In this document: in pieces, positions 1 to 64,000 of the stretch | How positions within the stretch are numbered: position 1 is the first letter of the stretch | Layout: each line of letters starts with the position of its first letter | NCBI RefSeq assembly: GCF_012027555.1 | Contig: NZ_SNUQ01000001.1 | Span: forward strand, 496,001 to 560,000 | Direction of reading: 5' to 3' | DNA from: Thermococcus sp. CX2 | GTDB lineage: Archaea; Methanobacteriota_B; Thermococci; Thermococcales; Thermococcaceae | Length of the DNA stretch: 64,000 nucleotides | The notes under the pieces: generated by a model | The model's database searches: none | What the model saw: only the letters and a program-made list of their open reading frames with translations | What the model was told of the DNA's origin: nothing | Program-made: the position numbers and the translations under genes

Positions 1-2
1 AC

Positions 3-542
3 CTAGATGGTTTCACAATAGGCTGCTTTGACCTCATAATGAAGATAAAGGCCACACCCTGCCTTGCCCTTGCGATGTTCAATGCCGAGGGAATCCCGGC
101 TGCATGCGAGGGAGAGCTGAACGCGCTCCTCGGGATGGCAATAGTGAGGCGCTTCTTCAACAAGCCAGCCTTCATGGGCAACATAGCAGATTACGGCGAC
201 GATTACATCATCCTTGCCCACTGTACCGCCCCGCTCATAGGAGGATACATCATAAGGTCGCACTTCGAGAGCGGAATGGGAGTTGGCGTTGAGGTCGAGC
301 TCCCCAAGGGGAAGGCTTCACTCCTCAAGATAAGGGGCAGAAAAGCGGTAGTGGCCAGTGTCGAAGTCGTTGGTAGGGAGCGCAGCGAGCATCGCTGCAG
401 GACCCAGATGAAGCTCCGCATCGAGGAGGCAAGGGACTTCATAGACGGCACACTCGGAAACCACCATCTCCTCGTTTACGTGGACAGTGAGGAGCTGGCG
501 GATCTGCTCAGCGAGCTTGGCTTCGAGGTTATGCTGTATTAA
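3..542 (+). CDS. L-fucose isomerase-like protein, C-terminal part
   Basis: The gene enters from outside the window; only the last 179 codons are present, reading in frame from base 3 and ending at a TAA. The visible part carries the stretch GCFDLI...KATPCLALAMFNAEGIPAACEG... and a C-terminal beta-rich half with GGYIIRSHFESG, which resembles the C-terminal domain of the L-fucose/L-arabinose isomerase superfamily. In that family the enzyme interconverts aldose and ketose sugars using a metal in the cytosol. Many archaeal members have no tested substrate, so the specific sugar cannot be assigned. The metal-binding N-terminal part lies upstream and was not seen. Confidence 0.6.
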   Translation, partial: LDGFTIGCFDLIMKIKATPCLALAMFNAEGIPAACEGELNALLGMAIVRRFFNKPAFMGNIADYGDDYIILAHCTAPLIGGYIIRSHFESGMGVGVEVELPKGKASLLKIRGRKAVVASVEVVGRERSEHRCRTQMKLRIEEARDFIDGTLGNHHLLVYVDSEELADLLSELGFEVMLY

Positions 543-660
543 CGTCCATACATTTGTCTTTAACTTCTCTTTATCCTCTATACTCCTAATGATCTTGGCC
601 AAAAATTTATTAACCTTAAGTTACTTAATATGTATTGAGAAGTGGCAGGGGGTAAGTCGT

Positions 661-831
661 ATGAGGCGAGCCCAGGCCGCAATAGAATACCTAATGATGA
701 TGGCAATGGCCTTAGCTGTGGTCTTATTTACCATCAGAACGCTCCAGAGAACTGCCAGTAACGCCAGCAACCAAGTTACAAGAACTTCAGAAGAAATAAT
801 AAAAACTATGAGCGAAATGATAGACAACTAA
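661..831 (+). CDS. Small class III signal peptide (pilin-like) protein
   Basis: A 56-residue protein. Its first residues are MRRAQAAIEYLMMMAMA: a short basic start, then the Q-A-A-I-E-Y-L pattern typical of archaeal class III signal peptides (PF04021-like), then one hydrophobic helix. Such proteins are cut by the FlaK/EppA type prepilin peptidase just before the Q and build into pili or related surface filaments through the hydrophobic helix. The mature protein would be only about 50 residues with a polar, coil-like tail. The start is supported by a GGGGG ribosome site 7-12 nt upstream; a TATA-like TTTATTAAC lies about 50 nt before the ATG. It stands alone, next to a convergent TRAP transporter operon. 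Which filament it joins is unknown. Confidence 0.7.
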   Translation: MRRAQAAIEYLMMMAMALAVVLFTIRTLQRTASNASNQVTRTSEEIIKTMSEMIDN

Positions 832-837
832 AGGGGC

Positions 838-3153
838 TCAGGCCCCGGACAGTGCTTTTTTTCCATAAAGCTTCAGGCCGAGCCAAGCCACCACACCGGC
901 CCCGATGACTATTGGGTTCAGCGTTACTCCCGCCAGCCCAATGACCCCGAAGACAGCCCTGATCCACTTCTTCAGGTTGGTGCTGTAGAACCCTGTTAAG
1001 GCTATCGCCAGCAGGTACATCACGAACAGGGTCGCCGCCAGATAATATGCTACTCTAAGCACCATCATGAGGTTCCACTCGGCCACGGTTATGAGAAACA
1101 TCTCTGGGTGAGTGAAGTATATGTACGGCCCTATGTAACCCGCCAAAGCGTACTTCACCGCGTTCATCGCCGTCTTCCAGAAGTCTCCGCCAGCTATTGC
1201 AGAACCAGCGTAGCTCGCAAGCGCCACTGGTGGGGTAACGTCCGCCAAGATTCCGAAGTAGAACACGAAGAAGTGGGCCGAGAGCATTGCTATGAGCACT
1301 GTGTAGCCTGGAACCGGCTGGTTGTAGGGCTCTATGCTCCTGACGAGCATGTATATTGCAGGTGCAGCAACGAGGGAGGTTATGATATAGTTTGCCGTCG
1401 TCGGAACACCCATACCGAGAATGAGGCTGAACACCATGGTCAATATGAGGAGCAGCCAGAGGTGTCCTCCCGTGAGGGATATGAGGCGGTAGCCTATGTT
1501 GGTGAGCTCGCCGGTCATGGTAAGAACGCCCTGGATGAGGCCAGCACTGGCGGCGGCGAGCATAACGCTGACGCTAGTTTTTCCTGCGTCTATCATGGCC
1601 TCGTAAGTGGCGCGGTACATCATCCTGCCGCTGTCGTGGGGTGAGCGGTAGCCGACAAGGATCGAGAAGACTATTCCGAAGACGCCCGTCATGAGGACTA
1701 TCTGCTCTTTGGTCATGCCAAGGTACTTGGTGAGGGCTATGAAAAGCAGGAACATCGCGGTTATGTAGAACTTCTCGTTGAAGGCAACGCCCTTCTTCAT
1801 CACGCCGAGAACCACGAGGAGGATGAACATCGCCAATAGCATCATCGCGGTCTGTGTACCGATGTCTTTGCCGAGGAACATTAGCAGGGTGGCAATGATG
1901 GCTACGGCAACGTAGAGCTTCTCGTTTCCGTAAATCTCGTCCCTCGAAATCCACGCGACCCAGATGGCTACGCCGAGGGATGATATAGCTGCTATTTGAG
2001 GCGCTATTCCCCAGACAAGTGCCACCGTGATGACGATTATTGGCAGGAGAATGTAGAGCTTCCTGAGGAAGTAAGTCATCGTCTTGAAGTGGTTAGTCGC
2101 CATGCCCTTAAGGCCAAGCCTCTTGGTCTCAAGGTCAATGAAGAGGTAGACACCGCCGTAGTAAACGAGGGCAGGCAAAACGGCAGCTATGATGATTTTG
2201 TTATACGGCAGGTTGAGGAACTCCGCCATGATGAAGGCCGCCGCTCCCATGATTGGAGGCATGAGCTGACCGCCCGTTGATGCCACTGGCTCCACGGCAC
2301 CGGCTATCTCAGGTGGATAGCCTGCCTTCTTCATCAGCGGAATGGTGAACGTTCCCGTCGTCAGGACGTTTGCGACGCTAGAACCGCTGACAGTTCCCAT
2401 GAGGGCGCTTGAGATGACTGCGGATTTGGCTGGACCACCTGGCCTCTTTCCGAAGAGGCTTATCATGAACTCGGTTATGTAGTCGCTGACGCCTATCCTC
2501 AGCAGGAATGCACCGAAGAATATGAAGGCGAAGACGTAGATGGTCATAACGAAGAACGGAATTCCGAAGATTCCCTCGTCGAAGTAGAGCTGCTGGACGA
2601 AGCGCACCCAGTCGAAGTTTATTGCGTAGATTCCGTAGGCGAGGAAAAGGGTTACTATCAGGGGCAGAACCCAGCCGAGAACACGTCTCGTTGCCTCAAT
2701 GACCATTATTATGGCCAGGAGTCCGAAGATGACATCGGTGTCGTTAAGGGTCGACGTCAGTATATAGCGCTGATAGACCGCGAACAGGTATATCATCGAG
2801 ATTACTCCAACGGCACCCATGACGTAGTCGTAGGCAAAAACCTTCTTGAAATACTTCTCCTTCTTCCGAATCGGGTAGAGCAAGAAGGTTATAACCATGA
2901 GCATGGCCAGAACAAATGCTTCCCCCTGCTTCGGCTGGAAGGTAATCCTGAGGAATTCTAACTTAAGGCCCAGTCTGGAGAAGAGATCGTAGAGTGTGTA
3001 GTTGAAGTTGAATATGAACAGGATTTCGTAAAGGCCTATAAGTATCGCAGCAATCTTAACGACCAGCTCCAGCCTGGGCGGAAGGGTTCTCGTCCGCTCT
3101 ATAACTACCTCCTCATATTCCATCCTGTCCATTCCTTGAAGACCCTCTCCCAT
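838..3153 (-). CDS. TRAP transporter permease, fused small and large membrane subunits
   Basis: A polytopic membrane protein of 771 residues. The first roughly 200 residues hold about five to six membrane helices (DctQ-like part). The rest is the large DctM-like channel subunit, with the family signature GTVSGSSVANVLTTGTF followed by IPLMKKAGYPPE, and GMGVPTTANY later. Fused QM permeases of this size are the usual partners of TAXI-type binding proteins and import organic acids or amino acids with the Na+ or H+ gradient. The gene follows the DUF1850 gene with a 2-nt gap, and the ATG at 3153 has a strong GGAGGTGGT ribosome site inside the end of the upstream gene; a GTG three codons earlier lies in that site and is not the start. 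The substrate is not evident from sequence. Confidence 0.9.
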   Translation of the reverse strand: MGEGLQGMDRMEYEEVVIERTRTLPPRLELVVKIAAILIGLYEILFIFNFNYTLYDLFSRLGLKLEFLRITFQPKQGEAFVLAMLMVITFLLYPIRKKEKYFKKVFAYDYVMGAVGVISMIYLFAVYQRYILTSTLNDTDVIFGLLAIIMVIEATRRVLGWVLPLIVTLFLAYGIYAINFDWVRFVQQLYFDEGIFGIPFFVMTIYVFAFIFFGAFLLRIGVSDYITEFMISLFGKRPGGPAKSAVISSALMGTVSGSSVANVLTTGTFTIPLMKKAGYPPEIAGAVEPVASTGGQLMPPIMGAAAFIMAEFLNLPYNKIIIAAVLPALVYYGGVYLFIDLETKRLGLKGMATNHFKTMTYFLRKLYILLPIIVITVALVWGIAPQIAAISSLGVAIWVAWISRDEIYGNEKLYVAVAIIATLLMFLGKDIGTQTAMMLLAMFILLVVLGVMKKGVAFNEKFYITAMFLLFIALTKYLGMTKEQIVLMTGVFGIVFSILVGYRSPHDSGRMMYRATYEAMIDAGKTSVSVMLAAASAGLIQGVLTMTGELTNIGYRLISLTGGHLWLLLILTMVFSLILGMGVPTTANYIITSLVAAPAIYMLVRSIEPYNQPVPGYTVLIAMLSAHFFVFYFGILADVTPPVALASYAGSAIAGGDFWKTAMNAVKYALAGYIGPYIYFTHPEMFLITVAEWNLMMVLRVAYYLAATLFVMYLLAIALTGFYSTNLKKWIRAVFGVIGLAGVTLNPIVIGAGVVAWLGLKLYGKKALSGA

Positions 3154-3155
3154 CT

Positions 3156-3605
3156 TCACCACCTCCCTATTAGAGTCAGAATCAGGGGAACTCGCTTAAT
3201 CCTAAAATCAACCAGCAGCGCCTTTTCAGGGCTGTTGAGAACGGGGGACCCGTTTACGGTTATGTTCACGTGGTTCAGCGGGATGAACCAGTAGCTGAAG
3301 TCCTCTCCGAGGTAATCGCTGACGTGCTTAACGTAATAGTCCCCCACAGTTCCTTGAATGTCCTCGGGGAGACCTGCTCCGAAGTCTTTCCACTTCATTT
3401 CAACGGCGTAAAACCCGCTCTTGTTTGCCACGAGCACCTCCACAACAGTGCTGCGTTCAACGCTGTGAATGTAAGTTATCTCAATCGTTGAACCGAGGGG
3501 ATAAAAGTGGACATCACCATCAAAACTTATCTCAACAGCCTTTACCGGAATGAACAGAATGATGAACATAGCGATAACAAAAAAGGAAAGGGTTCTGCGG
3601 CTCAA
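3156..3605 (-). CDS. DUF1850 protein of the TRAP operon
   Basis: A 149-residue protein starting with a signal peptide or membrane anchor (basic start, then FFVIAMFIILFIPVKAVE), followed by an all-beta region beginning VHFYPLGSTIEITYIHSVERS, the hallmark of DUF1850. Members of this family sit between TAXI binding protein and fused TRAP permease genes in many bacteria and archaea, as here. Its biochemical role is unknown; an auxiliary role in the extracellular part of the transporter is an inference from gene order. The start appears to be TTG, placed 4 nt after a GAGGGGGT ribosome site and 10 nt after the stop of the binding protein gene. No ATG nearby gives as good a site. Confidence 0.8.
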   Translation of the reverse strand: MSRRTLSFFVIAMFIILFIPVKAVEISFDGDVHFYPLGSTIEITYIHSVERSTVVEVLVANKSGFYAVEMKWKDFGAGLPEDIQGTVGDYYVKHVSDYLGEDFSYWFIPLNHVNITVNGSPVLNSPEKALLVDFRIKRVPLILTLIGRW

Positions 3606-3615
3606 AGATACCCCC

Positions 3616-4626
3616 TCATGGTTTCAGGTTGTCGGGGATGGTCTTGCCCTGCTCCTCGTAGTACTTGATGGCCCCTGGGTGGAGCGGGATGCTCATACCG
3701 TCGAGGGCGGTGTCAAGGCTTATGTACTGGGCCTTGGCGTGAACCTGCCTGAGCTCGTCAACGTGCAGGAAGAGGAGCTTGGTCATTGCGTAGACGACTT
3801 CGTCAGGAACGTCGGCGCTGACGACGAGAACGGCCTTAACGGCAAGGGTCGGGGTGTCTTGGGTCATTCCGTTGTAGGTGTCCTTCGGGAGGGTCTGGCT
3901 GACGTAGAATATGTAGCCCTTGTCATGGAGCTTCTGAAGGATGTCCTCCCCGATCGGGAGAATCCTTACTGGAGTCTGGACGGCTATCTGGTCAACGGCA
4001 GGAGTCGGAGCACCTGAAACTATGACTGCAGCATCGATCTGGCCGAGCTTGAGCTGCTGGGTTGCTTCGGTGAAGGAGAGGTAGACCTTGTCCACCTGGT
4101 CCCAAACTCCAGCGGCCTCGAGTATCTGCTGGGCGGCAACGGCCGTTCCGCTTCCGGCGGCACCGACCGCGACCTTCTTACCGGCGAGATCCTGGAGGGT
4201 CTTTATGTCACTGTCGGCTTTAACGACGAACTGGATGGTTTCGGGATAGAGGGCAGCTATTCCGCGAAGGTTCTTAACGGCGTTGTCCTTGAACGCGTCG
4301 AGTATAACTCCATTGTAGGCGTAATAAGCGACATCGTTCTGCATGATGGCGGCCTGAGCCCTTCCGTCACCGATGGCCTGGGCGTTGGAGACGCTCGCAC
4401 CGCTGGTAACGGCCTTCGCGTCAATTTGGATTCCAGTTTCATCCTTGCTGTACTTCTGGAGTATATTGGCGTAGGTTGAGCCGAGCGGATAGTAGACACC
4501 GGAGGTTGAACCAGTGTATATAGTTATGGAGTATGTTCCGGTTTCAGTGCCGCTGCTGATACAGCCCGCCATAACCACTGCAAAAAGCAAAACGACCACA
4601 AGGCCAATCGACATAAACCTTTTCAT
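3616..4626 (-). CDS. TAXI family TRAP transporter solute-binding lipoprotein
   Basis: A 336-residue secreted binding protein. It begins with a lipoprotein signal ending VVMAGC, so the mature protein should be lipid-anchored at Cys about 21. The TAXI family signature follows directly (ITIYTGSTSGVYYPLGSTYAN), and further on are the typical GSGTAVAAQQILEAAG and IDAAVIVSGAPTPAV segments. The family binds small organic anions or amino acids outside the cell and delivers them to the fused permease encoded two genes downstream. The ATG at 4626 lies 8 nt after GGAGGTG; a GTG three codons earlier is part of that site. This is the first gene of the operon. It ends in a charged segment with no truncation. 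Confidence 0.9.
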   Translation of the reverse strand: MKRFMSIGLVVVLLFAVVMAGCISSGTETGTYSITIYTGSTSGVYYPLGSTYANILQKYSKDETGIQIDAKAVTSGASVSNAQAIGDGRAQAAIMQNDVAYYAYNGVILDAFKDNAVKNLRGIAALYPETIQFVVKADSDIKTLQDLAGKKVAVGAAGSGTAVAAQQILEAAGVWDQVDKVYLSFTEATQQLKLGQIDAAVIVSGAPTPAVDQIAVQTPVRILPIGEDILQKLHDKGYIFYVSQTLPKDTYNGMTQDTPTLAVKAVLVVSADVPDEVVYAMTKLLFLHVDELRQVHAKAQYISLDTALDGMSIPLHPGAIKYYEEQGKTIPDNLKP

Positions 4627-4850
4627 GCCTTGCACACCTCCAAACCCAATTGTGAGTGTATGGTCTGAACGACCATATTAGGATATTGAAGTACATTTGC
4701 GGTTATATAGTTTGTGTTACTTTTTCGTAAATCTTTACGTGAGATTGGGGAATAGAACACAGCACCATCGAAATCTAGTGGACAAACGTAGAAGTTCGAA
4801 CCTGGGCAAAGCCTTTTAATTCCCAAGCCAAGCATCAAGGGGGTTGAAAA

Positions 4851-5669
4851 ATGAAGGTCATAATGACGACGAAGATAGACCTAGCTTCCATGAACATAAT
4901 GGAAAAACTGGTGGAGAACTTTGGCTTCAAAGAAACGGAGAAAAGCTTCGACGGAAATCCAGTCTACTCAAAGGGCGATATACTAATCCTGACGACCAAC
5001 AACGAGATGATCTACTACGACAACCTTGATGGAGCAATAGGGGAGCAACTCGGCTTCACGCCCGAGATAATCGTCTTTGCCTCGAGACACGCCAGCAAGC
5101 AGAAGCTACCTGCACTCACCACTCACGTGACCGGCAACTGGGGCAACGCAATGTACGGCGGAAAGGACGAGAGTCTAGCTATAGCACAGCCGAGCGCAAT
5201 GAAGCTTGCACTCCTCAAGATGAACGAACTCAACGATTTAGACTGGACCGTCTGCTACGAGGCGACCCACCACGGCCCGAGCGAGCTGAACGTCCCGAGT
5301 CTGTTCATCGAAATAGGCTCGAGCGAGGAGGAGTGGGTGAACGACAGGGCGGGGGAGATATTAGCGGAGACAATAATATACGTGCTGAAGAACTACGAGA
5401 ACTCAAAATTCCCAGTTGCCATTGGAATCGGAGGAGGCCACTACGCGCCGAAGCAGACGAAGAGGGCACTCGAAACGGACCTGGCTTTCGGCCACATAGC
5501 CCCGAAGTACACCCATCCGCTCAAGAAGGAACTCCTCCTCAAGGCCATTGAGAGAACAGACGGTGGGGTGGACGCCATATACGTCGATTGGAAGGGCAGT
5601 AAGGGCGAGACAAGACAGACGGCGAAAGCTCTAGCTGAGGAGCTCGGCTTGGAGTTCATACGGGACTGA
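4851..5669 (+). CDS. dtdA: D-aminoacyl-tRNA deacylase, archaeal type (DtdA)
   Basis: A 272-residue protein with the conserved blocks of the archaeal/plant GEK1-type D-aminoacyl-tRNA deacylase: [19 protein letters not shown] around residues 141-160 and [13 protein letters not shown] around 187-200, ending in a short helix. The family is a zinc-dependent enzyme that removes D-amino acids such as D-Tyr from tRNA, protecting translation. Length matches the family (about 270). The start has a GGGGGTTG ribosome site 5 nt upstream. The gene is monocistronic: TRAP operon genes diverge upstream and ftsZ has its own promoter downstream. Confidence 0.92.
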
Positions 5670-5723
5670 TAATCGAAATCTTTAAAGATGTTAAGCGGGA
5701 TTTTAAAATCAGCACCGGCCTTA

Positions 5724-5738
5724 GCTAAATTTATATAC
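5724..5738 (+). promoter_or_regulatory. BRE/TATA promoter of the ftsZ-secE-spt5 operon
   Basis: GCTAAATTTATATAC is a close match to the archaeal BRE plus TATA box. It lies about 50 nt before the ftsZ ATG at 5789, leaving a short leader. No comparable element is seen between ftsZ, secE, spt5 and rpl11, so those genes are probably transcribed together. Confidence 0.7.
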
Positions 5739-5788
5739 TACCTGCCTACAAAGTGAAACAGATGTTAAATTGCCCGGAGGGTGAAAAG

Positions 5789-6910
5789 ATGCTGAAGCTG
5801 ATTGAAGACGCTATCGAAAGAACCTCCTCCGACCTTAACAAGGTTCCGGAGGCCCAGGCTCCGCAGACTGACATAGATGAGGAGCTTAGGAGGATTCTAG
5901 AGCAGATACAGGCCAAGATTTATGTCGTCGGTGTCGGTGGTGCCGGCTGCAACACTATAAACAGAATGATGCAGGTCGGCATCCAGGGTGCGAAGGTTAT
6001 CGCCATCAACACTGATGCTCAGGATCTCCTCAAAGTTAGGGCTCACAAAAAGATACTCATCGGTAAGGAACTTACCCGTGGTCTCGGCGCAGGAAACAAC
6101 CCCAAGATGGGAGAGGAAGCTGCCAAGGAGAGCGAGAGGGAAATCCGCGATGCTCTCGAAGGTGCTGACATGGTCTTTATAACCTGCGGTCTCGGTGGTG
6201 GAACCGGCACTGGTGCCGCCCCAGTCGTTGCCGAGATAGCAAAGAAGATGGGTGCCCTCACAGTTTCCGTCGTCACCCTCCCGTTCACCGTTGAGGGCAT
6301 CAGGAGGATAAAGAACGCCGAATATGGTCTCGAGAGGCTCAGGAAGAACAGCGACACGGTTATCGTTATACCGAACGACAAGCTCATGGAGGTCGCTCCC
6401 AACCTGCCCATACACATGGCATTCAAGGTCGCTGACGAGATACTCGTCCAGGCCGTCAAGGGCATCACCGAGCTCATCACCAAGCCGGGACTCGTTAACC
6501 TCGACTTCAACGACGTCAGGGCAGTCATGAAGGACGGCGGCGTTGCGATGATAGGTATCGGCGAGAGCGACAGCGAGAAGAGGGCCCTCGAAGCTGCCCA
6601 GCAGGCACTCAACAGCCCGCTCCTCGACGTTGACATAAGCGGTGCCAAGGGAGCGCTCATAAGCATAAGCGGAAGCGACGTCAAGCTCGAGGAGGCTCAG
6701 CAGATAATAGAGCTCGTCACGAGCAAGCTCGACCCTGAGGCACAGGTCATCTGGGGAATACAGCTTGACGAAGAGCTCGGAAAGATGATAAGGATCCTCA
6801 TCGTGGTTACTGGAGTCAGCTCCCCATACGCTGTCGCCGAGGAGGAGCCCACTTACTACGGTGAGGAACCCGAGAGAAAAGTTATTAAACTCGACCTTGA
6901 GGAGCTTTGA
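5789..6910 (+). CDS. ftsZ: Cell division GTPase FtsZ
   Basis: A tubulin-family GTPase of 373 residues that polymerises into the division ring. A roughly 40-residue N-terminal extension, mostly acidic and helical, precedes the GTPase core, which begins [17 protein letters not shown] near residue 44. The tubulin signature [10 protein letters not shown] is near residues 135-144, and the synergy (T7) loop NLDFNDVR with its catalytic Asp is near residue 238. The C-terminal tail is acidic and lacks an obvious bacterial ZipA/FtsA-binding peptide. The ATG at 5789 was chosen because a GGAGGGTG ribosome site ends 5 nt before it; an upstream in-frame GTG at 5753 has no such site. Its position just upstream of secE-spt5 matches the FtsZ1 type of euryarchaea. 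Confidence 0.95.
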
Positions 6911-6949
6911 TAACCCTTTCATTTTCCAAAATTTAGAGGGGTGACGAGG

Positions 6950-7135
6950 GTGGCAACAACCACGGAAAAGCTTAAAAACTTCTTCGCGGAGTCGCGGAGG
7001 GTTTTGCTGGTAACAAAAAAGCCGGGCTGGAAAGAGTTTAAGATGGCTGCCAAGATTACCGGCATTGGAATGACTTTAATTGGCCTTATAGGCCTCATAA
7101 TCCGCATGATTGGATACATAATCACTGGCGCTTGA
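6950..7135 (+). CDS. secE: Protein translocase subunit SecE (Sec61 gamma)
   Basis: A 61-residue single-span protein: a cytosolic amphipathic segment (EKLKNFFAESRRVLLVTKKP), the conserved KPGWKEFK motif, then one membrane helix IGMTLIGLIGLIIRMIGYII. SecE clamps the two halves of SecY in the protein-conducting channel. The start is GTG at 6950, 7 nt after GAGGGGTG; a GTG at 6941 lies inside that site. It is followed 20 nt later by spt5, the common archaeal order. Confidence 0.93.
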   Translation: MATTTEKLKNFFAESRRVLLVTKKPGWKEFKMAAKITGIGMTLIGLIGLIIRMIGYIITGA

Positions 7136-7155
7136 GTTAGTAGCGGGTGATAGGC

Positions 7156-7614
7156 ATGAGCGATGGCAGGATATTCACAGTGCGCGTCACCGTTGGTCAG
7201 GAAGAGACCACGGCAAAGCTGATATACAGCAAGATTAAGACTTACAAACTCCCAGTCTACGCCATACTGACACCATCGAAAGTCAAGGGCTACATATTCG
7301 TCGAGGCCCCAAGCAAGAGCGCCGTGGATGAAGCAATTAAGGGCATAAGACACGCCAAGGGAACTCTTCCCGGCGAGATTAGGTTTGAAGAGATTGAACA
7401 CTTCCTCGAGGAGAAACCAGCCGTGAGCGGCTTCGAGCCTGGTGACATAGTTGAGCTCATCGCCGGCCCGTTCAAGGGCGAGAAAGCAAAGGTCGTCAGG
7501 GTTGACGAAGCCAAGGATGAAATAGTCGTCGAGCTCATCGGTTCAATCGTCCCGATTCCGGTTACGGTGAGGGGCGAATACGTTAGACTTATAAGCAAAC
7601 GCCAGAAGGAGTGA
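7156..7614 (+). CDS. spt5: Transcription elongation factor Spt5 (NusG)
   Basis: A 152-residue archaeal Spt5. Residues 1-85 form the NGN domain that binds the RNA polymerase clamp ([16 protein letters not shown] at the start). A KOW domain follows, beginning [21 protein letters not shown] near residue 93. Spt5 pairs with Spt4, which is not encoded here, and makes elongation processive while linking transcription to translation. The ATG at 7156 is preceded by GGGTGA at a 5-nt spacing. It leads the P-stalk ribosomal genes, a conserved euryarchaeal grouping. Confidence 0.95.
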
Positions 7615-7643
7615 ACGGACTCAGATAACTAGAGGTGAGAAAG

Positions 7644-8135
7644 ATGCCGCAGGTTGTTGAGGTGCTCGTTGAGGGAGGAAAGGCTTCACCAGGTCCACCA
7701 CTCGGTCCCGCTATCGGTCCGCTCGGACTTAACGTTAAGCAGGTCGTTGACGAGATAAACAAGGCTACCAAGGACTTCGAGGGAATGCAGGTTCCAGTCA
7801 AGATCATCGTGGAGGACCCCAAGAAGAAGACCTTCCGCATTGAGGTTGGTGTTCCTCCGGTCAGCCAGCTCATCAAGAAGGAGCTTGGTATACCAAAGGG
7901 CTCCAGCGAGGCTGGCCACAGCCCGGTCGGAAACCTGACCATGGAGCAGGTCATCAGGATAGCCAAGGCCAAGATGGACCAGATGCTTGCCGCTGACCTC
8001 AAGGCTGCAGCCAAGGAGGTCATCGGTACAGCGCTCAGCATGGGCGTTACCGTCGAGGGCAAGGACCCGAGGGAAGTCCAGAAGGAGATTGACGAAGGCG
8101 TTTACGACGAGATTTTTGCAAACGCCGAGGAGTGA
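7644..8135 (+). CDS. rpl11: Large ribosomal subunit protein uL11
   Basis: A 163-residue ribosomal protein. The N-terminal domain has the invariant proline-rich block [18 protein letters not shown] around residues 18-36; the C-terminal RNA-binding domain contains [14 protein letters not shown]. It binds the GTPase-associated centre of 23S rRNA at the base of the L10-L12 stalk, whose genes follow. The start at 7644 has GAGGTGAG 5 nt upstream. An 80-nt AT-rich gap with a TTTAAAAAT element (about 8144) separates it from rpl1, so an internal promoter there is possible. Confidence 0.95.
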
Positions 8136-8214
8136 GGGAAAAGTTTAAAAATCCCTCTTTTTACGCATTTTTGACTTTTCGGTGCTTAAATCAAAAATGA
8201 AGGGAGGGCTGTAG

Positions 8215-8865
8215 ATGGCCTTTGACAGGCAGAAAATCGTGGAAGCGGTGAAGGAGGCGAAGGCCCGGGCTAAGCCGCGCAACTTCACACAGACCGTCGA
8301 AGTGGCAGTCAACCTCAAGGATATAGACCTCCGCAAGCCGGAGAACAGGTTTAAGCTTGAGGTTGTGCTGCCCCACGGTCGTGGGAAGGAGCCCAAGATC
8401 GCGGTCATCGCTGATGGTGCCGTTGCCGAGGCGGCTAAAAAGCTCGGGCTGGATGTGATTAGTGGAGAGCAGCTTGAGGAACTCGCCAAGAGCCCAAGGC
8501 AGGCAAGGAAGCTGGCGAAGAGCTACGACTTCTTCATTGCGGCGGCTCCGCTGATGCCGAAGATCGGTAGGTACCTCGGTAGGTACCTCGGTCCAAGGAA
8601 CAAGATGCCGCAGGTCGTTCCACCGACCATGACCAACCTAGAGCCAATAATCGCAAGGCTCAAGAAGACCGTCAGGATACAGCTTAAGAACAACCCGGTT
8701 GTGCACGCCCCGATTGGAACCGAGGACATGGACGACGAGAAGCTCGCCGAGAACGCTGAAGCAGTGCTCAACGCCATCATCAACAAGCTCGAGCGCGGAG
8801 AGAACCAAGTGAAGTCAGTGTACGTCAAGACCACTATGGGACCGGCCGTTAAGGTGGAGAGGTGA
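8215..8865 (+). CDS. rpl1: Large ribosomal subunit protein uL1
   Basis: A 216-residue ribosomal protein building the mobile L1 stalk near the E site. Conserved landmarks are the LGPRNKMPQ turn near residue 124 and the C-terminal [16 protein letters not shown] strand. In methanogens L1 represses its own mRNA by binding a site that mimics its rRNA target; whether the leader here (8136-8214) contains such a site was not established by reading. The start has GGGAGGGCT upstream. The stop overlaps the ribosome site of rpl10. Confidence 0.95.
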
Positions 8866-8870
8866 GGGAG

Positions 8871-9890
8871 ATGGCCCACGTCGCTGAGTGGAAGAAGAAG
8901 GAAGTTGAAGAGCTCACCAACATCATCAAGAGCTACCCAGTGATAGCACTCGTTGACGTTGCCAATGTCCCGGCTTACCCGCTCTCAAAGATGCGTGAGA
9001 AGCTCAGGGGCAAGGCACTCCTCAGGGTCTCGAGGAACACCCTCATTGAGCTCGCCATAAAGAGGGCCGCTCAGGAGCTTGGAAAGCCAGAGCTCGAGAA
9101 GCTCATCGACCACATACAGGGTGGAGCCGGAATCCTCGCCACCGAGATGAACCCATTCAAGCTCTACAAGCTCCTTGAGGAGAGCAAGACTCCTGCTCCG
9201 GCCAAGCCAGGCGTGCCGGTTCCCAAGGACGTCGTCATACCAGCCGGTCCGACCTCAATCTCACCGGGTCCGCTCGTCGGTGAGATGCAGGCTCTTGGCA
9301 TACCTGCGAGAATCGAGAAGGGTAAGGTCAGCATCCAGAAGGACTATACCGTGCTCAAGGCCGGTGAGGTCATAACCGAGCAGCTTGCGAGGATCCTCAA
9401 TGCCCTCGGTATCGAGCCGCTTGAGGTAGGTCTCAACCTCCTCGCGGCCTACGAGGACGGAATCGTCTACACTCCAGAGGTTCTCGCCATCGACGAGGAG
9501 GAGTACATCAACCTGCTCCAGCAGGCCTACATGCACGCGTTCAACCTGTCCGTCAACACTGCCTATCCAACCAGCCAGACCATCGAGGCCATCATCCAGA
9601 AGGCCTACCTTGGAGCCAAGAATGTTGCAGTCGAGGCTGGCTACGTCACCAAGGATACCGTCGAGGACATCTTTGGCAGGGCTCTGCGTGCCGTCCTGCT
9701 CATAGCCCAGAACCTGCCTGAGGACCTGCTCGACGAGAAGACCAAAGAGCTTTTAAACCAACAGGCACAAATAGCCGTTGCCGCTCAGCCTCAGCAGGAG
9801 GAGAAGGTTGAGGAGGCTGAGGAAGAGGAGGAAGAAGAGGAAGCCTCCGAAGAGGACGCCCTTGCTGGACTTGGGGCGCTCTTCGGCTGA
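8871..9890 (+). CDS. rpl10: Large ribosomal subunit stalk protein uL10 (P0)
   Basis: A 339-residue P0 protein. The N-terminal rRNA-binding half is followed by the archaeal insertion domain and a long helical spine that in Thermococcales holds three L12 dimers. The C-terminus is a highly acidic linker ending [13 protein letters not shown], nearly identical to the tail of L12 encoded next. These tails recruit translation GTPases to the ribosome. The ATG at 8871 follows GAGGTGAGGG, which overlaps the stop of rpl1; the GTG at 8862 is within that site. Confidence 0.95.
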
Positions 9891-9958
9891 ACTTTCCATT
9901 TCCCTCGTATCCCTGAATAAAACCGTGTGAAAAATGAAGATGATTGGAGGTGTGAAAA

Positions 9959-10276
9959 ATGGAGTACGTGTATGCCGCTCTGCTGCTCCACGCCGCTGGT
10001 AAGGAGATAACCGAGGAGAACCTCAAGGCCGTCCTTGAGGCTGCCGGAGTTAGCCCGGACGAGGCCAGGATAAAGGCTCTCGTTGCCGCCCTTGAGGGCG
10101 TCAACATCGACGAGGTCATCGAGAAGGCCGCCATGCCGGTTGCTGCCCCGGTCGCCGTTGCCGCCGCTCCGGCCGCTGGCGCCGAGGCCGCTCCGGCTGA
10201 GGAGGAAGAGGAGGAGGAAGAGGAGGAGGCCAGCGAGGAGGAGGCCCTCGCTGGACTCGGTGCCCTCTTCGGCTGA
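9959..10276 (+). CDS. rpl12: Large ribosomal subunit stalk protein P1 (L12)
   Basis: A 105-residue acidic stalk protein. Helices in residues 1-57 form the dimer and P0-binding domain ([17 protein letters not shown] at the start). An Ala/Pro hinge follows, then a run of about nine glutamates, ending [13 protein letters not shown], the factor-binding tail shared with uL10. The ribosome site GGAGGTG lies 6 nt before the ATG. It is the last gene of the operon, followed within 20 nt by a GC-rich hairpin. Confidence 0.95.
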
Positions 10277-10292
10277 ACTCCCTTCCTCTTTT

Positions 10293-10310
10293 GTCCGCCC
10301 TCGGGCGGAC
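10293..10310. terminator. GC hairpin between convergent genes
   Basis: GTCCGCC-CTCG-GGCGGAC is a perfect 7-bp stem with a 4-nt loop (an eighth pair is possible). It lies between the rpl12 stop and the stop of the convergent membrane protein gene, preceded by a T-rich stretch on the plus strand. It could terminate both transcripts. Intrinsic termination in Thermococcales relies mainly on U tracts, so the role of the hairpin itself is inferred. Confidence 0.5.
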
Positions 10311-10314
10311 ACCC

Positions 10315-10755
10315 TCAAAACTTTTCTTCGCGGTCCCTGACGCCCCAGAATGCAACCCATATCCGTCTGTATCTACCTGGGTCGAGCTTTCTCCTGAGCA
10401 TCTCAAGGAACACCACCAAGACCAGGAAAAACGCGACCGTGACGAGGGCCTTTTCGGTGAAGCCATTGAGGCTTGTAACGACGTTTATCCACACCATCCC
10501 ACCGAACCACATCGTCAGGAACTCGATAATCTCATAAATGGCAACTTTTCTGGGCAGGATCTCCATCTTCCAGAGGGCGATGCCAGCCATCAGGGAAAAG
10601 AGCCCTACAATGCCGAGTATCACCGTCACCGCGTCAATTGTCTCTGCCCCATACCTGTCCGCGAGAACTGGATAAAGCGAAAACGCCGGAGCGAGGGCAA
10701 AGAACCCCACTATCGCCAGGGCGCTTACCGCGAGCAGTGCTACGCTCTTCCTCAT
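10315..10755 (-). CDS. Four-helix membrane protein, function unknown
   Basis: A 146-residue membrane protein with about four hydrophobic helices (VALLAVSALAIVGFFALAPA; TVILGIVGLFSLMAGIAL; IIEFLTMWFGGMVWINVV; LVTVAFFLVLVVFLEML) and a basic, Arg-rich C-terminal tail on the cytosolic side. I do not recognise a named family. The ATG at 10755 follows GGTGG with a 7-nt spacing; an in-frame ATG at 10776 lacks a ribosome site. It is monocistronic, convergent with the ribosomal operon, and divergent from tRNA-Arg. Confidence 0.6.
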   Translation of the reverse strand: MRKSVALLAVSALAIVGFFALAPAFSLYPVLADRYGAETIDAVTVILGIVGLFSLMAGIALWKMEILPRKVAIYEIIEFLTMWFGGMVWINVVTSLNGFTEKALVTVAFFLVLVVFLEMLRRKLDPGRYRRIWVAFWGVRDREEKF

Positions 10756-10849
10756 GTCCTCCCACCAGATTAACATCGGGCATGGTAACCTAAAAGATTT
10801 TCGAAAAAGACCGCAAGGTTTATCTTTGGCCGTTATGAACCACCATCGT

Positions 10850-10925
<76 letters not shown>

Positions 10926-10929
10926 TAAC

Positions 10930-11206
10930 AACCCTTTGCTTCGCAAAGCGTTGACGGAAAAATTGCGTGCGAGTCCAAATTGTCAATTCTCAAGCGGGTT
11001 TACTTTCAAATTGGCTTTTTTACAGTGTTCCACTCTCCACAAGGCGTCCAAAGGACGCCAGAATAAAAAATGAAACTATTCTCAAAGGCCTGTTTTTGGA
11101 GTTAAACCCCATATTCATAAGGCATTTCCAGAGTGCACGCTTTAATTCCCGCCCCTCGTGGGAGAAAGGAGCTCTTTTGGTCAAGCTTTTTTTCAAAAGC
11201 TTGATG
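10930..11206 (+). repeat. tRNA-adjacent structured repeat, copy 1
   Basis: A non-coding element of about 277 bp beginning about 5 nt after the tRNA-Arg CCA (first hairpin starts at 10934). It starts with hairpin CTTTGC-TTC-GCAAAG, has an internal hairpin GGCGTCC-AAA-GGACGCC at 11043-11059, and ends with TCAAGCTTTT/AAAAGCTTGA at 11181-11204. It shares flanking words with copy 3 (TTTTACAGTGTT, CACT, AATGAAAC, GAGTTAAA) and the terminal hairpin style with copies 2 and 3. Short open frames across it have no ribosome sites and differ between copies, so it is probably not protein coding. Boundaries are approximate. Confidence 0.65.
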
Positions 11207-11341
11207 CCAAGTGATGTTGGAACTCCGCTCCAACACACGGAGAACTAATTTTCACAGGCATTACTTTTGGTAAACCTCGTTCTGCAGAGGTTGTAGGTCA
11301 GCTTTTTAAGCACCTCCTCGTTTAACCTTGGGGTGGTCAAC

Positions 11342-11812
11342 ATGATGCTTCCAGACTGGAAAATCAGGAAGGAGATTCTAATCGAGCCATTTAACGAGAA
11401 ATCCCTTCAGCCGGCCGGCTACGACTTGAGGGTTGGAAAGGAGGCAATGGTTAACGGAGAGTTCATAGACGTTGAGAAGGAAGGGAAGGTTGTAATCCCC
11501 GCAAAGGGCTATGCCCTGATTCTCACCCTCGAACGCATTAAGCTACCTGACGACGTTATGGGGGACATGAAGCTGAGGAGCAGCTTGGCAAGAGAGGGAC
11601 TAATGGGTTCCTTCGCCTGGGTCGACCCGGGATGGGACGGCAACCTCACCCTTGGAATATTCAACGCCTCAGATGAACCTATCGAGCTTGCCTACGGAGA
11701 AAGGTTCGTTCAGATAGCATTCATCAGGCTTGAAGGCCCGGCAAAGAATCCCTACCGGGGCAGTTATCAGGGAAGCCAGCACCTTGCGCTATCGAAGAGG
11801 AGAAAGAAATGA
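11342..11812 (+). CDS. dCTP deaminase/dUTPase family protein
   Basis: A 156-residue trimeric-fold protein with family blocks SLQPAGYDLRVG near residue 21, MKLRSSLAREGLMGS near 77 and VDPGWDGNLTLGIFN near 95, then NPYRGSYQGS at the end. The family deaminates dCTP to dUTP or hydrolyses dUTP. In E. coli Dcd the catalytic Glu138 lies in the segment aligned with TLGIFN; here that position is Gly. The Asp of VDPGW, used by dUTPases, is kept. Deaminase activity is therefore doubtful and dUTPase activity is an alternative. The ATG at 11342 follows GGGGTGG by 5 nt. Confidence 0.75.
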   Translation: MMLPDWKIRKEILIEPFNEKSLQPAGYDLRVGKEAMVNGEFIDVEKEGKVVIPAKGYALILTLERIKLPDDVMGDMKLRSSLAREGLMGSFAWVDPGWDGNLTLGIFNASDEPIELAYGERFVQIAFIRLEGPAKNPYRGSYQGSQHLALSKRRKK

Positions 11813-12098
11813 GACTATGAAATTTGCCTCGATACCCAACTCCATTCTATTTCTTAGGCCATCCAAGCACGATTAGTGAACAAATGAATTCTTCCCGAGA
11901 ACATTAGACTTAATTAAAAAGTGTACTGGGGAACTATCGCTCCCCAAAGGCACCATCTGGGTAATGCCTTCTATTGGGCACTGTGCTCTCGACCGGTTAT
12001 CTATTTCCCTCAAGGTTCACGAGAAAATCCATCTCGCTAAGTTGGTTGTATCCAAGGGCGTAGTGGCCATCTAATCGACGTAGATGGCTCCGTTTACC
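11813..12098. other. Non-coding gap between dCTP deaminase-like gene and histone
   Basis: No gene was found. The stretch holds an AT-rich TTAATTAAAAAG (about 11909-11920), then a hairpin TGGGGA-N8-TCCCCA at 11927-11946 and GGCA/TGCC repeats just after it. This could be a small transcript or the terminator of the upstream gene; neither is supported by more than these pairings. Confidence 0.3.
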
Positions 12099-12113
12099 GA
12101 AAGGTTTATATAT
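12099..12113 (+). promoter_or_regulatory. BRE/TATA promoter of the histone gene
   Basis: GAAAGG followed by TTTATATAT is a near-consensus BRE plus TATA box, 50-65 nt before the histone ATG at 12164. The strength of the match fits a highly expressed gene. Confidence 0.8.
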
Positions 12114-12163
12114 CTCCAATCGCCTAAAAAAATAGTGAAAAACCCTTCCTGGAGGTGTTGTGA

Positions 12164-12367
12164 ATGGCTGAGTTGCCAATTGCCCCAATTGACAGGTTGA
12201 TTAGGAAGGCCGGTGCCGAGAGGGTTAGCGAGGAGGCCGCTAAGGTTCTCGCTGAGTACCTCGAGGAGTACGCCATCGAGCTTGCCAAGAAGGCCGTCGA
12301 GTACGCCAGGCACGCTGGCAGAAAGACCGTCAAGGCCGAGGACATCAAGCTCGCTATCAAGGCCTGA
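12164..12367 (+). CDS. Archaeal histone
   Basis: A 67-residue histone-fold protein with no tails: [19 protein letters not shown] at the start (tetramer-forming and DNA-contact loop L1), the long central helix, and [16 protein letters not shown] at the end (loop L2 with the RKTV DNA contact). It dimerises and stacks into extended DNA-wrapping filaments. The ATG has GGAGGTG upstream. It is monocistronic with its own strong promoter. Confidence 0.95.
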
Positions 12368-12444
12368 AGGCCTTTCTTTCTCTTCCTTGCTTTTGTCACT
12401 CCCTGAAAGTCAACTTTTTAAACCGCTCTTCTGGAGGTTTCCCC

Positions 12445-13719
12445 ATGCCAGAGATAGCGGTCAGAATGACAAAACGCAACCACAATGCCTTTGTTCATCT
12501 TCTCGGCGCCCTGGAGAGTCAGGGATTTGATCTCGGAGAGCTGTTGGTAACCAAAGACTTCAACGAGATTCTAAAAGCTCGGCCGAAGGTCGTTCTCTAC
12601 TCCTTCTTCACGGAGGAGATATGGGGTGACCTTCCCCGCGAGGTCAAGCTTCTCAAGGAGAGGGGAGCTTTGCTGATAGCCGGCGGCTATCACGCGATAG
12701 CCATGCCCAAACACACCCTAAACCAGCTCGGTTTCGACATAGCTGTCATAGGCGAGGGAGAGGAGGTTCTCTATCAGCTTTTAACGACCCTCAAAAAGAC
12801 GGGCTATAAAATCACAAAGGAGCTTCTCAACATCAGGGGGCTCGCCTTTTACCTGGACGGCGAGTTCACCTTCACGGGCTTCGCTAAAGTGGAGGACTTC
12901 TGGCGTTTTCCGCCCTATCCCGAGTCGCTAAGACTAATCTCCCCCATTGAGATAAGCAGAGGCTGCCCCTTCGGCTGCTACTATTGCCAAACACCCTACA
13001 TCAAGGGACTCCGCATGAGGCACAGGCCCATAGATCAGATAGTGAGATATTCAAGGAGAATGAAGGACATACGCTACATAACTCCCAACGCTTTTGCCTA
13101 CGGCTCACCTGGGGCGATACTTAAGTTAAACAAGCTTGAGGCTTTACTGAAGGCCCTTCAACCGCTCAGAAAAGAGGGACGGCGGCTCTTCTACGGAACG
13201 TTTCCGAGCGAAGTTCGGCCAGAGTTCGTCCTGCCGGAGACCCTCGAGCTCCTCATAGACTACGCCGACAACAGGCGCTTGGCCATAGGCGCCCAGAGCG
13301 GCGACGATGCGATGCTCAAAGCGATGCACAGGATTCATAAGGTCGAACACGTCAAGCGAGCTGTAGAGTATATGCTCGAGTACGGCTTTGAGCCGGTGGT
13401 GGATTTCATAGTTGGTCTTCCGAACGAGAGCGAAGAGAGCCAGAGGAAGAGCATCGAGCTGATGGAGTGGGTTATGAAAAAGGGAGGAAAAGTTCGCGCC
13501 CACTATTTCATGCCCCTGCCGGGGACGCCCTATGCAAGGTGTAAACCTTCCCCCCTGAGTGAGGAGATGAAGCGCTTTTTGGGCAGGATGGCAGCGAAGG
13601 GCAAGATAGAAGGGTCGTGGGGCAAGCAGGTTGAGCTCTCAAGAAAGCTCCAGAGGCTTATAGAGGAGTTCTATGAGGAACCCATGAGCCACACGGTGCC
13701 GGTTAGAAACGTGTGTTAG
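12445..13719 (+). CDS. B12-binding domain radical SAM protein
   Basis: A 424-residue enzyme. The N-terminal 150 residues resemble a cobalamin-binding Rossmann domain (LIAGGYHAIAMPKHTL, then VIGEGEEVL). The radical SAM core follows with the 4Fe-4S cluster motif CPFGCYYC near residues 172-179, and later the SAM-binding strand regions (IGAQSGDD, FEPVVDFIVGLPNE). It resembles the MJ1487-type family of B12/radical SAM proteins, whose substrate is unknown; methyl transfer or modification of RNA or a cofactor are possibilities only. The ribosome site GGAGGT lies 6 nt before the ATG. It is monocistronic. Confidence 0.85.
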   Translation: MPEIAVRMTKRNHNAFVHLLGALESQGFDLGELLVTKDFNEILKARPKVVLYSFFTEEIWGDLPREVKLLKERGALLIAGGYHAIAMPKHTLNQLGFDIAVIGEGEEVLYQLLTTLKKTGYKITKELLNIRGLAFYLDGEFTFTGFAKVEDFWRFPPYPESLRLISPIEISRGCPFGCYYCQTPYIKGLRMRHRPIDQIVRYSRRMKDIRYITPNAFAYGSPGAILKLNKLEALLKALQPLRKEGRRLFYGTFPSEVRPEFVLPETLELLIDYADNRRLAIGAQSGDDAMLKAMHRIHKVEHVKRAVEYMLEYGFEPVVDFIVGLPNESEESQRKSIELMEWVMKKGGKVRAHYFMPLPGTPYARCKPSPLSEEMKRFLGRMAAKGKIEGSWGKQVELSRKLQRLIEEFYEEPMSHTVPVRNVC

Positions 13720-13764
13720 CAATGCTTTTATGGATTCTCTTGAAAAGTTATACCGGTGGATAGC

Positions 13765-14109
13765 ATGAAGCGCATAGACCTGCTGGGCTTCATACTCGGC
13801 TTTTTGATGGTGTTTTATCTGCTCAGCGAGGACGTAGAATGGACGCTCTCGTGGGCCTTTGTCCTCGGGATAGTTTACCTCGCCGCGGTGAAACCAAGGG
13901 TTGGTGGGGCTATCTTCTATGCTCTCTTGGGGTTTCTCGGAGGATTCGCACTCACCCTGATCCTTGGGATGACCTTGCCCCTTCCAGAAACGGTCAGGGA
14001 CATCATGATGGCGGCTTTGCCGCTCACTGGATTGATCCTAGCGCTTTACTACGGCAAGAAAAGCGACTATACCTGGTGGCCCCTTTTCGGCTTCAGGTAC
14101 CGGCTCTAA
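13765..14109 (+). CDS. Small membrane protein, about four helices
   Basis: A 114-residue very hydrophobic protein with about four membrane segments (LLGFILGFLMVFYLL; WALVLGIVYLAAV-like segment; ALLGFLGGFALTLILGMTL; MMAALPLTGLILALYYG) and a C-terminal aromatic tail. I do not recognise the family. The ATG at 13765 follows GGTGGA. It sits 54 nt before the Toprim gene and may be a lone gene, since a TATA-like GCTTATAACC lies between them. Confidence 0.6.
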   Translation: MKRIDLLGFILGFLMVFYLLSEDVEWTLSWAFVLGIVYLAAVKPRVGGAIFYALLGFLGGFALTLILGMTLPLPETVRDIMMAALPLTGLILALYYGKKSDYTWWPLFGFRYRL

Positions 14110-14163
14110 ACCTGCGCCAATAAGCTTATAACCCCATTCTTTCGTTACCAGTACGACGGCAAT

Positions 14164-14562
14164 ATGTACGCCGAAAACTATAAAAGATTCGAGGAGCTTA
14201 TAGACAAACTGCGAGAGTTTGAGGGGGCCATCATAGTTGAGGGCCCGCGAGACGAGGTGGCTTTGAGAAATTTGGGGGTCAGGGCGGAGATAATAAGACT
14301 CTCCCGCCTTCCACTGTCAGAAATTGCGCTCATCGCATCATCGTATGATGAGGTCATGATACTTACGGACTTTGACAGAAAGGGCGAAGAACTCGCAAGG
14401 AAGCTCCTCCAGTATTTGGAGGGGTATTCCTGCAGGGTGGACTCAGAGACGAGAAAGGAGCTCAAGAGGATATCAAAGAAGGACATAAAGGGTATCGAGG
14501 ACCTTTACGGCCTTTACCTTAAAGTCGTCTCCGTTTCTGACCCCCGAATGGAGGGGATTTAA
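14164..14562 (+). CDS. Toprim domain protein (UPF0292)
   Basis: A 132-residue minimal Toprim protein. The conserved acidic residues are visible: the Glu in IIVEGPRDEVAL near residue 24 and the DxD in ILTDFDRKGEE near residue 68. Toprim folds bind Mg2+ and occur in primases, topoisomerases, OLD nucleases and RNase M5. Free-standing archaeal members have no proven role. Its stop overlaps the first ATG of dnaG (TAATG), so the two Toprim proteins are translationally coupled, suggesting a link to primer or nucleic-acid processing. No ribosome site precedes the ATG, so the message may be leaderless. Confidence 0.8.
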   Translation: MYAENYKRFEELIDKLREFEGAIIVEGPRDEVALRNLGVRAEIIRLSRLPLSEIALIASSYDEVMILTDFDRKGEELARKLLQYLEGYSCRVDSETRKELKRISKKDIKGIEDLYGLYLKVVSVSDPRMEGI

Positions 14563-15941
14563 TGAAAAGGAAAAAGACAGTGCTTCACCACATTTTAGCT
14601 GAAAAGCAGAAGTTTGAAAAAAGAAAAGAGGGTGATGGTATGTCAGCCAAAGATGAATTCGGAACGACTAAATACGTAATCTACGCTGAGTTCGAAGCAA
14701 ACGGAATCGTCGAAAGGCCTGACGTTGTTGGTGCTATTTTTGGTCAAACTGAGGGCCTTCTCGGTGATGACCTGGACTTAAGGGAACTCCAGAAGACCGG
14801 CAGGATTGGAAGGATAAGGGTTGAAGTTCACACGAAGGCAGGAAAGACCTACGGAACGATAACCGTCCCATCGAGCCTCGACAGGGTTGAAACAGCCATT
14901 CTAGCAGCTGCCCTTGAGACCATCGACAGGGTCGGCCCGGCCGAGGCCAAAATAAAGGTTCTCCGCATAGAGGACGTTCGCGCCACCAAGAGGAAGTACA
15001 TTATCGAGAGGGCCAAGGAGATCCTCGAGACCCTGATGGAGCAGGAGATCCCGGAGACCCAGGAGCTCACCGAGGAGGTCAAGAAGGCCGTCCGTGCTAA
15101 GGAGCTCATAGAGTACGGCCCGGAGAAGCTTCCTGCCGGACCGCATGTGCCGTTCTCTGACTCAATCATTGTCGTTGAAGGAAGGGCAGATGTGCTCAAC
15201 TTGCTCAAGCACGGCATAAAGAACGCCATAGCCGTCGAGGGAACCTCAGTCCCAGAGACCATCATAAAGCTCAGCAAGGAGCGCATCGTTACCGCCTTTA
15301 CCGACGGCGACCGCGGTGGAGAGCTCATCCTCAAGGAGCTCCTTCAGGTTGCAGATATTGACTACGTCGCCAGGGCACCCGAGGGCAAAGAAGTTGAAGA
15401 GCTCACAAAGAAAGAGATAGTCAAAGCCCTGAGGAGCAAGGTTCCAGCGGAGCAGGTCATAACTGAGATATTCTATAAGGGCAGGAACTTCTACGATGTT
15501 ATAAAGGAGAAAGAAAAGGCCAAAGCCAAGGAGGAAAAGCACAGGGAAGTCAAACCCCCAGCACCAGCTCCAGTACCAAAGCCCCCAGAAAGGCCCGAAC
15601 CCAAGGAGAGGGAGGAGAAGATAGTCAAGCCAATCCAGCAACCCAGACCGAGTGAGCTCGACGAGTTCGGTGAGTTCATCGAGAAGGTCAAGAGCTCCAA
15701 GGAATCGGTGGCGCTCCTCCTGGATAAGGACAAAAACGTCATCGCTGAGATACCCGTCAGAGAGCTCACCAACCAGCTCAAGGAGCGCAAGGACGTTTAC
15801 GCGGTCGTCTTCAACGGCGTCATAACCCAGAGGCTCATCGACACCGTCAGTGAGAGCGGGGTAAAGTACCTCGTCGGAGCGAGGAAGTACAACGTCGTCA
15901 GAAGGCCGGTCAATCTCAAGATAGTGACCTTTGCGGAGTGA
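14562..15941 (+). CDS. dnaG: DNA primase DnaG (archaeal)
   Basis: A bacterial-type primase homologue. The N-terminal region (TTKYVIYAEFEANGIVERPDV) is archaeal specific. The Toprim domain has IIVVEGRADVLNLL and AFTDGDRGGELIL. A Pro/Lys/Glu-rich linker (about residues 310-370) leads to a C-terminal domain. Archaeal DnaG can make short primers and also associates with the exosome through Csl4. Two starts are possible: ATG 14562, overlapping the upstream stop and preceded by GGAGGGG, adds a 26-residue basic leader; ATG 14640, preceded by GAGGGTGAT, starts at MSAKDEFGTT. Both have good ribosome sites. Confidence 0.92.
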   Translation: MKRKKTVLHHILAEKQKFEKRKEGDGMSAKDEFGTTKYVIYAEFEANGIVERPDVVGAIFGQTEGLLGDDLDLRELQKTGRIGRIRVEVHTKAGKTYGTITVPSSLDRVETAILAAALETIDRVGPAEAKIKVLRIEDVRATKRKYIIERAKEILETLMEQEIPETQELTEEVKKAVRAKELIEYGPEKLPAGPHVPFSDSIIVVEGRADVLNLLKHGIKNAIAVEGTSVPETIIKLSKERIVTAFTDGDRGGELILKELLQVADIDYVARAPEGKEVEELTKKEIVKALRSKVPAEQVITEIFYKGRNFYDVIKEKEKAKAKEEKHREVKPPAPAPVPKPPERPEPKEREEKIVKPIQQPRPSELDEFGEFIEKVKSSKESVALLLDKDKNVIAEIPVRELTNQLKERKDVYAVVFNGVITQRLIDTVSESGVKYLVGARKYNVVRRPVNLKIVTFAE

Positions 15942-16009
15942 GCTCCGCACCTTCTTATTTTCCATCACAAAACTTTTAACTTCTTTGGGTAGAATCTTCT
16001 GGTGGTTCT

Positions 16010-16183
16010 ATGGATGAGGGTCTTGAGCTGATGCTCCTGGGAATTTCGTTCATTCTCTTTGGGATACTGATGGGCAATAACGGAGGCATGTTCTTCGGAA
16101 TCCTCGGTTTAGTCCTGGTGTTCCTGGAGATACTCCTACCGCAGAAGAAACGGAAGGAAGAACCACATTGCGAAGGGGAGTAA
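16010..16183 (+). CDS. 57-residue two-helix membrane protein
   Basis: A short gene between dnaG and the glutamyl-tRNA synthetase gene. The protein begins MDEGLELMLLGISFILFG and has two hydrophobic segments separated by a Gly/Asn turn, then a basic-acidic tail. TGGTGG lies 4 nt before the ATG and codon use matches neighbours. I do not recognise a family; the even hydrophobic pattern and ribosome site argue that it is real. Confidence 0.55.
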   Translation: MDEGLELMLLGISFILFGILMGNNGGMFFGILGLVLVFLEILLPQKKRKEEPHCEGE

Positions 16184-16223
16184 CTTTATAACTCCTCCCT
16201 CCCTTCTTCCCCCGGTGGGGAAA

Positions 16224-17945
16224 ATGAACGTGGAAGAGCTGATTATGAAGTACGCGCTCATCAACGCGATTAGCCACAAGGGAAAAGCTAACCCGAAGGC
16301 AGTCATAGGAAAGGTCCTCGGCGAGAACCCCGAGCTAAGGCCTAAGGCGAAGGAAATAATCCCTCTCGTCAACGAGATAGTCGAGCAGGTAAACGGGATG
16401 AGCATCAAGGAGCAGGAGGCTAAGCTGAAGGAGATTTATCCCGAGTTCTTTGAGGCTAAGAAAGAAAAGAAGGAGGAAAAGAAGGGCCTCCCTCCACTCC
16501 CCAAGGCCGAGAAAGGCAAAGTGGTTACCCGCTTCGCCCCAAACCCCGACGGAGCATTCCACCTCGGCAACGCCAGGGCGGCGATACTCAGCCACGAGTA
16601 CGCTCGCATGTACGGTGGAAAGTTTATCCTCCGCTTTGATGACACAGACCCGAAGGTCAAGAGACCCGAACCTAAGTTCTACGACTGGATTATCGAAGAC
16701 CTGAAGTGGCTCGGCTTCCAGATCGACGAAATCCACATTGCCAGCGACAGACTTGAGATTTATTACAAGTACGCGGAGGAGCTCATCAGAATGGGCAAGG
16801 CCTATGTCTGTACCTGCAAGCCAGAGGAGTTCAGAAAGCTCCGCGATGAAGGAAAGGCCTGTCCACACAGGGAAGAGCCGGTAGAGGTTCAGCTCGAACG
16901 CTGGAGGAAAATGCTCAACGGAGAGTATAAAGAGGGAGAAGCTGTCGTTAGAATCAAGACCGACCTCAGCCATCCGAACCCAGCGGTTAGGGACTGGCCA
17001 GCCTTGAGAATAATCGACGATCCAAACCACCCGAGGACGGGCAACAAATACCGTGTCTGGCCGCTCTACAACTTCGCCTCCGCCATAGACGACCACGAGC
17101 TCGGCGTTACACACATCTTCCGCGGCCAGGAGCACGCGGAAAACGAGACGAGGCAGCGCTACGTCTACGACTACTTCGGCTGGGAATACCCAGTTACCGT
17201 CCACCACGGAAGGCTCAGCATAGAGGGAGTGATTCTTAGCAAGTCCAAGACGAGGAAGGGCATCGAGGAAGGAAAATACCTCGGCTGGGACGACCCGAGG
17301 TTAGGAACCATAAGGGCCCTGAAGAGGCGCGGCATAAGACCGGAGGCCATAAGGGAGCTCATCATCGAGGTTGGGTTGAAGAGAAGTGACACAACGGTGA
17401 GCTGGGACAACCTCGCGGCGATAAACAGGAGAATAATCGAACCGATAGCTAACCGCTACTTCTTCGTTGCTGACCCGATACCGATGTACATTGAAGGTTA
17501 CGGGGAGGAGTTCATTGCGGAGATTCCCCTACATCCGGACCACCCCGACAGAGGAGTTAGAAAGCTCAAGTTCGAGCCCGGAAAGCCTGTTTATGTATCA
17601 AAGGACGACATGAACCTGCTCAAGCCTGGCAACTTTGTCCGCCTGAAGGATCTCTTCAACGTGGAGATAGTCGAGGTAAGCGAGGACGGAATTAAGGCCA
17701 GGTTCCACAGCATCGACTACGAGATAGCGAGGGAAAACCGCTGGAGGATGATACACTGGGTAACCGAGGGCAGGCCCTGTGAGGTTCTCGTTCCACAGGG
17801 AGACGAACTCATCACCAGGAAAGGTCTGCTCGAAGCCGATGCTGACGTTAAGGTCGATGACATCGTCCAGTTCGAGCGCTTTGGCTTTGTGAGGATAGAC
17901 GAAGTGACTCCAGAAAAGGTCGTTGCAATATTTGCTCACAAATGA
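16224..17945 (+). CDS. gltX: Glutamyl-tRNA synthetase
   Basis: A 573-residue class I synthetase of the archaeal/eukaryotic type, charging tRNA-Glu with glutamate. A roughly 85-residue N-terminal helical region with a Lys/Glu-rich linker precedes the catalytic core. The HIGH motif appears as HLGN in RFAPNPDGAFHLGNARA near residue 105; the KMSKS loop appears as LSKSKTRKG near 336. The C-terminal half is the beta-barrel anticodon-binding domain of the GlnRS-like type. The ATG at 16224 follows GGTGGGG. A T-rich tract downstream may terminate it before the convergent symporter gene. Confidence 0.95.
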   Translation: MNVEELIMKYALINAISHKGKANPKAVIGKVLGENPELRPKAKEIIPLVNEIVEQVNGMSIKEQEAKLKEIYPEFFEAKKEKKEEKKGLPPLPKAEKGKVVTRFAPNPDGAFHLGNARAAILSHEYARMYGGKFILRFDDTDPKVKRPEPKFYDWIIEDLKWLGFQIDEIHIASDRLEIYYKYAEELIRMGKAYVCTCKPEEFRKLRDEGKACPHREEPVEVQLERWRKMLNGEYKEGEAVVRIKTDLSHPNPAVRDWPALRIIDDPNHPRTGNKYRVWPLYNFASAIDDHELGVTHIFRGQEHAENETRQRYVYDYFGWEYPVTVHHGRLSIEGVILSKSKTRKGIEEGKYLGWDDPRLGTIRALKRRGIRPEAIRELIIEVGLKRSDTTVSWDNLAAINRRIIEPIANRYFFVADPIPMYIEGYGEEFIAEIPLHPDHPDRGVRKLKFEPGKPVYVSKDDMNLLKPGNFVRLKDLFNVEIVEVSEDGIKARFHSIDYEIARENRWRMIHWVTEGRPCEVLVPQGDELITRKGLLEADADVKVDDIVQFERFGFVRIDEVTPEKVVAIFAHK

Positions 17946-17995
17946 GCCCTTCTTCTTTTTTGCTTATTGCATCACAAACAAAAATGGAAAAGCCC

Positions 17996-19288
17996 TCACT
18001 CTGAGGGCGTCCCGGGCACAAGCTTGTCGCCAAAGAGCCCGAAGGCAATAACTACCACAGCGAGGATTCCCGAGGCCACGTAGACGCCTCCTGATCTGAA
18101 CACGGTGACGAGGGCATAAAGACCTCCCACAAGGAAGAGCAGTGCGGCTGTTCCTGCCACCACGAGCCCGGGAGTTGAGAGCTTCTCCTTGGACGTTATC
18201 ACTGGATACAGCTCAAATATGGCCGTGAAGAAAGTTATTATGATCACTGCCTTGAGAACCATATCCGCTATTGACGGGGGAGAGTCTACCAGCCCTATGG
18301 CGAGGGCCGCGCCAATAAGATACGTGGCAGCCCTGTTTCTGCCCACTCTCAGTGTCGATTCTACTATCTGGAGGCCTACCTCAGCGGTAGGCAACAGGCT
18401 CGTGACCCCAGCAAAGAACGCTGAGATTCCGATGAGTGCTATAAGCGCAGGATAGCCTGAGAGTATGTCCGGTAGCTCACCCATGAGCTGGATCGCCCCT
18501 TCATCGCCGCCATAGACGTACTGAAGGAGCCTCTCTGGGGTGGTTGGACCAAGGCCGTAGACAACGATTATCGTGGAGAGCACTCCGACAAGGAGCTGAA
18601 TGAAGATTCCAGTTCCTATAATGAGCTTAGCGTTGAAACGCTCGTTGATGAAGCTCCCGAGCATCAGGTAGAACGCGAATCCAAGTCCGACACCATAGAT
18701 TGCCCTAAGTGCAGCGTCTTTAATGAGGTCAAGAGTGATGGCGTGCCTAGCAATGAGCATGTGCTTGGCCATTCCAAGGAAAGTGGCATTCTCCGGTATC
18801 TGGAGCTTGAAGGCAACCGCCGTTATGGCCACCGCAATGACGAAGATAACCGAACCAATGGCCATTATGGCGAAGGTCTTCTCCTTGGCCCTGGTAAGGA
18901 TCACGAAGACTATCACGAACATCAGTACCTTTGCTATTAACCTCGCAACGGCTCCAGTACCGAGCAGCGGTGAGACCAGAGTCAGCATCACGTTGGCTGC
19001 ATAGTAGGAGAGAAACATCACTATAGCCGCAAATATTGCCATAATCATTGAGGGCCTCTTGGCAACCTTCTGGTACAGCTCCACGAAGTAGTAACCGGAC
19101 TTCATGACGGTCTCTGCCTCTAGGATTGCCACATAGGTCAGTATGGCCAGGAATACTACGTGCACTATGATTCCCGTAATCCCGTACTGGAGCCAGAACT
19201 GCGGGAAGAGCCCTATGCTTCCGATTCCCGTGGCAAATCCGGCAACGAGGAATATCAGATATATTGTCCATTTTTTGACTTCGTCCAT
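17996..19288 (-). CDS. Sodium-dependent transporter of the SNF/NSS family
   Basis: A 430-residue membrane protein with about 12 hydrophobic helices. It starts inside the first helix region with GFATGIGSIGLFPQFWLQYG, corresponding to the G-x-G-N-x-W-R-F-P ligand-binding segment of LeuT-type symporters, and keeps the family length. Such proteins import amino acids or related compounds with Na+. The ATG at 19288 follows GGGGGTGG; an in-frame upstream start at 19327 has no site. The last codons overlap a hairpin GCCCTCA-CTC-TGAGGGC (17992-18008) that may end transcription between this gene and gltX. The substrate is unknown. Confidence 0.85.
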   Translation of the reverse strand: MDEVKKWTIYLIFLVAGFATGIGSIGLFPQFWLQYGITGIIVHVVFLAILTYVAILEAETVMKSGYYFVELYQKVAKRPSMIMAIFAAIVMFLSYYAANVMLTLVSPLLGTGAVARLIAKVLMFVIVFVILTRAKEKTFAIMAIGSVIFVIAVAITAVAFKLQIPENATFLGMAKHMLIARHAITLDLIKDAALRAIYGVGLGFAFYLMLGSFINERFNAKLIIGTGIFIQLLVGVLSTIIVVYGLGPTTPERLLQYVYGGDEGAIQLMGELPDILSGYPALIALIGISAFFAGVTSLLPTAEVGLQIVESTLRVGRNRAATYLIGAALAIGLVDSPPSIADMVLKAVIIITFFTAIFELYPVITSKEKLSTPGLVVAGTAALLFLVGGLYALVTVFRSGGVYVASGILAVVVIAFGLFGDKLVPGTPSE

Positions 19289-19428
19289 GATTCCACCCCC
19301 AGGAATTCTAATCAAAAAAGTCGACATTGGTAGTTAAAAATATGCCTCCACACAAAGAACGTTGGAAAGTTCTTATACAAAGTTTTGTGGATTGAATTTT
19401 GTTGGAAATGGAACAAAGGGAATAAAAA

Positions 19429-21930
19429 TCACTCGAAGAGACCCCTCCACTTCACCAATCCAAGCAGGAACCGGTGGGACAGCTTTTCGTGGTGGGGGTA
19501 GATCCTTATCGCATAGTGCCAGCAGGGGTCACCGAGGTGCCTCAGAGCGCTTCCCTCATAGGTGTAGAGCCACCTTCCATCCCCGAGCTCCTTTGGATGC
19601 CTCAGCTCAAAGATATGCGGTTTCTCTATGCGATGCTCCTCGGCATGGACGCCGCAGTAGAGCTCGAGGCGAACGTCTTCGGGCTTAAGTCCGTCGAGGT
19701 GGATGATGACCTGAAGTCTGCTTCCGTCTGTTATGACTACGTTTTCGATGCTCACGTTGTCCCATGTACCGATAACGCGGTCTTTCCATGTGGCTATCTC
19801 TTTGGCACCGACGTAGTTGTCCCTTGTGAGCCAGATGTAGTTGCTCATAGCCTTGGAATAGAAGCGATCCATGTACTCCTTGACCATCCTGTGGGTGCTG
19901 AAGCGCGGGGCTATGCTCTTGATGCTCTCCTTCATCATGTAAATCCATCTCTTGCGGTTGCCGTAGTAGGTCGGGATTATCTCCCTCTCCAGCAGGTTGT
20001 AGAGGCTCTCTGCGTCCTTTATGTCGTCGGCCTCGGTTTCGGGCTCCGTGCTCTCCTCTCCAATGATCCACCCGTTCCTGCCGTTGTAGCCTTCCACCCA
20101 CCAGCCCTCGTAGATGCTCGCGTTGAGCACTCCGTTCAGCCCAGCCTTCATTCCACTCGTTCCGCTCGCTTCCATCGGCCTGCGCGGGGTGTTGAGCCAG
20201 AGGTCAACTCCAGCCACCATGAGCCTTGCACTGCGCATGTCGTAGTTCTCAAGGACGAATATCTTGCCCTTGAACTCGGGCATCTGGGAAACCTCGTAGA
20301 CCTTCTTTAGGAACTCCTTGCCGGCCTCGTCCATTGGATGGGCCTTTCCACCAAAGACTATGTAGACTGGCCTCTCTGGGTCGTTCAGGATCCTCTTGAG
20401 CCTCTCGATGTCCGTGAAGAGTAGGGTGGCGCGCTTGTAGGTCGCGAAGCGCCTGGCGAAGCCTATGATGAGCGCGTTTTCGTCGATCTCAGGCAGGGGC
20501 TCATCTATTCCAAGCCTCTCGTTCCTCGCCTTAATCTTCCTCTTCAGTAGCTCTATGAACTCCCTCTTGGCCTTAAGGTGGGCCTCCCAGAGCTCTTCAT
20601 CGGGAATTCTCTCGATGGCGTACCACAGACCCTCGATGTTCGTGTGCTCGCGCCATGCCTTTCCGATATAGCGGTCGAAGAGCTTTCTCATCTCGCTGTG
20701 AACCCAGGTCATGGTGTGCACGCCGTTGGTGATACCGTCGATAGGTATCTCATCCAGCGGAACTCCGGGCCAAAGATTCTGCCACATGCGCTTGCTTACC
20801 TCGGCATGGAGCTTGCTGACGCCGTTGACATAACTGGAAGTTCTTATGGCCAGTAGGGTCATGTTGATTTCATTCCCCTCGCGGCCGAGCTCCAGGAGCC
20901 TCTCGTCCTTACCCTCAAGGAACTTGGCGAGCCTCTTCCTGACCTCCTCAATTGGGAAGCGGTCATGGCCCGCTGGAACTGGGGTGTGCGTGGTGAAAAC
21001 CGTAGTCCCCCTGACAATACTCAACGCCTCGGTAAAGGTCAATCCTTCATCCATGTACCAGGCTATCCTCTGGAGGTTGGCAAAGGCTGGATGCCCCTCG
21101 TTGAGATGAACGACACTCGGCTCTATGCCAAGAGCTTTCAAAAGGCGCATTCCACCGATTCCCAGGAGTATCTCCTGCTTTATGCGCTTGTCTATCTCGG
21201 CGTTATAAAGATAGTCGCATATGGTTCTGTCGTCCGCGCTGTTCTCGGGAACGTCGGTGTCCAGGAGATATATCTTCACCCTTCCAACCTCAACCTCTGA
21301 GGCCCTTGCGTAAACGATTCTGTCCTCTATGGGGACCTCTATAAGGAGTGGCTTTCCATCCTTCCCGAGAACCGGTTTTATCGGCATCTCCTCTGGCCTG
21401 TACTCTGGGAAAATCTCGATCTGTCTTCCGTCTCTGTCTATCTCCTGTTTGAAGTAGCCGTGCTTATAGAGCAGACCTATTGCTATGAAAGGCAGACCAA
21501 GGTCACTGGCGGTCTTCACGTGGTCACCAGCGAGTATTCCCAGACCGCCGGAGTATATGGGCAGAGTCCTGCTTATGCCGTACTCCATGCAGAGATACAC
21601 TATGGGCTTGTCCCACTTGGGATAGTTGGTTAAGAACCAAGTCGAATCTGGATCCATATAATCCCGGAACTGTTCCATAACAAGCTCGTAGAGGTTCATG
21701 AAGTCGTCGTCCTTCAGAAGTTCCTCCAGACGCTCCTCAGAAACGTCGAGAAGGAGCTTAACAGGATTATTGTGTTCCTCCCAGTGTTCCGGGTCAATAT
21801 ACTCCCAGAGCCTCGTTGCCCTCCTGTTCCAGCTCCACCAATAGTTGTAGGCCAGATCAGCCAAATCCTTTATGGGATGGGGAAGCTTCTCCCTGATTAA
21901 ATCGTGGGTGGGGGTTTCAACGTCAGCCAT
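19429..21930 (-). CDS. malP: Maltodextrin (alpha-glucan) phosphorylase
   Basis: An 833-residue GT35 phosphorylase that splits maltodextrins with phosphate to give glucose-1-phosphate. The N-terminal DUF3417-like segment (LADLAYNYWWSWNRRATRLWEY) marks the short archaeal/bacterial type. The PLP site is in ASGTSGMKAGLNG near residues 586-598, with the Lys forming the cofactor link; GFARRFATYKRATLL is upstream in the same domain. The ATG at 21930 follows AGGTGG. A Thermococcales glycolytic motif overlaps the expected transcription start, suggesting repression by the TrmB-like regulator Tgr/TrmBL1 when maltodextrins are absent. Confidence 0.95.
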   Translation of the reverse strand: MADVETPTHDLIREKLPHPIKDLADLAYNYWWSWNRRATRLWEYIDPEHWEEHNNPVKLLLDVSEERLEELLKDDDFMNLYELVMEQFRDYMDPDSTWFLTNYPKWDKPIVYLCMEYGISRTLPIYSGGLGILAGDHVKTASDLGLPFIAIGLLYKHGYFKQEIDRDGRQIEIFPEYRPEEMPIKPVLGKDGKPLLIEVPIEDRIVYARASEVEVGRVKIYLLDTDVPENSADDRTICDYLYNAEIDKRIKQEILLGIGGMRLLKALGIEPSVVHLNEGHPAFANLQRIAWYMDEGLTFTEALSIVRGTTVFTTHTPVPAGHDRFPIEEVRKRLAKFLEGKDERLLELGREGNEINMTLLAIRTSSYVNGVSKLHAEVSKRMWQNLWPGVPLDEIPIDGITNGVHTMTWVHSEMRKLFDRYIGKAWREHTNIEGLWYAIERIPDEELWEAHLKAKREFIELLKRKIKARNERLGIDEPLPEIDENALIIGFARRFATYKRATLLFTDIERLKRILNDPERPVYIVFGGKAHPMDEAGKEFLKKVYEVSQMPEFKGKIFVLENYDMRSARLMVAGVDLWLNTPRRPMEASGTSGMKAGLNGVLNASIYEGWWVEGYNGRNGWIIGEESTEPETEADDIKDAESLYNLLEREIIPTYYGNRKRWIYMMKESIKSIAPRFSTHRMVKEYMDRFYSKAMSNYIWLTRDNYVGAKEIATWKDRVIGTWDNVSIENVVITDGSRLQVIIHLDGLKPEDVRLELYCGVHAEEHRIEKPHIFELRHPKELGDGRWLYTYEGSALRHLGDPCWHYAIRIYPHHEKLSHRFLLGLVKWRGLFE

Positions 21931-21944
21931 GGCAACCACCTATG

Positions 21945-21961
21945 TATCATTTTCAGTGATA
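21945..21961. promoter_or_regulatory. Thermococcales glycolytic motif (TGM) operator
   Basis: TATCAT-TTTCA-GTGATA matches the published TGM consensus TATCAC-N5-GTGATA at 11 of 12 positions. It lies between the minus-strand TATA-like TTTTTAAC (21977-21984) and the malP start at 21930, so it covers the likely transcription start. In this class of site, a position downstream of TATA gives repression of glycolytic genes by Tgr (TrmBL1) that is relieved by maltodextrin. Confidence 0.85.
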
Positions 21962-22039
21962 CTATTTGGAAGGAGAGTTAAAAAGGGTTTTGGGAGTGCC
22001 CAGAAAAGTGCACTCAGAGAAGGGAAAGAAGAGAAGGGC

Positions 22040-23914
22040 TCAGGCCTTCTCCAGCTGGAAGGGGCTGATGTAGTCGCCGTACTCCCCTCTCGCCTTCAGC
22101 AGCCTCTCGCGCTCCTGAGCCAGAACTTCAAAGAGCTCCTCCGGAACGTTTCCAATCTCGCGGTAGATTTTTTCGATGCGCTCTATCTTGGCCAACAGCT
22201 CTGGAACCCTTATTGTGAATTGTTTTTCGTAGTCATCCCTACTGTAGTCCTTGTTGAGAACCTCACGGAAGAGCCTCGCCAGGTCCTCGTACTTGGGTAT
22301 GTATCCTATCGGTGTTTCTATGGCATCGACGTCGCCGTGAACGCGGAGCTCCATCCACTTGAGCCACACAGCTTTGTCGAGCTTGTGGTTGAGCCAGTTG
22401 CCCTCCTTGTCCCTGAGGAAGTAGTTAACCGCGAATATCTTGGGAGCCTTCCTGAGCTTCCTCTCAAACTCCAGGTAGTTCCTCAGGTAGTCCCCTATGT
22501 GGACGCTCATGAAGTCCAGTATGGCCATTGGATTGAAGGCCCTGACCCCTTCCTTACCGAGGGTAGCGGCGGTAGTCTCGCTCTCAAGAGCTGCTCCCAT
22601 AGTTACGACGCCGTGCCTCCAGTCGAAGGCCTCACGAACGGGAGGCCATGTGTCCTTATCCCTGCCGCCGAATATCATACCGCCCACTTCAACGCCGCAC
22701 GGGGCTTCCAGGGCGTCCATGTCAACGTTCGGGAAGTGTTCGAGTGAAACCGTGAAGCGCGCGTTCTTGTGGCTCGGCGGTATCTCGTTGCCCTCTTCAT
22801 CCTTCTTTCCGCGCCACCACTGACCGCTGTGGTTCTCTCCCTCGTCAGGAATCTCTGTCCCCATATCGTTCCAGTAGGGCTTTCCGTCCTTGACGAGCAC
22901 GTTGGAGAAGATTATCTCGACGGGCGAGTGGAGAACCTGCCATATTATTGGGTCGTCCTCTGGATTTACGCCCTGGATTATGCCGAAAACGCCTTTCTCG
23001 ACGTTCGCTCCACGTGCTATTCCGTTCATGGGCACGATGAACGCCAAATCGTCGCCGACGATGTTCTCCCATGGAATCATAGCTGTGGAGGTTTTGCCGC
23101 ACATGCTCGGATAGGCGCCGGTGAAGTAGGTCTTCCTGCCGTTGGGGCCGTTTATCCTCATCAGGAACATGTGCTCGCTGAGCCAGCCCTCTCTAACGGC
23201 GCGCTGGATGGTGAGCCTGAAGGCGAGCTTCTTGAGGCCTATCGTGTTGCCGCCATACTGGGTGTTGACGGAGTAGACCGTCTCGCCCTCAAGGTCTATG
23301 TATATCCTCCTCTTATCGAGGTTCTTGCTGGTCTTCCTCTCGTCGAGCTCTCCAGCGCTGTGGACGAACCTGAAGAAGCGCGCGCTTCTTCCGAGGCGCT
23401 TGAATTCTTCATAACCTTTACGGTAGAGGATGAACTCCGAGTGGGCCACGTAGGCAGAATCCGTGAGCTGAACAGCAGGAATCGTGAAGACCGAGTTTTT
23501 CGGCCCGAGGACGAAGAAGCACACGAAAAGCTCCTTACCGCGCATTACTCCCTTCATCAGCTCGCGTATCTCCTTAAGGCCCTCCTCACGGTCAAGGGTG
23601 TTGAGAAACGGTAAGCTCTTCCGGCCGGAAACGAGAAGCTTCGTGTTGGCCTTATCGCGGGCCTGGTCATAGTAGTTGTCGTAATGAACCGTATGATTGG
23701 GAGTTTCGAGCATCTTCTCTTCGCCATAATAGAGAGCTTTCCAGCGGACATACCATTCATCCTCTTCGCTATCGGTGCAGACGAAAACTTTGCTCGGTTC
23801 GAGCCACTCAATCCACTCGGCCAAAAACTCGTGTAGTTCTGGGTTGTCTATTGCCTTAATTTTCTCAAACTGCTCTTTATCAAGGAGTTTCTCAAGCCTT
23901 TCGAGAGCGTTCAT
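22040..23914 (-). CDS. pckG: Phosphoenolpyruvate carboxykinase (GTP)
   Basis: A 624-residue GTP-type PEPCK converting oxaloacetate and GTP to PEP, CO2 and GDP. The kinase P-loop with the reactive cysteine appears in YPSMCGKTSTAMIPW near residue 265, and the GTP-type sequence GGRDKDTWPPVREAF near 430. Length equals the family norm. The start at 23914 follows GGAGGCGGT; upstream in-frame codons are not preceded by a ribosome site. It lies upstream of malP on the same strand with a 109-nt gap holding the malP promoter, so the two are independently controlled. No TGM is visible at its own promoter. Confidence 0.95.
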   Translation of the reverse strand: MNALERLEKLLDKEQFEKIKAIDNPELHEFLAEWIEWLEPSKVFVCTDSEEDEWYVRWKALYYGEEKMLETPNHTVHYDNYYDQARDKANTKLLVSGRKSLPFLNTLDREEGLKEIRELMKGVMRGKELFVCFFVLGPKNSVFTIPAVQLTDSAYVAHSEFILYRKGYEEFKRLGRSARFFRFVHSAGELDERKTSKNLDKRRIYIDLEGETVYSVNTQYGGNTIGLKKLAFRLTIQRAVREGWLSEHMFLMRINGPNGRKTYFTGAYPSMCGKTSTAMIPWENIVGDDLAFIVPMNGIARGANVEKGVFGIIQGVNPEDDPIIWQVLHSPVEIIFSNVLVKDGKPYWNDMGTEIPDEGENHSGQWWRGKKDEEGNEIPPSHKNARFTVSLEHFPNVDMDALEAPCGVEVGGMIFGGRDKDTWPPVREAFDWRHGVVTMGAALESETTAATLGKEGVRAFNPMAILDFMSVHIGDYLRNYLEFERKLRKAPKIFAVNYFLRDKEGNWLNHKLDKAVWLKWMELRVHGDVDAIETPIGYIPKYEDLARLFREVLNKDYSRDDYEKQFTIRVPELLAKIERIEKIYREIGNVPEELFEVLAQERERLLKARGEYGDYISPFQLEKA

Positions 23915-24048
23915 ACTACCGCCTCCAAGAATAGTAGAGTAATGCCTTAAAATAGTTTGTCGGAAATTTAAGTGCCCCGGTGGACTTATAAGTTCAGCCA
24001 TGCGCAAAACATATTAACCCTTAGTAGCACAACATAGCGGTGCGTGGA

Positions 24049-25134
24049 ATGAAGGCGGTGATTTTGGCAGGGGGTAGGGGGACGCGGCTGCTACCGCTCA
24101 CAGTCTACAGACCCAAGCCGATGATACCCTTCTTCAACAGGCCCCTCATGGAGTACGCCCTCCAAAACCTCCTGAGGGCCGGGGTTGAGGAAGTTTACGT
24201 CCTGGTTGGCTACCTCGAAGAGCGCATTATGGAGTACTTCGGCGATGGGAGCGACTATGGGATAGAGATACACTACTCCAACAGCGAGAACGCTAAGTTA
24301 GGAACAAGTGGGGCCACGAGAAAGCTCGTCAAAAACATGGACGAGGCATTCTTTGTCGTCTCGAGCGACGTGCTCACAAACCTCGACCTCAGGGCGCTCT
24401 ACGAATACCACCTGAGGAAAAAGGCGCTGGCAACGATAGCGCTCTCGAGGGTCGAAGACCCCACGCAGTATGGCATAGCCATAATAAACAACGATGGAAG
24501 GATTCTCCGCTTCAAGGAAAAGCCCAAGCCGGAAGAAGCCTTCAGCGACTTAGTCAATGCAGGCATCTACGTCTTCGAGCCGGAGGCCTTTGACCTCGTT
24601 CCCAAGAGTAAGAACTTTGACTTCTCCAAGGACCTGTTCCCGAGGATGCTCGAGAACGGCTTGCCCCTCTACGGCTTCCCCTTCAGGGGGTACTGGAACG
24701 ACGTTGGCAGGCCGTCCAGCTATCTGCAGGCTACCGAGGACATCTTTCACGGCAGGCTGATACTTCCACAGCTCAGGGCAGAGAGCCTGAAGGGAAACCT
24801 CGAACACGGAGGCAGTTTGATTACAGGGCAACGATGCAGGCTCAGAAAGCCAGAAATACAGGGCTTCGCTGTTCTCGGCGACGATGTGGAGATAGGCAGA
24901 AACGTTAAAATAGAGCGTTCTGTGATATTCTCAAACGTTACCATCGAGGAAGGGGCTGAGATTAGGGAAGCGATAATCGGCGAGAACGTCTACATTGGGA
25001 AGGGGGTCATCATCCAGCCCGGGAGCGTCATAGGCGACAGCACGGTCATCGAGGACTTCAGCAAGATAGGCTCCAACGTCAAGATTTGGGTGGAGTCGAG
25101 GATTGGTAAGGAGAGTATAATAGTGCCAGATTGA
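24049..25134 (+). CDS. Sugar-1-phosphate nucleotidyltransferase with left-handed beta-helix
   Basis: A 361-residue NDP-sugar pyrophosphorylase. The Rossmann-like domain starts MKAVILAGGRGTRLLPLT with the GGxGTRL nucleotide loop and the RPKPMIPF lysine motif; the Mg2+ Asp is in VVSSDVLTNLD near residue 105. The last 90 residues are hexapeptide repeats (VEIGRNVKIERSVIFSN onwards) forming a left-handed beta-helix. This layout fits mannose-1-phosphate guanylyl- or glucose-1-phosphate nucleotidyltransferases for glycan synthesis; the exact sugar is not certain. The ATG at 24049 follows GGTG. The next gene starts about 10 nt downstream and resembles a phosphohexomutase fragment. Confidence 0.88.
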   Translation: MKAVILAGGRGTRLLPLTVYRPKPMIPFFNRPLMEYALQNLLRAGVEEVYVLVGYLEERIMEYFGDGSDYGIEIHYSNSENAKLGTSGATRKLVKNMDEAFFVVSSDVLTNLDLRALYEYHLRKKALATIALSRVEDPTQYGIAIINNDGRILRFKEKPKPEEAFSDLVNAGIYVFEPEAFDLVPKSKNFDFSKDLFPRMLENGLPLYGFPFRGYWNDVGRPSSYLQATEDIFHGRLILPQLRAESLKGNLEHGGSLITGQRCRLRKPEIQGFAVLGDDVEIGRNVKIERSVIFSNVTIEEGAEIREAIIGENVYIGKGVIIQPGSVIGDSTVIEDFSKIGSNVKIWVESRIGKESIIVPD

Positions 25135-25144
25135 GGTGGTGAAG

Positions 25145-25852
25145 GTGGAGGTGTATTACTCCCAGAGGTTCAATCCAGAGGAGCTCGCCCTGCTTGGAAG
25201 GGCAATAGGAACGATATCCCACGGCACGATAATAGTCGGAAGGGACGGCAGAGCCATCTCGCGCTACGGGAAAAGGGCAATGGTAGTCGGCATAGTCAGC
25301 ACGGGCTCGACGATAATGGACGTCAGGCTGATACCCCTCATAGCCCTCAAGGACTTCGCCTACAGGAAGGGCCTTCCCTTGGCCTACGTCTACTACTACG
25401 GCGGCATTCGTGTCTACGTCAGCGGAATAGACGGCGAGGAGATAAAGGCCATCCTGGATAGCAAGAGCTTCATCGAGGCCCAGCCCAACGACATAGGTGC
25501 AACGGTCTACTATCCGAACGCGCTCGACGACTTTCTGCATGAGATCTTCAAGCACTACAACTTCCGCATCGAGGGTAAGGCCCTCGTGGATGCCATGAAC
25601 ACTCCAGCGGTTCTCTTCTTCCCGAGGATGAGTGAGCACTTCGGCTTTGAGGCCGAGCTTATAAACGACATGATGACGAGTTACCTGCCACCAAAGCCAA
25701 AGGAGGTCTTCCTCCACAAGCTGAGCAAGGGTGACTACGACTTCGGTCTTCGCTTCAGGCCAGAAGGCGTGGTGGAGTTCTACAAAGATGGGGAAGAACT
25801 CGAGTTTGGAAGCATGTGGAAGCTCTTCGACCACATGAAGAAGAACCTCTAA
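25145..25852 (+). CDS. Truncated phosphohexomutase-like protein
   Basis: A 235-residue protein about half the length of phosphomannomutase/phosphoglucomutase. Sections such as TIIVGRDGRAISRYGKRA and VVGIVSTGSTIMDV, then YYYGGIRVYVSGIDGEE, parallel the N-terminal domain of those enzymes, but the active-site TASHNP serine loop and the DGDxDR metal loop are absent. It is therefore probably not a mutase; a regulatory or scaffold role for the upstream nucleotidyltransferase is an inference from the tight operon. Several GTG codons compete as start; 25145 lies 6 nt after GAGGTG and is preferred. C-terminal residues FGLRFRPEGVVEFYKDG resemble domain 4 phosphate-binding strands. Confidence 0.65.
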   Translation: MEVYYSQRFNPEELALLGRAIGTISHGTIIVGRDGRAISRYGKRAMVVGIVSTGSTIMDVRLIPLIALKDFAYRKGLPLAYVYYYGGIRVYVSGIDGEEIKAILDSKSFIEAQPNDIGATVYYPNALDDFLHEIFKHYNFRIEGKALVDAMNTPAVLFFPRMSEHFGFEAELINDMMTSYLPPKPKEVFLHKLSKGDYDFGLRFRPEGVVEFYKDGEELEFGSMWKLFDHMKKNL

Positions 25853-25954
25853 GATTTTTTACTTTCCTTTTAAATCGGCTCAAAAATCCTGAAAGAAAAG
25901 CGTTAAAAGGGGAGCCCTTGATAACCCCCTCTGTTCATTTTGGGGGTGACATCT

Positions 25955-26578
25955 GTGGGAATGTTCATTGTTATCGAGGGCATCGATGGTGCTGGTAAAT
26001 CAACTCAAGCAAAGCTTCTGGCGAAGTGGTTCGAGGAAAGAGGCTACGACGTGGTTCTAACCAAAGAGCCAACAGATACAGCCTTCGGAAAGCTCATCAG
26101 AAGGCTCGTCCTTACCGGCGGCAAGGAGGGCATAATAGACGGCGCTCGAATAAGTCACGAGGCTGAGGCGCTTCTCTTCGCAGCAGATAGAGCGGAGCAC
26201 GTCCACAAGCTGATAAAACCATCTATAGAGGCTGGAAAGATCGTCATCTCCGACCGCTACTTCTACTCGTCCCTGGCATATCAATGGGCGAGGGGTCTCG
26301 ATTTGGATTGGCTCATTGACCTGAACCGCTTCGCCATTAGGCCGGATCTCGTAATCCTCCTCGATTTGCCCGTCAAGGAAAGTATGAAGCGCATAAACGG
26401 GCGAAGCATAAAGACAGAGTTCGACAAGATAGCGGAGCTCCAGAAGAAGGTCAGGGAGAACTACCTCAAGCTCGCAGAGAGGTTTCCGGAGATGAAGATA
26501 GTGAACGCCCTCGCCAGCGTCGAGGACATACACAACGACATCGTCGCCCTGGTTGAGCACGAACTCCTCAAGAAGTGA
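25955..26578 (+). CDS. tmk: Thymidylate kinase
   Basis: A 207-residue P-loop kinase phosphorylating dTMP with ATP. The P-loop is [14 protein letters not shown] at the N-terminus; the DRY motif is [12 protein letters not shown] near residue 105; the lid is around residues 145-155 with [11 protein letters not shown]. Length fits the family. The start is uncertain: GTG at 25955 is 5 nt after GGGGGTGA, whereas ATG at 25961 is 11 nt away. The stop lies within 2 nt of the end of a minus-strand C/D box sRNA. Confidence 0.93.
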
Positions 26579-26579
26579 T

Positions 26580-26654
26580 GGGGTCAGCCAGTGCCGATGT
26601 CATCACGTGCCGCACGGAGCGCGAGTTCAGACCGGTAAACGCTCCTCATCCCCC
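26580..26654 (-). ncRNA. C/D box sRNA (candidate A)
   Basis: On the minus strand from 26654: terminal GGGG, bulge G, box C ATGAGGA (26643-26649), 12-nt guide (26631-26642), box D' CTGA (26627-26630), 20-nt spacer, box C' GTGATGA (26600-26606), 12-nt guide (26588-26599), box D CTGA (26584-26587), then CCCC. GGGG and CCCC pair, and boxes C/D form a kink-turn with a G-U pair. Both guides are exactly 12 nt, as in archaeal 2'-O-methylation guides. The D'-C' spacer is unusually long. rRNA or tRNA targets were not searched. It abuts the tmk stop on the opposite strand. Confidence 0.65.
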
Positions 26655-26672
26655 GCTTTTCTTCGGCGGATT

Positions 26673-26683
26673 CTTTTTAAAGG
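26673..26683. promoter_or_regulatory. Symmetrical TATA-like element between two sRNAs
   Basis: CTTTTTAAAGG contains the self-complementary TTTAAA centred at 26678.5. The 5' end of the minus-strand sRNA is about 24 nt to the left and that of the plus-strand sRNA about 22 nt to the right, the usual archaeal TATA-to-start distance on both sides. A single TBP site could therefore serve both genes. This is inferred from spacing. Confidence 0.5.
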
Positions 26684-26700
26684 TTGGGGAGAAGTTCTTT

Positions 26701-26760
26701 TGGCCGATGACGAGCGTTAGCCACACTGAGCGGTGAGGAAAAGAGGGTTAGCCGAGGCCA
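26701..26760 (+). ncRNA. C/D box sRNA (candidate B)
   Basis: Terminal stem TGGCC/GGCCA encloses box C ATGACGA (26707-26713), a 12-nt guide (26714-26725), box D' CTGA (26726-26729), a 3-nt spacer, box C' GTGAGGA (26733-26739), a second 12-nt guide (26740-26751) and box D CCGA (26752-26755). This is the compact canonical archaeal architecture. The G-A and A-G pairs and the closing G-C of the kink-turn are all present; the usual U-U pair is C-C because both boxes carry C. Targets were not identified. Confidence 0.75.
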
Positions 26761-26799
26761 CTTTTCACGAGGAAAAGGTAAAAGGGAGCCAAAAGCTTC

Positions 26800-27669
26800 T
26801 CAAGCCATCCACTTCCTCAGAAACTCCCCGACCTTCGCTTTCCACTCCTCGGGATGGGACTTGAGCGTCCTGACATGGGTGGCATCGGTAACCCACAGCT
26901 CAACGTTCGGATTGATTTTCTTGTTCCGCTCGTAGAAAGCTCTGACTTCCTCGACCTTGACGAGCGGGTCCTTTTCACCGGCTATGATGAGGAGGGGCTT
27001 TCTGACTCTGTCGGCGTACTCTATCGGGTGGATTTCCCTTCCGCCACTGAAGAGCTTGGTGAATGGCTTGACAAAGGTGTAGAGCCAATCCGGCAGGTTG
27101 GCAAAGTACCTGAGCCCCCTAGCTCCAGTTTTGTCGAGATCCATCGGCGGCGAATCTGCCACACCACAGCAAATCCTTTCGTCCTCTGCAAGTGCCCTTA
27201 TGGTCACCATTGCGCCCATCGAGAAGCCGATTAGGCCTATCTTCTCCGCCTTGTCCGGGTGCTCCTTCTTCAGCCAGTCGATGGCAGATAAGACGTCGGT
27301 TAATTCCTTATCGCTCACCGTTGTGTATTTACCTTCGCTCCTCCCGTGGGCGCGGAAGTCGAAGACAAGCACGTTGTAGCCCTCCTTGAGCAGGAACTCG
27401 ACTGTGGGCTTCATGTAGAGGGAATACCACCTGCTGGAAGTGTAGCCGTGGAGCGGTATCACTGTCTTATCGCTCCCGTTGTCGATCCACCAGCCGCTCA
27501 GCTTGAGCCCATCGCGCGTTTCTATCGTGACATCCTCATAGTCGTGGCCAAAATCCTTAGGCGTCCAGTCCTCGATAAGCCTCGGCGGCTTCACCATCTT
27601 GTAGCCCACGAAAGCGACAAAAGCCAAAAACAGAAAGGCGAGAAGGGCAATAACTATAAGCCATCCCAT
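26800..27669 (-). CDS. Membrane-anchored alpha/beta hydrolase
   Basis: A 289-residue protein. It begins with a single membrane helix (WLIVIALLAFLFLAFVAFVGY), so the catalytic domain is probably outside the cell or membrane-bound. The alpha/beta hydrolase fold shows the oxyanion HGYTSS near residue 74, the nucleophile elbow GFSMGA near 149, the acid Asp in IAGEKDPLV and the His in DATHVRTL near the end, giving a full Ser-Asp-His triad. It resembles the serine aminopeptidase/esterase group; substrate unknown. GAGGTGAT precedes the ATG. It follows the MFS gene with a 9-nt gap and is co-transcribed. Confidence 0.85.
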   Translation of the reverse strand: MGWLIVIALLAFLFLAFVAFVGYKMVKPPRLIEDWTPKDFGHDYEDVTIETRDGLKLSGWWIDNGSDKTVIPLHGYTSSRWYSLYMKPTVEFLLKEGYNVLVFDFRAHGRSEGKYTTVSDKELTDVLSAIDWLKKEHPDKAEKIGLIGFSMGAMVTIRALAEDERICCGVADSPPMDLDKTGARGLRYFANLPDWLYTFVKPFTKLFSGGREIHPIEYADRVRKPLLIIAGEKDPLVKVEEVRAFYERNKKINPNVELWVTDATHVRTLKSHPEEWKAKVGEFLRKWMA

Positions 27670-27678
27670 TTTATCACC

Positions 27679-28989
27679 TCACTCCAGCTCCGTCGTATGG
27701 ACCTCAAGGTTCTTCATGTGCCATATCATCGGCATCGCCAGGAGAACCAGTATCGCCCCGATGGGGAACAGGACGCGGTAGTTCTCCCCTGCCAGGTCAA
27801 CTATTGCACCGCCGACTATTCCCGCCAAGAGCACTGGAAGGGAGCGGGTGGCCTCAAAGAAACCATAATAACGGCCCGTGAAGGCCTCCTTCTCGTAGCG
27901 AGTCAACAGGTCGCCGATGACCGGATAAGAAGCCGCCATGAGGATTCCCCAGCCGATTCCCGCTATTCCAAGGGCAATCACTATTTCGGTCTGGGTGTCG
28001 ATAAACCATCCCCAGAGCTGCGGGAGGGCAAATATGAGACCGCCGAGGATTATGCTAAGCCTTCTGCCGAGCTTGTCATAGATGAGGCCACCAGGAAGGG
28101 CACCGAGGAGAACAGTAATGTTGAAGAGTGCCATAAGGTAAAGGCCGAGAGAGGTCACTGCCTTGACGTTCTCCTCGCTCGCTGATCCGTGAAGGATGTA
28201 GGCCAGTATGCCGTAAAGGAATATCGCTATGAACTCGAAGCTCATCCACCAGAGTGTTTGAGCCGCGTAGAACTTGAGGAAGTCTCTGTTCTCGACGATG
28301 CTCTTCAGGTATGCGGTAAGGCTCTCATTCTCCTCTATCTCCGGTGCCTCTGGCTCTCTTACAATGAAGTAAACGAAGAGCGCCGCTCCGATGAGGAATG
28401 CAGCTGTGATGATGTACGGTATCTTGAGATAGGGGGTCTGGGCGAGTGCCTTGATTCCCTCGCTCTCGCCGGTCTCTGCCACTGCTTTGGCTATCAGGTA
28501 ACCAGCCAAGCCGAAAAGGAAGAGGTTTCCAGCCCACTCGAGAAGTGTGATGACCCCACTGGCCTTCCCTCTCTGGCCGCTCTCTATTGTGTCGGGCATC
28601 AGAGCTCTAAACTGGGCAGTATAGAGGTGCATCGACAGGTAGAAGAACGCTAACGTTAGGGCGAAGCCCCAGAGCGGAACACCCATAGCGTAGGCCGTGT
28701 ACATCATCATCGCTGCGATTCCAGCGAGAATGCCGCCTATCATGATGAAAGGCCTTCTCCTTCCGTGCCTTGATTTGAGTGTATCGCTGTAATATCCGAG
28801 AAGAACTGGAATGAACAGACCGATAAAACCCTCAACAGCCAGTATGGTTCCTTTCACGAATGCCGATTGGGTGTAGCTCGAGAGCAGCGGGAATGAAAGC
28901 CCCTTGTTCAGTGCCCAGCCGACGCTCCTGCTGAATCCGAGCAACGCCAGGCTGAGAACGACACTCCAGCTGAACTTTTTCTTGTTCAT
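27679..28989 (-). CDS. MFS transporter (first of two neighbours)
   Basis: A 436-residue 12-helix major facilitator. The loop between helices 2 and 3 has YSDTLKSRHGRRRPFIMIG, the D-x3-S-R-x-G-R-R-R-P pattern typical of the sugar-linked (GPH/SLC45-like) branch; the equivalent second-half loop reads YDKLGRRLS. It is likely a sugar or sugar-derivative symporter. The ATG at 28989 follows GGGGGG by 7 nt; an upstream in-frame start at 29151 overlaps the next gene and is not credible. It shares an operon with the alpha/beta hydrolase. Confidence 0.85.
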   Translation of the reverse strand: MNKKKFSWSVVLSLALLGFSRSVGWALNKGLSFPLLSSYTQSAFVKGTILAVEGFIGLFIPVLLGYYSDTLKSRHGRRRPFIMIGGILAGIAAMMMYTAYAMGVPLWGFALTLAFFYLSMHLYTAQFRALMPDTIESGQRGKASGVITLLEWAGNLFLFGLAGYLIAKAVAETGESEGIKALAQTPYLKIPYIITAAFLIGAALFVYFIVREPEAPEIEENESLTAYLKSIVENRDFLKFYAAQTLWWMSFEFIAIFLYGILAYILHGSASEENVKAVTSLGLYLMALFNITVLLGALPGGLIYDKLGRRLSIILGGLIFALPQLWGWFIDTQTEIVIALGIAGIGWGILMAASYPVIGDLLTRYEKEAFTGRYYGFFEATRSLPVLLAGIVGGAIVDLAGENYRVLFPIGAILVLLAMPMIWHMKNLEVHTTELE

Positions 28990-29119
28990 GGTTTTACCCC
29001 CCATAGTCAGTTGCTGAGATAGGTTTCTGGAAAAATCTGTTTTTACGTTTTTGGTTTGAAGAATGAAGTTTCCTATATTCCGGAAGGCAGGACTTTTAAG
29101 ATTATAAAAGAGAAAAGGA

Positions 29120-30448
29120 TCAGTCCATCTCGGGCACGTAGTCGTACACATCCCCCTTGCTCTTCACGATGTCGCCTCTCCTGACGAACTGCATCGTTAT
29201 GAGGGCCAGCACGAAAAAGACCGTCGCAAATGGCAGCAGCGTCTTGTAGCCCGCAACGTCTATGAAGGCTCCAGAGAGGGGCGGTGCAACGAGGTTTGCC
29301 GCCTGGCTGAAGAAGTAGTAGAGGCCAGTGTAGCCGCCGAGCTTTTCTTCGGTGGTCATGTCCACAACCATTGGCAGGGAGTTAACGTTCACCATCGCCC
29401 AGCCTATACCACCCACGAAGAAGAGCCCCATAAAGGTCATCACAACGGGGTCTCCGAGGGAGCTGCTCGCTGGTTTTGAGGTTTCACCGACCTGATAGGC
29501 CGCGAGCATTATTGCCACAACCACGAGCAGGCCAAGGGTTATGGTTCTCTTTCTTCCAACCCTGCCGCCGAGGAAGCCCGCTGGAATAGCGAATATCATG
29601 AAGCTAAGGGAGAACACGCCCAGCATAAAGGCACCGGTGCTCTCCTCGATTCCGAGATGGTATTTGGCGTAGCTCGTAAAGAATGTCTCTAAGGAGTTGA
29701 ATGCTATGAACCAGAAGAATATCGCCAGCAGTATCGCAAGCAGACTCTTTTCCCTGCTGGCAAAGACATCCTTAAGGTTTTCCCTCAGCTCACCGAAGCT
29801 CTTCCGGCTGGTCTCCCTGAGAAGCTGGCTCAGTTTGACCCTGGCCTCGCCCGCTTTCCTGTACCTCTCAGGCTCAGGCACGAAAAGCACCACGAAGAGG
29901 CTGGCGAGAAGCATTATCGCGGCGCCAACGTAGAAAGGAAGCGCATAATTGACGTCGTAGAGCATTTTGCCTCCGAAGTAGGCAAAGAGCGCTCCAAGAC
30001 CACCCATAAAGTTGATTATCCCGTTGGCCTGGCTCCTCTTCTCACTCGGCGTTATGTCGGGCATGAAGGCTATGACCGGCGAGCGGAAGAGGGCCATGAA
30101 GAAGTTCATCAGGATGATGGTCCCCATGAAGAGAGCTAAGTTTTCGTACTCCCTGGCCACGGGTATGAGTGCAAACATAAGAGCCGCCAAAGGAGCGCCC
30201 AAGAGTATGTACGGCTTCCTCCTCCCGAGGCGCGTTCTGGTCATATCGCTCAGGGCCCCGAGGAATGGAAGGAGGACGACTGCGAAGAGGTTGTCTATCG
30301 TCATGATGAAGCCGGTGACAGTCTTGCTGAGGTTGAACGTGTCCTGCAGGAAAATAGGCACGTAAGCGTTGTAGAGCGCCCAAATTATACTTATCCCAAA
30401 GAAGCCAAAGCCAAGGATGAATATCCTGCTGTACTTGAAGTCCTTCAT
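29120..30448 (-). CDS. MFS transporter (second of two neighbours)
   Basis: A 442-residue 12-helix major facilitator of the same branch as the adjacent gene: the helix 2-3 loop reads LSDMTRTRLGRRKPYILLG, and the second half has GGRVGRKRTI. The two are clearly related but not near-identical, so they arose by an old duplication or joint acquisition. The ATG at 30448 follows GGGTGAT by 4 nt. It is divergent from the glycerophosphodiesterase/glycerol cluster, which makes a role in uptake of a glycerol or sugar derivative possible but unproven. Confidence 0.85.
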   Translation of the reverse strand: MKDFKYSRIFILGFGFFGISIIWALYNAYVPIFLQDTFNLSKTVTGFIMTIDNLFAVVLLPFLGALSDMTRTRLGRRKPYILLGAPLAALMFALIPVAREYENLALFMGTIILMNFFMALFRSPVIAFMPDITPSEKRSQANGIINFMGGLGALFAYFGGKMLYDVNYALPFYVGAAIMLLASLFVVLFVPEPERYRKAGEARVKLSQLLRETSRKSFGELRENLKDVFASREKSLLAILLAIFFWFIAFNSLETFFTSYAKYHLGIEESTGAFMLGVFSLSFMIFAIPAGFLGGRVGRKRTITLGLLVVVAIMLAAYQVGETSKPASSSLGDPVVMTFMGLFFVGGIGWAMVNVNSLPMVVDMTTEEKLGGYTGLYYFFSQAANLVAPPLSGAFIDVAGYKTLLPFATVFFVLALITMQFVRRGDIVKSKGDVYDYVPEMD

Positions 30449-30535
30449 GTTCATCACCCGACTATTTTAGTCCTCAATGAACTAAAACGCTGGGTTTTTA
30501 AGGATTTTTAATGTCCGTAAAGAGTGGTAGTAAGG

Positions 30536-31222
30536 ATGAGGATCGTAATCCTTGGCCACAGAGGCTTCAGAGGGAGGCTCGAGAACACCCTTCCTGCCTT
30601 TAGGCGGGTACTCCGATACGCCGACGGTATAGAGTTCGACGTGAGGGTTACGGGCGATGGAAAGCTCGTGACCCATCACGACAGGGGCTTCCAAGCCGAT
30701 GGTTCCTATCACTATCTGCGGGAGCTGAGCCTTAGGGAGCTGAGAAGGCTCCACCCCAATGGAAAGCTCATTCCAACAGTCGGGAGCGTTTTCAAGAAAT
30801 TCAGGGACGTTCCCCTCAACGCCGACGTGAAGGAGATAGAAGCCGTGGAGGATGTTGTGACCCTCGCCGAGAGGTTTGGAGTCCTTGAAAACACTGTCTT
30901 TTCAACCGAGAGCAGAGAAATCGCGGGACGTCTCATGAAGGAATGCCCATCCTGCAGGGTTGGCTTTTCAATAGTCGGCTATTCCTCTATCGGCCATCTC
31001 GCAAGGTTGAGAGGCCTTTATTCTATCCACGTGCCGGTAGATGCAGTGGGATATATTGGATACAGAAATCTCATTACCCTACTCATGACACTTCGGAAGA
31101 GGAGACTGCGGGTCTACCTCTGGAACTACCAAATGGACGAGCTTCTCTGGGTTCCGAGGCTAAAGAGCCTCGTAGACGTTATCATCTCCGACGATCCGGC
31201 AAAGCTGAGGAAAGTTTTTTAG
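30536..31222 (+). CDS. Glycerophosphodiester phosphodiesterase 1
   Basis: A 228-residue TIM-barrel GDPD that cleaves glycerophosphodiesters to glycerol-3-phosphate and an alcohol. The catalytic HR/EN pair is in [17 protein letters not shown], the metal Glu/Asp in DGIEFDV and the general acid His in THHDRGF. It has no signal peptide, so it acts in the cytosol. The ATG at 30536 follows GAGTGGT. It is one of two adjacent GDPD genes with only about 30% apparent identity; this one is shorter and lacks the usual NIELK strand (here NADVKE). Confidence 0.85.
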
Positions 31223-31253
31223 TGACTGGGCTTATCAGTTCGGGGCGATGTTC

Positions 31254-32003
31254 ATGCCATGGGAACGGAAAGGAGTAATCGTCCTTGGACACAGGGGATA
31301 TATGAGTAAGTACCCCGAAAACAGCCTCCTGGCCTTCAAGGAGGCAATCGAGGCAGGGGCCGATGGAATCGAGCTCGATGTATGGCTCACCCAGGACGGA
31401 AAAGTCATAGTCATGCACGACGAGAGCATAAACAGGACGAGCAACTTAAGCGGGAAGCAGAAGGAGATGACGCTGGAAGAGCTAAAAAAGGCCGACATAG
31501 GTATGGGAGAGAAGATACCCACGCTGGAAGAGGTTTTTGAGGTTCTTCCGAAAGATGCCCTGATAAACGTCGAGCTCAAGGACGTTGATGCCGCCAAAGA
31601 AACCGCCCGCATAGTCCTGGAGAACAACCCCGAGAGGGTTATGGTTTCCTCCTTCGAAATCGACGCCCTGAGGGAGTACCGCAAATACGACAGAGAGACC
31701 ACCATGGGCCTCCTCATAGACAGGGAAGAAGTTGTGCCGCTCATACCGAAGCTCAAGGAGGAACTCGACCTCTGGTCGATAAACGTCCCGATGGAGGCCA
31801 TCCCAATAATCGGCCTTGAGAAGACCCTACAAGCGCTCGGCTGGGCCCGCTCGCTCGGCCTCAAGGTTGCCCTCTGGACGGAGAACGACGTTCTCTTCTA
31901 CAAAGACGATAACCTGGCCAAGCTAAAGGGTCTCTTCGAGATCGTCATAGCGAACGATGTCGAGAGGATGATTGAATATCTGAGGGGCTTGGGGCTGAAG
32001 TGA
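31254..32003 (+). CDS. Glycerophosphodiester phosphodiesterase 2
   Basis: A 249-residue cytosolic GDPD with all catalytic landmarks: [42 protein letters not shown] and INVELKD. The glycerol-3-phosphate it releases can enter the oxidative route encoded downstream. Two ATGs, at 31248 and 31254, are possible; the second lies 8 nt after GGGG and is preferred. The gap to the first GDPD is about 30 nt, so they form one operon. Archaeal lipids carry sn-glycerol-1-phosphate, so the natural substrate may come from outside. Confidence 0.88.
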
Positions 32004-32175
32004 ACAACACCTCAAGAACTTCCTTCTCGGTCTTTTACGCATTGCGTCGATTTTTATCCATGGCCCCCCAAAGAATTCTTTTCGATAGTTCTCCGCGTGA
32101 GAATATACTCTACCATACAGATAAGCGCGGCAAAGTTTTATATTCCAGTGCCATAATACGCTGAGGTGGTCAGTG

Positions 32176-33657
32176 ATGGATAAGTTCATACTCTCGCTCG
32201 ACGAGGGGACAACCTCAGCTAGAGCCATAGTTTTCGACAGGGAGAGCAACGTCCTCGGCGTTGGCCAGTACGAGTTCCCCCAGCACTACCCAAAGCCCGG
32301 CTGGGTGGAGCACAACCCCGAGGAGATATGGGAGGCCCAGCTTAAGGCGATAAAAACCGCCCTTAAGAACGCCAAAATTACCCCAGAGCAGATAGCTGCA
32401 ATAGGCATAACCAACCAGCGCGAGACTACGATCGTGTGGGACAAGAGCGGAAAGCCCCTCTACAACGCCATAGTGTGGCAGTGCAGAAGAACGGCAGAGA
32501 TGGTTGAGGAGATAAAGAGGGAACACGGGGATGTAATCAAGGAGAAGACTGGCCTCGTCCCGGATGCCTACTTCTCCGCCTCAAAGCTCAAGTGGCTCCT
32601 CGACAACGTTCCCGGGCTAAGGGAAAAGGCCGAGAAAGGGGAGGTTCTCTTCGGAACAGTCGATACTTTTCTCATCTACAAACTCACGGGCGAGCACGTC
32701 ACCGATTACTCCAATGCCTCAAGGACGATGCTCTTCAACATCAAGAGGCTCGAATGGGATGACGAGCTCCTCGAAATCTTCGATATTCCCGAGGCCATCC
32801 TCCCGGAGGTTAAAGAGTCGAGTGAGATTTATGGCTACACGAAGAGAGAGCTCTTAGGCGCGGAGGTTCCGGTAAGTGGAGACGCTGGAGACCAGCAGGC
32901 TGCTTTATTTGGTCAGGCATGCTTTGAGGAGGGTATGGTTAAAGCCACCTACGGGACGGGCAACTTCATCCTGGCCAACACTGGAAGGATGCTCCTCTAC
33001 TCAGACAACCTTCTGACGACAATAGCCTGGGGGCTTGATGGAAGGGTCACCTACGCCCTCGAAGGAAGCGTGTTCATAACTGGAGCGGCAGTTCAATGGC
33101 TCCGTGACGGGATTAAAATCATCAAAGATGCCGCCGAGACAGAGGAGATGGCCGAAAAGCTGGCCTCGAACGAGGGAGTCTACTTTGTCCCCGCTTTTGT
33201 GGGTCTTGGGGCACCGTACTGGGACCAGTTCGCGAGGGGACTGATAATCGGAATAACGCGGGGAACGGGAAGGGAGCACCTCGCGAGGGCCACGCTCGAG
33301 GCGATAGCCTATCTCACGCGCGATGTCGTTGATGAAATGGAAAAGCTGGTGCAGATTAAAGAGCTTCGCGTTGACGGAGGAGCCACGAGGAACAACTTCC
33401 TCATGAGGTTCCAGGCGGACATCCTCAACAAGCGTGTCATTAGACCCTTTGTACAAGAAACGACGGCCCTAGGTGCGGCATATTTGGCCGGTCTTGCCGT
33501 GGACTACTGGGAAGGGCTAAAGGAGATAAGGGAGCTCTGGAAGGCCGAGAGGATTTTTGAACCGAATATGGACGAAGAAACGAGAAAAAGGCTATACGCT
33601 GGGTGGAAAGAGGCCGTCAGACGTTCGATAGGGTGGGCAAAGGTTGTCCAACTTTAG
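32176..33657 (+). CDS. glpK: Glycerol kinase
   Basis: A 493-residue FGGY kinase that makes sn-glycerol-3-phosphate from glycerol and ATP. Start [18 protein letters not shown] holds the phosphate-1 loop; the glycerol-binding NQRETT is near residue 80, the catalytic Asp is in [15 protein letters not shown] near 240, and [17 protein letters not shown] is in the second lobe. Length is normal. The ATG at 32176 follows GAGGTGGT by 5 nt. A 170-nt gap with a TTTTATATT element upstream gives it its own promoter. Confidence 0.96.
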
Positions 33658-33719
33658 GTTTGGGAAAACCTTAAATCTTAGGATTTTCTTCCATTCGGAA
33701 TATACAGGGAGGAGGAATC

Positions 33720-35213
33720 ATGATGAAGACGAAGGTCGCCATTATCGGCGCCGGTATAAGCGGAGCAAGCATAGCGCGCGTTCTCAGCAGATACGAGAAC
33801 CTCGAAGTGCATCTGATCGAAAAAGCCCCTGATGTGGGTTGGGGAGTCAGTAAAGCTAACACCGCTCTGATACACGGGGGCTACGACGATGACCCAAAGA
33901 AATATCCCATGAGAGCCAAGCTGTGCATCAAAGGCAACCGCTTGTGGCACGAGTGGGTTAAGGAGCTCCAGATACCTCACATCTGGAACGGAGCTTTGAT
34001 AGTCGCCACCGAAGAGGAAGATTTTGACGAGCTCGAGAAGCTCCTCGAGCGTGGAAGGGAGAACGGTGTTCCAGAGATGAGGATGGTTGATAGAGATGAG
34101 CTGTTTCACCTTGAACCCGGCCTGACGAGGGAAGCAATTGGAGCCCTCTGGGTGCCGATAGTCGGACAGATAGGCCCTATTCCAGCGGTCATAGCCATTG
34201 TGGAGAACGCCGTTGCCAACGGGGTTAAAACACACCTTGAGACTGAAGTGAGAGGAATAAAAGTCGAGAATGGGGAAGTTAAGGGTGTCGAAACCAATAA
34301 CGGGTTCATCGAGGCGGATATAGTCATCAACGCCGCTGGACTTTATGCCGATGAAATAGCGCGCATGGCTGGGATAGATTACTTTGAGATACATCCAAGG
34401 AAGGGCGAATACTTCCTCTTTGATGAAGCCATACCCGGACCAAAGCGCGTTCTCTTCCCAACTCCAACACCGATAAGCAAGGGCATAGTGGTCACAACCG
34501 AGATAAGCGGTCATCTGATGATAGGGCCTAACGCCCAAGACCTGCCGCCCGAGGAAAAAGAGAACCTCGCAACGACGAGGGAGGGTCTTGAGCAGGTCTG
34601 GGAAGGAGCTAAAAAGCTCTGGCCCAACCTTCCGCCGAAGTGGAAGGTCATCAGAACATTCGCCGGCCTCAGGCCAGAGCCAACGGGTGGGGACTTCATA
34701 ATAAAGGCCGAAGAGGAGGTCTGGGGCTTCATCAACGTGGCCGGAATACGCTCTCCGGGATTAACCAGCGCCCCAGCCATCGCCTACGAGGTGGCCGAGA
34801 TAATTCAACGCGACCTCGGAGTAGGCTTGGTGGAGAAGACTAAGTGGAATCCCTACAGGAAGGAAATCACCCACTTCTTCATGCTCTCGCCGGCTCAAAT
34901 AAACGAGCTCGTCAAGAGGAACCCCGCCTACGGAAAGGTGATCTGCAGATGCAACCGTGTGAGCGAAGGTGACGTCCTCGAGGCCATAGAAAGGATGAAG
35001 TTCATAGGCGTGAAGACGCCGAGCGTCGATTCCGTCAAGTTCCGCACGAAGGCCACAACCGGAACCTGTCAGGGAAGCTTCTGCAGGCCCAGGATAATCC
35101 AGCTCCTCGCAAAGGAGTACAACATCCCGCCGTGGAAGGTTACACTGAAAGGAAGCGGCAGCGAGATTGGAATAGGAGACGTCAAGGTCCTCGTGAGGGG
35201 GGATGAGGCGTGA
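33720..35213 (+). CDS. FAD-dependent glycerol-3-phosphate dehydrogenase with C-terminal Fe-S domain
   Basis: A 497-residue GlpA-like flavoprotein. The dinucleotide fold is VAIIGAGISGASIARVLSRY at the N-terminus; the DAO-type core continues through GGYDDDPKK and FAGLRPEPTGGDFI. The C-terminal domain has cysteines in ICRCNRVSEGD near residue 407 and TGTCQGSFCRPR near 447, the BFD-like [2Fe-2S] domain of anaerobic GlpA. It would oxidise glycerol-3-phosphate to dihydroxyacetone phosphate. GGAGGAGG precedes two adjacent ATGs, 33720 and 33723. It is first of a three-gene operon. Confidence 0.9.
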   Translation: MMKTKVAIIGAGISGASIARVLSRYENLEVHLIEKAPDVGWGVSKANTALIHGGYDDDPKKYPMRAKLCIKGNRLWHEWVKELQIPHIWNGALIVATEEEDFDELEKLLERGRENGVPEMRMVDRDELFHLEPGLTREAIGALWVPIVGQIGPIPAVIAIVENAVANGVKTHLETEVRGIKVENGEVKGVETNNGFIEADIVINAAGLYADEIARMAGIDYFEIHPRKGEYFLFDEAIPGPKRVLFPTPTPISKGIVVTTEISGHLMIGPNAQDLPPEEKENLATTREGLEQVWEGAKKLWPNLPPKWKVIRTFAGLRPEPTGGDFIIKAEEEVWGFINVAGIRSPGLTSAPAIAYEVAEIIQRDLGVGLVEKTKWNPYRKEITHFFMLSPAQINELVKRNPAYGKVICRCNRVSEGDVLEAIERMKFIGVKTPSVDSVKFRTKATTGTCQGSFCRPRIIQLLAKEYNIPPWKVTLKGSGSEIGIGDVKVLVRGDEA

Positions 35214-36469
35214 TGTCAGGACTTCCCATGATCCAGTACGACGTTGTGGTTATCGGCGGTGGGCCGGCGGGCATGGCCGCGGCCGTTAAGGCCAAAGAAC
35301 TCGGGTTAAATGTTCTTCTCCTCGACGACAATGAGTACCTCGGCGGAATACTCCCCCAGTGCATCCATCCAGGCTTTGGGATCCACTACTTCAAGGAAGA
35401 GCTGACCGGACCCGAGTTTGCATACCGCCTCACCAAGAGGGCCCTTGAGCTCGGCGTGGACTATTACACCGCCGCCAGAGTTCTGGAGATCAAAAACTAC
35501 TCCGACCTTGAGAAGGTCGTTATATTCAGCTCACCCAAAGGGGCCTTTGAGGTCTGGACGAAGACGATAATCTACGCCGCTGGAGCGAGGGAGAGGCACG
35601 CCTTTGAAATTGGGATTGTGGGAGACAGGGGCGCAGGAATCTACACCGCGGGAGAGGCTCAGACTCTAATGGACATCTACGGCATCATGCCCGGCAGGGA
35701 GATTGTTATAGTCGGTTCAGGCGATGTTGGCCTGATAATGGCGCGCCGCTTCGCCCTTGAGGGGGCCAAGGTAAAAGCCGTCATTGAACTGATGCCCTAC
35801 CCGGGTGGACTCGCCAGGAACATCATGATACTCAAGGACTTCGATATACCCCTCTACCTGAGCCACAAAGTCGTCGAGGTTAAGGGGAAGAACAGGGTGG
35901 AGCGCGTCAAGGTCATCAAAGTCGATGAGAACCTGAATGAGATACCCGGGACGGAGTTCTGGATCGAATGCGACACGGTGGTGATCTCAGCCGGCCTGAT
36001 CCCGAGCGTAAAACTCCTCACGAACATCGGGGCCGAAATCGACCCGGCAACGGGTGGACCTATCGTCAACGACCTCTTCGAGACCACCATCCCGGGAATA
36101 TTTGCCGCAGGCAACACGGTCCTCATCAACGATCTTGTCGACTATGTCGCAGAGCAGGGAGAACTGGCAGCCTATGGTGCAAAGCTCTTCATAGAGAACG
36201 GCGGGATACCCACAAAGCACTGGATCAGGCTGAGAAAGGGTGAAAATGTCAGGCTTCTCATCCCACACTACCTCAGCGGCGAGAGGGACGTTTTCATCTA
36301 CGCCCGCGTTAAACGGCCGATGGAAAACGTGGAGGTCAGGTTCCCGGAGATAGGCAAGAGGCTCAGGCTGCCGGTTGTTAAGCCCGCCGAGATGCTCAGG
36401 CTCAAGCTCAGGAAGGAAGATATCGCCAAAGCCAAGGACGGCATCACCATGGAGGTGGTGCCGCTATGA
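35213..36469 (+). CDS. FAD/NAD(P)-dependent oxidoreductase, glycerol operon
   Basis: A 418-residue two-dinucleotide-domain flavoprotein. FAD binding is VVVIGGGPAGMAAAVKA at the start and the second Rossmann fold is IVIVGSGDVGLIMARRF near residue 163; the ATG-like C-terminal FAD contact is IFAAGNTVLINDL near 300. A cysteine is present in GGILPQCIHPGFG near residue 47. Similar proteins accompany GlpA and DUF1667 in archaea and clostridia and probably pass electrons from glycerol-3-phosphate oxidation to NAD(P) or oxygen. Its ATG overlaps the upstream stop by one base (TGATG) and follows GGGGGATGAGG. Confidence 0.88.
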   Translation: MSGLPMIQYDVVVIGGGPAGMAAAVKAKELGLNVLLLDDNEYLGGILPQCIHPGFGIHYFKEELTGPEFAYRLTKRALELGVDYYTAARVLEIKNYSDLEKVVIFSSPKGAFEVWTKTIIYAAGARERHAFEIGIVGDRGAGIYTAGEAQTLMDIYGIMPGREIVIVGSGDVGLIMARRFALEGAKVKAVIELMPYPGGLARNIMILKDFDIPLYLSHKVVEVKGKNRVERVKVIKVDENLNEIPGTEFWIECDTVVISAGLIPSVKLLTNIGAEIDPATGGPIVNDLFETTIPGIFAAGNTVLINDLVDYVAEQGELAAYGAKLFIENGGIPTKHWIRLRKGENVRLLIPHYLSGERDVFIYARVKRPMENVEVRFPEIGKRLRLPVVKPAEMLRLKLRKEDIAKAKDGITMEVVPL

Positions 36470-36819
36470 CGAGCAGGGTCTACCGCTTCACGTGCATTGT
36501 TTGCCCCCTCGGATGTACCCTCGAGGTCGAAATGGACGGAGACAAAATCAAAGAGGTCAAAGGGTACACCTGTCCCAGGGGAAGGGAATGGGCCATTGAG
36601 GAAGTTATGAACCCCAAGAGGGTCGTTATGAGCGTTGTCAAAGTCAGGAACGGCAAACTGCCAACGGTAAGCGTTAAGACCGCCGAGCCAGTTCCAAAGG
36701 CCAGAATACCTGAGCTGATGAAGTTTCTGGCAAAGCTCGAGGTCGAGGGACCGATTCGCGTTGGACAGACTATAGCGGAGTTCGAAGGAATAAAAATAGT
36801 GGCCACGAGGGAAGCTTAA
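36466..36819 (+). CDS. DUF1667 protein of the glycerol oxidation operon
   Basis: A 117-residue protein with four cysteines in FTCIVCPLGCTLEVEM and KGYTCPRGREWA, spaced to bind an Fe-S cluster or zinc. This is the DUF1667 family, regularly third in operons with GlpA-like and FAD/NAD oxidoreductases. A role as electron-transfer subunit is inferred from that linkage. The start overlaps the upstream stop (ATGA), so translation is coupled. Confidence 0.88.
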   Translation: MTSRVYRFTCIVCPLGCTLEVEMDGDKIKEVKGYTCPRGREWAIEEVMNPKRVVMSVVKVRNGKLPTVSVKTAEPVPKARIPELMKFLAKLEVEGPIRVGQTIAEFEGIKIVATREA

Positions 36820-36893
36820 CTTTCTTCTCTTTTCGCTTATCTGCCCGTTGCCAAAGCTTTAGGTGCCCAGCTCTAGAAGGGAGAAGAGAAAAA

Positions 36894-37100
36894 TCAAAGC
36901 ACCTCGAACTTCTGTAGGAATATCCTGAGGTCGGTCTTGAAGGGTTCTTCAGCGCGGTTTATCTCCGCGTTCAAGAGTTCAATGAAATTTTCCTCGGTGG
37001 TTGCCTCCTCCCAGAGCTTTTCAACGAGTTCTTTGAGCCTGTCGTAGTATTCAACGTACGGTCTCACCTCGAAGAGGGCCTTCTCAAGTTTGCTACTCAT
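36894..37100 (-). CDS. Small helical protein after PrsW-like gene
   Basis: A 68-residue mostly helical, acidic protein (MSSKLEKALFEVRPYVEYYD at the start). It has no recognised domain. Its ATG at 37100 lies inside the last codons of the upstream membrane protease gene (8-bp overlap) and follows GGAGGGGT, so translation is coupled. It may assist that membrane protein; this is only inferred from coupling. Confidence 0.6.
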   Translation of the reverse strand: MSSKLEKALFEVRPYVEYYDRLKELVEKLWEEATTEENFIELLNAEINRAEEPFKTDLRIFLQKFEVL

Positions 37101-37800
37101 AGTTACCCCTCCTGAACCAGTAGTACCATCTCTTGCTCGCATCCTCCGCTTGCCCCGTTATGAGGAAGTAACGCAGTATTGCGAGGTTTATAAGGAGGAA
37201 GAGGATCAGCATCACGTTGTACTGGGGAACCGAGGCGCTCAAGAAGGCGTAATAGTCCCAGATGAAGTGCATGATGATAGCGAGGAGGAAGAATGGAGCC
37301 ACCGAAGAGGTTCTGCCCTCGGCTTTCATGCCGTAGCCGACGCCGATTATAGCGCTCCATGCCCCGTGGGCGATTGGGGTTAGAAAGGCCCTCGTAATGG
37401 TCACTGCGACACCGTATCCAAGCCCGTACAGGAAGTTCTCCGTGGCAGCGAAACCTAAACCTGCAGCGACGCCATAAACTAACCCGTCCATTATGCCGTC
37501 CATCTGGCCAGCCTTGAATGGCCATCTTATCGCGAGAGCCTTGGCAGGCTCTTCCACGATGCCTGCGACGAGGGCTACATAGAAGGCAGTCGTTGGGAGT
37601 ATTGGCTCCACCCTGCCGCCGATAGTAAGAAACATCTCCAGGATGTACGCTATTCCAACGGAGAGAGTTCCCCCAAGGATAAATGTGCCTATAACGTATT
37701 TTTTAGGCTCTGGCTCAAACTTGTCCGCGTGATAGAAGTACCACAGCATCACAAGGGCCGGGGCATATGCGAAGAACACTAGTATACTCAACACGTCCAT
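37093..37800 (-). CDS. PrsW family intramembrane protease-like protein
   Basis: A 235-residue protein with about eight membrane helices. It has the family marks of PrsW (M82/CPBP-like) proteins: AGIVEEPAKALAIRW near residue 85, AAGLGFAATENFLYG, then PIAHGAWSAIIG and IIMHFIWDYYAF, supplying the Glu-Glu and His residues that act in glutamic/metal intramembrane proteases. The ATG at 37800 follows GGTGAG by 7 nt. Targets are unknown. Confidence 0.85.
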   Translation of the reverse strand: MDVLSILVFFAYAPALVMLWYFYHADKFEPEPKKYVIGTFILGGTLSVGIAYILEMFLTIGGRVEPILPTTAFYVALVAGIVEEPAKALAIRWPFKAGQMDGIMDGLVYGVAAGLGFAATENFLYGLGYGVAVTITRAFLTPIAHGAWSAIIGVGYGMKAEGRTSSVAPFFLLAIIMHFIWDYYAFLSASVPQYNVMLILFLLINLAILRYFLITGQAEDASKRWYYWFRRGNYE

Positions 37801-37845
37801 AGCAGGGCTCACCAGAAAGAAGTGGGAAATTTGAAAATTTAAAGG

Positions 37846-38616
37846 TTAGCATTGAGCGAGAAGCTTTTCAAGGTCTATCCCCTGTTCTTTGAGATACTGA
37901 ACGAGACCCTCCGGGGGCTCCACATTGGCGCTGTTGACGTTCATAATCTCGATGGTTATCACATCGACCCATTTCTCGTCGCCTCTGGTGTAGTAGGCAG
38001 TCTGCTTGATCTCGACGGGTATGAGCTCCTTGGTTACTTTGACCTCTATTTGACCCCTGTAAACGTCCATATTTTCGGTGCCAACCTCAAAGGTTCCTCC
38101 AGTTAAGTTTGCGCTGATAATGTAGTAGTCCCCTTCGTCCTCCACCTGCACTCCAGGAAGGGTCAGGACTTTCCAGACGTTGTCGAGTATCGAGGTGGTA
38201 AGGTTCGGCCCCTGCCCCGGCCCATAGCAGCTTGCCCCCCACACAACGGTCCCGTTCCTGTCGGTTAGGGTTGCATAGCCAGTGGCGGTGGTGTAGTAGT
38301 AGGTCTTGTAGTAAACCGGCCCCTTCAGGGTGCCGTTGGATACCGTAACCGTTGATTTGATCTCCCTCTCGAAATCAATCGCTCCGGTGGTCTTAAGCTG
38401 AAACGCCAGCTTAGTGCCGTTGTAGCTGTCCACAGTCATTGTGTATTCGTAGCTTTTCAAACTCTTCACGGCGTTCTCCAGGTCCTGAGCAGTGAACGGG
38501 AGGTTCGGGGGTGCCGTAGTAGTGGATGTAGTAGTTGTGCTCGTTCCTTCAGAGGAGATACACCCCGCACTCAGTACCATTAGAGCAAGGAGAATTCCGA
38601 GGTAGAACTTCCTCAT
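37846..38616 (-). CDS. Thermococcales lipoprotein, beta-rich
   Basis: A 256-residue secreted lipoprotein. The signal peptide ends LMVLSAGCISSEGTS, so Cys about 17 is lipidated; a Thr-rich linker (TTTTSTTTAPPN) follows. The remainder is beta-rich (VDSYNGTKLAFQLKTTGAIDFE and onward), reminiscent of LolA-like lipoprotein carrier folds but not clearly one. It ends with a short helix. The ATG at 38616 follows AGGTGAT. Function unknown. Confidence 0.7.
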   Translation of the reverse strand: MRKFYLGILLALMVLSAGCISSEGTSTTTTSTTTAPPNLPFTAQDLENAVKSLKSYEYTMTVDSYNGTKLAFQLKTTGAIDFEREIKSTVTVSNGTLKGPVYYKTYYYTTATGYATLTDRNGTVVWGASCYGPGQGPNLTTSILDNVWKVLTLPGVQVEDEGDYYIISANLTGGTFEVGTENMDVYRGQIEVKVTKELIPVEIKQTAYYTRGDEKWVDVITIEIMNVNSANVEPPEGLVQYLKEQGIDLEKLLAQC

Positions 38617-38665
38617 TCCATCACCTAGGATAGGTTCCGCTCGGAGTATTAAAAGGTTAGTATCA

Positions 38666-39346
38666 CTACATCCTCCCGAGAATCTCCACCAATTTCCCCA
38701 GGGTTCCGAAGTCAAGGAGCTCATCCCCAAGGGGCACGAGAACCCTCGAGGTGCTCACGTCATGGGCCCTGAGGAATGGGGAGACTATCTCCCTCAGGAC
38801 GTCGTTGCCGTAGGCCCACGGACTGAAAGCCGGGAGAACTACCAAGTCCTTGCTGAGAAGGAAAGCAGGAACCTTAACAATTGCCCCGACCTCGTCGCGG
38901 AGCCTTATCGACGGGTGTTCGTGGCCGATTATGAAGCGCTCGCCTTCAACGAGCTTGTGCCCGTGAGCAAGCATCCAGCCGTGGAGCTCAAGCTCATCGA
39001 GGATTTCAACCCCCAGCTCCCTTAGCCACAGGGTTCCTACGTCGTGGTTGCCCTTTATGAGGATTATCTCATCAACGAGAGGTGCTACCTCCTCCACGAA
39101 GGCCTCAAGCTCTTCACGTTCGCGCCACTCTGGAATGAATGAGTGCTTCAAATCCCCGTTGATGATGAGCCTTTTTGGTCTTTCCCTCTCAAGCAGGGAT
39201 CTCAGCCTTCCCACGACTTCGTGGAATATCCTCGGCAGGTAAAATCCTTCTCTAGCCATGCTGACCTCATAGCCGAGGTGGATGTCGGCAACTATGACGG
39301 CATCCCCAAGCTTCAGCGCCTTGTCCGGGAGGGGCTCTGGCCTCAT
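38666..39346 (-). CDS. Metallophosphoesterase
   Basis: A 226-residue calcineurin-like phosphoesterase. Metal-binding motifs are in order: VIVADIHLGY near residue 18, INGDLKHS near 62, LIKGNHDVGT near 97 and FIIGHEHPSI near 138. The group includes small archaeal phosphoesterases linked to DNA repair helicases, but the substrate here is unknown. No ribosome site precedes the ATG; a TTTTAAAAG element about 30 nt upstream suggests a leaderless message. Confidence 0.85.
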   Translation of the reverse strand: MRPEPLPDKALKLGDAVIVADIHLGYEVSMAREGFYLPRIFHEVVGRLRSLLERERPKRLIINGDLKHSFIPEWREREELEAFVEEVAPLVDEIILIKGNHDVGTLWLRELGVEILDELELHGWMLAHGHKLVEGERFIIGHEHPSIRLRDEVGAIVKVPAFLLSKDLVVLPAFSPWAYGNDVLREIVSPFLRAHDVSTSRVLVPLGDELLDFGTLGKLVEILGRM

Positions 39347-39446
39347 GGTGGGAAATTATGAAGCTAACGCTTTTAAAACTAACGAATATTGTTAGACGAA
39401 CCAAAAAAGTTTTAAGTTCCAACCCGAAGCGTATATTGGTGAGAGC

Positions 39447-39725
39447 ATGCCGTTCATTGGGTTTGCGAAGAGCAATTACGGGCCGGCCGAGACGTATAAG
39501 AGGATACTAGATGAACTGCAAAGGAGGGGCTTTGAGGTGAGGTTTTCCAAGCACCACTGGATGGGAGATGCGCCATTCGGCCTCGTCATCGCGGAGACGA
39601 ACAGGGGAGAGGTTGCCATCAGGTGGAATCTCGGAAAGGTCTTCGAGCTTAGGCTTGAAGAGGTGCAGAAGGAGGACGTAGACGAGTTCGTGGAAGACAC
39701 CATGGAGTACCTCAGCGGCGACTGA
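39447..39725 (+). CDS. Hypothetical 92-residue protein
   Basis: A compact alpha/beta protein of 92 residues (MPFIGFAKSNYGPAETYKRI at the start, WNLGKVFELRLEEVQKEDV near the end). It has no cysteine, no membrane segment and no motif I recognise. GGTGAGAGC precedes the ATG and codon use matches neighbours, so it is likely real. It converges with the HAD gene at a 1-nt gap. Confidence 0.6.
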   Translation: MPFIGFAKSNYGPAETYKRILDELQRRGFEVRFSKHHWMGDAPFGLVIAETNRGEVAIRWNLGKVFELRLEEVQKEDVDEFVEDTMEYLSGD

Positions 39726-39726
39726 G

Positions 39727-40410
39727 CTACTCCAGGCTGCGTTCTTGTTTTACCCGTTCTATCACGTCAAACAGACTCCAGAGATCCCTTATCACGTGAA
39801 GATGAGGGATCAGCACAAGCTTCGCCCGGTCTTTTTCCACGAACTTCGCCGTGGGTGGGAAGTAGTACCATACGTATTCGGTGTTGGTGTCCCCGTGTCC
39901 AATGAAGCGCCAAGGCTTGTCATCGACCCAGATGAAAATTTCATCTCCATATTTTTTCCGAACCAGTTTAAAGGCCTCGTCTATCGTCAGTTCCCTTCCA
40001 AATACAATAACATCGTCAAAGAGGTCGTATATTCCGAGGGTCTTCAGCCTCTTCACCTTCATCCCGTCTATGAAGTCCTCCGCCGAGAAGGAGATTACAA
40101 TGTGGCCCTCCTCCTTGAGCTTTCTGAGTAGCTCAGGAGAATCATCCAGCGGTCTAGTCAGCTTAGCTCTCTCCTCAAACCACGTCTCCATGAACTTCGT
40201 CCTAAGGAAGAAGGGAGGCTTTGATTTCTTTTTATGACTCCCAAAGGTGGGTCTCTCAAAGTACATCTCGATTCTGGTGAGCACCTTTGCCCAGAATCCT
40301 TTGAATGGAAGCCAACGGTAGCGCTTCTCCAGTGCACGCTTAAAGGCCTCCTCAATGCACGAGTAAGTATCCGCGAGCGTTCCGTCGAAATCAAAGGCAA
40401 TTATCACCAT
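39727..40410 (-). CDS. HAD superfamily hydrolase
   Basis: A 227-residue haloacid dehalogenase-type phosphatase. Motif I is FDFDGTLADT at the N-terminus with nucleophile Asp, a helical cap follows (residues 15-90), motif II is the Ser in VISFSAEDF, and motif IV is IFIWVDDKPW with its two Asps. Substrate unknown. It ends 1 nt from the convergent hypothetical gene. No clear ribosome site precedes the ATG. Confidence 0.85.
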   Translation of the reverse strand: MVIIAFDFDGTLADTYSCIEEAFKRALEKRYRWLPFKGFWAKVLTRIEMYFERPTFGSHKKKSKPPFFLRTKFMETWFEERAKLTRPLDDSPELLRKLKEEGHIVISFSAEDFIDGMKVKRLKTLGIYDLFDDVIVFGRELTIDEAFKLVRKKYGDEIFIWVDDKPWRFIGHGDTNTEYVWYYFPPTAKFVEKDRAKLVLIPHLHVIRDLWSLFDVIERVKQERSLE

Positions 40411-40425
40411 TCTCCCCCCGCCGGA

Positions 40426-40630
40426 ATGAAGGCCTCACGGCCTTTAAGCTTTTTCTCATATTGGTACTTCATCGAGCTCCACGCTGACTTCGATGTGAAT
40501 GCCCCAAGCGGCCCTCGACGGCAGAACCTACAGCAACGTCCAGTGGGCCGTCTACGAGAGCATGCAGTACAACATCAGGCTCGTCGCAGGCCTCATGGAG
40601 AAGTTCTTTGAGGATGTTGGTCTTTCGTGA
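40426..40630 (+). pseudogene. Remnant of a small gene, frameshifted
   Basis: Two in-phase protein-like pieces lie in different frames. The first, from about 40426, contains YWYFIELHADFDVNAPSG. The second, from about 40505 to a TGA at 40630, reads LDGRTYSNVQWAVYESMQYN and continues to FFEDVGLS. Both have protein-like composition and normal archaeal codon use, but the join near 40500-40515 shifts frame. The pieces probably come from one gene that lost bases, perhaps a whole middle. A 43-residue open frame from ATG 40499 covers only the second piece and has no ribosome site. I do not recognise the parent family. Confidence 0.45.
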
Positions 40631-40845
40631 TGCTCCCGTCTTTTTTAGCCCCCATTTTTTACAACATCGAATGCTTCATTAACCGGGGTTTAGAGTATAA
40701 ATTCAAAGGGCAACCTCAAAGTTTTCGGTTTAATCTCCAATCGTCAGTGGATATTTCTTTATTCTGCCTCCCGTTTGAAACACAAAGCATATAATCCGCC
40801 GAACCTATTTTCCACGACTGTCTTAAAGCTCAGAAGGTGGTAGGC

Positions 40846-42186
40846 ATGGGAAGGCACTACCTGCCGAACTCGGCCCACAGAGATGAAATGCTCAAGGAGA
40901 TGGGCTTCACGTCAATCGAAGACCTCTTCTCGGATGTTCCTAAGGGCATGGTCAAGAAGTTCAACCTTCCAGAAGGCAAGAGCGAGTACGAGGTCTTCTT
41001 TGAGATGAATGAAGCTCTCTCAAAGAATAAGACCGTCCTTGAGATGCCAAGCTTTCTTGGAGCGGGAACGTATTTCCACTACATCCCGGCCCACGTAAAA
41101 TACCTCATCGAGAGGAGCGAGTTTCTGACAGCTTATACTCCCTACCAGCCGGAGATAAGCCAGGGCATGCTCCAGGCGCTCTTCGAATACCAGAGCCTTA
41201 TCGGAGAACTTGTCGGCCTTCCGATAGTTAACTCCTCGATGTACGACTGGGGAACGGCTATGGCAGAGGCGGCTCTAATGAGTGCGAGGGTTACAAAGAG
41301 GAACAAATTCGTCGTTCCGAGGAATATAAGCCCAGAGAAGAAGATGGTTCTCCATACATACGTATCCGGTGCGGGCATAGAGATAGAGTACGTCGATTGG
41401 AACGAGAACGGCCAGCTCGACCTTGAGGAGCTCAAAGAAAAGGTCGAGGGAGCGGCCGGAGTTTACGTCGAGATGCCCAACTTCTTCGGACTCATAGAGG
41501 AGGAAATCCAGGCGGTGGGAGAGATAGCCCACGATGCCAAGGCCCTCTTTGTCGTCGGCGTTGACCCAACGATACTCGGAATAGTAGAGGCCCCGGGAGA
41601 GCTCGGCGCCGATATAGTGGTGGGTGAGGCAGCTTACTTCGGAAACCCAATGAACTTCGGCGGGCCAAGGGCAGGCATATTCGCCATTAGAGATGACAGA
41701 AAGCTCATTCGCCAGATGCCGGGAAGGATAATCGGAATGACAAAGGATGCAGACGGGAAGAGGGCCTTCGTGATGACCCTCCAGACGAGGGAACAGCACA
41801 TCAGAAGGGCAAAGGCGACCTCCAACATCTGTTCAAACGAGGCATTAGTGGCCGTTGCTGCCGCGATACACCTGGCAACCCTGGGGCCGAAGGGCCTTAG
41901 GGAGCTCGGCGAAACGATACTCAAGAACACAGCCTACTTCAAGAAGCGCATAGGCGAAGTTGCCGAGGTAGTCTTCGAGGGAATAAACTTCAAGGACGTA
42001 CCCGTTCGCTTTGAGAGACCCTATCCGGAGATACACGAGGCCCTGCTCGCTAAGAACATTCACGGCGGCTATTATCTCAAGCCCCACTTCCAGGAGCTCG
42101 GCGAGAGCGCGCTGTTTGCGGTAACCGAGACGACGAGAAAGGAGTGGGTTGATGCCCTCATCGAGGCCCTGAGGGAGGTGGCCTGA
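40846..42186 (+). CDS. gcvPA: Glycine dehydrogenase (decarboxylating) subunit 1
   Basis: A 446-residue P-protein alpha subunit of the glycine cleavage system. It shows the family blocks [15 protein letters not shown] at the start, [18 protein letters not shown] and [21 protein letters not shown]. With subunit 2 it decarboxylates glycine using PLP carried on subunit 2. The ATG at 40846 follows GGTGGT. It is followed directly by gcvPB with no gap. Confidence 0.95.
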
Positions 42187-43692
42187 ATGTTCAGGCAGGC
42201 TAAATGGAATGAACCGCTCATCTTCGAGCTCTCCCGTCCGGGTAGGATTGGCTACACGCTTCCAAAACCGATAGAGGATATTGAAGTTCAAATCCCTGAA
42301 AAGCTCAGGAGAAAAAGGCTCGACCTTCCAGAGCTGAGCGAGCCTGAGGTGGTCAAGCACTACACCAGACTAAGTGAGATGAACTACGGCGTTGACAGCG
42401 GTATCTACCCTCTCGGCTCGTGCACGATGAAGTATAATCCAAAGATAAACGAGGAAGTTGCCGGACATCCTGGAGTCGCCTACATTCACCCATATCAGGA
42501 CGAAAGGACTGTGCAGGGAGCGCTAAAAATCATGTGGGAGTTGGAGCAGTGGTTAAAGGAAATCACTGGAATGGATCGCTTCACCCTCCAGCCGGCCGCC
42601 GGAGCCAACGGCGAGTTTACTGGAGTCATGATCATCAGGGCCTACCACCTCGACCGCGGTGAGACCCAGAGGACGGAGATGCTTGTTCCAGACTCGGCTC
42701 ACGGAACCAATCCTGCCTCAGCCGCCATGGCGGGTTTCAAAGTCATCGAGATTCCATCCAATGAGAACGGAACTGTGGATTTGGAGGCCCTCGAAAACGC
42801 CGTGAGCGAGAAAACAGCTGGATTAATGCTCACCAACCCCAACACCCTCGGAATCTTCGAAGACGAGATTGTTGAGATAGCGAAGATAGTCCACAAGGCC
42901 GGAGGCCTGCTCTACTACGATGGAGCCAACCTCAATGCGGTTCTCGGAAAGATAAGACCCGGTGATATGGGCTTCGACGTGGTGCACCTAAACCTCCACA
43001 AGACCTTTTCGACGCCACACGGCGGCGGCGGGCCCGGAAGTGGCCCAGTTGGTGTTAAGGACTTCCTGAAGGACTACCTGCCCGTTCCGTTGGTTGGCTA
43101 CGACGAGAAGACTGGAAGGTACTACCTCGACTACGACGTGCCCAAGAGCATAGGCAAGGTCAAGGAGCTTTACGGCAATTTCGCAGTCATCGTCAGGGCG
43201 CTGACCTACCTTAAGATAATGGGCAGGGACGGGCTGAAGGAAGCCAGCGAAATAGCGGTTCTCAACGCCAACTACCTCACACAGAAGCTCAAGGGAACAA
43301 GGGGCTATGAATTACCGCACAAGGAGCTCAGGAAGCATGAGGTCGTCTTCAGTGCCGAGCCGATGAAGAAGGAGACTGGAGTTAAGGCTCTCGACATTGC
43401 CAAGCGCCTGCTCGACTTCGGCCTGCACGCACCGACGATATACTTCCCGCTGATTGTCCATGAGGCCCTGATGATAGAGCCAACGGAAACCGTCAGCAAG
43501 GAGGAGCTCGACGCCTACGTTGAGGCGCTCAAGCGGATAAGTGAGGAAGCATACAACAACCCCGAGGTTGTCAAGGAAGCACCACATAACACCGCAGTTA
43601 AGCGCGTTGATGACGTCCTCGCTGCGAAGAGACCAATAATTACCTGGCGCATGTACAGGGAGCTGAAGGAGAGGGGAGAGGTAGATATTTGA
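42187..43692 (+). CDS. gcvPB: Glycine dehydrogenase (decarboxylating) subunit 2
   Basis: A 501-residue PLP-dependent P-protein beta subunit. The cofactor lysine is in [19 protein letters not shown] near residue 273; [13 protein letters not shown] and [11 protein letters not shown] supply phosphate and substrate contacts. It passes the aminomethyl group to H-protein. The ATG follows the gcvPA stop immediately, and GGGAGGTGG lies in the end of gcvPA. T- and H-protein genes are not in the window. A T-rich tract at 43696-43712 may end the operon. Confidence 0.95.
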
Positions 43693-43893
43693 ACCCTTTT
43701 TACTCTCTTTTCCGAGCTTCAAATCTGTCTGTTTTTCTGTTAGGCGGTTCAATGCGTTTCTCGGTTTGGATTATAGGTTCTTGGAGCTTTTCGTCCTTAG
43801 CACAGTTCTATGTAAGCCCTGATTTCCCTGGAACGTTCGTTCCACAAGAGTCCTAATAAATATGTAACAAAAAACTTACACGTGGGGATGAAG

Positions 43894-44202
43894 ATGGCGG
43901 AGGCTGTAGAAAAGTCTGGACTCGTCCACTATGGTGAGGTTGTTGAGGAGTTTGAAGTCCCGGTCAGGGGGTTCCTCTTCAAGGGTGGAAAGCTTGAGGG
44001 TGTCTATATCAAAGGCGGCATAATTCCCGTGACGGTAGAGCTGCCAAAGGACATTAACGAAGCTGTATTAAGGGGAAAGGCACAGAAAAAGCTCCTCATA
44101 AGGGAAGTCAGGTACAAAGGCAAAGGAACAATTGAGGTCTACATCCAGGACGGCTATAGGGTATGGCCAATTCACGAGGTGGATTTTGAAGAGCCAAGCT
44201 GA
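43894..44202 (+). CDS. Hypothetical 102-residue protein
   Basis: A 102-residue beta-rich protein (MAEAVEKSGLVHYGEVVEEF at the start; GYRVWPIHEVDFEEPS at the end). I do not recognise it. Of three possible starts, ATG 43894 is 4 nt after GGGGAT. A TATA-like AATAAATATG lies about 35 nt upstream. It ends 7 nt before the 3' end of tRNA-Thr on the other strand. Confidence 0.6.
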   Translation: MAEAVEKSGLVHYGEVVEEFEVPVRGFLFKGGKLEGVYIKGGIIPVTVELPKDINEAVLRGKAQKKLLIREVRYKGKGTIEVYIQDGYRVWPIHEVDFEEPS

Positions 44203-44208
44203 GAGTTG

Positions 44209-44285
44209 TGGAGCCCCGGGCGGGATTTGAACCCGCGACCGGCGGATTACAAGTCCGCCGCCCCGCCAGGCTAGGCTACCGGGGC
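44209..44285 (-). tRNA. tRNA-Thr (TGT)
   Basis: On the minus strand: acceptor GCCCCGG with CCGGGGC, anticodon stem loop GGCGGA-CTTGTAA-TCCGCC giving TGT, T arm GCGGGTTCGAATCCCGC, discriminator T and encoded CCA. A TATA-like AACTTTATATTCC precedes it on the minus strand. No structured repeat follows its 3' end, unlike the plus-strand tRNA units. Confidence 0.95.
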
Positions 44286-44606
44286 ACGGTTTAATGGCTG
44301 TAAGAGAGGAATATAAAGTTTTCGACATCGAATCTCACGGGAGTATTGGAGCCTTTTATACAAATTCCATTGGCGGTTGAATTCACAAGTGATAATCGAT
44401 CCAATACACAATATCTGATGTAAGAGCTCGTCTGAGTTAACGATAGGCAAAAAGACCATATTTTGCCAATTCTGGATTTCTTTTGGCCAGATGGGCAAAA
44501 TAACCGGTGGAAATTCCCGAAATCTTGTGAGGGCATTAACCCAGAATGCCTGGAGGGGCCACCGTAATCTTTATAAATCCACCCTGTATTCCCTACATTG
44601 GGTCGT
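44286..44606. other. Non-coding gap between tRNA-Thr and tRNA-Asn
   Basis: No gene was found. It contains divergent promoters at its two ends (TTTATAAATC at 44570-44579 for tRNA-Asn), and a hairpin GGCAAAA-N8-TTTTGCC at 44446-44467 with a further GGGCAAAA copy downstream. No other structure stands out. Confidence 0.4.
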
Positions 44607-44682
44607 GCCGCCGTAGCTTAGACGGTAGAGCGCTGGACTGTTAATCCAGTGGTCCCCGGTTCGAATCCGGGCGGCGGCGCCA
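44607..44682 (+). tRNA. tRNA-Asn (GTT)
   Basis: Acceptor GCCGCCG with CGGCGGC, anticodon loop CTGTTAA giving GTT, T arm CCCGGTTCGAATCCGGG, discriminator G, encoded CCA. A TTTATAAATC box lies about 30 nt upstream. The next tRNA starts 5 nt after it, so both are one transcript. Confidence 0.95.
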
Positions 44683-44687
44683 GTAAT

Positions 44688-44765
44688 GGGCCCGTAGCTC
44701 AGCCTGGTCAGAGCGCGCGGCTCATAACCGCGTGGTCGGGGGTTCAAAGCCCCCCGGGCCCACCA
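44688..44765 (+). tRNA. tRNA with CAT anticodon (elongator Met or Ile2)
   Basis: Acceptor GGGCCCG with CGGGCCC, anticodon loop CTCATAA giving CAT, T arm GGGGGTTCAAAGCCCCC, discriminator A, encoded CCA. It lacks the GGG/CCC anticodon stem of initiator tRNA, so it is elongator methionine or the agmatidine-modified isoleucine tRNA. Sequence alone did not let me separate these. Confidence 0.9.
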
Positions 44766-44772
44766 GTTCTAT

Positions 44773-45010
44773 AAACTTCACCTCGCGAAATTTGATCAAG
44801 GTTCGTATGTCCCTTCTAAAACTCGCTGTTTTAGGGTTCCTCATTGTCAACTGCAGTGTTATGGGGTTTTACTTCCCAGACGCTCTTCGAGCACCAAAAA
44901 ATTAGGAAACTTCTTCAAGAGTGCTGACTCTACTCGCGAAGACATACGAACTCATTCTGGCTTTTTTGAAGAAAGTTACTCTCTGATCAAACTTTGCCCA
45001 GCAAAGTTTG
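44773..45010 (+). repeat. tRNA-adjacent structured repeat, copy 2
   Basis: A 238-bp non-coding element beginning 8 nt after the tRNA CCA. It runs from a degenerate hairpin near 44773 with TTTGATCAAGG, through GTTCGTATGTC at 44801-44811, to the exact reverse complement GACATACGAAC at 44941-44951, and ends with TTGATCAAACTTTGC-type hairpin AAACTTTGC/GCAAAGTTT at 45010. It matches copy 3 in layout but differs in base sequence in ways that keep pairing. No coding potential was seen. Confidence 0.7.
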
Positions 45011-45365
45011 TTTACGGCAAAGGTTGCCGCGGAAAAAGCCTCAAAATCGCCGAACATCCGAATCTACGTTCAATACAGGCGTCTTTTTTGTCCGAATTCT
45101 GACGGATTTTTGGCCCATATATCTGTTAAATCTTGCAAACATTCCGGTTCGGTTCTGACATTATGACAATATGCATGGAGTTTATATGTCATAATTACAT
45201 CCAATTTGCGAGAACTTCTGATTTTCTGCCAGGTTCGAATTCCGAACCCACGCTGAGACTTTTTAAGCTTTTCTCAGTATTGGTGAACATACTAGTACAC
45301 CAAAGCCGATTTTCGGCGCGAAAAACGGTTCTTAAACTTTTCGTAAGCGATATAAACCCCTACGG
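45011..45365. other. Long non-coding region upstream of rpoH
   Basis: No gene was found. An inverted repeat TTATGACA-N18-TGTCATAA occurs at 45161-45194 and could be a protein-binding site or stem. A second AT-rich TATA-like stretch (TTCTTAAACTTTTC, near 45330) precedes the main promoter. The rest is AT-rich with no recognised feature. Confidence 0.4.
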
Positions 45366-45395
45366 TCGAGTTATCACTCGAAAAGCTTATATACC
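45366..45395 (+). promoter_or_regulatory. Palindrome plus BRE/TATA of the RNA polymerase operon
   Basis: CGAAAAGCTTATATACC (45379-45395) is a strong BRE/TATA, about 65 nt before the rpoH start. It overlaps a palindrome TCGAGT-TATC-ACTCGA (45366-45381) whose right arm covers the BRE, a placement suited to a repressor that blocks TFB. No regulator is known for it here. Confidence 0.6.
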
Positions 45396-45457
45396 GAAAC
45401 CCACAGTGGGGAGGTAGTGGTAATCATTCTATAAAAACGTTAAGGGGGCAATTCTCG

Positions 45458-45706
45458 GTGGCGGCGAAAAAAGAGTTTGATATATTTGCTCATGAGCTGG
45501 TTCCCGAGCACAGAATCCTCAGCGAGGAAGAGAAAGAGGAGCTTCTCAAGAAGTACCGGATTAGGCTTTCACAGCTTCCTCAGATCAAGGCTTCAGACCC
45601 TGTGGTCGTTGCGCTCGGCGCAAAGCCTGGAGACGTTCTTGAAATCAAAAGGAAGAGTCCAACGGCGGGCTACTATTACTACTACCGCCTTGTGGTGGAG
45701 GACTGA
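45458..45706 (+). CDS. rpoH: RNA polymerase subunit H (RpoH)
   Basis: An 82-residue subunit equivalent to the C-terminal domain of eukaryotic RPB5: [20 protein letters not shown] at the start and the ending [10 protein letters not shown]. It forms part of the polymerase jaw. The start is GTG at 45458 with GGGGG about 10 nt upstream. It is the first gene of the operon and separated by 16 nt from rpoB. Confidence 0.95.
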
Positions 45707-45722
45707 TTCTTGAGGTGAGAGC

Positions 45723-48700
45723 ATGAGAGGACCGACCGTTGTAGATGTTACTCCCGACGATCTTTGGCTCGTTATGGAGGCTTACTGGAAGGAGAAGGGG
45801 CTCGTCAGACAGCACCTTGACTCTTACAATGCATTTATTGACTACGGAATGCAGAAGGTCATCGACGAGTTCGGCGGCATAAAGCCCGACATACCAGATT
45901 TTGAGGTGAAGTTTGGGAAGGTTCGCCTTGGTGAGCCTGAGTTCCAAGAAGCCCAGGGACAGAGGAAGCCCCTCTACCCCATGGACGCAAGGATTAGAAA
46001 CTTGACGTACTCCGCACCGCTCTACCTCGAGCTCATTCCGGTTATAAACGGCATCGAGCAGGAGCCAGTCGAGGTCAGAATTGGAGAGCTCCCAATAATG
46101 CTTAAATCGAAGGCCTGCAGGCTCTACGGCCTCAGTGACGAGGAGCTCATCAAGCTCGGCGAAGACCCGAAAGACCCTGGAGGATACTTCATCATCAATG
46201 GATCCGAGAGGGTTATCGTTTCTATCGAGGATCTGGCACCTAACAAGACACTCGTCGAGAAAGATGAGAGACAGAACAGGATTATTGCCAAGTGTTTCTC
46301 CTACAGGCACGGTTATAGAGCGCTCATTACCGTTGAGAGAAGAAAGGATGGTATTCTTTATGTAAACATCCCCAACGTTCCGAGGCCTGTCAAGTTCGTC
46401 TACGTCATGCGCGCCCTTGGTCTGGAGAGCGATAAGGAGATAGTTGAAGCAGTCAGCGACGACCCGAGGATACAGCAGGTTCTCTTCGACAACCTTGAGG
46501 ATGCGAGCGACATCCAGAGAAGGGAGGAAGCGCTCGACTACATCGGTAAGCTCGCTCTGCCTGGCCAACCTAAGGAGTACAGGCTTCGCAGGGCCGAGCA
46601 CATCATCGACAACAACCTCCTGCCGCACATGGGCGTCGAGGAGAAGGACAGGAAAGCAAAAGCATACTACCTCGGCATGATGGCCCTCAAGGTTCTCGAG
46701 CTTTCCCTCGGCCTCCGTGGCGAGGACGACAAGGACCACTACGCCAACAAGAGGCTCAAGCTTGCTGGAGACCTCCTTAAGGATCTGTTCCGCGTTGCCT
46801 TCGGCCAGCTCGTCAAGGACATGCAGTACCAGATGACCAAGACCTACCAGAGGAAGGGCGAGCGCTACACCTTCGAGAACATACAGAGGTTCGTGAGAAA
46901 CTCGATAAGACCCGACGTCCTCAGCGAGAGAATTGAGCATGCCCTCGCGACCGGTGCATGGCCGGGAGGAAGAACCGGTGTGAGCCAGCTTCTCGACAGA
47001 ACCAACTATATGTCCACCCTTTCTCACCTCAGACGTGTCACTTCTCCGCTCAGCAGGGATCAGCCACACTTCGAGGCCCGTGATCTGCATGGAACCCACT
47101 GGGGTAGGATCTGTCCAACGGAAACGCCAGAAGGTCCGAACTGTGGTCTCGTCAAGAACCTTGCCCTGATGGCCCAGATAACCACGGGCATTCCTGAAGA
47201 GGAAGTTAGGGAGTACCTGAGCAAACTCGGAGTTGTTCCGATAGAGGAGAGGAGGCCAAGTCCCGAGCTCTGGCGTGTATACCTCAATGGCGTTCTCATC
47301 GGAACTGCCGAGGATGGAGAGAGCCTTGTCAAGAGGATAAGGACCGACAGAAGGAGCGGAAGGATAAGCGACGTTATCAACGTGGCCATCTACCAGGACG
47401 AGGAGGTCAAGGAAATCTACGTCAACAGCGACGACGGTAGGGTTAGGAGGCCGCTCATCATAGTCGAGAACGGCCAGCCAAAGCTCACCCGCGAGCATGT
47501 GGAGGGCATAAAGAACGGAACGCTCACCTGGAGCGACCTCATCAAGATGGGCGTCATAGAGTACCTCGACGCCGAGGAAGAAGAGAACGCCTACGTCGCA
47601 ACCTGGCCGTGGGAGGTTACCGAGGAGCACACCCACCTCGAGCTGATGCCGGCAGCGATACTCGGTATCCCAGCGTCGCTTGTTCCCTACCCTGAGCACA
47701 ACGCCGCACCGCGTAACACTTACGGTGCCGGTATGGCCAAGCAGAGCCTCGGTCTTGGCTGGGCCAACTTCAGGATTCGTGTTGACACCCGCGGTCACCT
47801 CATGCACTACCCACAGGTCCCGCTCGTCAACTCAAGGATAATGAAGGCAGTCGGTTTCGAGGAGAGGCCAGCCGGTCAGAACTTCGTCGTTGCTGTGCTC
47901 AGCTACCAGGGATACAACATGGAGGATGCAGTCATAATGAACAAGGCCTCCATTGAGAGGGGACTCGCGAGGAGCACTTTCTTCAGAACCTACGAGGCAG
48001 AGGAGAAGCGTTACCTCGGTGGACAGACCGACCGCTTCGAGGTTCCGGACCCGACCATACAGGGCTATCTCGGCGAGAAGTACTACAGGCACCTCGATGA
48101 GGACGGTATAATCTTCCCAGAGTCAAAGGTCGAAGGTAAGGACGTTCTCGTTGGAAGGACTTCCCCGCCGAGGTTCCTTGAGGAGCAGAGCGGCCTTGGT
48201 GGCATAATCCTCCAGGAGAGGAGAGAAACCAGCGTTGCCGTGAGGCCGAGCGAGAAGGGTATCGTTGATAAAGTCATAATCACCGAGACCGGCGACGGAA
48301 CCAAGCTCGTCAAGGTCACCGTCAGGGACCTTAGGATTCCGGAGTTCGGAGACAAGTTCGCCTCAAGGCACGGTCAGAAGGGTGTTATAGGCCTCATCGT
48401 CCCGCAGGAGGACATGCCCTGGACCGAGAGCGGAATAGTTCCCGACCTCATAGTCAACCCGCACGGTATCCCATCCCGTATGACCGTTGGACAGCTCATA
48501 GAGGCCATAGGCGGAAAGGTGGCTTCGCTCAAGGGCAGGCGCGTTGACGGTACCGCATTCATTGGAGAGCCCGAAGAGAGACTCAGGAAGGAGCTGGAGG
48601 AGCTCGGCTTCAAGCACAGCGGAAGAGAAGTCATGTACGACGGCATAACCGGAAGAAGATTAGAGGCTGACATATTCGTCGGTGTCATCTACTACCAGAG

Positions 48701-49085
48701 GCTCCACCACATGGTCGCCGACAAGATGCACGCGAGGAGCAGGGGTCCAGTGCAGGTTCTCACCAAGCAGCCGACCGAGGGTAGGGCCAGAGAAGGTGGT
48801 CTCAGGTTCGGTGAGATGGAGCGTGACGTCCTCATCGGTCACGGCGCTGCAATGCTGCTCATAGAGCGTCTCCTCGAGGAGAGCGACAAGACTGAGGTCT
48901 GGGTCTGTGAAAACTGTGGTCACTTAGCGCTGGAAGACAAGCGTCGCGGTAAGGTCTACTGCCCGGTCTGTGGAGAGGAGGAGAGAATAAGCAAGGTGGA
49001 GATGAGCTACGCCTTCAAGCTGCTGCTGGACGAGCTGAAGGCGATGGGAATAAGGCCATCTCTCAATATCGTTGACAGGGTGTGA
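45723..49085 (+). CDS. rpoB: RNA polymerase subunit B (unsplit)
   Basis: A 1120-residue second-largest polymerase subunit, joining what methanogens and halophiles carry as B'' and B'. Landmarks are the hybrid-binding block [15 protein letters not shown] near residue 880 and the C-terminal zinc finger [20 protein letters not shown] near residues 1062-1085. It forms the wall, lobe and part of the active centre. GAGGTGAGAGC precedes the ATG. The large open frame on the opposite strand is a codon-bias shadow. Confidence 0.97.
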
Positions 49086-49090
49086 GAACC

Positions 49091-51808
49091 ATGCAGTCCA
49101 TGAAGAAAGTTATCGGAAGTATCGAGTTCGGTATCCTCTCACCACAGGAAATCAGAAAGATGAGTGCGGCCGAGATCACCGTCCCAGATACCTACGACGA
49201 TGACGGTTATCCGATCGAAGGAGGTCTAATGGACAAAAGACTTGGTGTCATTGACCCGGGACTGAGATGTGAGACCTGTGGAGCCAGGGCAGGAGACTGT
49301 CCGGGCCACTTTGGCCACGTTGAGCTCGCCAGGCCGATAATCCACGTCGGCTTTGCTAAGACTATCCACCGCGTGCTGGAAAGTACCTGCCGCGAGTGTG
49401 GTAGGATAAAGCTCACCGACGAAGAAATAGAGGAGTACTTGAGAAAGTTCGAGGTCATGAACGACAGGAAGAAGGCCAAGGACAGGCTCATCAAGGAGAT
49501 ACACAAGAAGGCCAAAGAAAGGATGGTCTGCCCGCACTGTGGTGCCCCGCAGTTCCCGATCAAGTTCGAGAGGCCAACCATTTACTGGGAGCTCAGGAAG
49601 GACGAGGAGGGCAACGAGTATAAGCACAGAATGATGCCGAGCGAAGTCAGGGACAGGCTTGAAAAGATACCCGACAAAGACCTCCCGCTCCTTGGACTCC
49701 ACCCCGAGAAGGCTAGACCAGAGTGGATGGTCCTCACAGTCCTTCCGGTTCCGCCGGTTACCATGAGACCGTCCATCACCCTCGAGAGCGGCATAAGGGC
49801 AGAGGACGACCTCACCCACAAGCTCGTTGACATCATCAGGATCAACAACAGGCTCAAGAGCAACATCGAGGCCGGTGCACCGCAGCTCATCATCGAAGAC
49901 CTCTGGGATCTCCTCCAGTACCACGTAACGACCTACATCAACAACGAGACCTCCGGAATTCCGCCGGCCAAGCACAAGAGCGGAAGGCCCCTCAAGACCC
50001 TCGCCCAGCGTTTGAAGGGTAAGGAAGGAAGATTCAGGGGCAACCTCAGCGGTAAGCGTGTCAACTTCTCAGCCCGTACGGTCATCAGTCCCGACCCAAT
50101 GATAAGCATCAACGAGGTCGGCGTTCCAATAGCCATAGCTATGGAGCTCACCGTTCCTGAGAAGGTTACGGAGTTCAACTACGAGAAGCTCAAGAAGATG
50201 GTCCTCAACGGGCCCGAGAAGTATCCGGGAGCTAACTACGTCATAGACCCCGAAGGAAGAAGAATCAGGCTCATGGAGAACAACCTCGAGCTCATCGCTG
50301 AGAAACTCGATATAGGCTGGACGGTTGAGAGGCACCTCCTCGATGGAGATATAGTTCTCTTCAACAGGCAGCCGTCCCTTCACAGGATGTCCATTATGGC
50401 CCACCGCGTTAGGGTGATGCCCTACAGAACCTTCAGGCTCAACCTGGCCGTCTGTCCGCCCTACAACGCTGACTTCGACGGTGACGAGATGAACCTCCAC
50501 GTGCCGCAGACCGAGGAGGCCCAGGCAGAAGCTAAGATACTCATGGAGGTCCAGAACCACATCATCTCGCCGAGGTACGGTGGGCCGCTCATCGCTGGAA
50601 TACAGGACCACATCTCCGGCGGCTACCTCCTGACGCGCGAGGGGGCATACTTCACCCGCTCAGAGGTTGAGCAGATGCTCATGTTCGCAGGGGTGGACAT
50701 AGACAAGCTCCCAGAACCAGACAAGATTGAGAACGGCGTTGAGCTCTGGAGTGGGAAGACCATATTCTCGCTTATACTGCCTGAAGACTTGACCATCTGG
50801 TACAGGAACAAGCTCTGCGACGACCCCGAGCGCTGTGAGGCTCTTGAAAAGCTCATCGAGGAGAAGCTCATCCCAGATGAGGAAGAAGTCAGAAAGCTCG
50901 CCTACGACGGCTTCACCTACATCCTCAATGGGAAGCTCCTAAGCGGTGCAATAGACAAGAAGGCCTACGGTAGAGAAGATGGAAGGATACTTGACATCAT
51001 CGTGAGGGAGTACGGCGTTGATAGGGCAAGGCAGTTCCTCGACCAGGTTACCAAGCTCGCCATATGGGTCATCACCCACAAGGGCTTCACTACCGCCATA
51101 GACGACGAAGACCTCCCGAGCGAGGCCCTCGACAGAATCAAGGAGATAATCCGCGAGGCTGAGGAGAGGGTTAACAGGCTCATCGAGGCATACAAGAACG
51201 GCGAGCTCGAACCTCTCCCAGGTAAGACCCTTGAGGAGACCCTTGAGAGCAACATCATGGCGGTTTTGGCTGAAGCGCGTGACAACGCAGGTAAAGTCGC
51301 TGAGAAGTACCTCGGTATGACCAACCACGCGGTCATCATGGCCAAGACCGGTGCGAGGGGTAAGATGCTCAACATCACCCAGATGGCGGCAATGCTTGGT
51401 CAGCAGTCCATCCGTGGTAAGCGTCTCTACCGCGGCTACCGCGGAAGGGTTCTGACCCACTTCAGGCAGGGTGACCTGGGAGCCAGGGCAAGGGGATTCG
51501 TCGTCAACTCCTACAAGAGCGGACTAACGCCGCAGGAGTACTTCTTCCACGCAATGGGTGGTAGGGAAGGTCTCGTCGATACTGCAGTCAGGACTGCCCA
51601 GAGCGGTTACATGCAGCGCCGTTTGATCAACGCTCTTCAGGACCTCAAGGTTGACTACGACGGAACGGTCAGAGACCCAACGGGAATCATCGTCCAGTTC
51701 AAGTACGGCGAGGACGGCGTTGACCCGATGAGGAGCTGGCAGGGCAAGACCGTGGATGTAGATAGGGTTATAATGAGAACCCTGCTCAAGGTCAGGGGTA
51801 AGGGGTGA
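49091..51808 (+). CDS. rpoA1: RNA polymerase subunit A' (RpoA1)
   Basis: A 905-residue N-terminal part of the largest polymerase subunit. The clamp zinc sites are CETCGARAGDCPGHFGH near residue 59 and CRECG...CPHCG further on. The catalytic Mg2+ loop YNADFDGDEMN is near residues 457-467, and the bridge-helix region contains GGREGLVDTAVRTAQSGY near 815. The ATG at 49091 follows GGGTGTGA by 5 nt and the gene overlaps no coding of rpoB apart from the ribosome site. The rest of the subunit is encoded by rpoA2. Confidence 0.97.
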   Translation: MQSMKKVIGSIEFGILSPQEIRKMSAAEITVPDTYDDDGYPIEGGLMDKRLGVIDPGLRCETCGARAGDCPGHFGHVELARPIIHVGFAKTIHRVLESTCRECGRIKLTDEEIEEYLRKFEVMNDRKKAKDRLIKEIHKKAKERMVCPHCGAPQFPIKFERPTIYWELRKDEEGNEYKHRMMPSEVRDRLEKIPDKDLPLLGLHPEKARPEWMVLTVLPVPPVTMRPSITLESGIRAEDDLTHKLVDIIRINNRLKSNIEAGAPQLIIEDLWDLLQYHVTTYINNETSGIPPAKHKSGRPLKTLAQRLKGKEGRFRGNLSGKRVNFSARTVISPDPMISINEVGVPIAIAMELTVPEKVTEFNYEKLKKMVLNGPEKYPGANYVIDPEGRRIRLMENNLELIAEKLDIGWTVERHLLDGDIVLFNRQPSLHRMSIMAHRVRVMPYRTFRLNLAVCPPYNADFDGDEMNLHVPQTEEAQAEAKILMEVQNHIISPRYGGPLIAGIQDHISGGYLLTREGAYFTRSEVEQMLMFAGVDIDKLPEPDKIENGVELWSGKTIFSLILPEDLTIWYRNKLCDDPERCEALEKLIEEKLIPDEEEVRKLAYDGFTYILNGKLLSGAIDKKAYGREDGRILDIIVREYGVDRARQFLDQVTKLAIWVITHKGFTTAIDDEDLPSEALDRIKEIIREAEERVNRLIEAYKNGELEPLPGKTLEETLESNIMAVLAEARDNAGKVAEKYLGMTNHAVIMAKTGARGKMLNITQMAAMLGQQSIRGKRLYRGYRGRVLTHFRQGDLGARARGFVVNSYKSGLTPQEYFFHAMGGREGLVDTAVRTAQSGYMQRRLINALQDLKVDYDGTVRDPTGIIVQFKYGEDGVDPMRSWQGKTVDVDRVIMRTLLKVRGKG

Positions 51809-51813
51809 GAGAG

Positions 51814-52989
51814 ATGGTGACTCCAAAGACCATTAAGAGCCTCGTCGATAAGGCAGAGCTTCCGGATAACATTAAGGAAGAGCTCTACAACAAGCTCATC
51901 GAGTACAACAAGAAGTACAAGCTCAAGAAGGCGGAGATCGAAGCCATAATCGAGGAGACCGTGAAGGAGTATCAGAACGCGCTCATCGAGCCTGGCGAGG
52001 CCATAGGAACAGTTGCAGCCCAGTCGATAGGTGAGCCCTCCACGCAGATGACCCTCAACACCTTCCACTACGCGGGTGTCGCTGAGATTAACGTCACCCT
52101 CGGTCTGCCGAGAATCATAGAAATAGTCGATGCAAGAAAGAATCCGTCAACACCGATCATGACCGTCTACCTTGACGAAAAGCACCGCTACGACAGGGAG
52201 AAGGCCCTGGAAGTTGCGAGGCGCATTGAGGGAACCACCATAGAAAACCTCGCGAGGGAGATGAGCATAGATATCCTTAACTTCGAGTTCATCATCGAGA
52301 TTGACCCCGAGAGGCTTGAGAAGAGCGGCCTCGACATGGAGAAGATTCAGAGGAAGCTGGAGAGCTCCTTCAAGAGCGCGGAATTCGAAGTGGACGGCTA
52401 CACGCTCATAATGAGGCCCAAGAAGGTCACCAAGCTTTCAGACCTGAGGAGGCTCTCCGAAAAGGTTAAAAAGCATCGCTTGAAGGGTCTCTCAGGCGTC
52501 GGAAAGACGATTATCAGGAAGGAAGGCAACGAATACGTCATCTACACCGAGGGCTCCAACTTCAAGCAGATACTCAAAGTCCCGGGCGTTGACCCGACGA
52601 GGACGAGGACGAACAACATCCACGAGATTGCAGAGGTGCTCGGAATCGAGGCTGCGAGGAACGCCATCATTGAGGAAATAGTTAACACGATGCGTGATCA
52701 GGGTCTTGAGGTTGACGTCAGACACATCATGCTCGTCGCCGACATGATGACGCTCGACGGCGTCATACTGCCCATAGGCAGGCACGGTATAGTTGGGGAG
52801 AAGGCCAGCGTGCTGGCCAGGGCCGCCTTCGAGATAACCACTCAGCACCTCTTCGAGGCGGCCGAGAGGGGCGAGGTTGATCCGCTCAACGGTGTCGTCG
52901 AGAACGTGCTCATCGGACAGCCCGTTCCAGTCGGAACGGGAATAGTCAGGCTGGCAATGAATCTCCCCCTGAGACCGAAAAGGGAGTAG
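51814..52989 (+). CDS. rpoA2: RNA polymerase subunit A'' (RpoA2)
   Basis: A 391-residue C-terminal part of the largest polymerase subunit. The trigger-loop region is EAIGTVAAQSIGEPSTQMTL followed by NTFHYAGVAEINVTLGLPR near residues 60-98. The C-terminal part has the jaw and ends GTGIVRLAMNLPLRPKRE. The ATG at 51814 follows GGGGTGA within the end of rpoA1. No intein was seen. Confidence 0.97.
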   Translation: MVTPKTIKSLVDKAELPDNIKEELYNKLIEYNKKYKLKKAEIEAIIEETVKEYQNALIEPGEAIGTVAAQSIGEPSTQMTLNTFHYAGVAEINVTLGLPRIIEIVDARKNPSTPIMTVYLDEKHRYDREKALEVARRIEGTTIENLAREMSIDILNFEFIIEIDPERLEKSGLDMEKIQRKLESSFKSAEFEVDGYTLIMRPKKVTKLSDLRRLSEKVKKHRLKGLSGVGKTIIRKEGNEYVIYTEGSNFKQILKVPGVDPTRTRTNNIHEIAEVLGIEAARNAIIEEIVNTMRDQGLEVDVRHIMLVADMMTLDGVILPIGRHGIVGEKASVLARAAFEITTQHLFEAAERGEVDPLNGVVENVLIGQPVPVGTGIVRLAMNLPLRPKRE

Positions 52990-53002
52990 GGAGGTGTGAT
53001 TG

Positions 53003-53742
<740 letters not shown>

Positions 53743-53752
53743 GGTGATGCTC

Positions 53753-54196
53753 ATGCCAGGAAAGAAGGCTCCGTATGGAGAGTTTGCCGGTAGGAAGCTC
53801 AAGCTCAAGAGGAAGAAGTTCCGCTGGAGCGACATTAGGTACAAGAGAAGGGTACTCAGGCTCAAGGAGAAGAGCGACCCGCTTGAGGGAGCCCCGCAGG
53901 CCAAGGGTATAGTCCTCGAGAAGATAGCCGTCGAGGCAAAGCAGCCCAACTCTGGAATGCGTAAGGCCGTTAGGGTTCAGCTCATCAAGAACGGTAAGGT
54001 CGTTACCGCTTTCACCCCTGGTGACGGCGCTATAAACCACATCGACGAGCACGACGAGGTCATCATCGAGGGAATCGGCGGTCCAAAGGGTGGTTCGATG
54101 GGTGACATCCCAGGAATCAGGTACAAGGTCGTCAAGGTGAACAGGGTCTCCCTCAAGGAGCTCGTCAAGGGCAGGAAGGAGAAGCCAAGGAGGTGA
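53753..54196 (+). CDS. rps12: Ribosomal protein uS12
   Basis: A 147-residue small-subunit protein at the decoding centre. The conserved loop is [15 protein letters not shown] near residue 63 and the [14 protein letters not shown] segment is the archaeal counterpart of the PGxGHNLQEHS loop. The ATG at 53753 follows GAGGTGAT by 4 nt. An upstream in-frame GTG-ATG lies in the ribosome site. Confidence 0.95.
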
Positions 54197-54201
54197 AGGA
54201 C

Positions 54202-54849
54202 ATGGCCAAGCCGCTTACCGAGAGGTTCTATCAGCCTAAGGAGCTCAAGGTCATGGGCAGGTGGAGCGTTGAGGACGTCGTCGTCAACGACCCATCGCTC
54301 AGGCCCTACATAAACCTCGACGCAAGAATCCTCCCGCACAGCCACGGAAGGCACGCCAAGAAGCCCTTCGGCAAGGCCCAGGTTCACATCGTCGAGAGGC
54401 TCATCAACAAGGTCATGCGCAGCGGTGCCAGCAGCCACAAGGTCGGCGGCCACTTCATGAGGAGAGAGCACCGCTCCCTCATGAGCAAGAAGATGAAGGC
54501 CTACGAGGTCGTCAAGGAGGCCTTCATGATAATCGAGCGCAGGACCAAGCAGAACCCGATTCAGGTTCTCATCAGGGCCATAGAGAACTCCGCTCCGAGA
54601 GAGGACACCACCACCATAGCCTTCGGTGGAATCAGGTACCACATGGCCGTTGACGTTTCACCGCTCAGGAGGCTCGACATAGCCCTCAAGAACATCGCCC
54701 TCGGTGCGAGCGCTAAGTGCTACCGCAACAAGACCAGCTACGCCCAGGCCCTTGCCGAGGAGATAATCGCTGCGGCCAACAAGGACCCGAAGAGCTTCGC
54801 CTACAGCAAGAAGGAAGAGATCGAGAGGATTGCCCAGTCCTCAAGGTGA
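54202..54849 (+). CDS. rps7: Ribosomal protein uS7
   Basis: A 215-residue primary rRNA-binding protein of the 30S head. Blocks are [19 protein letters not shown] and [20 protein letters not shown] near residues 130-150, then [25 protein letters not shown] precedes the ATG at 54202. In many archaea the operon continues with EF1A and S10; here it ends, with a T-rich tract (54861-54878) before an unrelated GH57 gene. Confidence 0.95.
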
Positions 54850-55021
54850 GGGCTGGCGGGTTTCTTCTTCCCTTCTTATTGTTGGCTAAAAATTATCAAG
54901 CCAGTTTTTCATAGCCGTCTGGCCATATTCTGGCAGGCATCAAGTTTCTAAATTTCCCCATCGCCCGCTGTCCATGTGGCAAGGTTTATTTAGCTCGGAG
55001 TGTATCCCTTTCGGTGATATC

Positions 55022-57529
55022 ATGAGGACAGCATCTCTGCTGATCCTGGCAATTCTATTCCTAAGTCTTATCCCATCCGCGGCTTCAACTGTAGCGACAT
55101 CCGGGCGTGATGGCGTTGGCATAAACCCAGCAGGATTTCGCTTAGACTCCTGGGAGCTCGAGGGAGTGAACGTTATCGGTGCCGGCGAGAGAGGTGCACT
55201 CGGGCAGAGCTATCCCCTCTGGGACTGGCTGCTGAGCGAGCCATGGCCAGGAAACCTCGCAACTGGGGAGTATGAGATTTCTGAGAATGAAGGTATCATT
55301 AAAGGCACCTTACAGGACGGTTCTTTGCTCGTGGAGAAGAGGTTTCAAGTTCTCGACTCCAACAGGGCTCTCTTAGACGTGACGTTCACCAACACTGGAA
55401 ATTCCACATTCAAAAGTCTCGTGAGCTGGGACTCCTTTGACCTCGGCTATGCCATGGCCTGGGCAGGTTACCTTGGAAAGCCCGGCGGTGAGCAGGAGAT
55501 ATGGATGGAAAACGGGCAACTTCACATCGAGGAGAAGAACTGGGTGAGACTCGGAGCAAAGGTGGAGGCCTTTGGCCTGGTGGACTTTGACGAGGACCTG
55601 ATAGCGCTTGTTTTTCCCAGTGAGGAGAGTGTAGCTCTCTGGCTTGAAACCGGAAGCTGGGGGGTTGAAACGAGGGCAGAGTTAGCTCCCCTAATTCTCA
55701 AACCCGGAGAGAGCAAGACTTACGTATTCGGGGTGTTCGTGGGGCACATCGGGGATCTTAAGGAAGCCTACCCAGAAGTTTACGAGAAGCTAACTCCATT
55801 CATCGAGAAGGAACGCTTTGAGATAACCTTCGAACTCCCCACTTTCCCCATAGTCGGCGAGACTACCAACATCACGGTGGCCATCACGCCAAGGGAGCCC
55901 CTCAACAAGACCGGCAACCTGCTGATCTCCATTGCATGCGGTGAAAACTCATTCGAGGAGGCCTACCCCGTTGACTTGAGAGGTGAAAGCGGGGTAAGCA
56001 TCCAGGTGAAGGCCGAGAAGAGCTGCAGGATAAAGGCCGAACTTGAACTAGAGGGAGAAATCATCGCAAGCGCAAGCACAACTATGAGGGCCTTCGAGAA
56101 GGGAAAGCCCCTCAAGGTAGTCTTCGTCTGGCACCATCATCAGAGCCCCGGGGTCTGGCCCAACGGGACGCTGCACGGTCCCTGGACTCTCGTGCACACC
56201 TACGAGGACGAACTCGAACCCTACTATGACGGTGGCGCCTACTACTTCCACGCATGGATTCTCCAGAAGTACCCGGAGATTAAGATGACCTACCACCTTT
56301 CCCCCTCCCTCCTCTGGCAGTGGAATCTCACCAACACCGGCTGGTGCCAGAGCTATCCTTCCTATCAGTGCTTCACGCCAGAGAGTCCCGAGGCCGAAAA
56401 AGTCAGGGAAGCGATGAGATTGTACAGAGACTTATACGAGAGGGGCCAAATAGAGATACTCTCCAGCTACTTTGCCCATCCGATAAGCGGCTACATCGCG
56501 GAACGCTACGGCTGGTTCGATATACTGGATTATGAGCTTTCTCTGGGAAAGAGGACGACGGAGGAAATTATGGGCGTAAACGCGAGCGGTATGTGGCTCC
56601 CGGAGATGGCCTTCAGCCCGAAGCTCGTTCCCCTTCTCGAGAGGCACGGGGTCAGGTACACCGTCCTCGACGACCGCTGCCACCTGAATGTCCTCTACCC
56701 GTACTCGCCCTACCACGTCTACGGAATTGAAAACTCCTCGATCAGGGTTCTGTTCAGGGATCATACCATAAGCGACGACTTCGCTTTCAACAACAACTTC
56801 AGGAGCGAAGACGATGCGAGAGAAAAGGCGAGGAAGATCGTGGAGGAGATCCTGAACGTTAGAAACGTCAACCCCAGCGCCGAAGTGGTAACGATAGCGG
56901 CAGACGGCGAGAACTGGATAATATTCTCCCCCAATCCCGGCTTAACTGCAAAGTACTTCGAGTACCTCCTTCAGTACCTCCAGGAGGCTCAGGAGAAGGG
57001 ACTGATCAAGACTGTGACCTTCGGGGAAGCGGTTAACGAGCTCCAGCCCTACAGGAATATCACGCCTCTAACCACTTCCTGGCTCTGTTCGTGGGACAAA
57101 TGGACGAAGGAGAAGGCCTCGGTGCAGAGTCCGATGTGGGAGCGCGACGAAGAGGTGTACAACCTCACGCGCGAGTACCTTGAGAATTGTGGGAGGGATG
57201 AGATCTATAAAAAGGCCCTCTACGGGCTCGCCCAAGCCCTAGACAGCGACTTCTACTGGGCGGAGTTCTCGTATCCACCCCACGTCTATGCGTGGCTCAA
57301 CTGGACGGAAAACCTGGTGAAGGACGGCTTGAAAGGGTGCGGCTCCACGAACGTCACTCCAACGACAATGACCACAACAACGTCTGCAGCCACCCTTCAC
57401 GACGCCACCTCGGCCACCGAAACCCACTCGACATCCGAAACGGGAGAGAGCAACGGGTTCTCGATATGTGGTGTTGGGGCATTATCTGTCCTTTCCCTGC
57501 TCATCCTCCTTCTGAGAAAGAAGGAGTGA
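55022..57529 (+). CDS. Secreted, cell-wall-anchored GH57 glycoside hydrolase
   Basis: An 835-residue extracellular enzyme. A signal peptide (SLLILAILFLSLIPSAAS) is followed by a roughly 200-residue beta-rich domain resembling the glucodextranase-like N domain, a second beta domain to about residue 360, then the GH57 barrel from VVFVWHHHQSPGVW. The nucleophile Glu is in GMWLPEMAFSP near residue 525 and the acid Asp in TIAADGENWI near 630. The C-terminus has a Thr/Ser-rich linker, then SICGVGALSVLSLLILLLRKK, a variant of the CGP-CTERM sorting tail. The enzyme resembles the amylopullulanase branch, acting on alpha-glucans. It could feed maltodextrin to malP. The ATG at 55022 follows GGTGAT. Confidence 0.88.
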   Translation: MRTASLLILAILFLSLIPSAASTVATSGRDGVGINPAGFRLDSWELEGVNVIGAGERGALGQSYPLWDWLLSEPWPGNLATGEYEISENEGIIKGTLQDGSLLVEKRFQVLDSNRALLDVTFTNTGNSTFKSLVSWDSFDLGYAMAWAGYLGKPGGEQEIWMENGQLHIEEKNWVRLGAKVEAFGLVDFDEDLIALVFPSEESVALWLETGSWGVETRAELAPLILKPGESKTYVFGVFVGHIGDLKEAYPEVYEKLTPFIEKERFEITFELPTFPIVGETTNITVAITPREPLNKTGNLLISIACGENSFEEAYPVDLRGESGVSIQVKAEKSCRIKAELELEGEIIASASTTMRAFEKGKPLKVVFVWHHHQSPGVWPNGTLHGPWTLVHTYEDELEPYYDGGAYYFHAWILQKYPEIKMTYHLSPSLLWQWNLTNTGWCQSYPSYQCFTPESPEAEKVREAMRLYRDLYERGQIEILSSYFAHPISGYIAERYGWFDILDYELSLGKRTTEEIMGVNASGMWLPEMAFSPKLVPLLERHGVRYTVLDDRCHLNVLYPYSPYHVYGIENSSIRVLFRDHTISDDFAFNNNFRSEDDAREKARKIVEEILNVRNVNPSAEVVTIAADGENWIIFSPNPGLTAKYFEYLLQYLQEAQEKGLIKTVTFGEAVNELQPYRNITPLTTSWLCSWDKWTKEKASVQSPMWERDEEVYNLTREYLENCGRDEIYKKALYGLAQALDSDFYWAEFSYPPHVYAWLNWTENLVKDGLKGCGSTNVTPTTMTTTTSAATLHDATSATETHSTSETGESNGFSICGVGALSVLSLLILLLRKKE

Positions 57530-57540
57530 ACCCCAACTTT

Positions 57541-58662
57541 TCATTTTATCAAACTCTTCCCCACCATGTTTCCGGGCTTTTCTAAGCCAAAGAAGTCCAG
57601 AACCGTCGGCGCTATGTCCATGAGGCTCGCGTTTTCAAGCTCAACGTTCTCAAATCCCCACAGTATGAGTGGGACTTTAACAACCGGCTCGTTCATCGAG
57701 CCGTGCATGCCCCTTACCCAGTGGCTTGCACCCTTAATCCCCCTGCACATTCTGTGGGAGCAGAACCAGTAGCCGGGCTTGGCCGAGACTATCAGCTCGC
57801 CGCTCAGGGGCGTGTCGAGGTGAGGAAGCTCATCGCGGAAAAAGACTTCTTTAACCCCCGGCGCTCTCCGGAGAACCTCAAAGGCATCCTCGGTCTGGTT
57901 CGGGTCTCTAAGATAAACGTGAACCCCACCGCCAGAGGAGACGCGGAGCGTCTCGATGCCGTGCTTCCTGAGGTAGGTTTTCAGGTTCACCCAGGTGTGA
58001 ACCTCCTCCTGTCCGTGGTCGGCGAAGATTATGAAGGCGTACTCGTCTTTCATGCGCTCCCAGAGGGTTCCAACGGCAGTATCGACGATCTCGACAGCTC
58101 TCAAAGCCCCCTCGCTCAGCGGCCCGAAATCGTGGCCCATGCCGTCTATCGAGGCGAAGTGGACGAGGAGCAGATCAGGTTTGCATTCCTCGTATAGGTA
58201 GATGGCCGAGTTCATGACCCAGACGTCCTTCCTCCAGTCGCGACCGTGCTGCCTATACATCTTGTCGCTTGCAAAGAAGGGGGGAAAGATCCTAACGTCT
58301 GTCCCGCTGAATGGCGGCATGGTGTAGCCGCTCACCGCGGCCGTTCTGACACCCCTCGGACGGAGCAGATCAACGATGGTCGGGGCCTTTATGACCCGGT
58401 GGGGGTTGAAGGCCACCTCATAGTCGTAGAAGTTCACCTTCCTATCAGCCAGCCTATCGTAGTAGCCGTTTTCGACGACGCCGTGATCCTTGGGCCATAC
58501 CCCCGTCATCACGCTGGTGTGGACTAAGTCCGTTAACGTTGGAAAGATTGAATCGACAACGGCAAGCTCCCCCGATTCAGCCAGCTCGCCCAGGAAGGGC
58601 ATGTGCTTGAGGTTGTAGACCCCGTTGCCATCAATGCTTACGAGAGCGAGCTTTTTTCTCAT
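57541..58662 (-). CDS. Type I phosphodiesterase/nucleotide pyrophosphatase family protein
   Basis: A 373-residue alkaline phosphatase superfamily member. Metal sites are LVSIDGNGVYNLKHMPFL at the N-terminus and a nucleophile Thr in TLTDLVHTSVMTG near residue 45; FASIDGMGHDFGP near 180 and FIIFADHGQEEVHTW near 225 give the metal Asp and His residues. It probably cleaves phosphodiesters or pyrophosphates of nucleotides or phosphoglycerol. There is no signal peptide. The ATG at 58662 follows GGAGG by 7 nt. Confidence 0.85.
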   Translation of the reverse strand: MRKKLALVSIDGNGVYNLKHMPFLGELAESGELAVVDSIFPTLTDLVHTSVMTGVWPKDHGVVENGYYDRLADRKVNFYDYEVAFNPHRVIKAPTIVDLLRPRGVRTAAVSGYTMPPFSGTDVRIFPPFFASDKMYRQHGRDWRKDVWVMNSAIYLYEECKPDLLLVHFASIDGMGHDFGPLSEGALRAVEIVDTAVGTLWERMKDEYAFIIFADHGQEEVHTWVNLKTYLRKHGIETLRVSSGGGVHVYLRDPNQTEDAFEVLRRAPGVKEVFFRDELPHLDTPLSGELIVSAKPGYWFCSHRMCRGIKGASHWVRGMHGSMNEPVVKVPLILWGFENVELENASLMDIAPTVLDFFGLEKPGNMVGKSLIK

Positions 58663-58736
58663 TTCACTACCTCCAAGTGTCAGCCTGACGTGCACTCATC
58701 ACCTCTCAGTGGGATGGAGTGGTCATCATCCACCCG

Positions 58737-59987
58737 CTATTCGGTGAGGCGGTATAAATTCTTTCCGAGCCATTCGTCAAGGGTTTTCTGCTTCGCGAGG
58801 TTCCCGAGGACGTAACTTCTGGCCACGTAGCGGTCGAAGGGATGCTCGAGGCGACGCTTTATTGCCTCCAGGGCTTCATTGAGCGTCGAGAAGCGCCCAA
58901 CCGGGTTCTCCATAGCCTTCTTAACGCCCAGCCTTATCTGCCACACTCCCACGGGGGCATAGTACTTGGGAGTGACTTCGCGGAAAACAACAATCCTTGC
59001 CTGCCTCCTCCTCGCTCTCAGAGCTTCAAGAACGCTCAGACGGGCTGCGTGGTAGGCTCCGGCCGTTTCCTTGACGTACCCTTTTCTTCCGCGGAAGTCC
59101 TCGTAGTCATGGATAACACTCGGCTCCTCACTTCCGAAGAGCGAGCCCTTGAGCCAGACCTCAAGCAGCTCGAAGGCGTAGCTCTCTGGCATAAGGAGAA
59201 CCGCATAGCGGTTGCCGAGGAATTCGTAGAAGTAAACCTCGTAATCGTTTATCTCTGGATAACTGAGGATTTCTCTCCGGAGGTTGTTCCCTATGGTGTC
59301 CTGGACAGCCGTTATGCTCCACCTCGTTGGCACGAGCTTCTTATCAAGCCCGAGCAATCCAGCAGAGAGGAGCCTTATAATATAGTACTCGTCGAAGCCC
59401 CAGTTGTAGAGGCGCATTATTGCCTGCTCGGCCTTGAGCTCGTCGCTCACCACGTAGTCTGTTCTTCGCGGTATTTTAGGATTCTCCGTGAGCTCGAAGT
59501 CGAGAAGCTCGGCCTTTGGACCTATCGGTGGGGCGAACTCGCTTGGAAGGACTTTGAGAACGGGCTTTCTCTTCAGGAGTATCTCGCTGTCAACTGGCTT
59601 TATCGACATGGCCAGCTCCTGAACCTCGCCGAGTATTCTTCCGCTCCTCCTTACGTGGACGTCTGCCTTTGTCTCGCCCATAACCAATAGCGAGCGGTAG
59701 TAGAGGATGTCCTTTATCGTCTTGTTCTCCCACTTGAGGGGGTTATCTAGATGGCTCGTGTTTCCCTCAATCGGCGGCACGAGGGGACCGATTCTAACCT
59801 TGGGATAGCCGTACTCACCGACGAAGATGCTTGGCGGGGAGGAGCCGAAGAGGTGGCGCTTGTTGAGCCTTTCCTCGACTCTCTTAGCTACCCTGAACCT
59901 TTCAAGAATCGGGCAGGTTGGCCTGCCGCAGAGGAGCTTTCTGCCCTTGCAGACGGCACAGAGCCTGGAGTTGAAGAGCTGGGTCAT
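58737..59987 (-). CDS. nreA: DNA repair protein NreA
   Basis: A 416-residue protein of the archaeal Nre family (DUF650/651). The N-terminal zinc-type cluster is CAVCKGRKLLCGRPTCP near residue 10, followed by PSIFVGEYGYPKVRIGPL. Halophile homologues protect against DNA crosslinks and interact with PCNA. The C-terminus ends QKTLDEWLGKNLYRLTE, a good PCNA-interacting peptide that parallels QxGLxSWL of Thermococcales DNA polymerase B. The ATG at 59987 has no ribosome site; TTTATGG-like sequence upstream fits a short leader. Confidence 0.88.
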   Translation of the reverse strand: MTQLFNSRLCAVCKGRKLLCGRPTCPILERFRVAKRVEERLNKRHLFGSSPPSIFVGEYGYPKVRIGPLVPPIEGNTSHLDNPLKWENKTIKDILYYRSLLVMGETKADVHVRRSGRILGEVQELAMSIKPVDSEILLKRKPVLKVLPSEFAPPIGPKAELLDFELTENPKIPRRTDYVVSDELKAEQAIMRLYNWGFDEYYIIRLLSAGLLGLDKKLVPTRWSITAVQDTIGNNLRREILSYPEINDYEVYFYEFLGNRYAVLLMPESYAFELLEVWLKGSLFGSEEPSVIHDYEDFRGRKGYVKETAGAYHAARLSVLEALRARRRQARIVVFREVTPKYYAPVGVWQIRLGVKKAMENPVGRFSTLNEALEAIKRRLEHPFDRYVARSYVLGNLAKQKTLDEWLGKNLYRLTE

Positions 59988-60097
59988 CGGGGATACTTAC
60001 TCCAGAAGGTATTTATGGTTTGCCAATGCTGGCATCTCGAGTATCTTCCAAAAAACTTAAAAACCCTCTCCAGCTCATATAACTCGGGCATTGGAGT

Positions 60098-60183
60098 GCC
60101 GCGGTAGCCTAGCCTGGTAGGGCGCCGGCCTGCTAAGCCGGTGGGCGTGGCCCACAGGGGTTCAAATCCCCTCCGCGGCGCCA
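60098..60183 (+). tRNA. tRNA-Ser (GCT)
   Basis: Acceptor GCCGCGG with CCGCGGC, anticodon loop CTGCTAA giving GCT, a long variable arm GGGCGTGGCCC typical of serine tRNA, T arm GGGGTTCAAATCCCC, discriminator G, encoded CCA. A CTTAAAAACC promoter lies about 40 nt upstream. tRNA-Cys follows after 20 nt. Confidence 0.95.
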
Positions 60184-60203
60184 AATCTTTCTCTGGGTCG
60201 AAT

Positions 60204-60278
60204 GCCGGGATAGCCTAGAGGTGAGGCGGTGGACTGCAGATCCACTTTACGGGGGTTCGAATCCCCCTCCCGGCTCCA
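60204..60278 (+). tRNA. tRNA-Cys (GCA)
   Basis: Acceptor GCCGGGA with TCCCGGC, anticodon loop CTGCAGA giving GCA, T arm GGGGGTTCGAATCCCCC, discriminator T, encoded CCA. It is the second tRNA of the Ser-Cys unit. A structured repeat begins 9 nt after the CCA. Confidence 0.95.
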
Positions 60279-60286
60279 CATTTTAA

Positions 60287-60557
60287 CAAACTTCGCCTTC
60301 GCGAAGTTTGATCAAGGTTTGCATGTCATCTCTAAAACTGGCTGGTTTCTGGGTAGATTTACTCCCTAATGGCAGTTTTACAGTGTTTCACTGTGAATTT
60401 AATGCCCTTTGGGCATTAAAGGGTGAATGAAACCCGTTTCATAGACTTGCTTTTGAGTTAAATCTTCCTTTGATTTGGATTCTTGAGAGGACATGCAAAC
60501 TCATTCAGCCAGATGAGATTTACTCTTTGATCAACCTTTGCTTGCGCAAAGGTTGAT
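60287..60557 (+). repeat. tRNA-adjacent structured repeat, copy 3
   Basis: A 271-bp non-coding element. The left hairpin is CAAACTTCGC-GCGAAGTTTG-type (60287-60310), then TGATCAAGG, GTTTGCATGTC at 60317-60327, an internal hairpin TTTAATGCCC-TTT-GGGCATTAAA at 60398-60420, the matching arm GACATGCAAAC at 60490-60500, and the right hairpin CAACCTTTGC/GCAAAGGTTG ending at 60557. It aligns with copy 2 at both ends and with copy 1 in the middle (TTTTACAGTGTT...AATGAAAC). Not protein coding. Confidence 0.75.
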
Positions 60558-60618
60558 GGCCTCGGAAGTGGTGGCCCTCCTCACCCCTCGGTGCCGGGCC
60601 AAACGTTCCTCATCGGCC

Positions 60619-60634
60619 GGGAGGTTTTATAAAC
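60619..60634 (+). promoter_or_regulatory. BRE/TATA of the MoaD-like gene
   Basis: GGGAGGTTTTATAAAC is a clear BRE/TATA, about 30 nt before the GGTGGTGA ribosome site and 45 nt before the ATG at 60665. It shows the gene is transcribed separately from the tRNA-Cys unit. Confidence 0.7.
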
Positions 60635-60664
60635 GCTTGAAAGATATGCCTTTCGGTGGTGACG

Positions 60665-60868
60665 ATGATCAAGGTCAAGGTCATTGGAAGAGGAATAGAG
60701 AAGGAAATTGAGTGGAGGAAGGGAATGAAGATTGCAGATGTTCTCCGCGAGATGGGCTTCAACACAGAGAGCGCGATAGCAAAGCTCAACGGCCGCGTTG
60801 CTCTGGAGGACGAGAACGTGAAAGATGGTGACTACGTGGAGGTTATCCCTGTGGTTTCGGGTGGATGA
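60665..60868 (+). CDS. MoaD/ThiS-like ubiquitin-fold protein (SAMP type)
   Basis: A 67-residue beta-grasp protein ending VIPVVSGG. The Gly-Gly tail is the form adenylated by UbaA/MoeB for sulfur transfer to molybdopterin or tRNA thiolation, or for protein conjugation in archaea. Inner motifs AIAKLNGRVALEDENVKDGDYVE are typical. The ATG at 60665 follows GGTGGTGA. Which pathway it serves cannot be told from this window, as no partner genes are adjacent. Confidence 0.85.
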   Translation: MIKVKVIGRGIEKEIEWRKGMKIADVLREMGFNTESAIAKLNGRVALEDENVKDGDYVEVIPVVSGG

Positions 60869-60973
60869 AGCAGAGTTACAGAGATTTATCCAATATTTTA
60901 TGTTAAAACTAAATTTTTAATTCCTCGGACAACAATTTAGTAATGTAAGTTTTTAATTGCTATATTTAAACTA

Positions 60974-60990
60974 CGAAAGTGTTATATACC
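60974..60990 (+). promoter_or_regulatory. BRE/TATA of the Cys-rich frameshifted gene
   Basis: CGAAAGTGTTATATACC is a near-consensus BRE/TATA with a GGGGGAGGGGTG ribosome site just before ATG 61035. An intact promoter and ribosome site in front of a frameshifted gene suggest recent inactivation or a sequencing slip. Confidence 0.65.
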
Positions 60991-61034
60991 ACTTACGGGA
61001 ATTATAATTGATAATTCTCTTGGGGGAGGGGTGA

Positions 61035-61311
61035 ATGCGGAAATGGGTAGTAATGTTCGTTATTGGACTGTTCGTTTTGAGTGGTCTCGAGTACGTGCAG
61101 AAAGGAACAACCCGGAATTCTACACCAACTCAAAGACCTGCCAGAACACAAGTATGGAGATGTCGGAAGTTCCTGCAAGTGGGCAAATACGCACTGTGGT
61201 GGATGTTTTGCGCCAGATCAAGCAAGATCTCAAAACTTCGTTGTGTGCACCAAAGAAGAATATGGAGACCAATGTGGAAGAGCAACGGTGGTGCTGTTTG
61301 ATAATGGGTAG
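61035..61311 (+). pseudogene. Secreted Cys-rich small protein, frameshifted
   Basis: The start (strong ribosome site) gives a signal peptide MRKWVVMFVIGLFVLSGL. The downstream coding sense then moves to the next frame near 61080-61100, where it reads KDLPEHKYGDVGSSCKWANT, HCGGCF, FVVCTKEEYGDQCG and ends FDNG at a TAG. The second frame has five or six regularly placed cysteines and looks like a disulfide-rich mature domain. One base too many, or two too few, joins the frames. It is 16 nt upstream of the next gene and likely in operon with it. Family not recognised. Confidence 0.6.
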
Positions 61312-61327
61312 CCTTGGAGGGTAGTGA

Positions 61328-62227
61328 ATGAAAGCCAGAAAGGTATTTTTCATATTATCGATTGTTGCCATTTTATTTATTTTCTTCTTACCCAAAGGAC
61401 TACTTATCCCAACAAACGCAGAAGGAGTATCTTTTGAGGATAGTACCATATCAACAAGTTGCCCATTCAGGATTCATGCAACTTACATACCCTCTAATTT
61501 TTCCCATGTTTTCAGGATTTTTGTGAACGACACGCTTGTTGCCAATTACACGCTACCTGGGATGAACAAGGGGTATATCTGCACCCCAGAGGGAGTTCTC
61601 CTATATGCGTATTTCCTTGAGGGAGGAAGGGGGAAAACGTCTATGATTTTTCTCGACCACAATCTGAGCATAAAATGGTGGCGTCCATTTAGTGCTTATC
61701 CACTCAGGTACACCCGAGACGGCCTTATTCTCGTTAGTTCTGCCCCATTTGGCTCTGGAGGTGAGTCCTGTACATATCTCATGAATATCTCCACGGGAGA
61801 AACAACATTCAGATTTTGCCCCGATGTTTTGGGAGCCCATATCTCTGATGTCAGAATTATTGGTGACAAAGCTTACGTGACAGTTGGGTGGCCAGACAGA
61901 GGGTGGTCTTCCCTTAAGACTAAAGTAATCCTTTACATCGTGGAAGGGAAGAAAGTTAAGAGGAAAACAATTACAAGCATCAACGGCGAGGGCCTTGGGA
62001 TTAGAGTGCGTGTAGACGCTGATGACAGCCATGTTGCGGTGGCATATTATCTTAAAAATGAGAAAGGCGAAGAAAAGAACGGAGTTTGCATTTACACGGC
62101 AGGCCATTTAATCAAAATTGCCTGCAAGAGCTTTAATGAGCGGCCATATGACGTGAAACTTGATGGAAACATAGTTTACATCAAAACATGGAACAGCGTA
62201 AAAGCCTACAAAATAATCGGTCCATGA
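61328..62227 (+). CDS. Membrane-anchored or secreted hypothetical protein
   Basis: A 299-residue protein with an N-terminal hydrophobic anchor (VFFILSIVAILFIFFLPKGLL) and an all-beta remainder with repeated strand-turn units (NKGYICTPEGVLLYAYFLEG; HISDVRIIGDKAYVTVGW; RPYDVKLDGNIVYIKTW), suggesting a propeller-like fold outside the cell. Several cysteines suggest disulfides. It is AT-richer than neighbours and shares an operon with the Cys-rich gene before it. No known family recognised. A pair of secreted proteins of unknown purpose, perhaps acquired. Confidence 0.6.
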   Translation: MKARKVFFILSIVAILFIFFLPKGLLIPTNAEGVSFEDSTISTSCPFRIHATYIPSNFSHVFRIFVNDTLVANYTLPGMNKGYICTPEGVLLYAYFLEGGRGKTSMIFLDHNLSIKWWRPFSAYPLRYTRDGLILVSSAPFGSGGESCTYLMNISTGETTFRFCPDVLGAHISDVRIIGDKAYVTVGWPDRGWSSLKTKVILYIVEGKKVKRKTITSINGEGLGIRVRVDADDSHVAVAYYLKNEKGEEKNGVCIYTAGHLIKIACKSFNERPYDVKLDGNIVYIKTWNSVKAYKIIGP

Positions 62228-62274
62228 GAACTCCCATTATTTTTCTTTCTCTAACAGAGAAAATGGAGAGGGAA

Positions 62275-63471
62275 TCAGGAACTCAGCCTCTTCCTCATGA
62301 AGGCCTCAAGGCTGTCCATGGCCTGCTCCAGTATCTCAACCGGCGGCAGGAAGACCGCCCTGAAGTGCCCGGTACCGTTCCTTCCGAAGCCGGAGCCGTG
62401 GACGAAGAGTACGTGAGCCTCGTGCAGGACGTCGAGGACGAACTCCTTGTCGCTCTTCCACGGGCCCTCTTCAATTTTCGGGAAGATGTAGAAGGCTCCC
62501 TGCGGCTTCTGGGTGCTTATTCCCGGCATCTCGTTGAGGCGCTTGTAGATGTAGTCCCTCCTCTCCCTGAGCTTCGCCATGTATTCCCTGAGGTAGTCCA
62601 TCGGACCCGTGAGGCCGGCTATGGCTGCCCTCTGAGCAGGGGTGTTTGGACATAGTCTTATCCTTGCCATCTTGTCTATCGCTTCCCTCAGCTCGTCGAG
62701 CTTGCCCTCGGGATCGACGTAGTACATGTAGCCCAGCCGCCAGCCGGTGGCGAAGTAGACCTTCGAGAGGCCGTTCATAACTATAACGGGCACGTCCTTA
62801 GTGATGGAAGCCGGAGAAACGTGCTCTCCATCGTAGGTCATGAGGTCGTATATCTCGTCGCTTATGACGAAAAGGCCGTGTTCGCCGGCTATATCGAGTA
62901 TCTCCTTCAGAACCTTCCTATCGTAGAGGGCACCAGTCGGGTTGTTGGGGTTGATGACGGCTATTGCCTTCGTTCTCTCGGTTATCTTCTTCCTTATGTC
63001 ATCGACGTCGGGCTGCCAGCCTTCTTCTTCGATGGTTCTGTACTCGACGGGGATGCCATCGTAGAACTTTACAAGGCCAACGTAGGGCGGATAGCTCGGA
63101 CCAGGTATGAGAATCTCATCCCCCGGGTCGAGGGCGGCACCGAATATGAACTGCAGGGCTTCCGTAACCGCCGCCGTAACGCGCACATCGTCGGGCGTTA
63201 TATCAACACCGTTCTTTTTCTTCTCGCGTTCAACGATGGCCTTTCTAAGCTCAAAGTCTCCCTCACTCTCTCCGTAGTAGTTGTGGCCTTCCATGATGGC
63301 CTCGCAGTAGGCCTTTCTCATGTGCTCGGGCGGCTGGAAGTCGTATTTGACGGGATCGCCGATGTTGAGTCGTATTACCTTTATTCCCTTCTTTTCGAGC
63401 TCTCTGGCAGGAAGGACAACATCCCTTATGGCGTATTCAATGCCCATGGCCCTCTTAGATGCGCGAATCAT
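62275..63471 (-). CDS. Alanine/aspartate-type aminotransferase (class I)
   Basis: A 398-residue PLP enzyme. The cofactor lysine is in MNGLSKVYFATGWRLGY near residue 240; the Asn/Pro block is AVINPNNPTGALYD near 175 and DEIYDLMTYDGEH near 205. It closely resembles the Pyrococcus alanine aminotransferase group, linking pyruvate and glutamate to alanine. The ATG at 63471 follows GGTGAT by 4 nt. It is monocistronic and divergent from an sRNA and the LysO-like genes. Confidence 0.9.
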   Translation of the reverse strand: MIRASKRAMGIEYAIRDVVLPARELEKKGIKVIRLNIGDPVKYDFQPPEHMRKAYCEAIMEGHNYYGESEGDFELRKAIVEREKKKNGVDITPDDVRVTAAVTEALQFIFGAALDPGDEILIPGPSYPPYVGLVKFYDGIPVEYRTIEEEGWQPDVDDIRKKITERTKAIAVINPNNPTGALYDRKVLKEILDIAGEHGLFVISDEIYDLMTYDGEHVSPASITKDVPVIVMNGLSKVYFATGWRLGYMYYVDPEGKLDELREAIDKMARIRLCPNTPAQRAAIAGLTGPMDYLREYMAKLRERRDYIYKRLNEMPGISTQKPQGAFYIFPKIEEGPWKSDKEFVLDVLHEAHVLFVHGSGFGRNGTGHFRAVFLPPVEILEQAMDSLEAFMRKRLSS

Positions 63472-63550
63472 AACCATCACCGGAGACGGTTGAATGCTTC
63501 CTCATAAAAACCTTAGCATAGCTTTAAAAGCGGGGGTGGATAACTAAAAC

Positions 63551-63616
63551 GGGCGATGACGATTAGCAAGCATGCTGAGACGATGCGGAATGATGACGTG
63601 AACACCCACCGAGCCC
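63551..63616 (+). ncRNA. C/D box sRNA (candidate C)
   Basis: Terminal stem GGGC/GCCC, then box C ATGACGA (63556-63562), 12-nt guide (63563-63574), box D' CTGA (63575-63578), an 11-nt spacer, box C' ATGATGA (63590-63596), 12-nt guide (63597-63608) and box D CCGA (63609-63612). The terminal kink-turn has C-C instead of U-U, as in candidate B; the inner one is canonical. TTTAAAAG about 25 nt upstream (63523-63530) can serve as promoter. Targets not identified. Confidence 0.7.
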
Positions 63617-63625
63617 CTCGATACG

Positions 63626-63633
63626 TTTATTAA
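63626..63633 (+). promoter_or_regulatory. TATA box of the LysO-like pair, leaderless
   Basis: TTTATTAA lies 22-29 nt before the ATG at 63655. The ATG has no ribosome site, so transcription probably starts at the ATG and the message is leaderless. Confidence 0.6.
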
Positions 63634-63654
63634 CCTTCAGAGGAACTTCGCTGC

Positions 63655-63900
63655 ATGAACATATTCATTCCCCTGCTTTTGGGAGTCCTCATAGGGTACC
63701 TTCTAAGGCGGAAGAACAAAAAAGTCAACGTGGACCTCCCAATGAGCGCTGCACTCTTGTTGCTGATATTCTTCATGGGGGTTGAAGCTGGAAAGGTCAA
63801 AATCAACGCCCTATGGCTCTTGACTTCTTCGATAATCTTCGCGGCCTTAACAATAGTCGGTAGCGTCGGCGTGGCACTGCTTCTGGGGGGAAGAAGATGA
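63655..63900 (+). CDS. LysO/DUF340 N-terminal membrane protein
   Basis: An 81-residue protein with three hydrophobic segments (IFIPLLLGVLIGYLL; MSAALLLLIFFMGVEAG; LLTSSIIFAALTIVGSVGVALLL). This is the N-terminal part of the LysO (DUF340) lysine exporter family, which in bacteria is one protein of about 300 residues. Here it is a separate gene whose stop overlaps the next start (ATGA). The two chains probably assemble. Function as a lysine exporter is inferred from family. Confidence 0.75.
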   Translation: MNIFIPLLLGVLIGYLLRRKNKKVNVDLPMSAALLLLIFFMGVEAGKVKINALWLLTSSIIFAALTIVGSVGVALLLGGRR

Positions 63901-64000
63901 GGTTCTTGGCTTACGTTTTGACTTCCCTCTTTGTGGGAATCCTGGTCGGTCACTTCTACGCCCCGGACTTCGGTAACCTGTACGAGATAATGCTCTACAT
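63897..64000 (+). CDS. LysO/DUF340 C-terminal part, cut by the window end
   Basis: Only the first 34 codons are visible: MRFLAYVLTSLFVGILVGHF, then YAPDFGNLYEIMLY. The start overlaps the upstream stop by 4 nt (ATGA). The sequence fits the C-terminal module of the split LysO family, with a first membrane helix and GHF/Y motif. The remainder lies outside the window. Confidence 0.7.
   Translation, partial: MRFLAYVLTSLFVGILVGHFYAPDFGNLYEIMLY

Follow-up and report, generated by a model that had tools for sequence, protein, structure and literature searches.

Structured repeats follow the plus-strand tRNA units of the window

What are the structured repeats that lie directly behind tRNA genes in Thermococcus sp. 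CX2, and how might they have come to be there? Our window, the whole 64-kb stretch of DNA that was analysed, carries three plus-strand tRNA units, which ARAGORN called at the positions given in the original prediction: tRNA-Arg(TCG) (10850–10925; also found with Rfam), tRNA-Asn (44607–44682) with tRNA-Met(CAT) (44688–44765), and tRNA-Ser (60098–60183) with tRNA-Cys(GCA) (60204–60278). The last gene of each unit has an encoded CCA and would be the target of a copy of the repeat that follows it on the same strand, so that every plus-strand unit bears one, as had been predicted: copy 1 (10928–11206; subfamily S1, left end CAACCCTTTGC..GCAAAGCGTTGACGGAAA) lies behind tRNA-Arg, copy 2 (44770–45013; subfamily S2) behind tRNA-Met and copy 3 (60285–60558; S2) behind tRNA-Cys. 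The model R1 was made from 14 element copies, the window's three among them; because all three are in its training set, their scores (217.5, 166.6 and 227.9 bits, respectively) are high by construction. According to R1, the copies begin 2, 4 and 6 nt past the encoded CCA. The starts given in the original prediction, 5–9 nt past the CCA, lie a few bases deeper in the element. Over the copies read by eye, the spacer between CCA and left end is variable (0–12 nt) and often ends in A. The minus-strand tRNA-Thr (44209–44285; ARAGORN) is without a copy, and its 3′ end indeed lies near a gene, a convergent 106-aa open reading frame (43882–44202) ending 7 nt away. At the right end of copy 3, the convergent C/D RNA sR47 (60560–60617, minus strand; Rfam) abuts the element with its 3′ end.

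The three copies form one family, as first supposed. Independently of R1, BLASTN with copy 3 alone as query matched copy 2 (84% over 61 nt, E 7.5e-11) and left copy 1 unmatched; an alignment of all three has shared blocks, with a mean column identity of 69%.

Mirror-image hairpin ends enclose a folded unit that no open reading frame fills

The element is mostly 240–310 bp long (244–279 bp for the window copies). Its ends are hairpins in mirror image, and R1 also matches copies on the reverse strand. Inspection of the sequence bore out the end hairpins described for all three window copies and the TGATCAA that copies 2 and 3 have at each end. All the features that follow are on the plus strand. 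Copy 1 contains inverted repeats at its left end (10929–10953), in an inner hairpin GGCGTCC/GGACGCC with compensated changes (11043–11059), and in a right-end hairpin, TCAAGCTTTT/AAAAGCTTGA (11181–11204); the left-end hairpin is also an R2 match (C1:506925-506970), with exact-pattern and R3 matches elsewhere. In copy 2, GTTCGTATGTC (44801–44811) and GACATACGAAC (44941–44951) form a long-range stem complementary at 11 of 11 positions, and an inverted repeat after TGATCAA makes up the right-end hairpin (44988–45010). Copy 3 has a left-end hairpin with TTTGATCAA (60282–60315; inverted repeat, 87%), a long-range stem joining 60317–60337 with 60480–60500 (inverted repeat, 86%) and a right-end hairpin (60530–60557; inverted repeat, 12/12 complementary). 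Smaller repeats are nested within end hairpins, and lengths and subfamilies vary strongly among copies.

Open reading frames of at least 40 aa over the window copies are all short and none fills a copy; the longest, of 93 aa, lies in copy 1 and extends beyond the copy's end. Among 4227 Rfam families, none scored above its gathering threshold on the three copies. A low-score scan (E up to 1 over 60270–60640) likened copy 3 to CRISPR-DR63 (20.4 bits, threshold 37) and P26 (17.9 bits, threshold 36), which we read as chance; the remaining matches there were on sR47. No target duplication was found in 12 copies of the window's genome (G000): the longest word common to both flanks was 4.92 nt, against 4.89 nt for re-paired flanks, and 89 of 300 re-pairings gave a shared word of equal or greater length.

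Copy 3 folds as DNA with z −10.4 (−10.36 for 60285–60558) and copies 2 and 1 fold as RNA with z −4.1 and −3.2, and base changes inside the element are compensated, for example 33 GC/23 AU at one pair and 40 CG/16 UA at another (60 copies). A rival explanation is a host-encoded trailer, transcribed with the tRNA, that aids 3′ processing or termination or yields a small RNA of its own. We consider this unlikely. When related copies were aligned by fitting them to the model, G-U exceeded A-C by 12 to 3 in the long stem, as a trailer would predict, but the inner hairpin gave 12:13, and the excess over all modelled pairs (48:27, p 0.02) shrank to 38:23 (p 0.07) when one weak pair was left out.

Copies gather behind tRNA genes and other small RNA genes

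In G000, 69 R1 rows were reduced by hand to 36 places by keeping the best strand and removing overlapping and reverse-strand rows; two weak short rows, one of them behind tRNA-Met, are omitted from this count. Half of these places (18/36) lie −5 to 40 nt behind a tRNA, 16 of them on its strand, compared with a mean of 0.02 and a maximum of 2 in 20,000 trials of random placement with the same strand required. Including arrays behind tRNAs, 27 of the 36 places are accounted for, and the copies can be aligned as a single family; in this genome the original prediction withstood its own refutation tests. Direct copies follow 18 of 46 tRNAs, a total comprising 44 called genes and two intron-containing ones that were added. 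The same hand reduction left 35 places in G060 and 27 in G041, where no tRNAs were added; in G041, only 7 of 27 places are directly at tRNAs. Direct copies have the same orientation as the tRNA in 16/18 cases in G000, 14/14 in G060 and 6/7 in G041. This bias would suit a transcribed trailer, as would the copies behind other small RNAs, but 28 of the 46 G000 tRNAs have no direct R1 copy, some of them preceding another tRNA and some preceding partial copies.

Tandem copies stand behind tRNA-adjacent ones, and further copies follow the C/D RNA sR36 and, at two protein genes, the stop codon; a left end of the element lies behind the H/ACA RNA Pab160. The originally predicted targeting of tRNA ends by an element is supported by tRNA adjacency in three genomes, by the tandem arrays and by subfamily swaps at tRNA-Cys (see below), but it was too narrow, since other targets exist. 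Some copies are far from any recognisable RNA gene. We had expected tandem arrays to be polar, with the freshest copy nearest the tRNA as in CRISPR, and R1 scores did not support this: the proximal copy scored higher at C3:50675, C3:15101, C1:454102, C2:391110 and G060:1419104, and lower at C3:185139, in the sR36 pair and in four other G060 arrays.

Copies turn over between species

Of the genomes sampled, the family is present in 27 of 28 from the genus and in 45 of 61 from Thermococcaceae. One genome, G022, looked empty by R1, yet left ends lie behind two of those of its tRNAs that were read and it has 12 R2 matches. R2 matches in three genomes from outside the family but within its phylum (G061, G068 and G072; E 4e-5 to 6e-3) had no tRNA or clear motif and probably reflect chance. 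We fetched 30 tRNA-Cys loci and read the following interval in 14; of the other 16, 15 had tRNA-Cys on the opposite strand and one had none. The interval starts with S2 in six loci and with S1 in four, and is in other states in four. Since subfamilies differ at the same tRNA-Cys across species, copies turn over. At another intergenic site, G060 has S2, and the left ends in G000, G022 and three MAGs are of S1 type. This turnover and the copy-less tRNAs speak against a general host role such as a trailer would have.

tRNA genes are common integration targets, and the copies might on that ground be remnants or attachment sites of integrative plasmids or viruses. One G060 copy (L144), behind what reads by eye as the 3′ half of a tRNA-Gly, would agree with this. 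The element is, however, a discrete unit whose two ends match, and the 12 copies tested have no duplication; copy 3 had no match in plasmid and phage collections, and two exact left-end patterns had none in a viral set. We therefore regard remnants as very improbable.

A mobile palindromic repeat is the favoured explanation

The explanation that we favour, and think fairly likely, is a mobile palindromic repeat that is non-autonomous and has no transposase. It would insert, usually in the sense direction, a few nucleotides past the 3′ ends of genes for small stable RNAs, tRNAs foremost. Adjacency to RNA genes, the further targets at stop codons, tandem stacking, mirror-image hairpin ends, compensated base pairs, the absence of target duplication, occurrence across the family, subfamily differences at one tRNA site and the contexts of the left-end core elsewhere count in its favour. 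Against it count the variation in length and subfamily, the copies far from RNA genes, the absence in Thermococcus of the flank repeats seen outside the genus (see below), and the fact that no empty site with both flanks clean was found. A trans-acting enzyme would recognise the hairpin ends in single-stranded form and would join the element to DNA opened at the base of a tRNA gene or another gene for a folded RNA; such recognition and joining could explain the choice of target, the absent duplication, the end-to-end stacking and the nested repeats. A literature search found no description of such elements. If the mobile-repeat explanation is right, an unnamed mobile family takes up the DNA downstream of a large fraction of the tRNA genes in a model genus of archaea, with a bearing on tRNA 3′-end maturation, annotation and rearrangement at tRNA genes.

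Casposons target tRNA 3′ ends and duplicate ~14 bp of their target; the far-side duplication of the tRNA 3′ end expected of a casposon or miniature casposon is absent from the 12 Thermococcus copies tested. MITEs, whose terminal inverted repeats are related to those of a known transposon, resemble the element in shortness and in lacking a transposase gene (here, in the window copies). The element has inverted hairpin ends; the target duplication frequent in MITEs is likewise absent from these 12. The elements might instead be PATEs, palindrome-associated derivatives of IS200/IS605 moved by a Y1 transposase and described in Haloquadratum (PMC3119063). Near-terminal palindromes at the ends, no target duplication and a fixed orientation to the target are common to both, but PATEs, in the part of that description used here, are defined as having no terminal inverted repeats, and the Thermococcus ends are mirror images; by this description the two are set apart, and identity with PATEs seems to us improbable. 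PATEs also follow a short fixed target oligonucleotide; in Thermococcus that place is taken by the spacer of 0–12 nt which, by eye, varies and often ends in A. The small mobile repeats (SMRs) of Haloquadratum walsbyi are ~80–110 bp long, have no known mover and insert into other mobile elements, SMR-A into near-terminal palindromes, according to the same part of that source (PMC3119063). They share with our element shortness, the lack of a transposase, terminal inverted repeats, the absence of target duplication and a marked target preference; the description sets them apart by size and site, the Thermococcus element being mostly 240–310 bp and at RNA genes. A further likeness, again by description, is to the sRk48/sRk52 RNAs (130-nt RNA; six copies in Pyrococcus abyssi, one in T. 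kodakarensis), which are also repeated structured intergenic regions in Thermococcales (part of PMC3124441).

The left-end core recurs in introns of other archaea

The left-end hairpin of copy 1 contains a core, N-AACCC-stem-GCGTT-N'-ACGGAAA, that is found again in two further archaeal phyla, chiefly within or beside tRNA genes, often as a tRNA intron, and twice in one 23S rRNA. We fetched the best R3 matches, which, minus two training places, gave 38 outside loci; L283 among them is also in the R3 training set, and L280 and L286 cover a single region. Of 19 loci tested, ARAGORN placed an intron-containing tRNA over the core in 14, of which 13 are distinct, one is doubtful and two belong to the R3 training set. 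Among known systems, archaeal bulge-helix-bulge introns of tRNAs and rRNAs come close, in that the core makes up the 5′ portion of tRNA introns, as called by ARAGORN, and of introns in the 23S rRNA of these phyla. The Thermococcus copies read differ in lying behind the gene, past the CCA, and not within it. Of nine outside loci tested, seven have an imperfect repeat of the left flank (16–98 nt) flanking the core, a feature that the Thermococcus copies lack.

These loci bear on RNA-borne mobility, in which an intron-like RNA would be freed by the tRNA splicing endonuclease and ligase, linked to further RNAs and turned back into DNA. We hold this to be possible but doubtful. Introns with the core at the tRNA anticodon loop and in 23S rRNA, RNA genes as targets and a mostly sense orientation are consistent with it, as are L236, L240 and L255, where a closely matching left-flank repeat starts at or a few bases from tRNA base 1. 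At L244, however, the repeat extends ~30 nt further upstream, the core is antisense at L263, L272, L281, L287 and L289, and the Thermococcus copies are not introns.

Returning to the mobile repeat, its left-end core is probably the recognition module, shared with mobile mini-introns of other archaea. More tentatively, and with somewhat less than even confidence, we suggest one archaea-wide kind of mobile element that homes to RNA genes via this core, as a spliced intron in anticodon or rRNA loops and as a palindromic tail behind tRNAs and guide RNAs in Thermococcus. If the core is truly common to the tails and to mobile introns of other phyla, the question of how archaeal tRNA and rRNA introns are gained becomes directly testable; if the archaea-wide suggestion is true, this kind of element would be a direct source of them.

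Elements behind tRNA genes

We built a whole-element model (R1) from 14 copies, all of the same genome and including the window's three. The three elements that the original prediction had claimed to lie right behind the CCA of plus-strand tRNAs were present where expected: R1 placed copy 1 at 10928–11206 behind tRNA-Arg, copy 2 at 44770–45013 behind the CAT tRNA, and copy 3 at 60285–60558 behind tRNA-Cys, with starts 2, 4, and 6 nt, respectively, behind the encoded CCA. The left and right end hairpins, also predicted, were seen in some form in all three, as were a long-range pairing and an inner hairpin. Since the copies match R1 on the reverse strand as well (80 bits for copy 3), the unit is an imperfect palindrome. 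None of the three held an ORF filling the copy or gave an Rfam family at threshold. Copy 3 has the 3′ end of a small-RNA gene on either side, since sR47 (minus strand) terminates next to its right end. No R1 match was found near the window's C/D RNAs sR12 (26583–26651, minus), sR34 (26703–26757, plus), and sR7 (58678–58733, minus). The ORF adjoining tRNA-Thr was confirmed. By eye, smaller palindromic repeats are nested within end hairpins. A small repeat, TGTTGGA..TCCAACACACGGAGAAC, follows copy 1 closely (11215–11245, by eye), and similar sequences occur within end hairpins of other copies (regions C1:355869, L123, and C1:696944, L121; by eye).

The window's genome (G000; 1.80 Mb, 25 contigs) was then covered with R1, 36 element places being selected by hand from 69 rows; its tRNA set comprised 44 from a tRNA search plus two intron-containing ones (Trp, Met) added later. 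The tRNA adjacency noticed in the window extended genome-wide, with 18 of the 36 places directly behind a tRNA. Sixteen of these copies were on the tRNA's strand, and the two exceptions were weak (42.3 and 30.6 bits); random placement gave 0.02 same-strand adjacencies, with a maximum of 2 in 20,000 trials, versus the 16 observed. Nine further places were in arrays behind tRNA-adjacent copies, tandem copies abutting within a few bases, and two lay 112 and 173 nt behind a tRNA by sequence profile, the left-end motif opening the flank. The remainder included two places behind the C/D RNA sR36, one behind a C/D-RNA-like stretch, and one between divergent genes (the last two by eye). Two more followed a gene that we take to be cbf5, the first of them starting with its stop codon, and one followed a gene that is presumably eIF6. 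A left-end model (R2) added three places, one being a left end directly behind the H/ACA RNA Pab160, as also found in another Thermococcaceae genome, G060. Several element-free tRNAs (C1:89373 plus, C1:161936 minus, C2:307558 minus, C3:49499 minus, and C4:24956 plus) seemingly have a small convergent gene ending near the CCA, perhaps, as an impression from the DNA, of the ribbon-helix-helix kind.

Distribution and turnover

R1 matched 45 of the 61 genomes of the family and 27 of the 28 of the same genus (window's genome included; at least 22 rows each), and none of the nine of genus g2. Of the 35 places in G060, 14 immediately followed a tRNA, each on that tRNA's strand; the figure for G041 was 7 of 27, six on the tRNA strand, and several more lay about 40–290 nt behind tRNAs with other repeats in between. 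Across the 115 genomes of the phylum, R2 gave left ends in 78, of which 75 belong to this family, and in neither G086 nor G090 of the same genus; G022 gave no R1 match, yet left ends do follow tRNAs there. In several genomes (L131, L133, L135, L152, and L299), the tRNA CCA and the element are separated by a GC-rich repeat, GGGGGCTCCGCCCCC or a similar sequence. At L144 (G060:C1:313500–315200), an element comes after a sequence that looks like the 3′ half of a tRNA-Gly, as though an integrase attachment site had been carried along.

The interval between tRNA-Cys and its downstream gene, for which 59 of 61 genomes had a match, was fetched for 30 genomes, and the 14 with tRNA-Cys upstream in the window's orientation were sorted by eye. 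Six started with a left end of subfamily S2 (that of copies 2 and 3), four with S1 (that of copy 1), two with a GC-rich repeat and then an S1-like end, and one with a decayed S2; one had no recognisable start. A second site, ending TTTTTGCAA, carries S2 in G060; in G000, G022, and three MAGs, the left ends there are of the S1 type. Different subfamilies at the same place point, therefore, to recurrent insertion or replacement of copies and not to simple descent. Among 12 copies, there was no sign of target duplication, the longest word common to both flanks averaging 4.92 nt versus 4.89 nt for re-paired flanks (which equalled or exceeded it in 89 of 300), and no clean empty site was found.

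Base pairs were counted in 60 distinct high-scoring copies, in a model-fitted alignment that favours pairs. Compensated pairs occur in the long-range stem (for example GC 33/AU 23 and CG 40/UA 16) and the inner hairpin (for example UA 30/CG 26); the structure is kept, as RNA or as DNA. G-U prevailed over A-C 12:3 in the six pairs of the long stem (p 0.035), there was no G-U excess in the inner hairpin (12:13), and all modelled pairs gave 48:27 (p 0.02), or 38:23 (p 0.07) minus one weak pair. Most likely, the element is a non-autonomous repeat that is mobilised in trans and joined at RNA-gene DNA. A trans-acting enzyme would read the hairpin ends as single strands, and the same enzyme would join them at RNA-gene DNA. 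Two rival explanations are that the element is a host trailer RNA or that it spreads by an RNA-borne, intron-like route. The named kinds that come nearest are Haloquadratum's small mobile repeats and PATEs, as far as the available text of PMC3119063 goes; the Thermococcus elements miss some defining features of each. The elements are not described in the accessible portions of PMC3124441, PMC4247193, PMC5316973, PMC6640164, PMC6125680, PMC3293823, PMC12558985, and PMC3718332.

The left-end core beyond Thermococcus

When an exact S1 left-end pattern was scanned against 84,980 species, 14 stretches matched; Thermococcus or Thermococcaceae MAGs supplied 12 of them, and the other two (L191, L193) both lie in or beside tRNA-Leu. 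A left-end core model (R3), built from seven Thermococcus and five outside sequences, matched 28 of 389 genomes of the L193 phylum (Thermoplasmatota per record) and 11 of 19 of the L191 phylum (genomes of 0.3–1.3 Mb), counts that include the L193 and L191 source genomes with training sequences; one genome of these phyla had up to 32 rows. The core's first base pairs with the base after GCGTT (CG 28, GC 10, UA 5, AU 1, UG 1, A-C 1 in 46 rows, model-fitted and with repeats included). Contigs of MAGs are sometimes chimeras, and L270 has the look of a snap-back, but the number of separate genomes speaks against an artefact overall.

Context was judged for the best R3 matches, at 38 loci. The core was within an Rfam tRNA match in nine (one antisense), and in 11 more it was at most 110 nt from such a match, four times in antisense, against about 1% expected; by eye, a tRNA half, tRNA 3′ end, or 23S rRNA was at the core in 11, L277 being judged from 26 nt, and seven had no tRNA or 23S link at the core. 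At L266 and L284, the core is 0–4 nt behind the tRNA 3′ end, like in Thermococcus. Of 19 loci run through ARAGORN, 14 gave an intron-containing tRNA over the core; the 13 distinct ones (two being R3 training sequences) had nine introns of 45–60 nt, three of 158–222, and a doubtful one of 29. Work by Fujishima in 2010 reportedly dealt with intron transposition. The available part of PMC3293823 puts forward a mobile element as the route by which tRNA introns are gained.

Unlike in Thermococcus, 16–98 nt of the left flank recur right of the core, with at most 15% mismatch, in seven of nine outside loci tested (L236, L240, L244, L255, L265, L268, and L272; absent from L263 and L280). At L265 and L268, away from tRNAs, the left flank recurs as imperfect direct copies of about 40 and 98 nt, a hint that target duplications may be long in these lineages. 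One 23S rRNA gene, at L252 (G371), has the core in each of two short insertions, at positions 885 and 1501.
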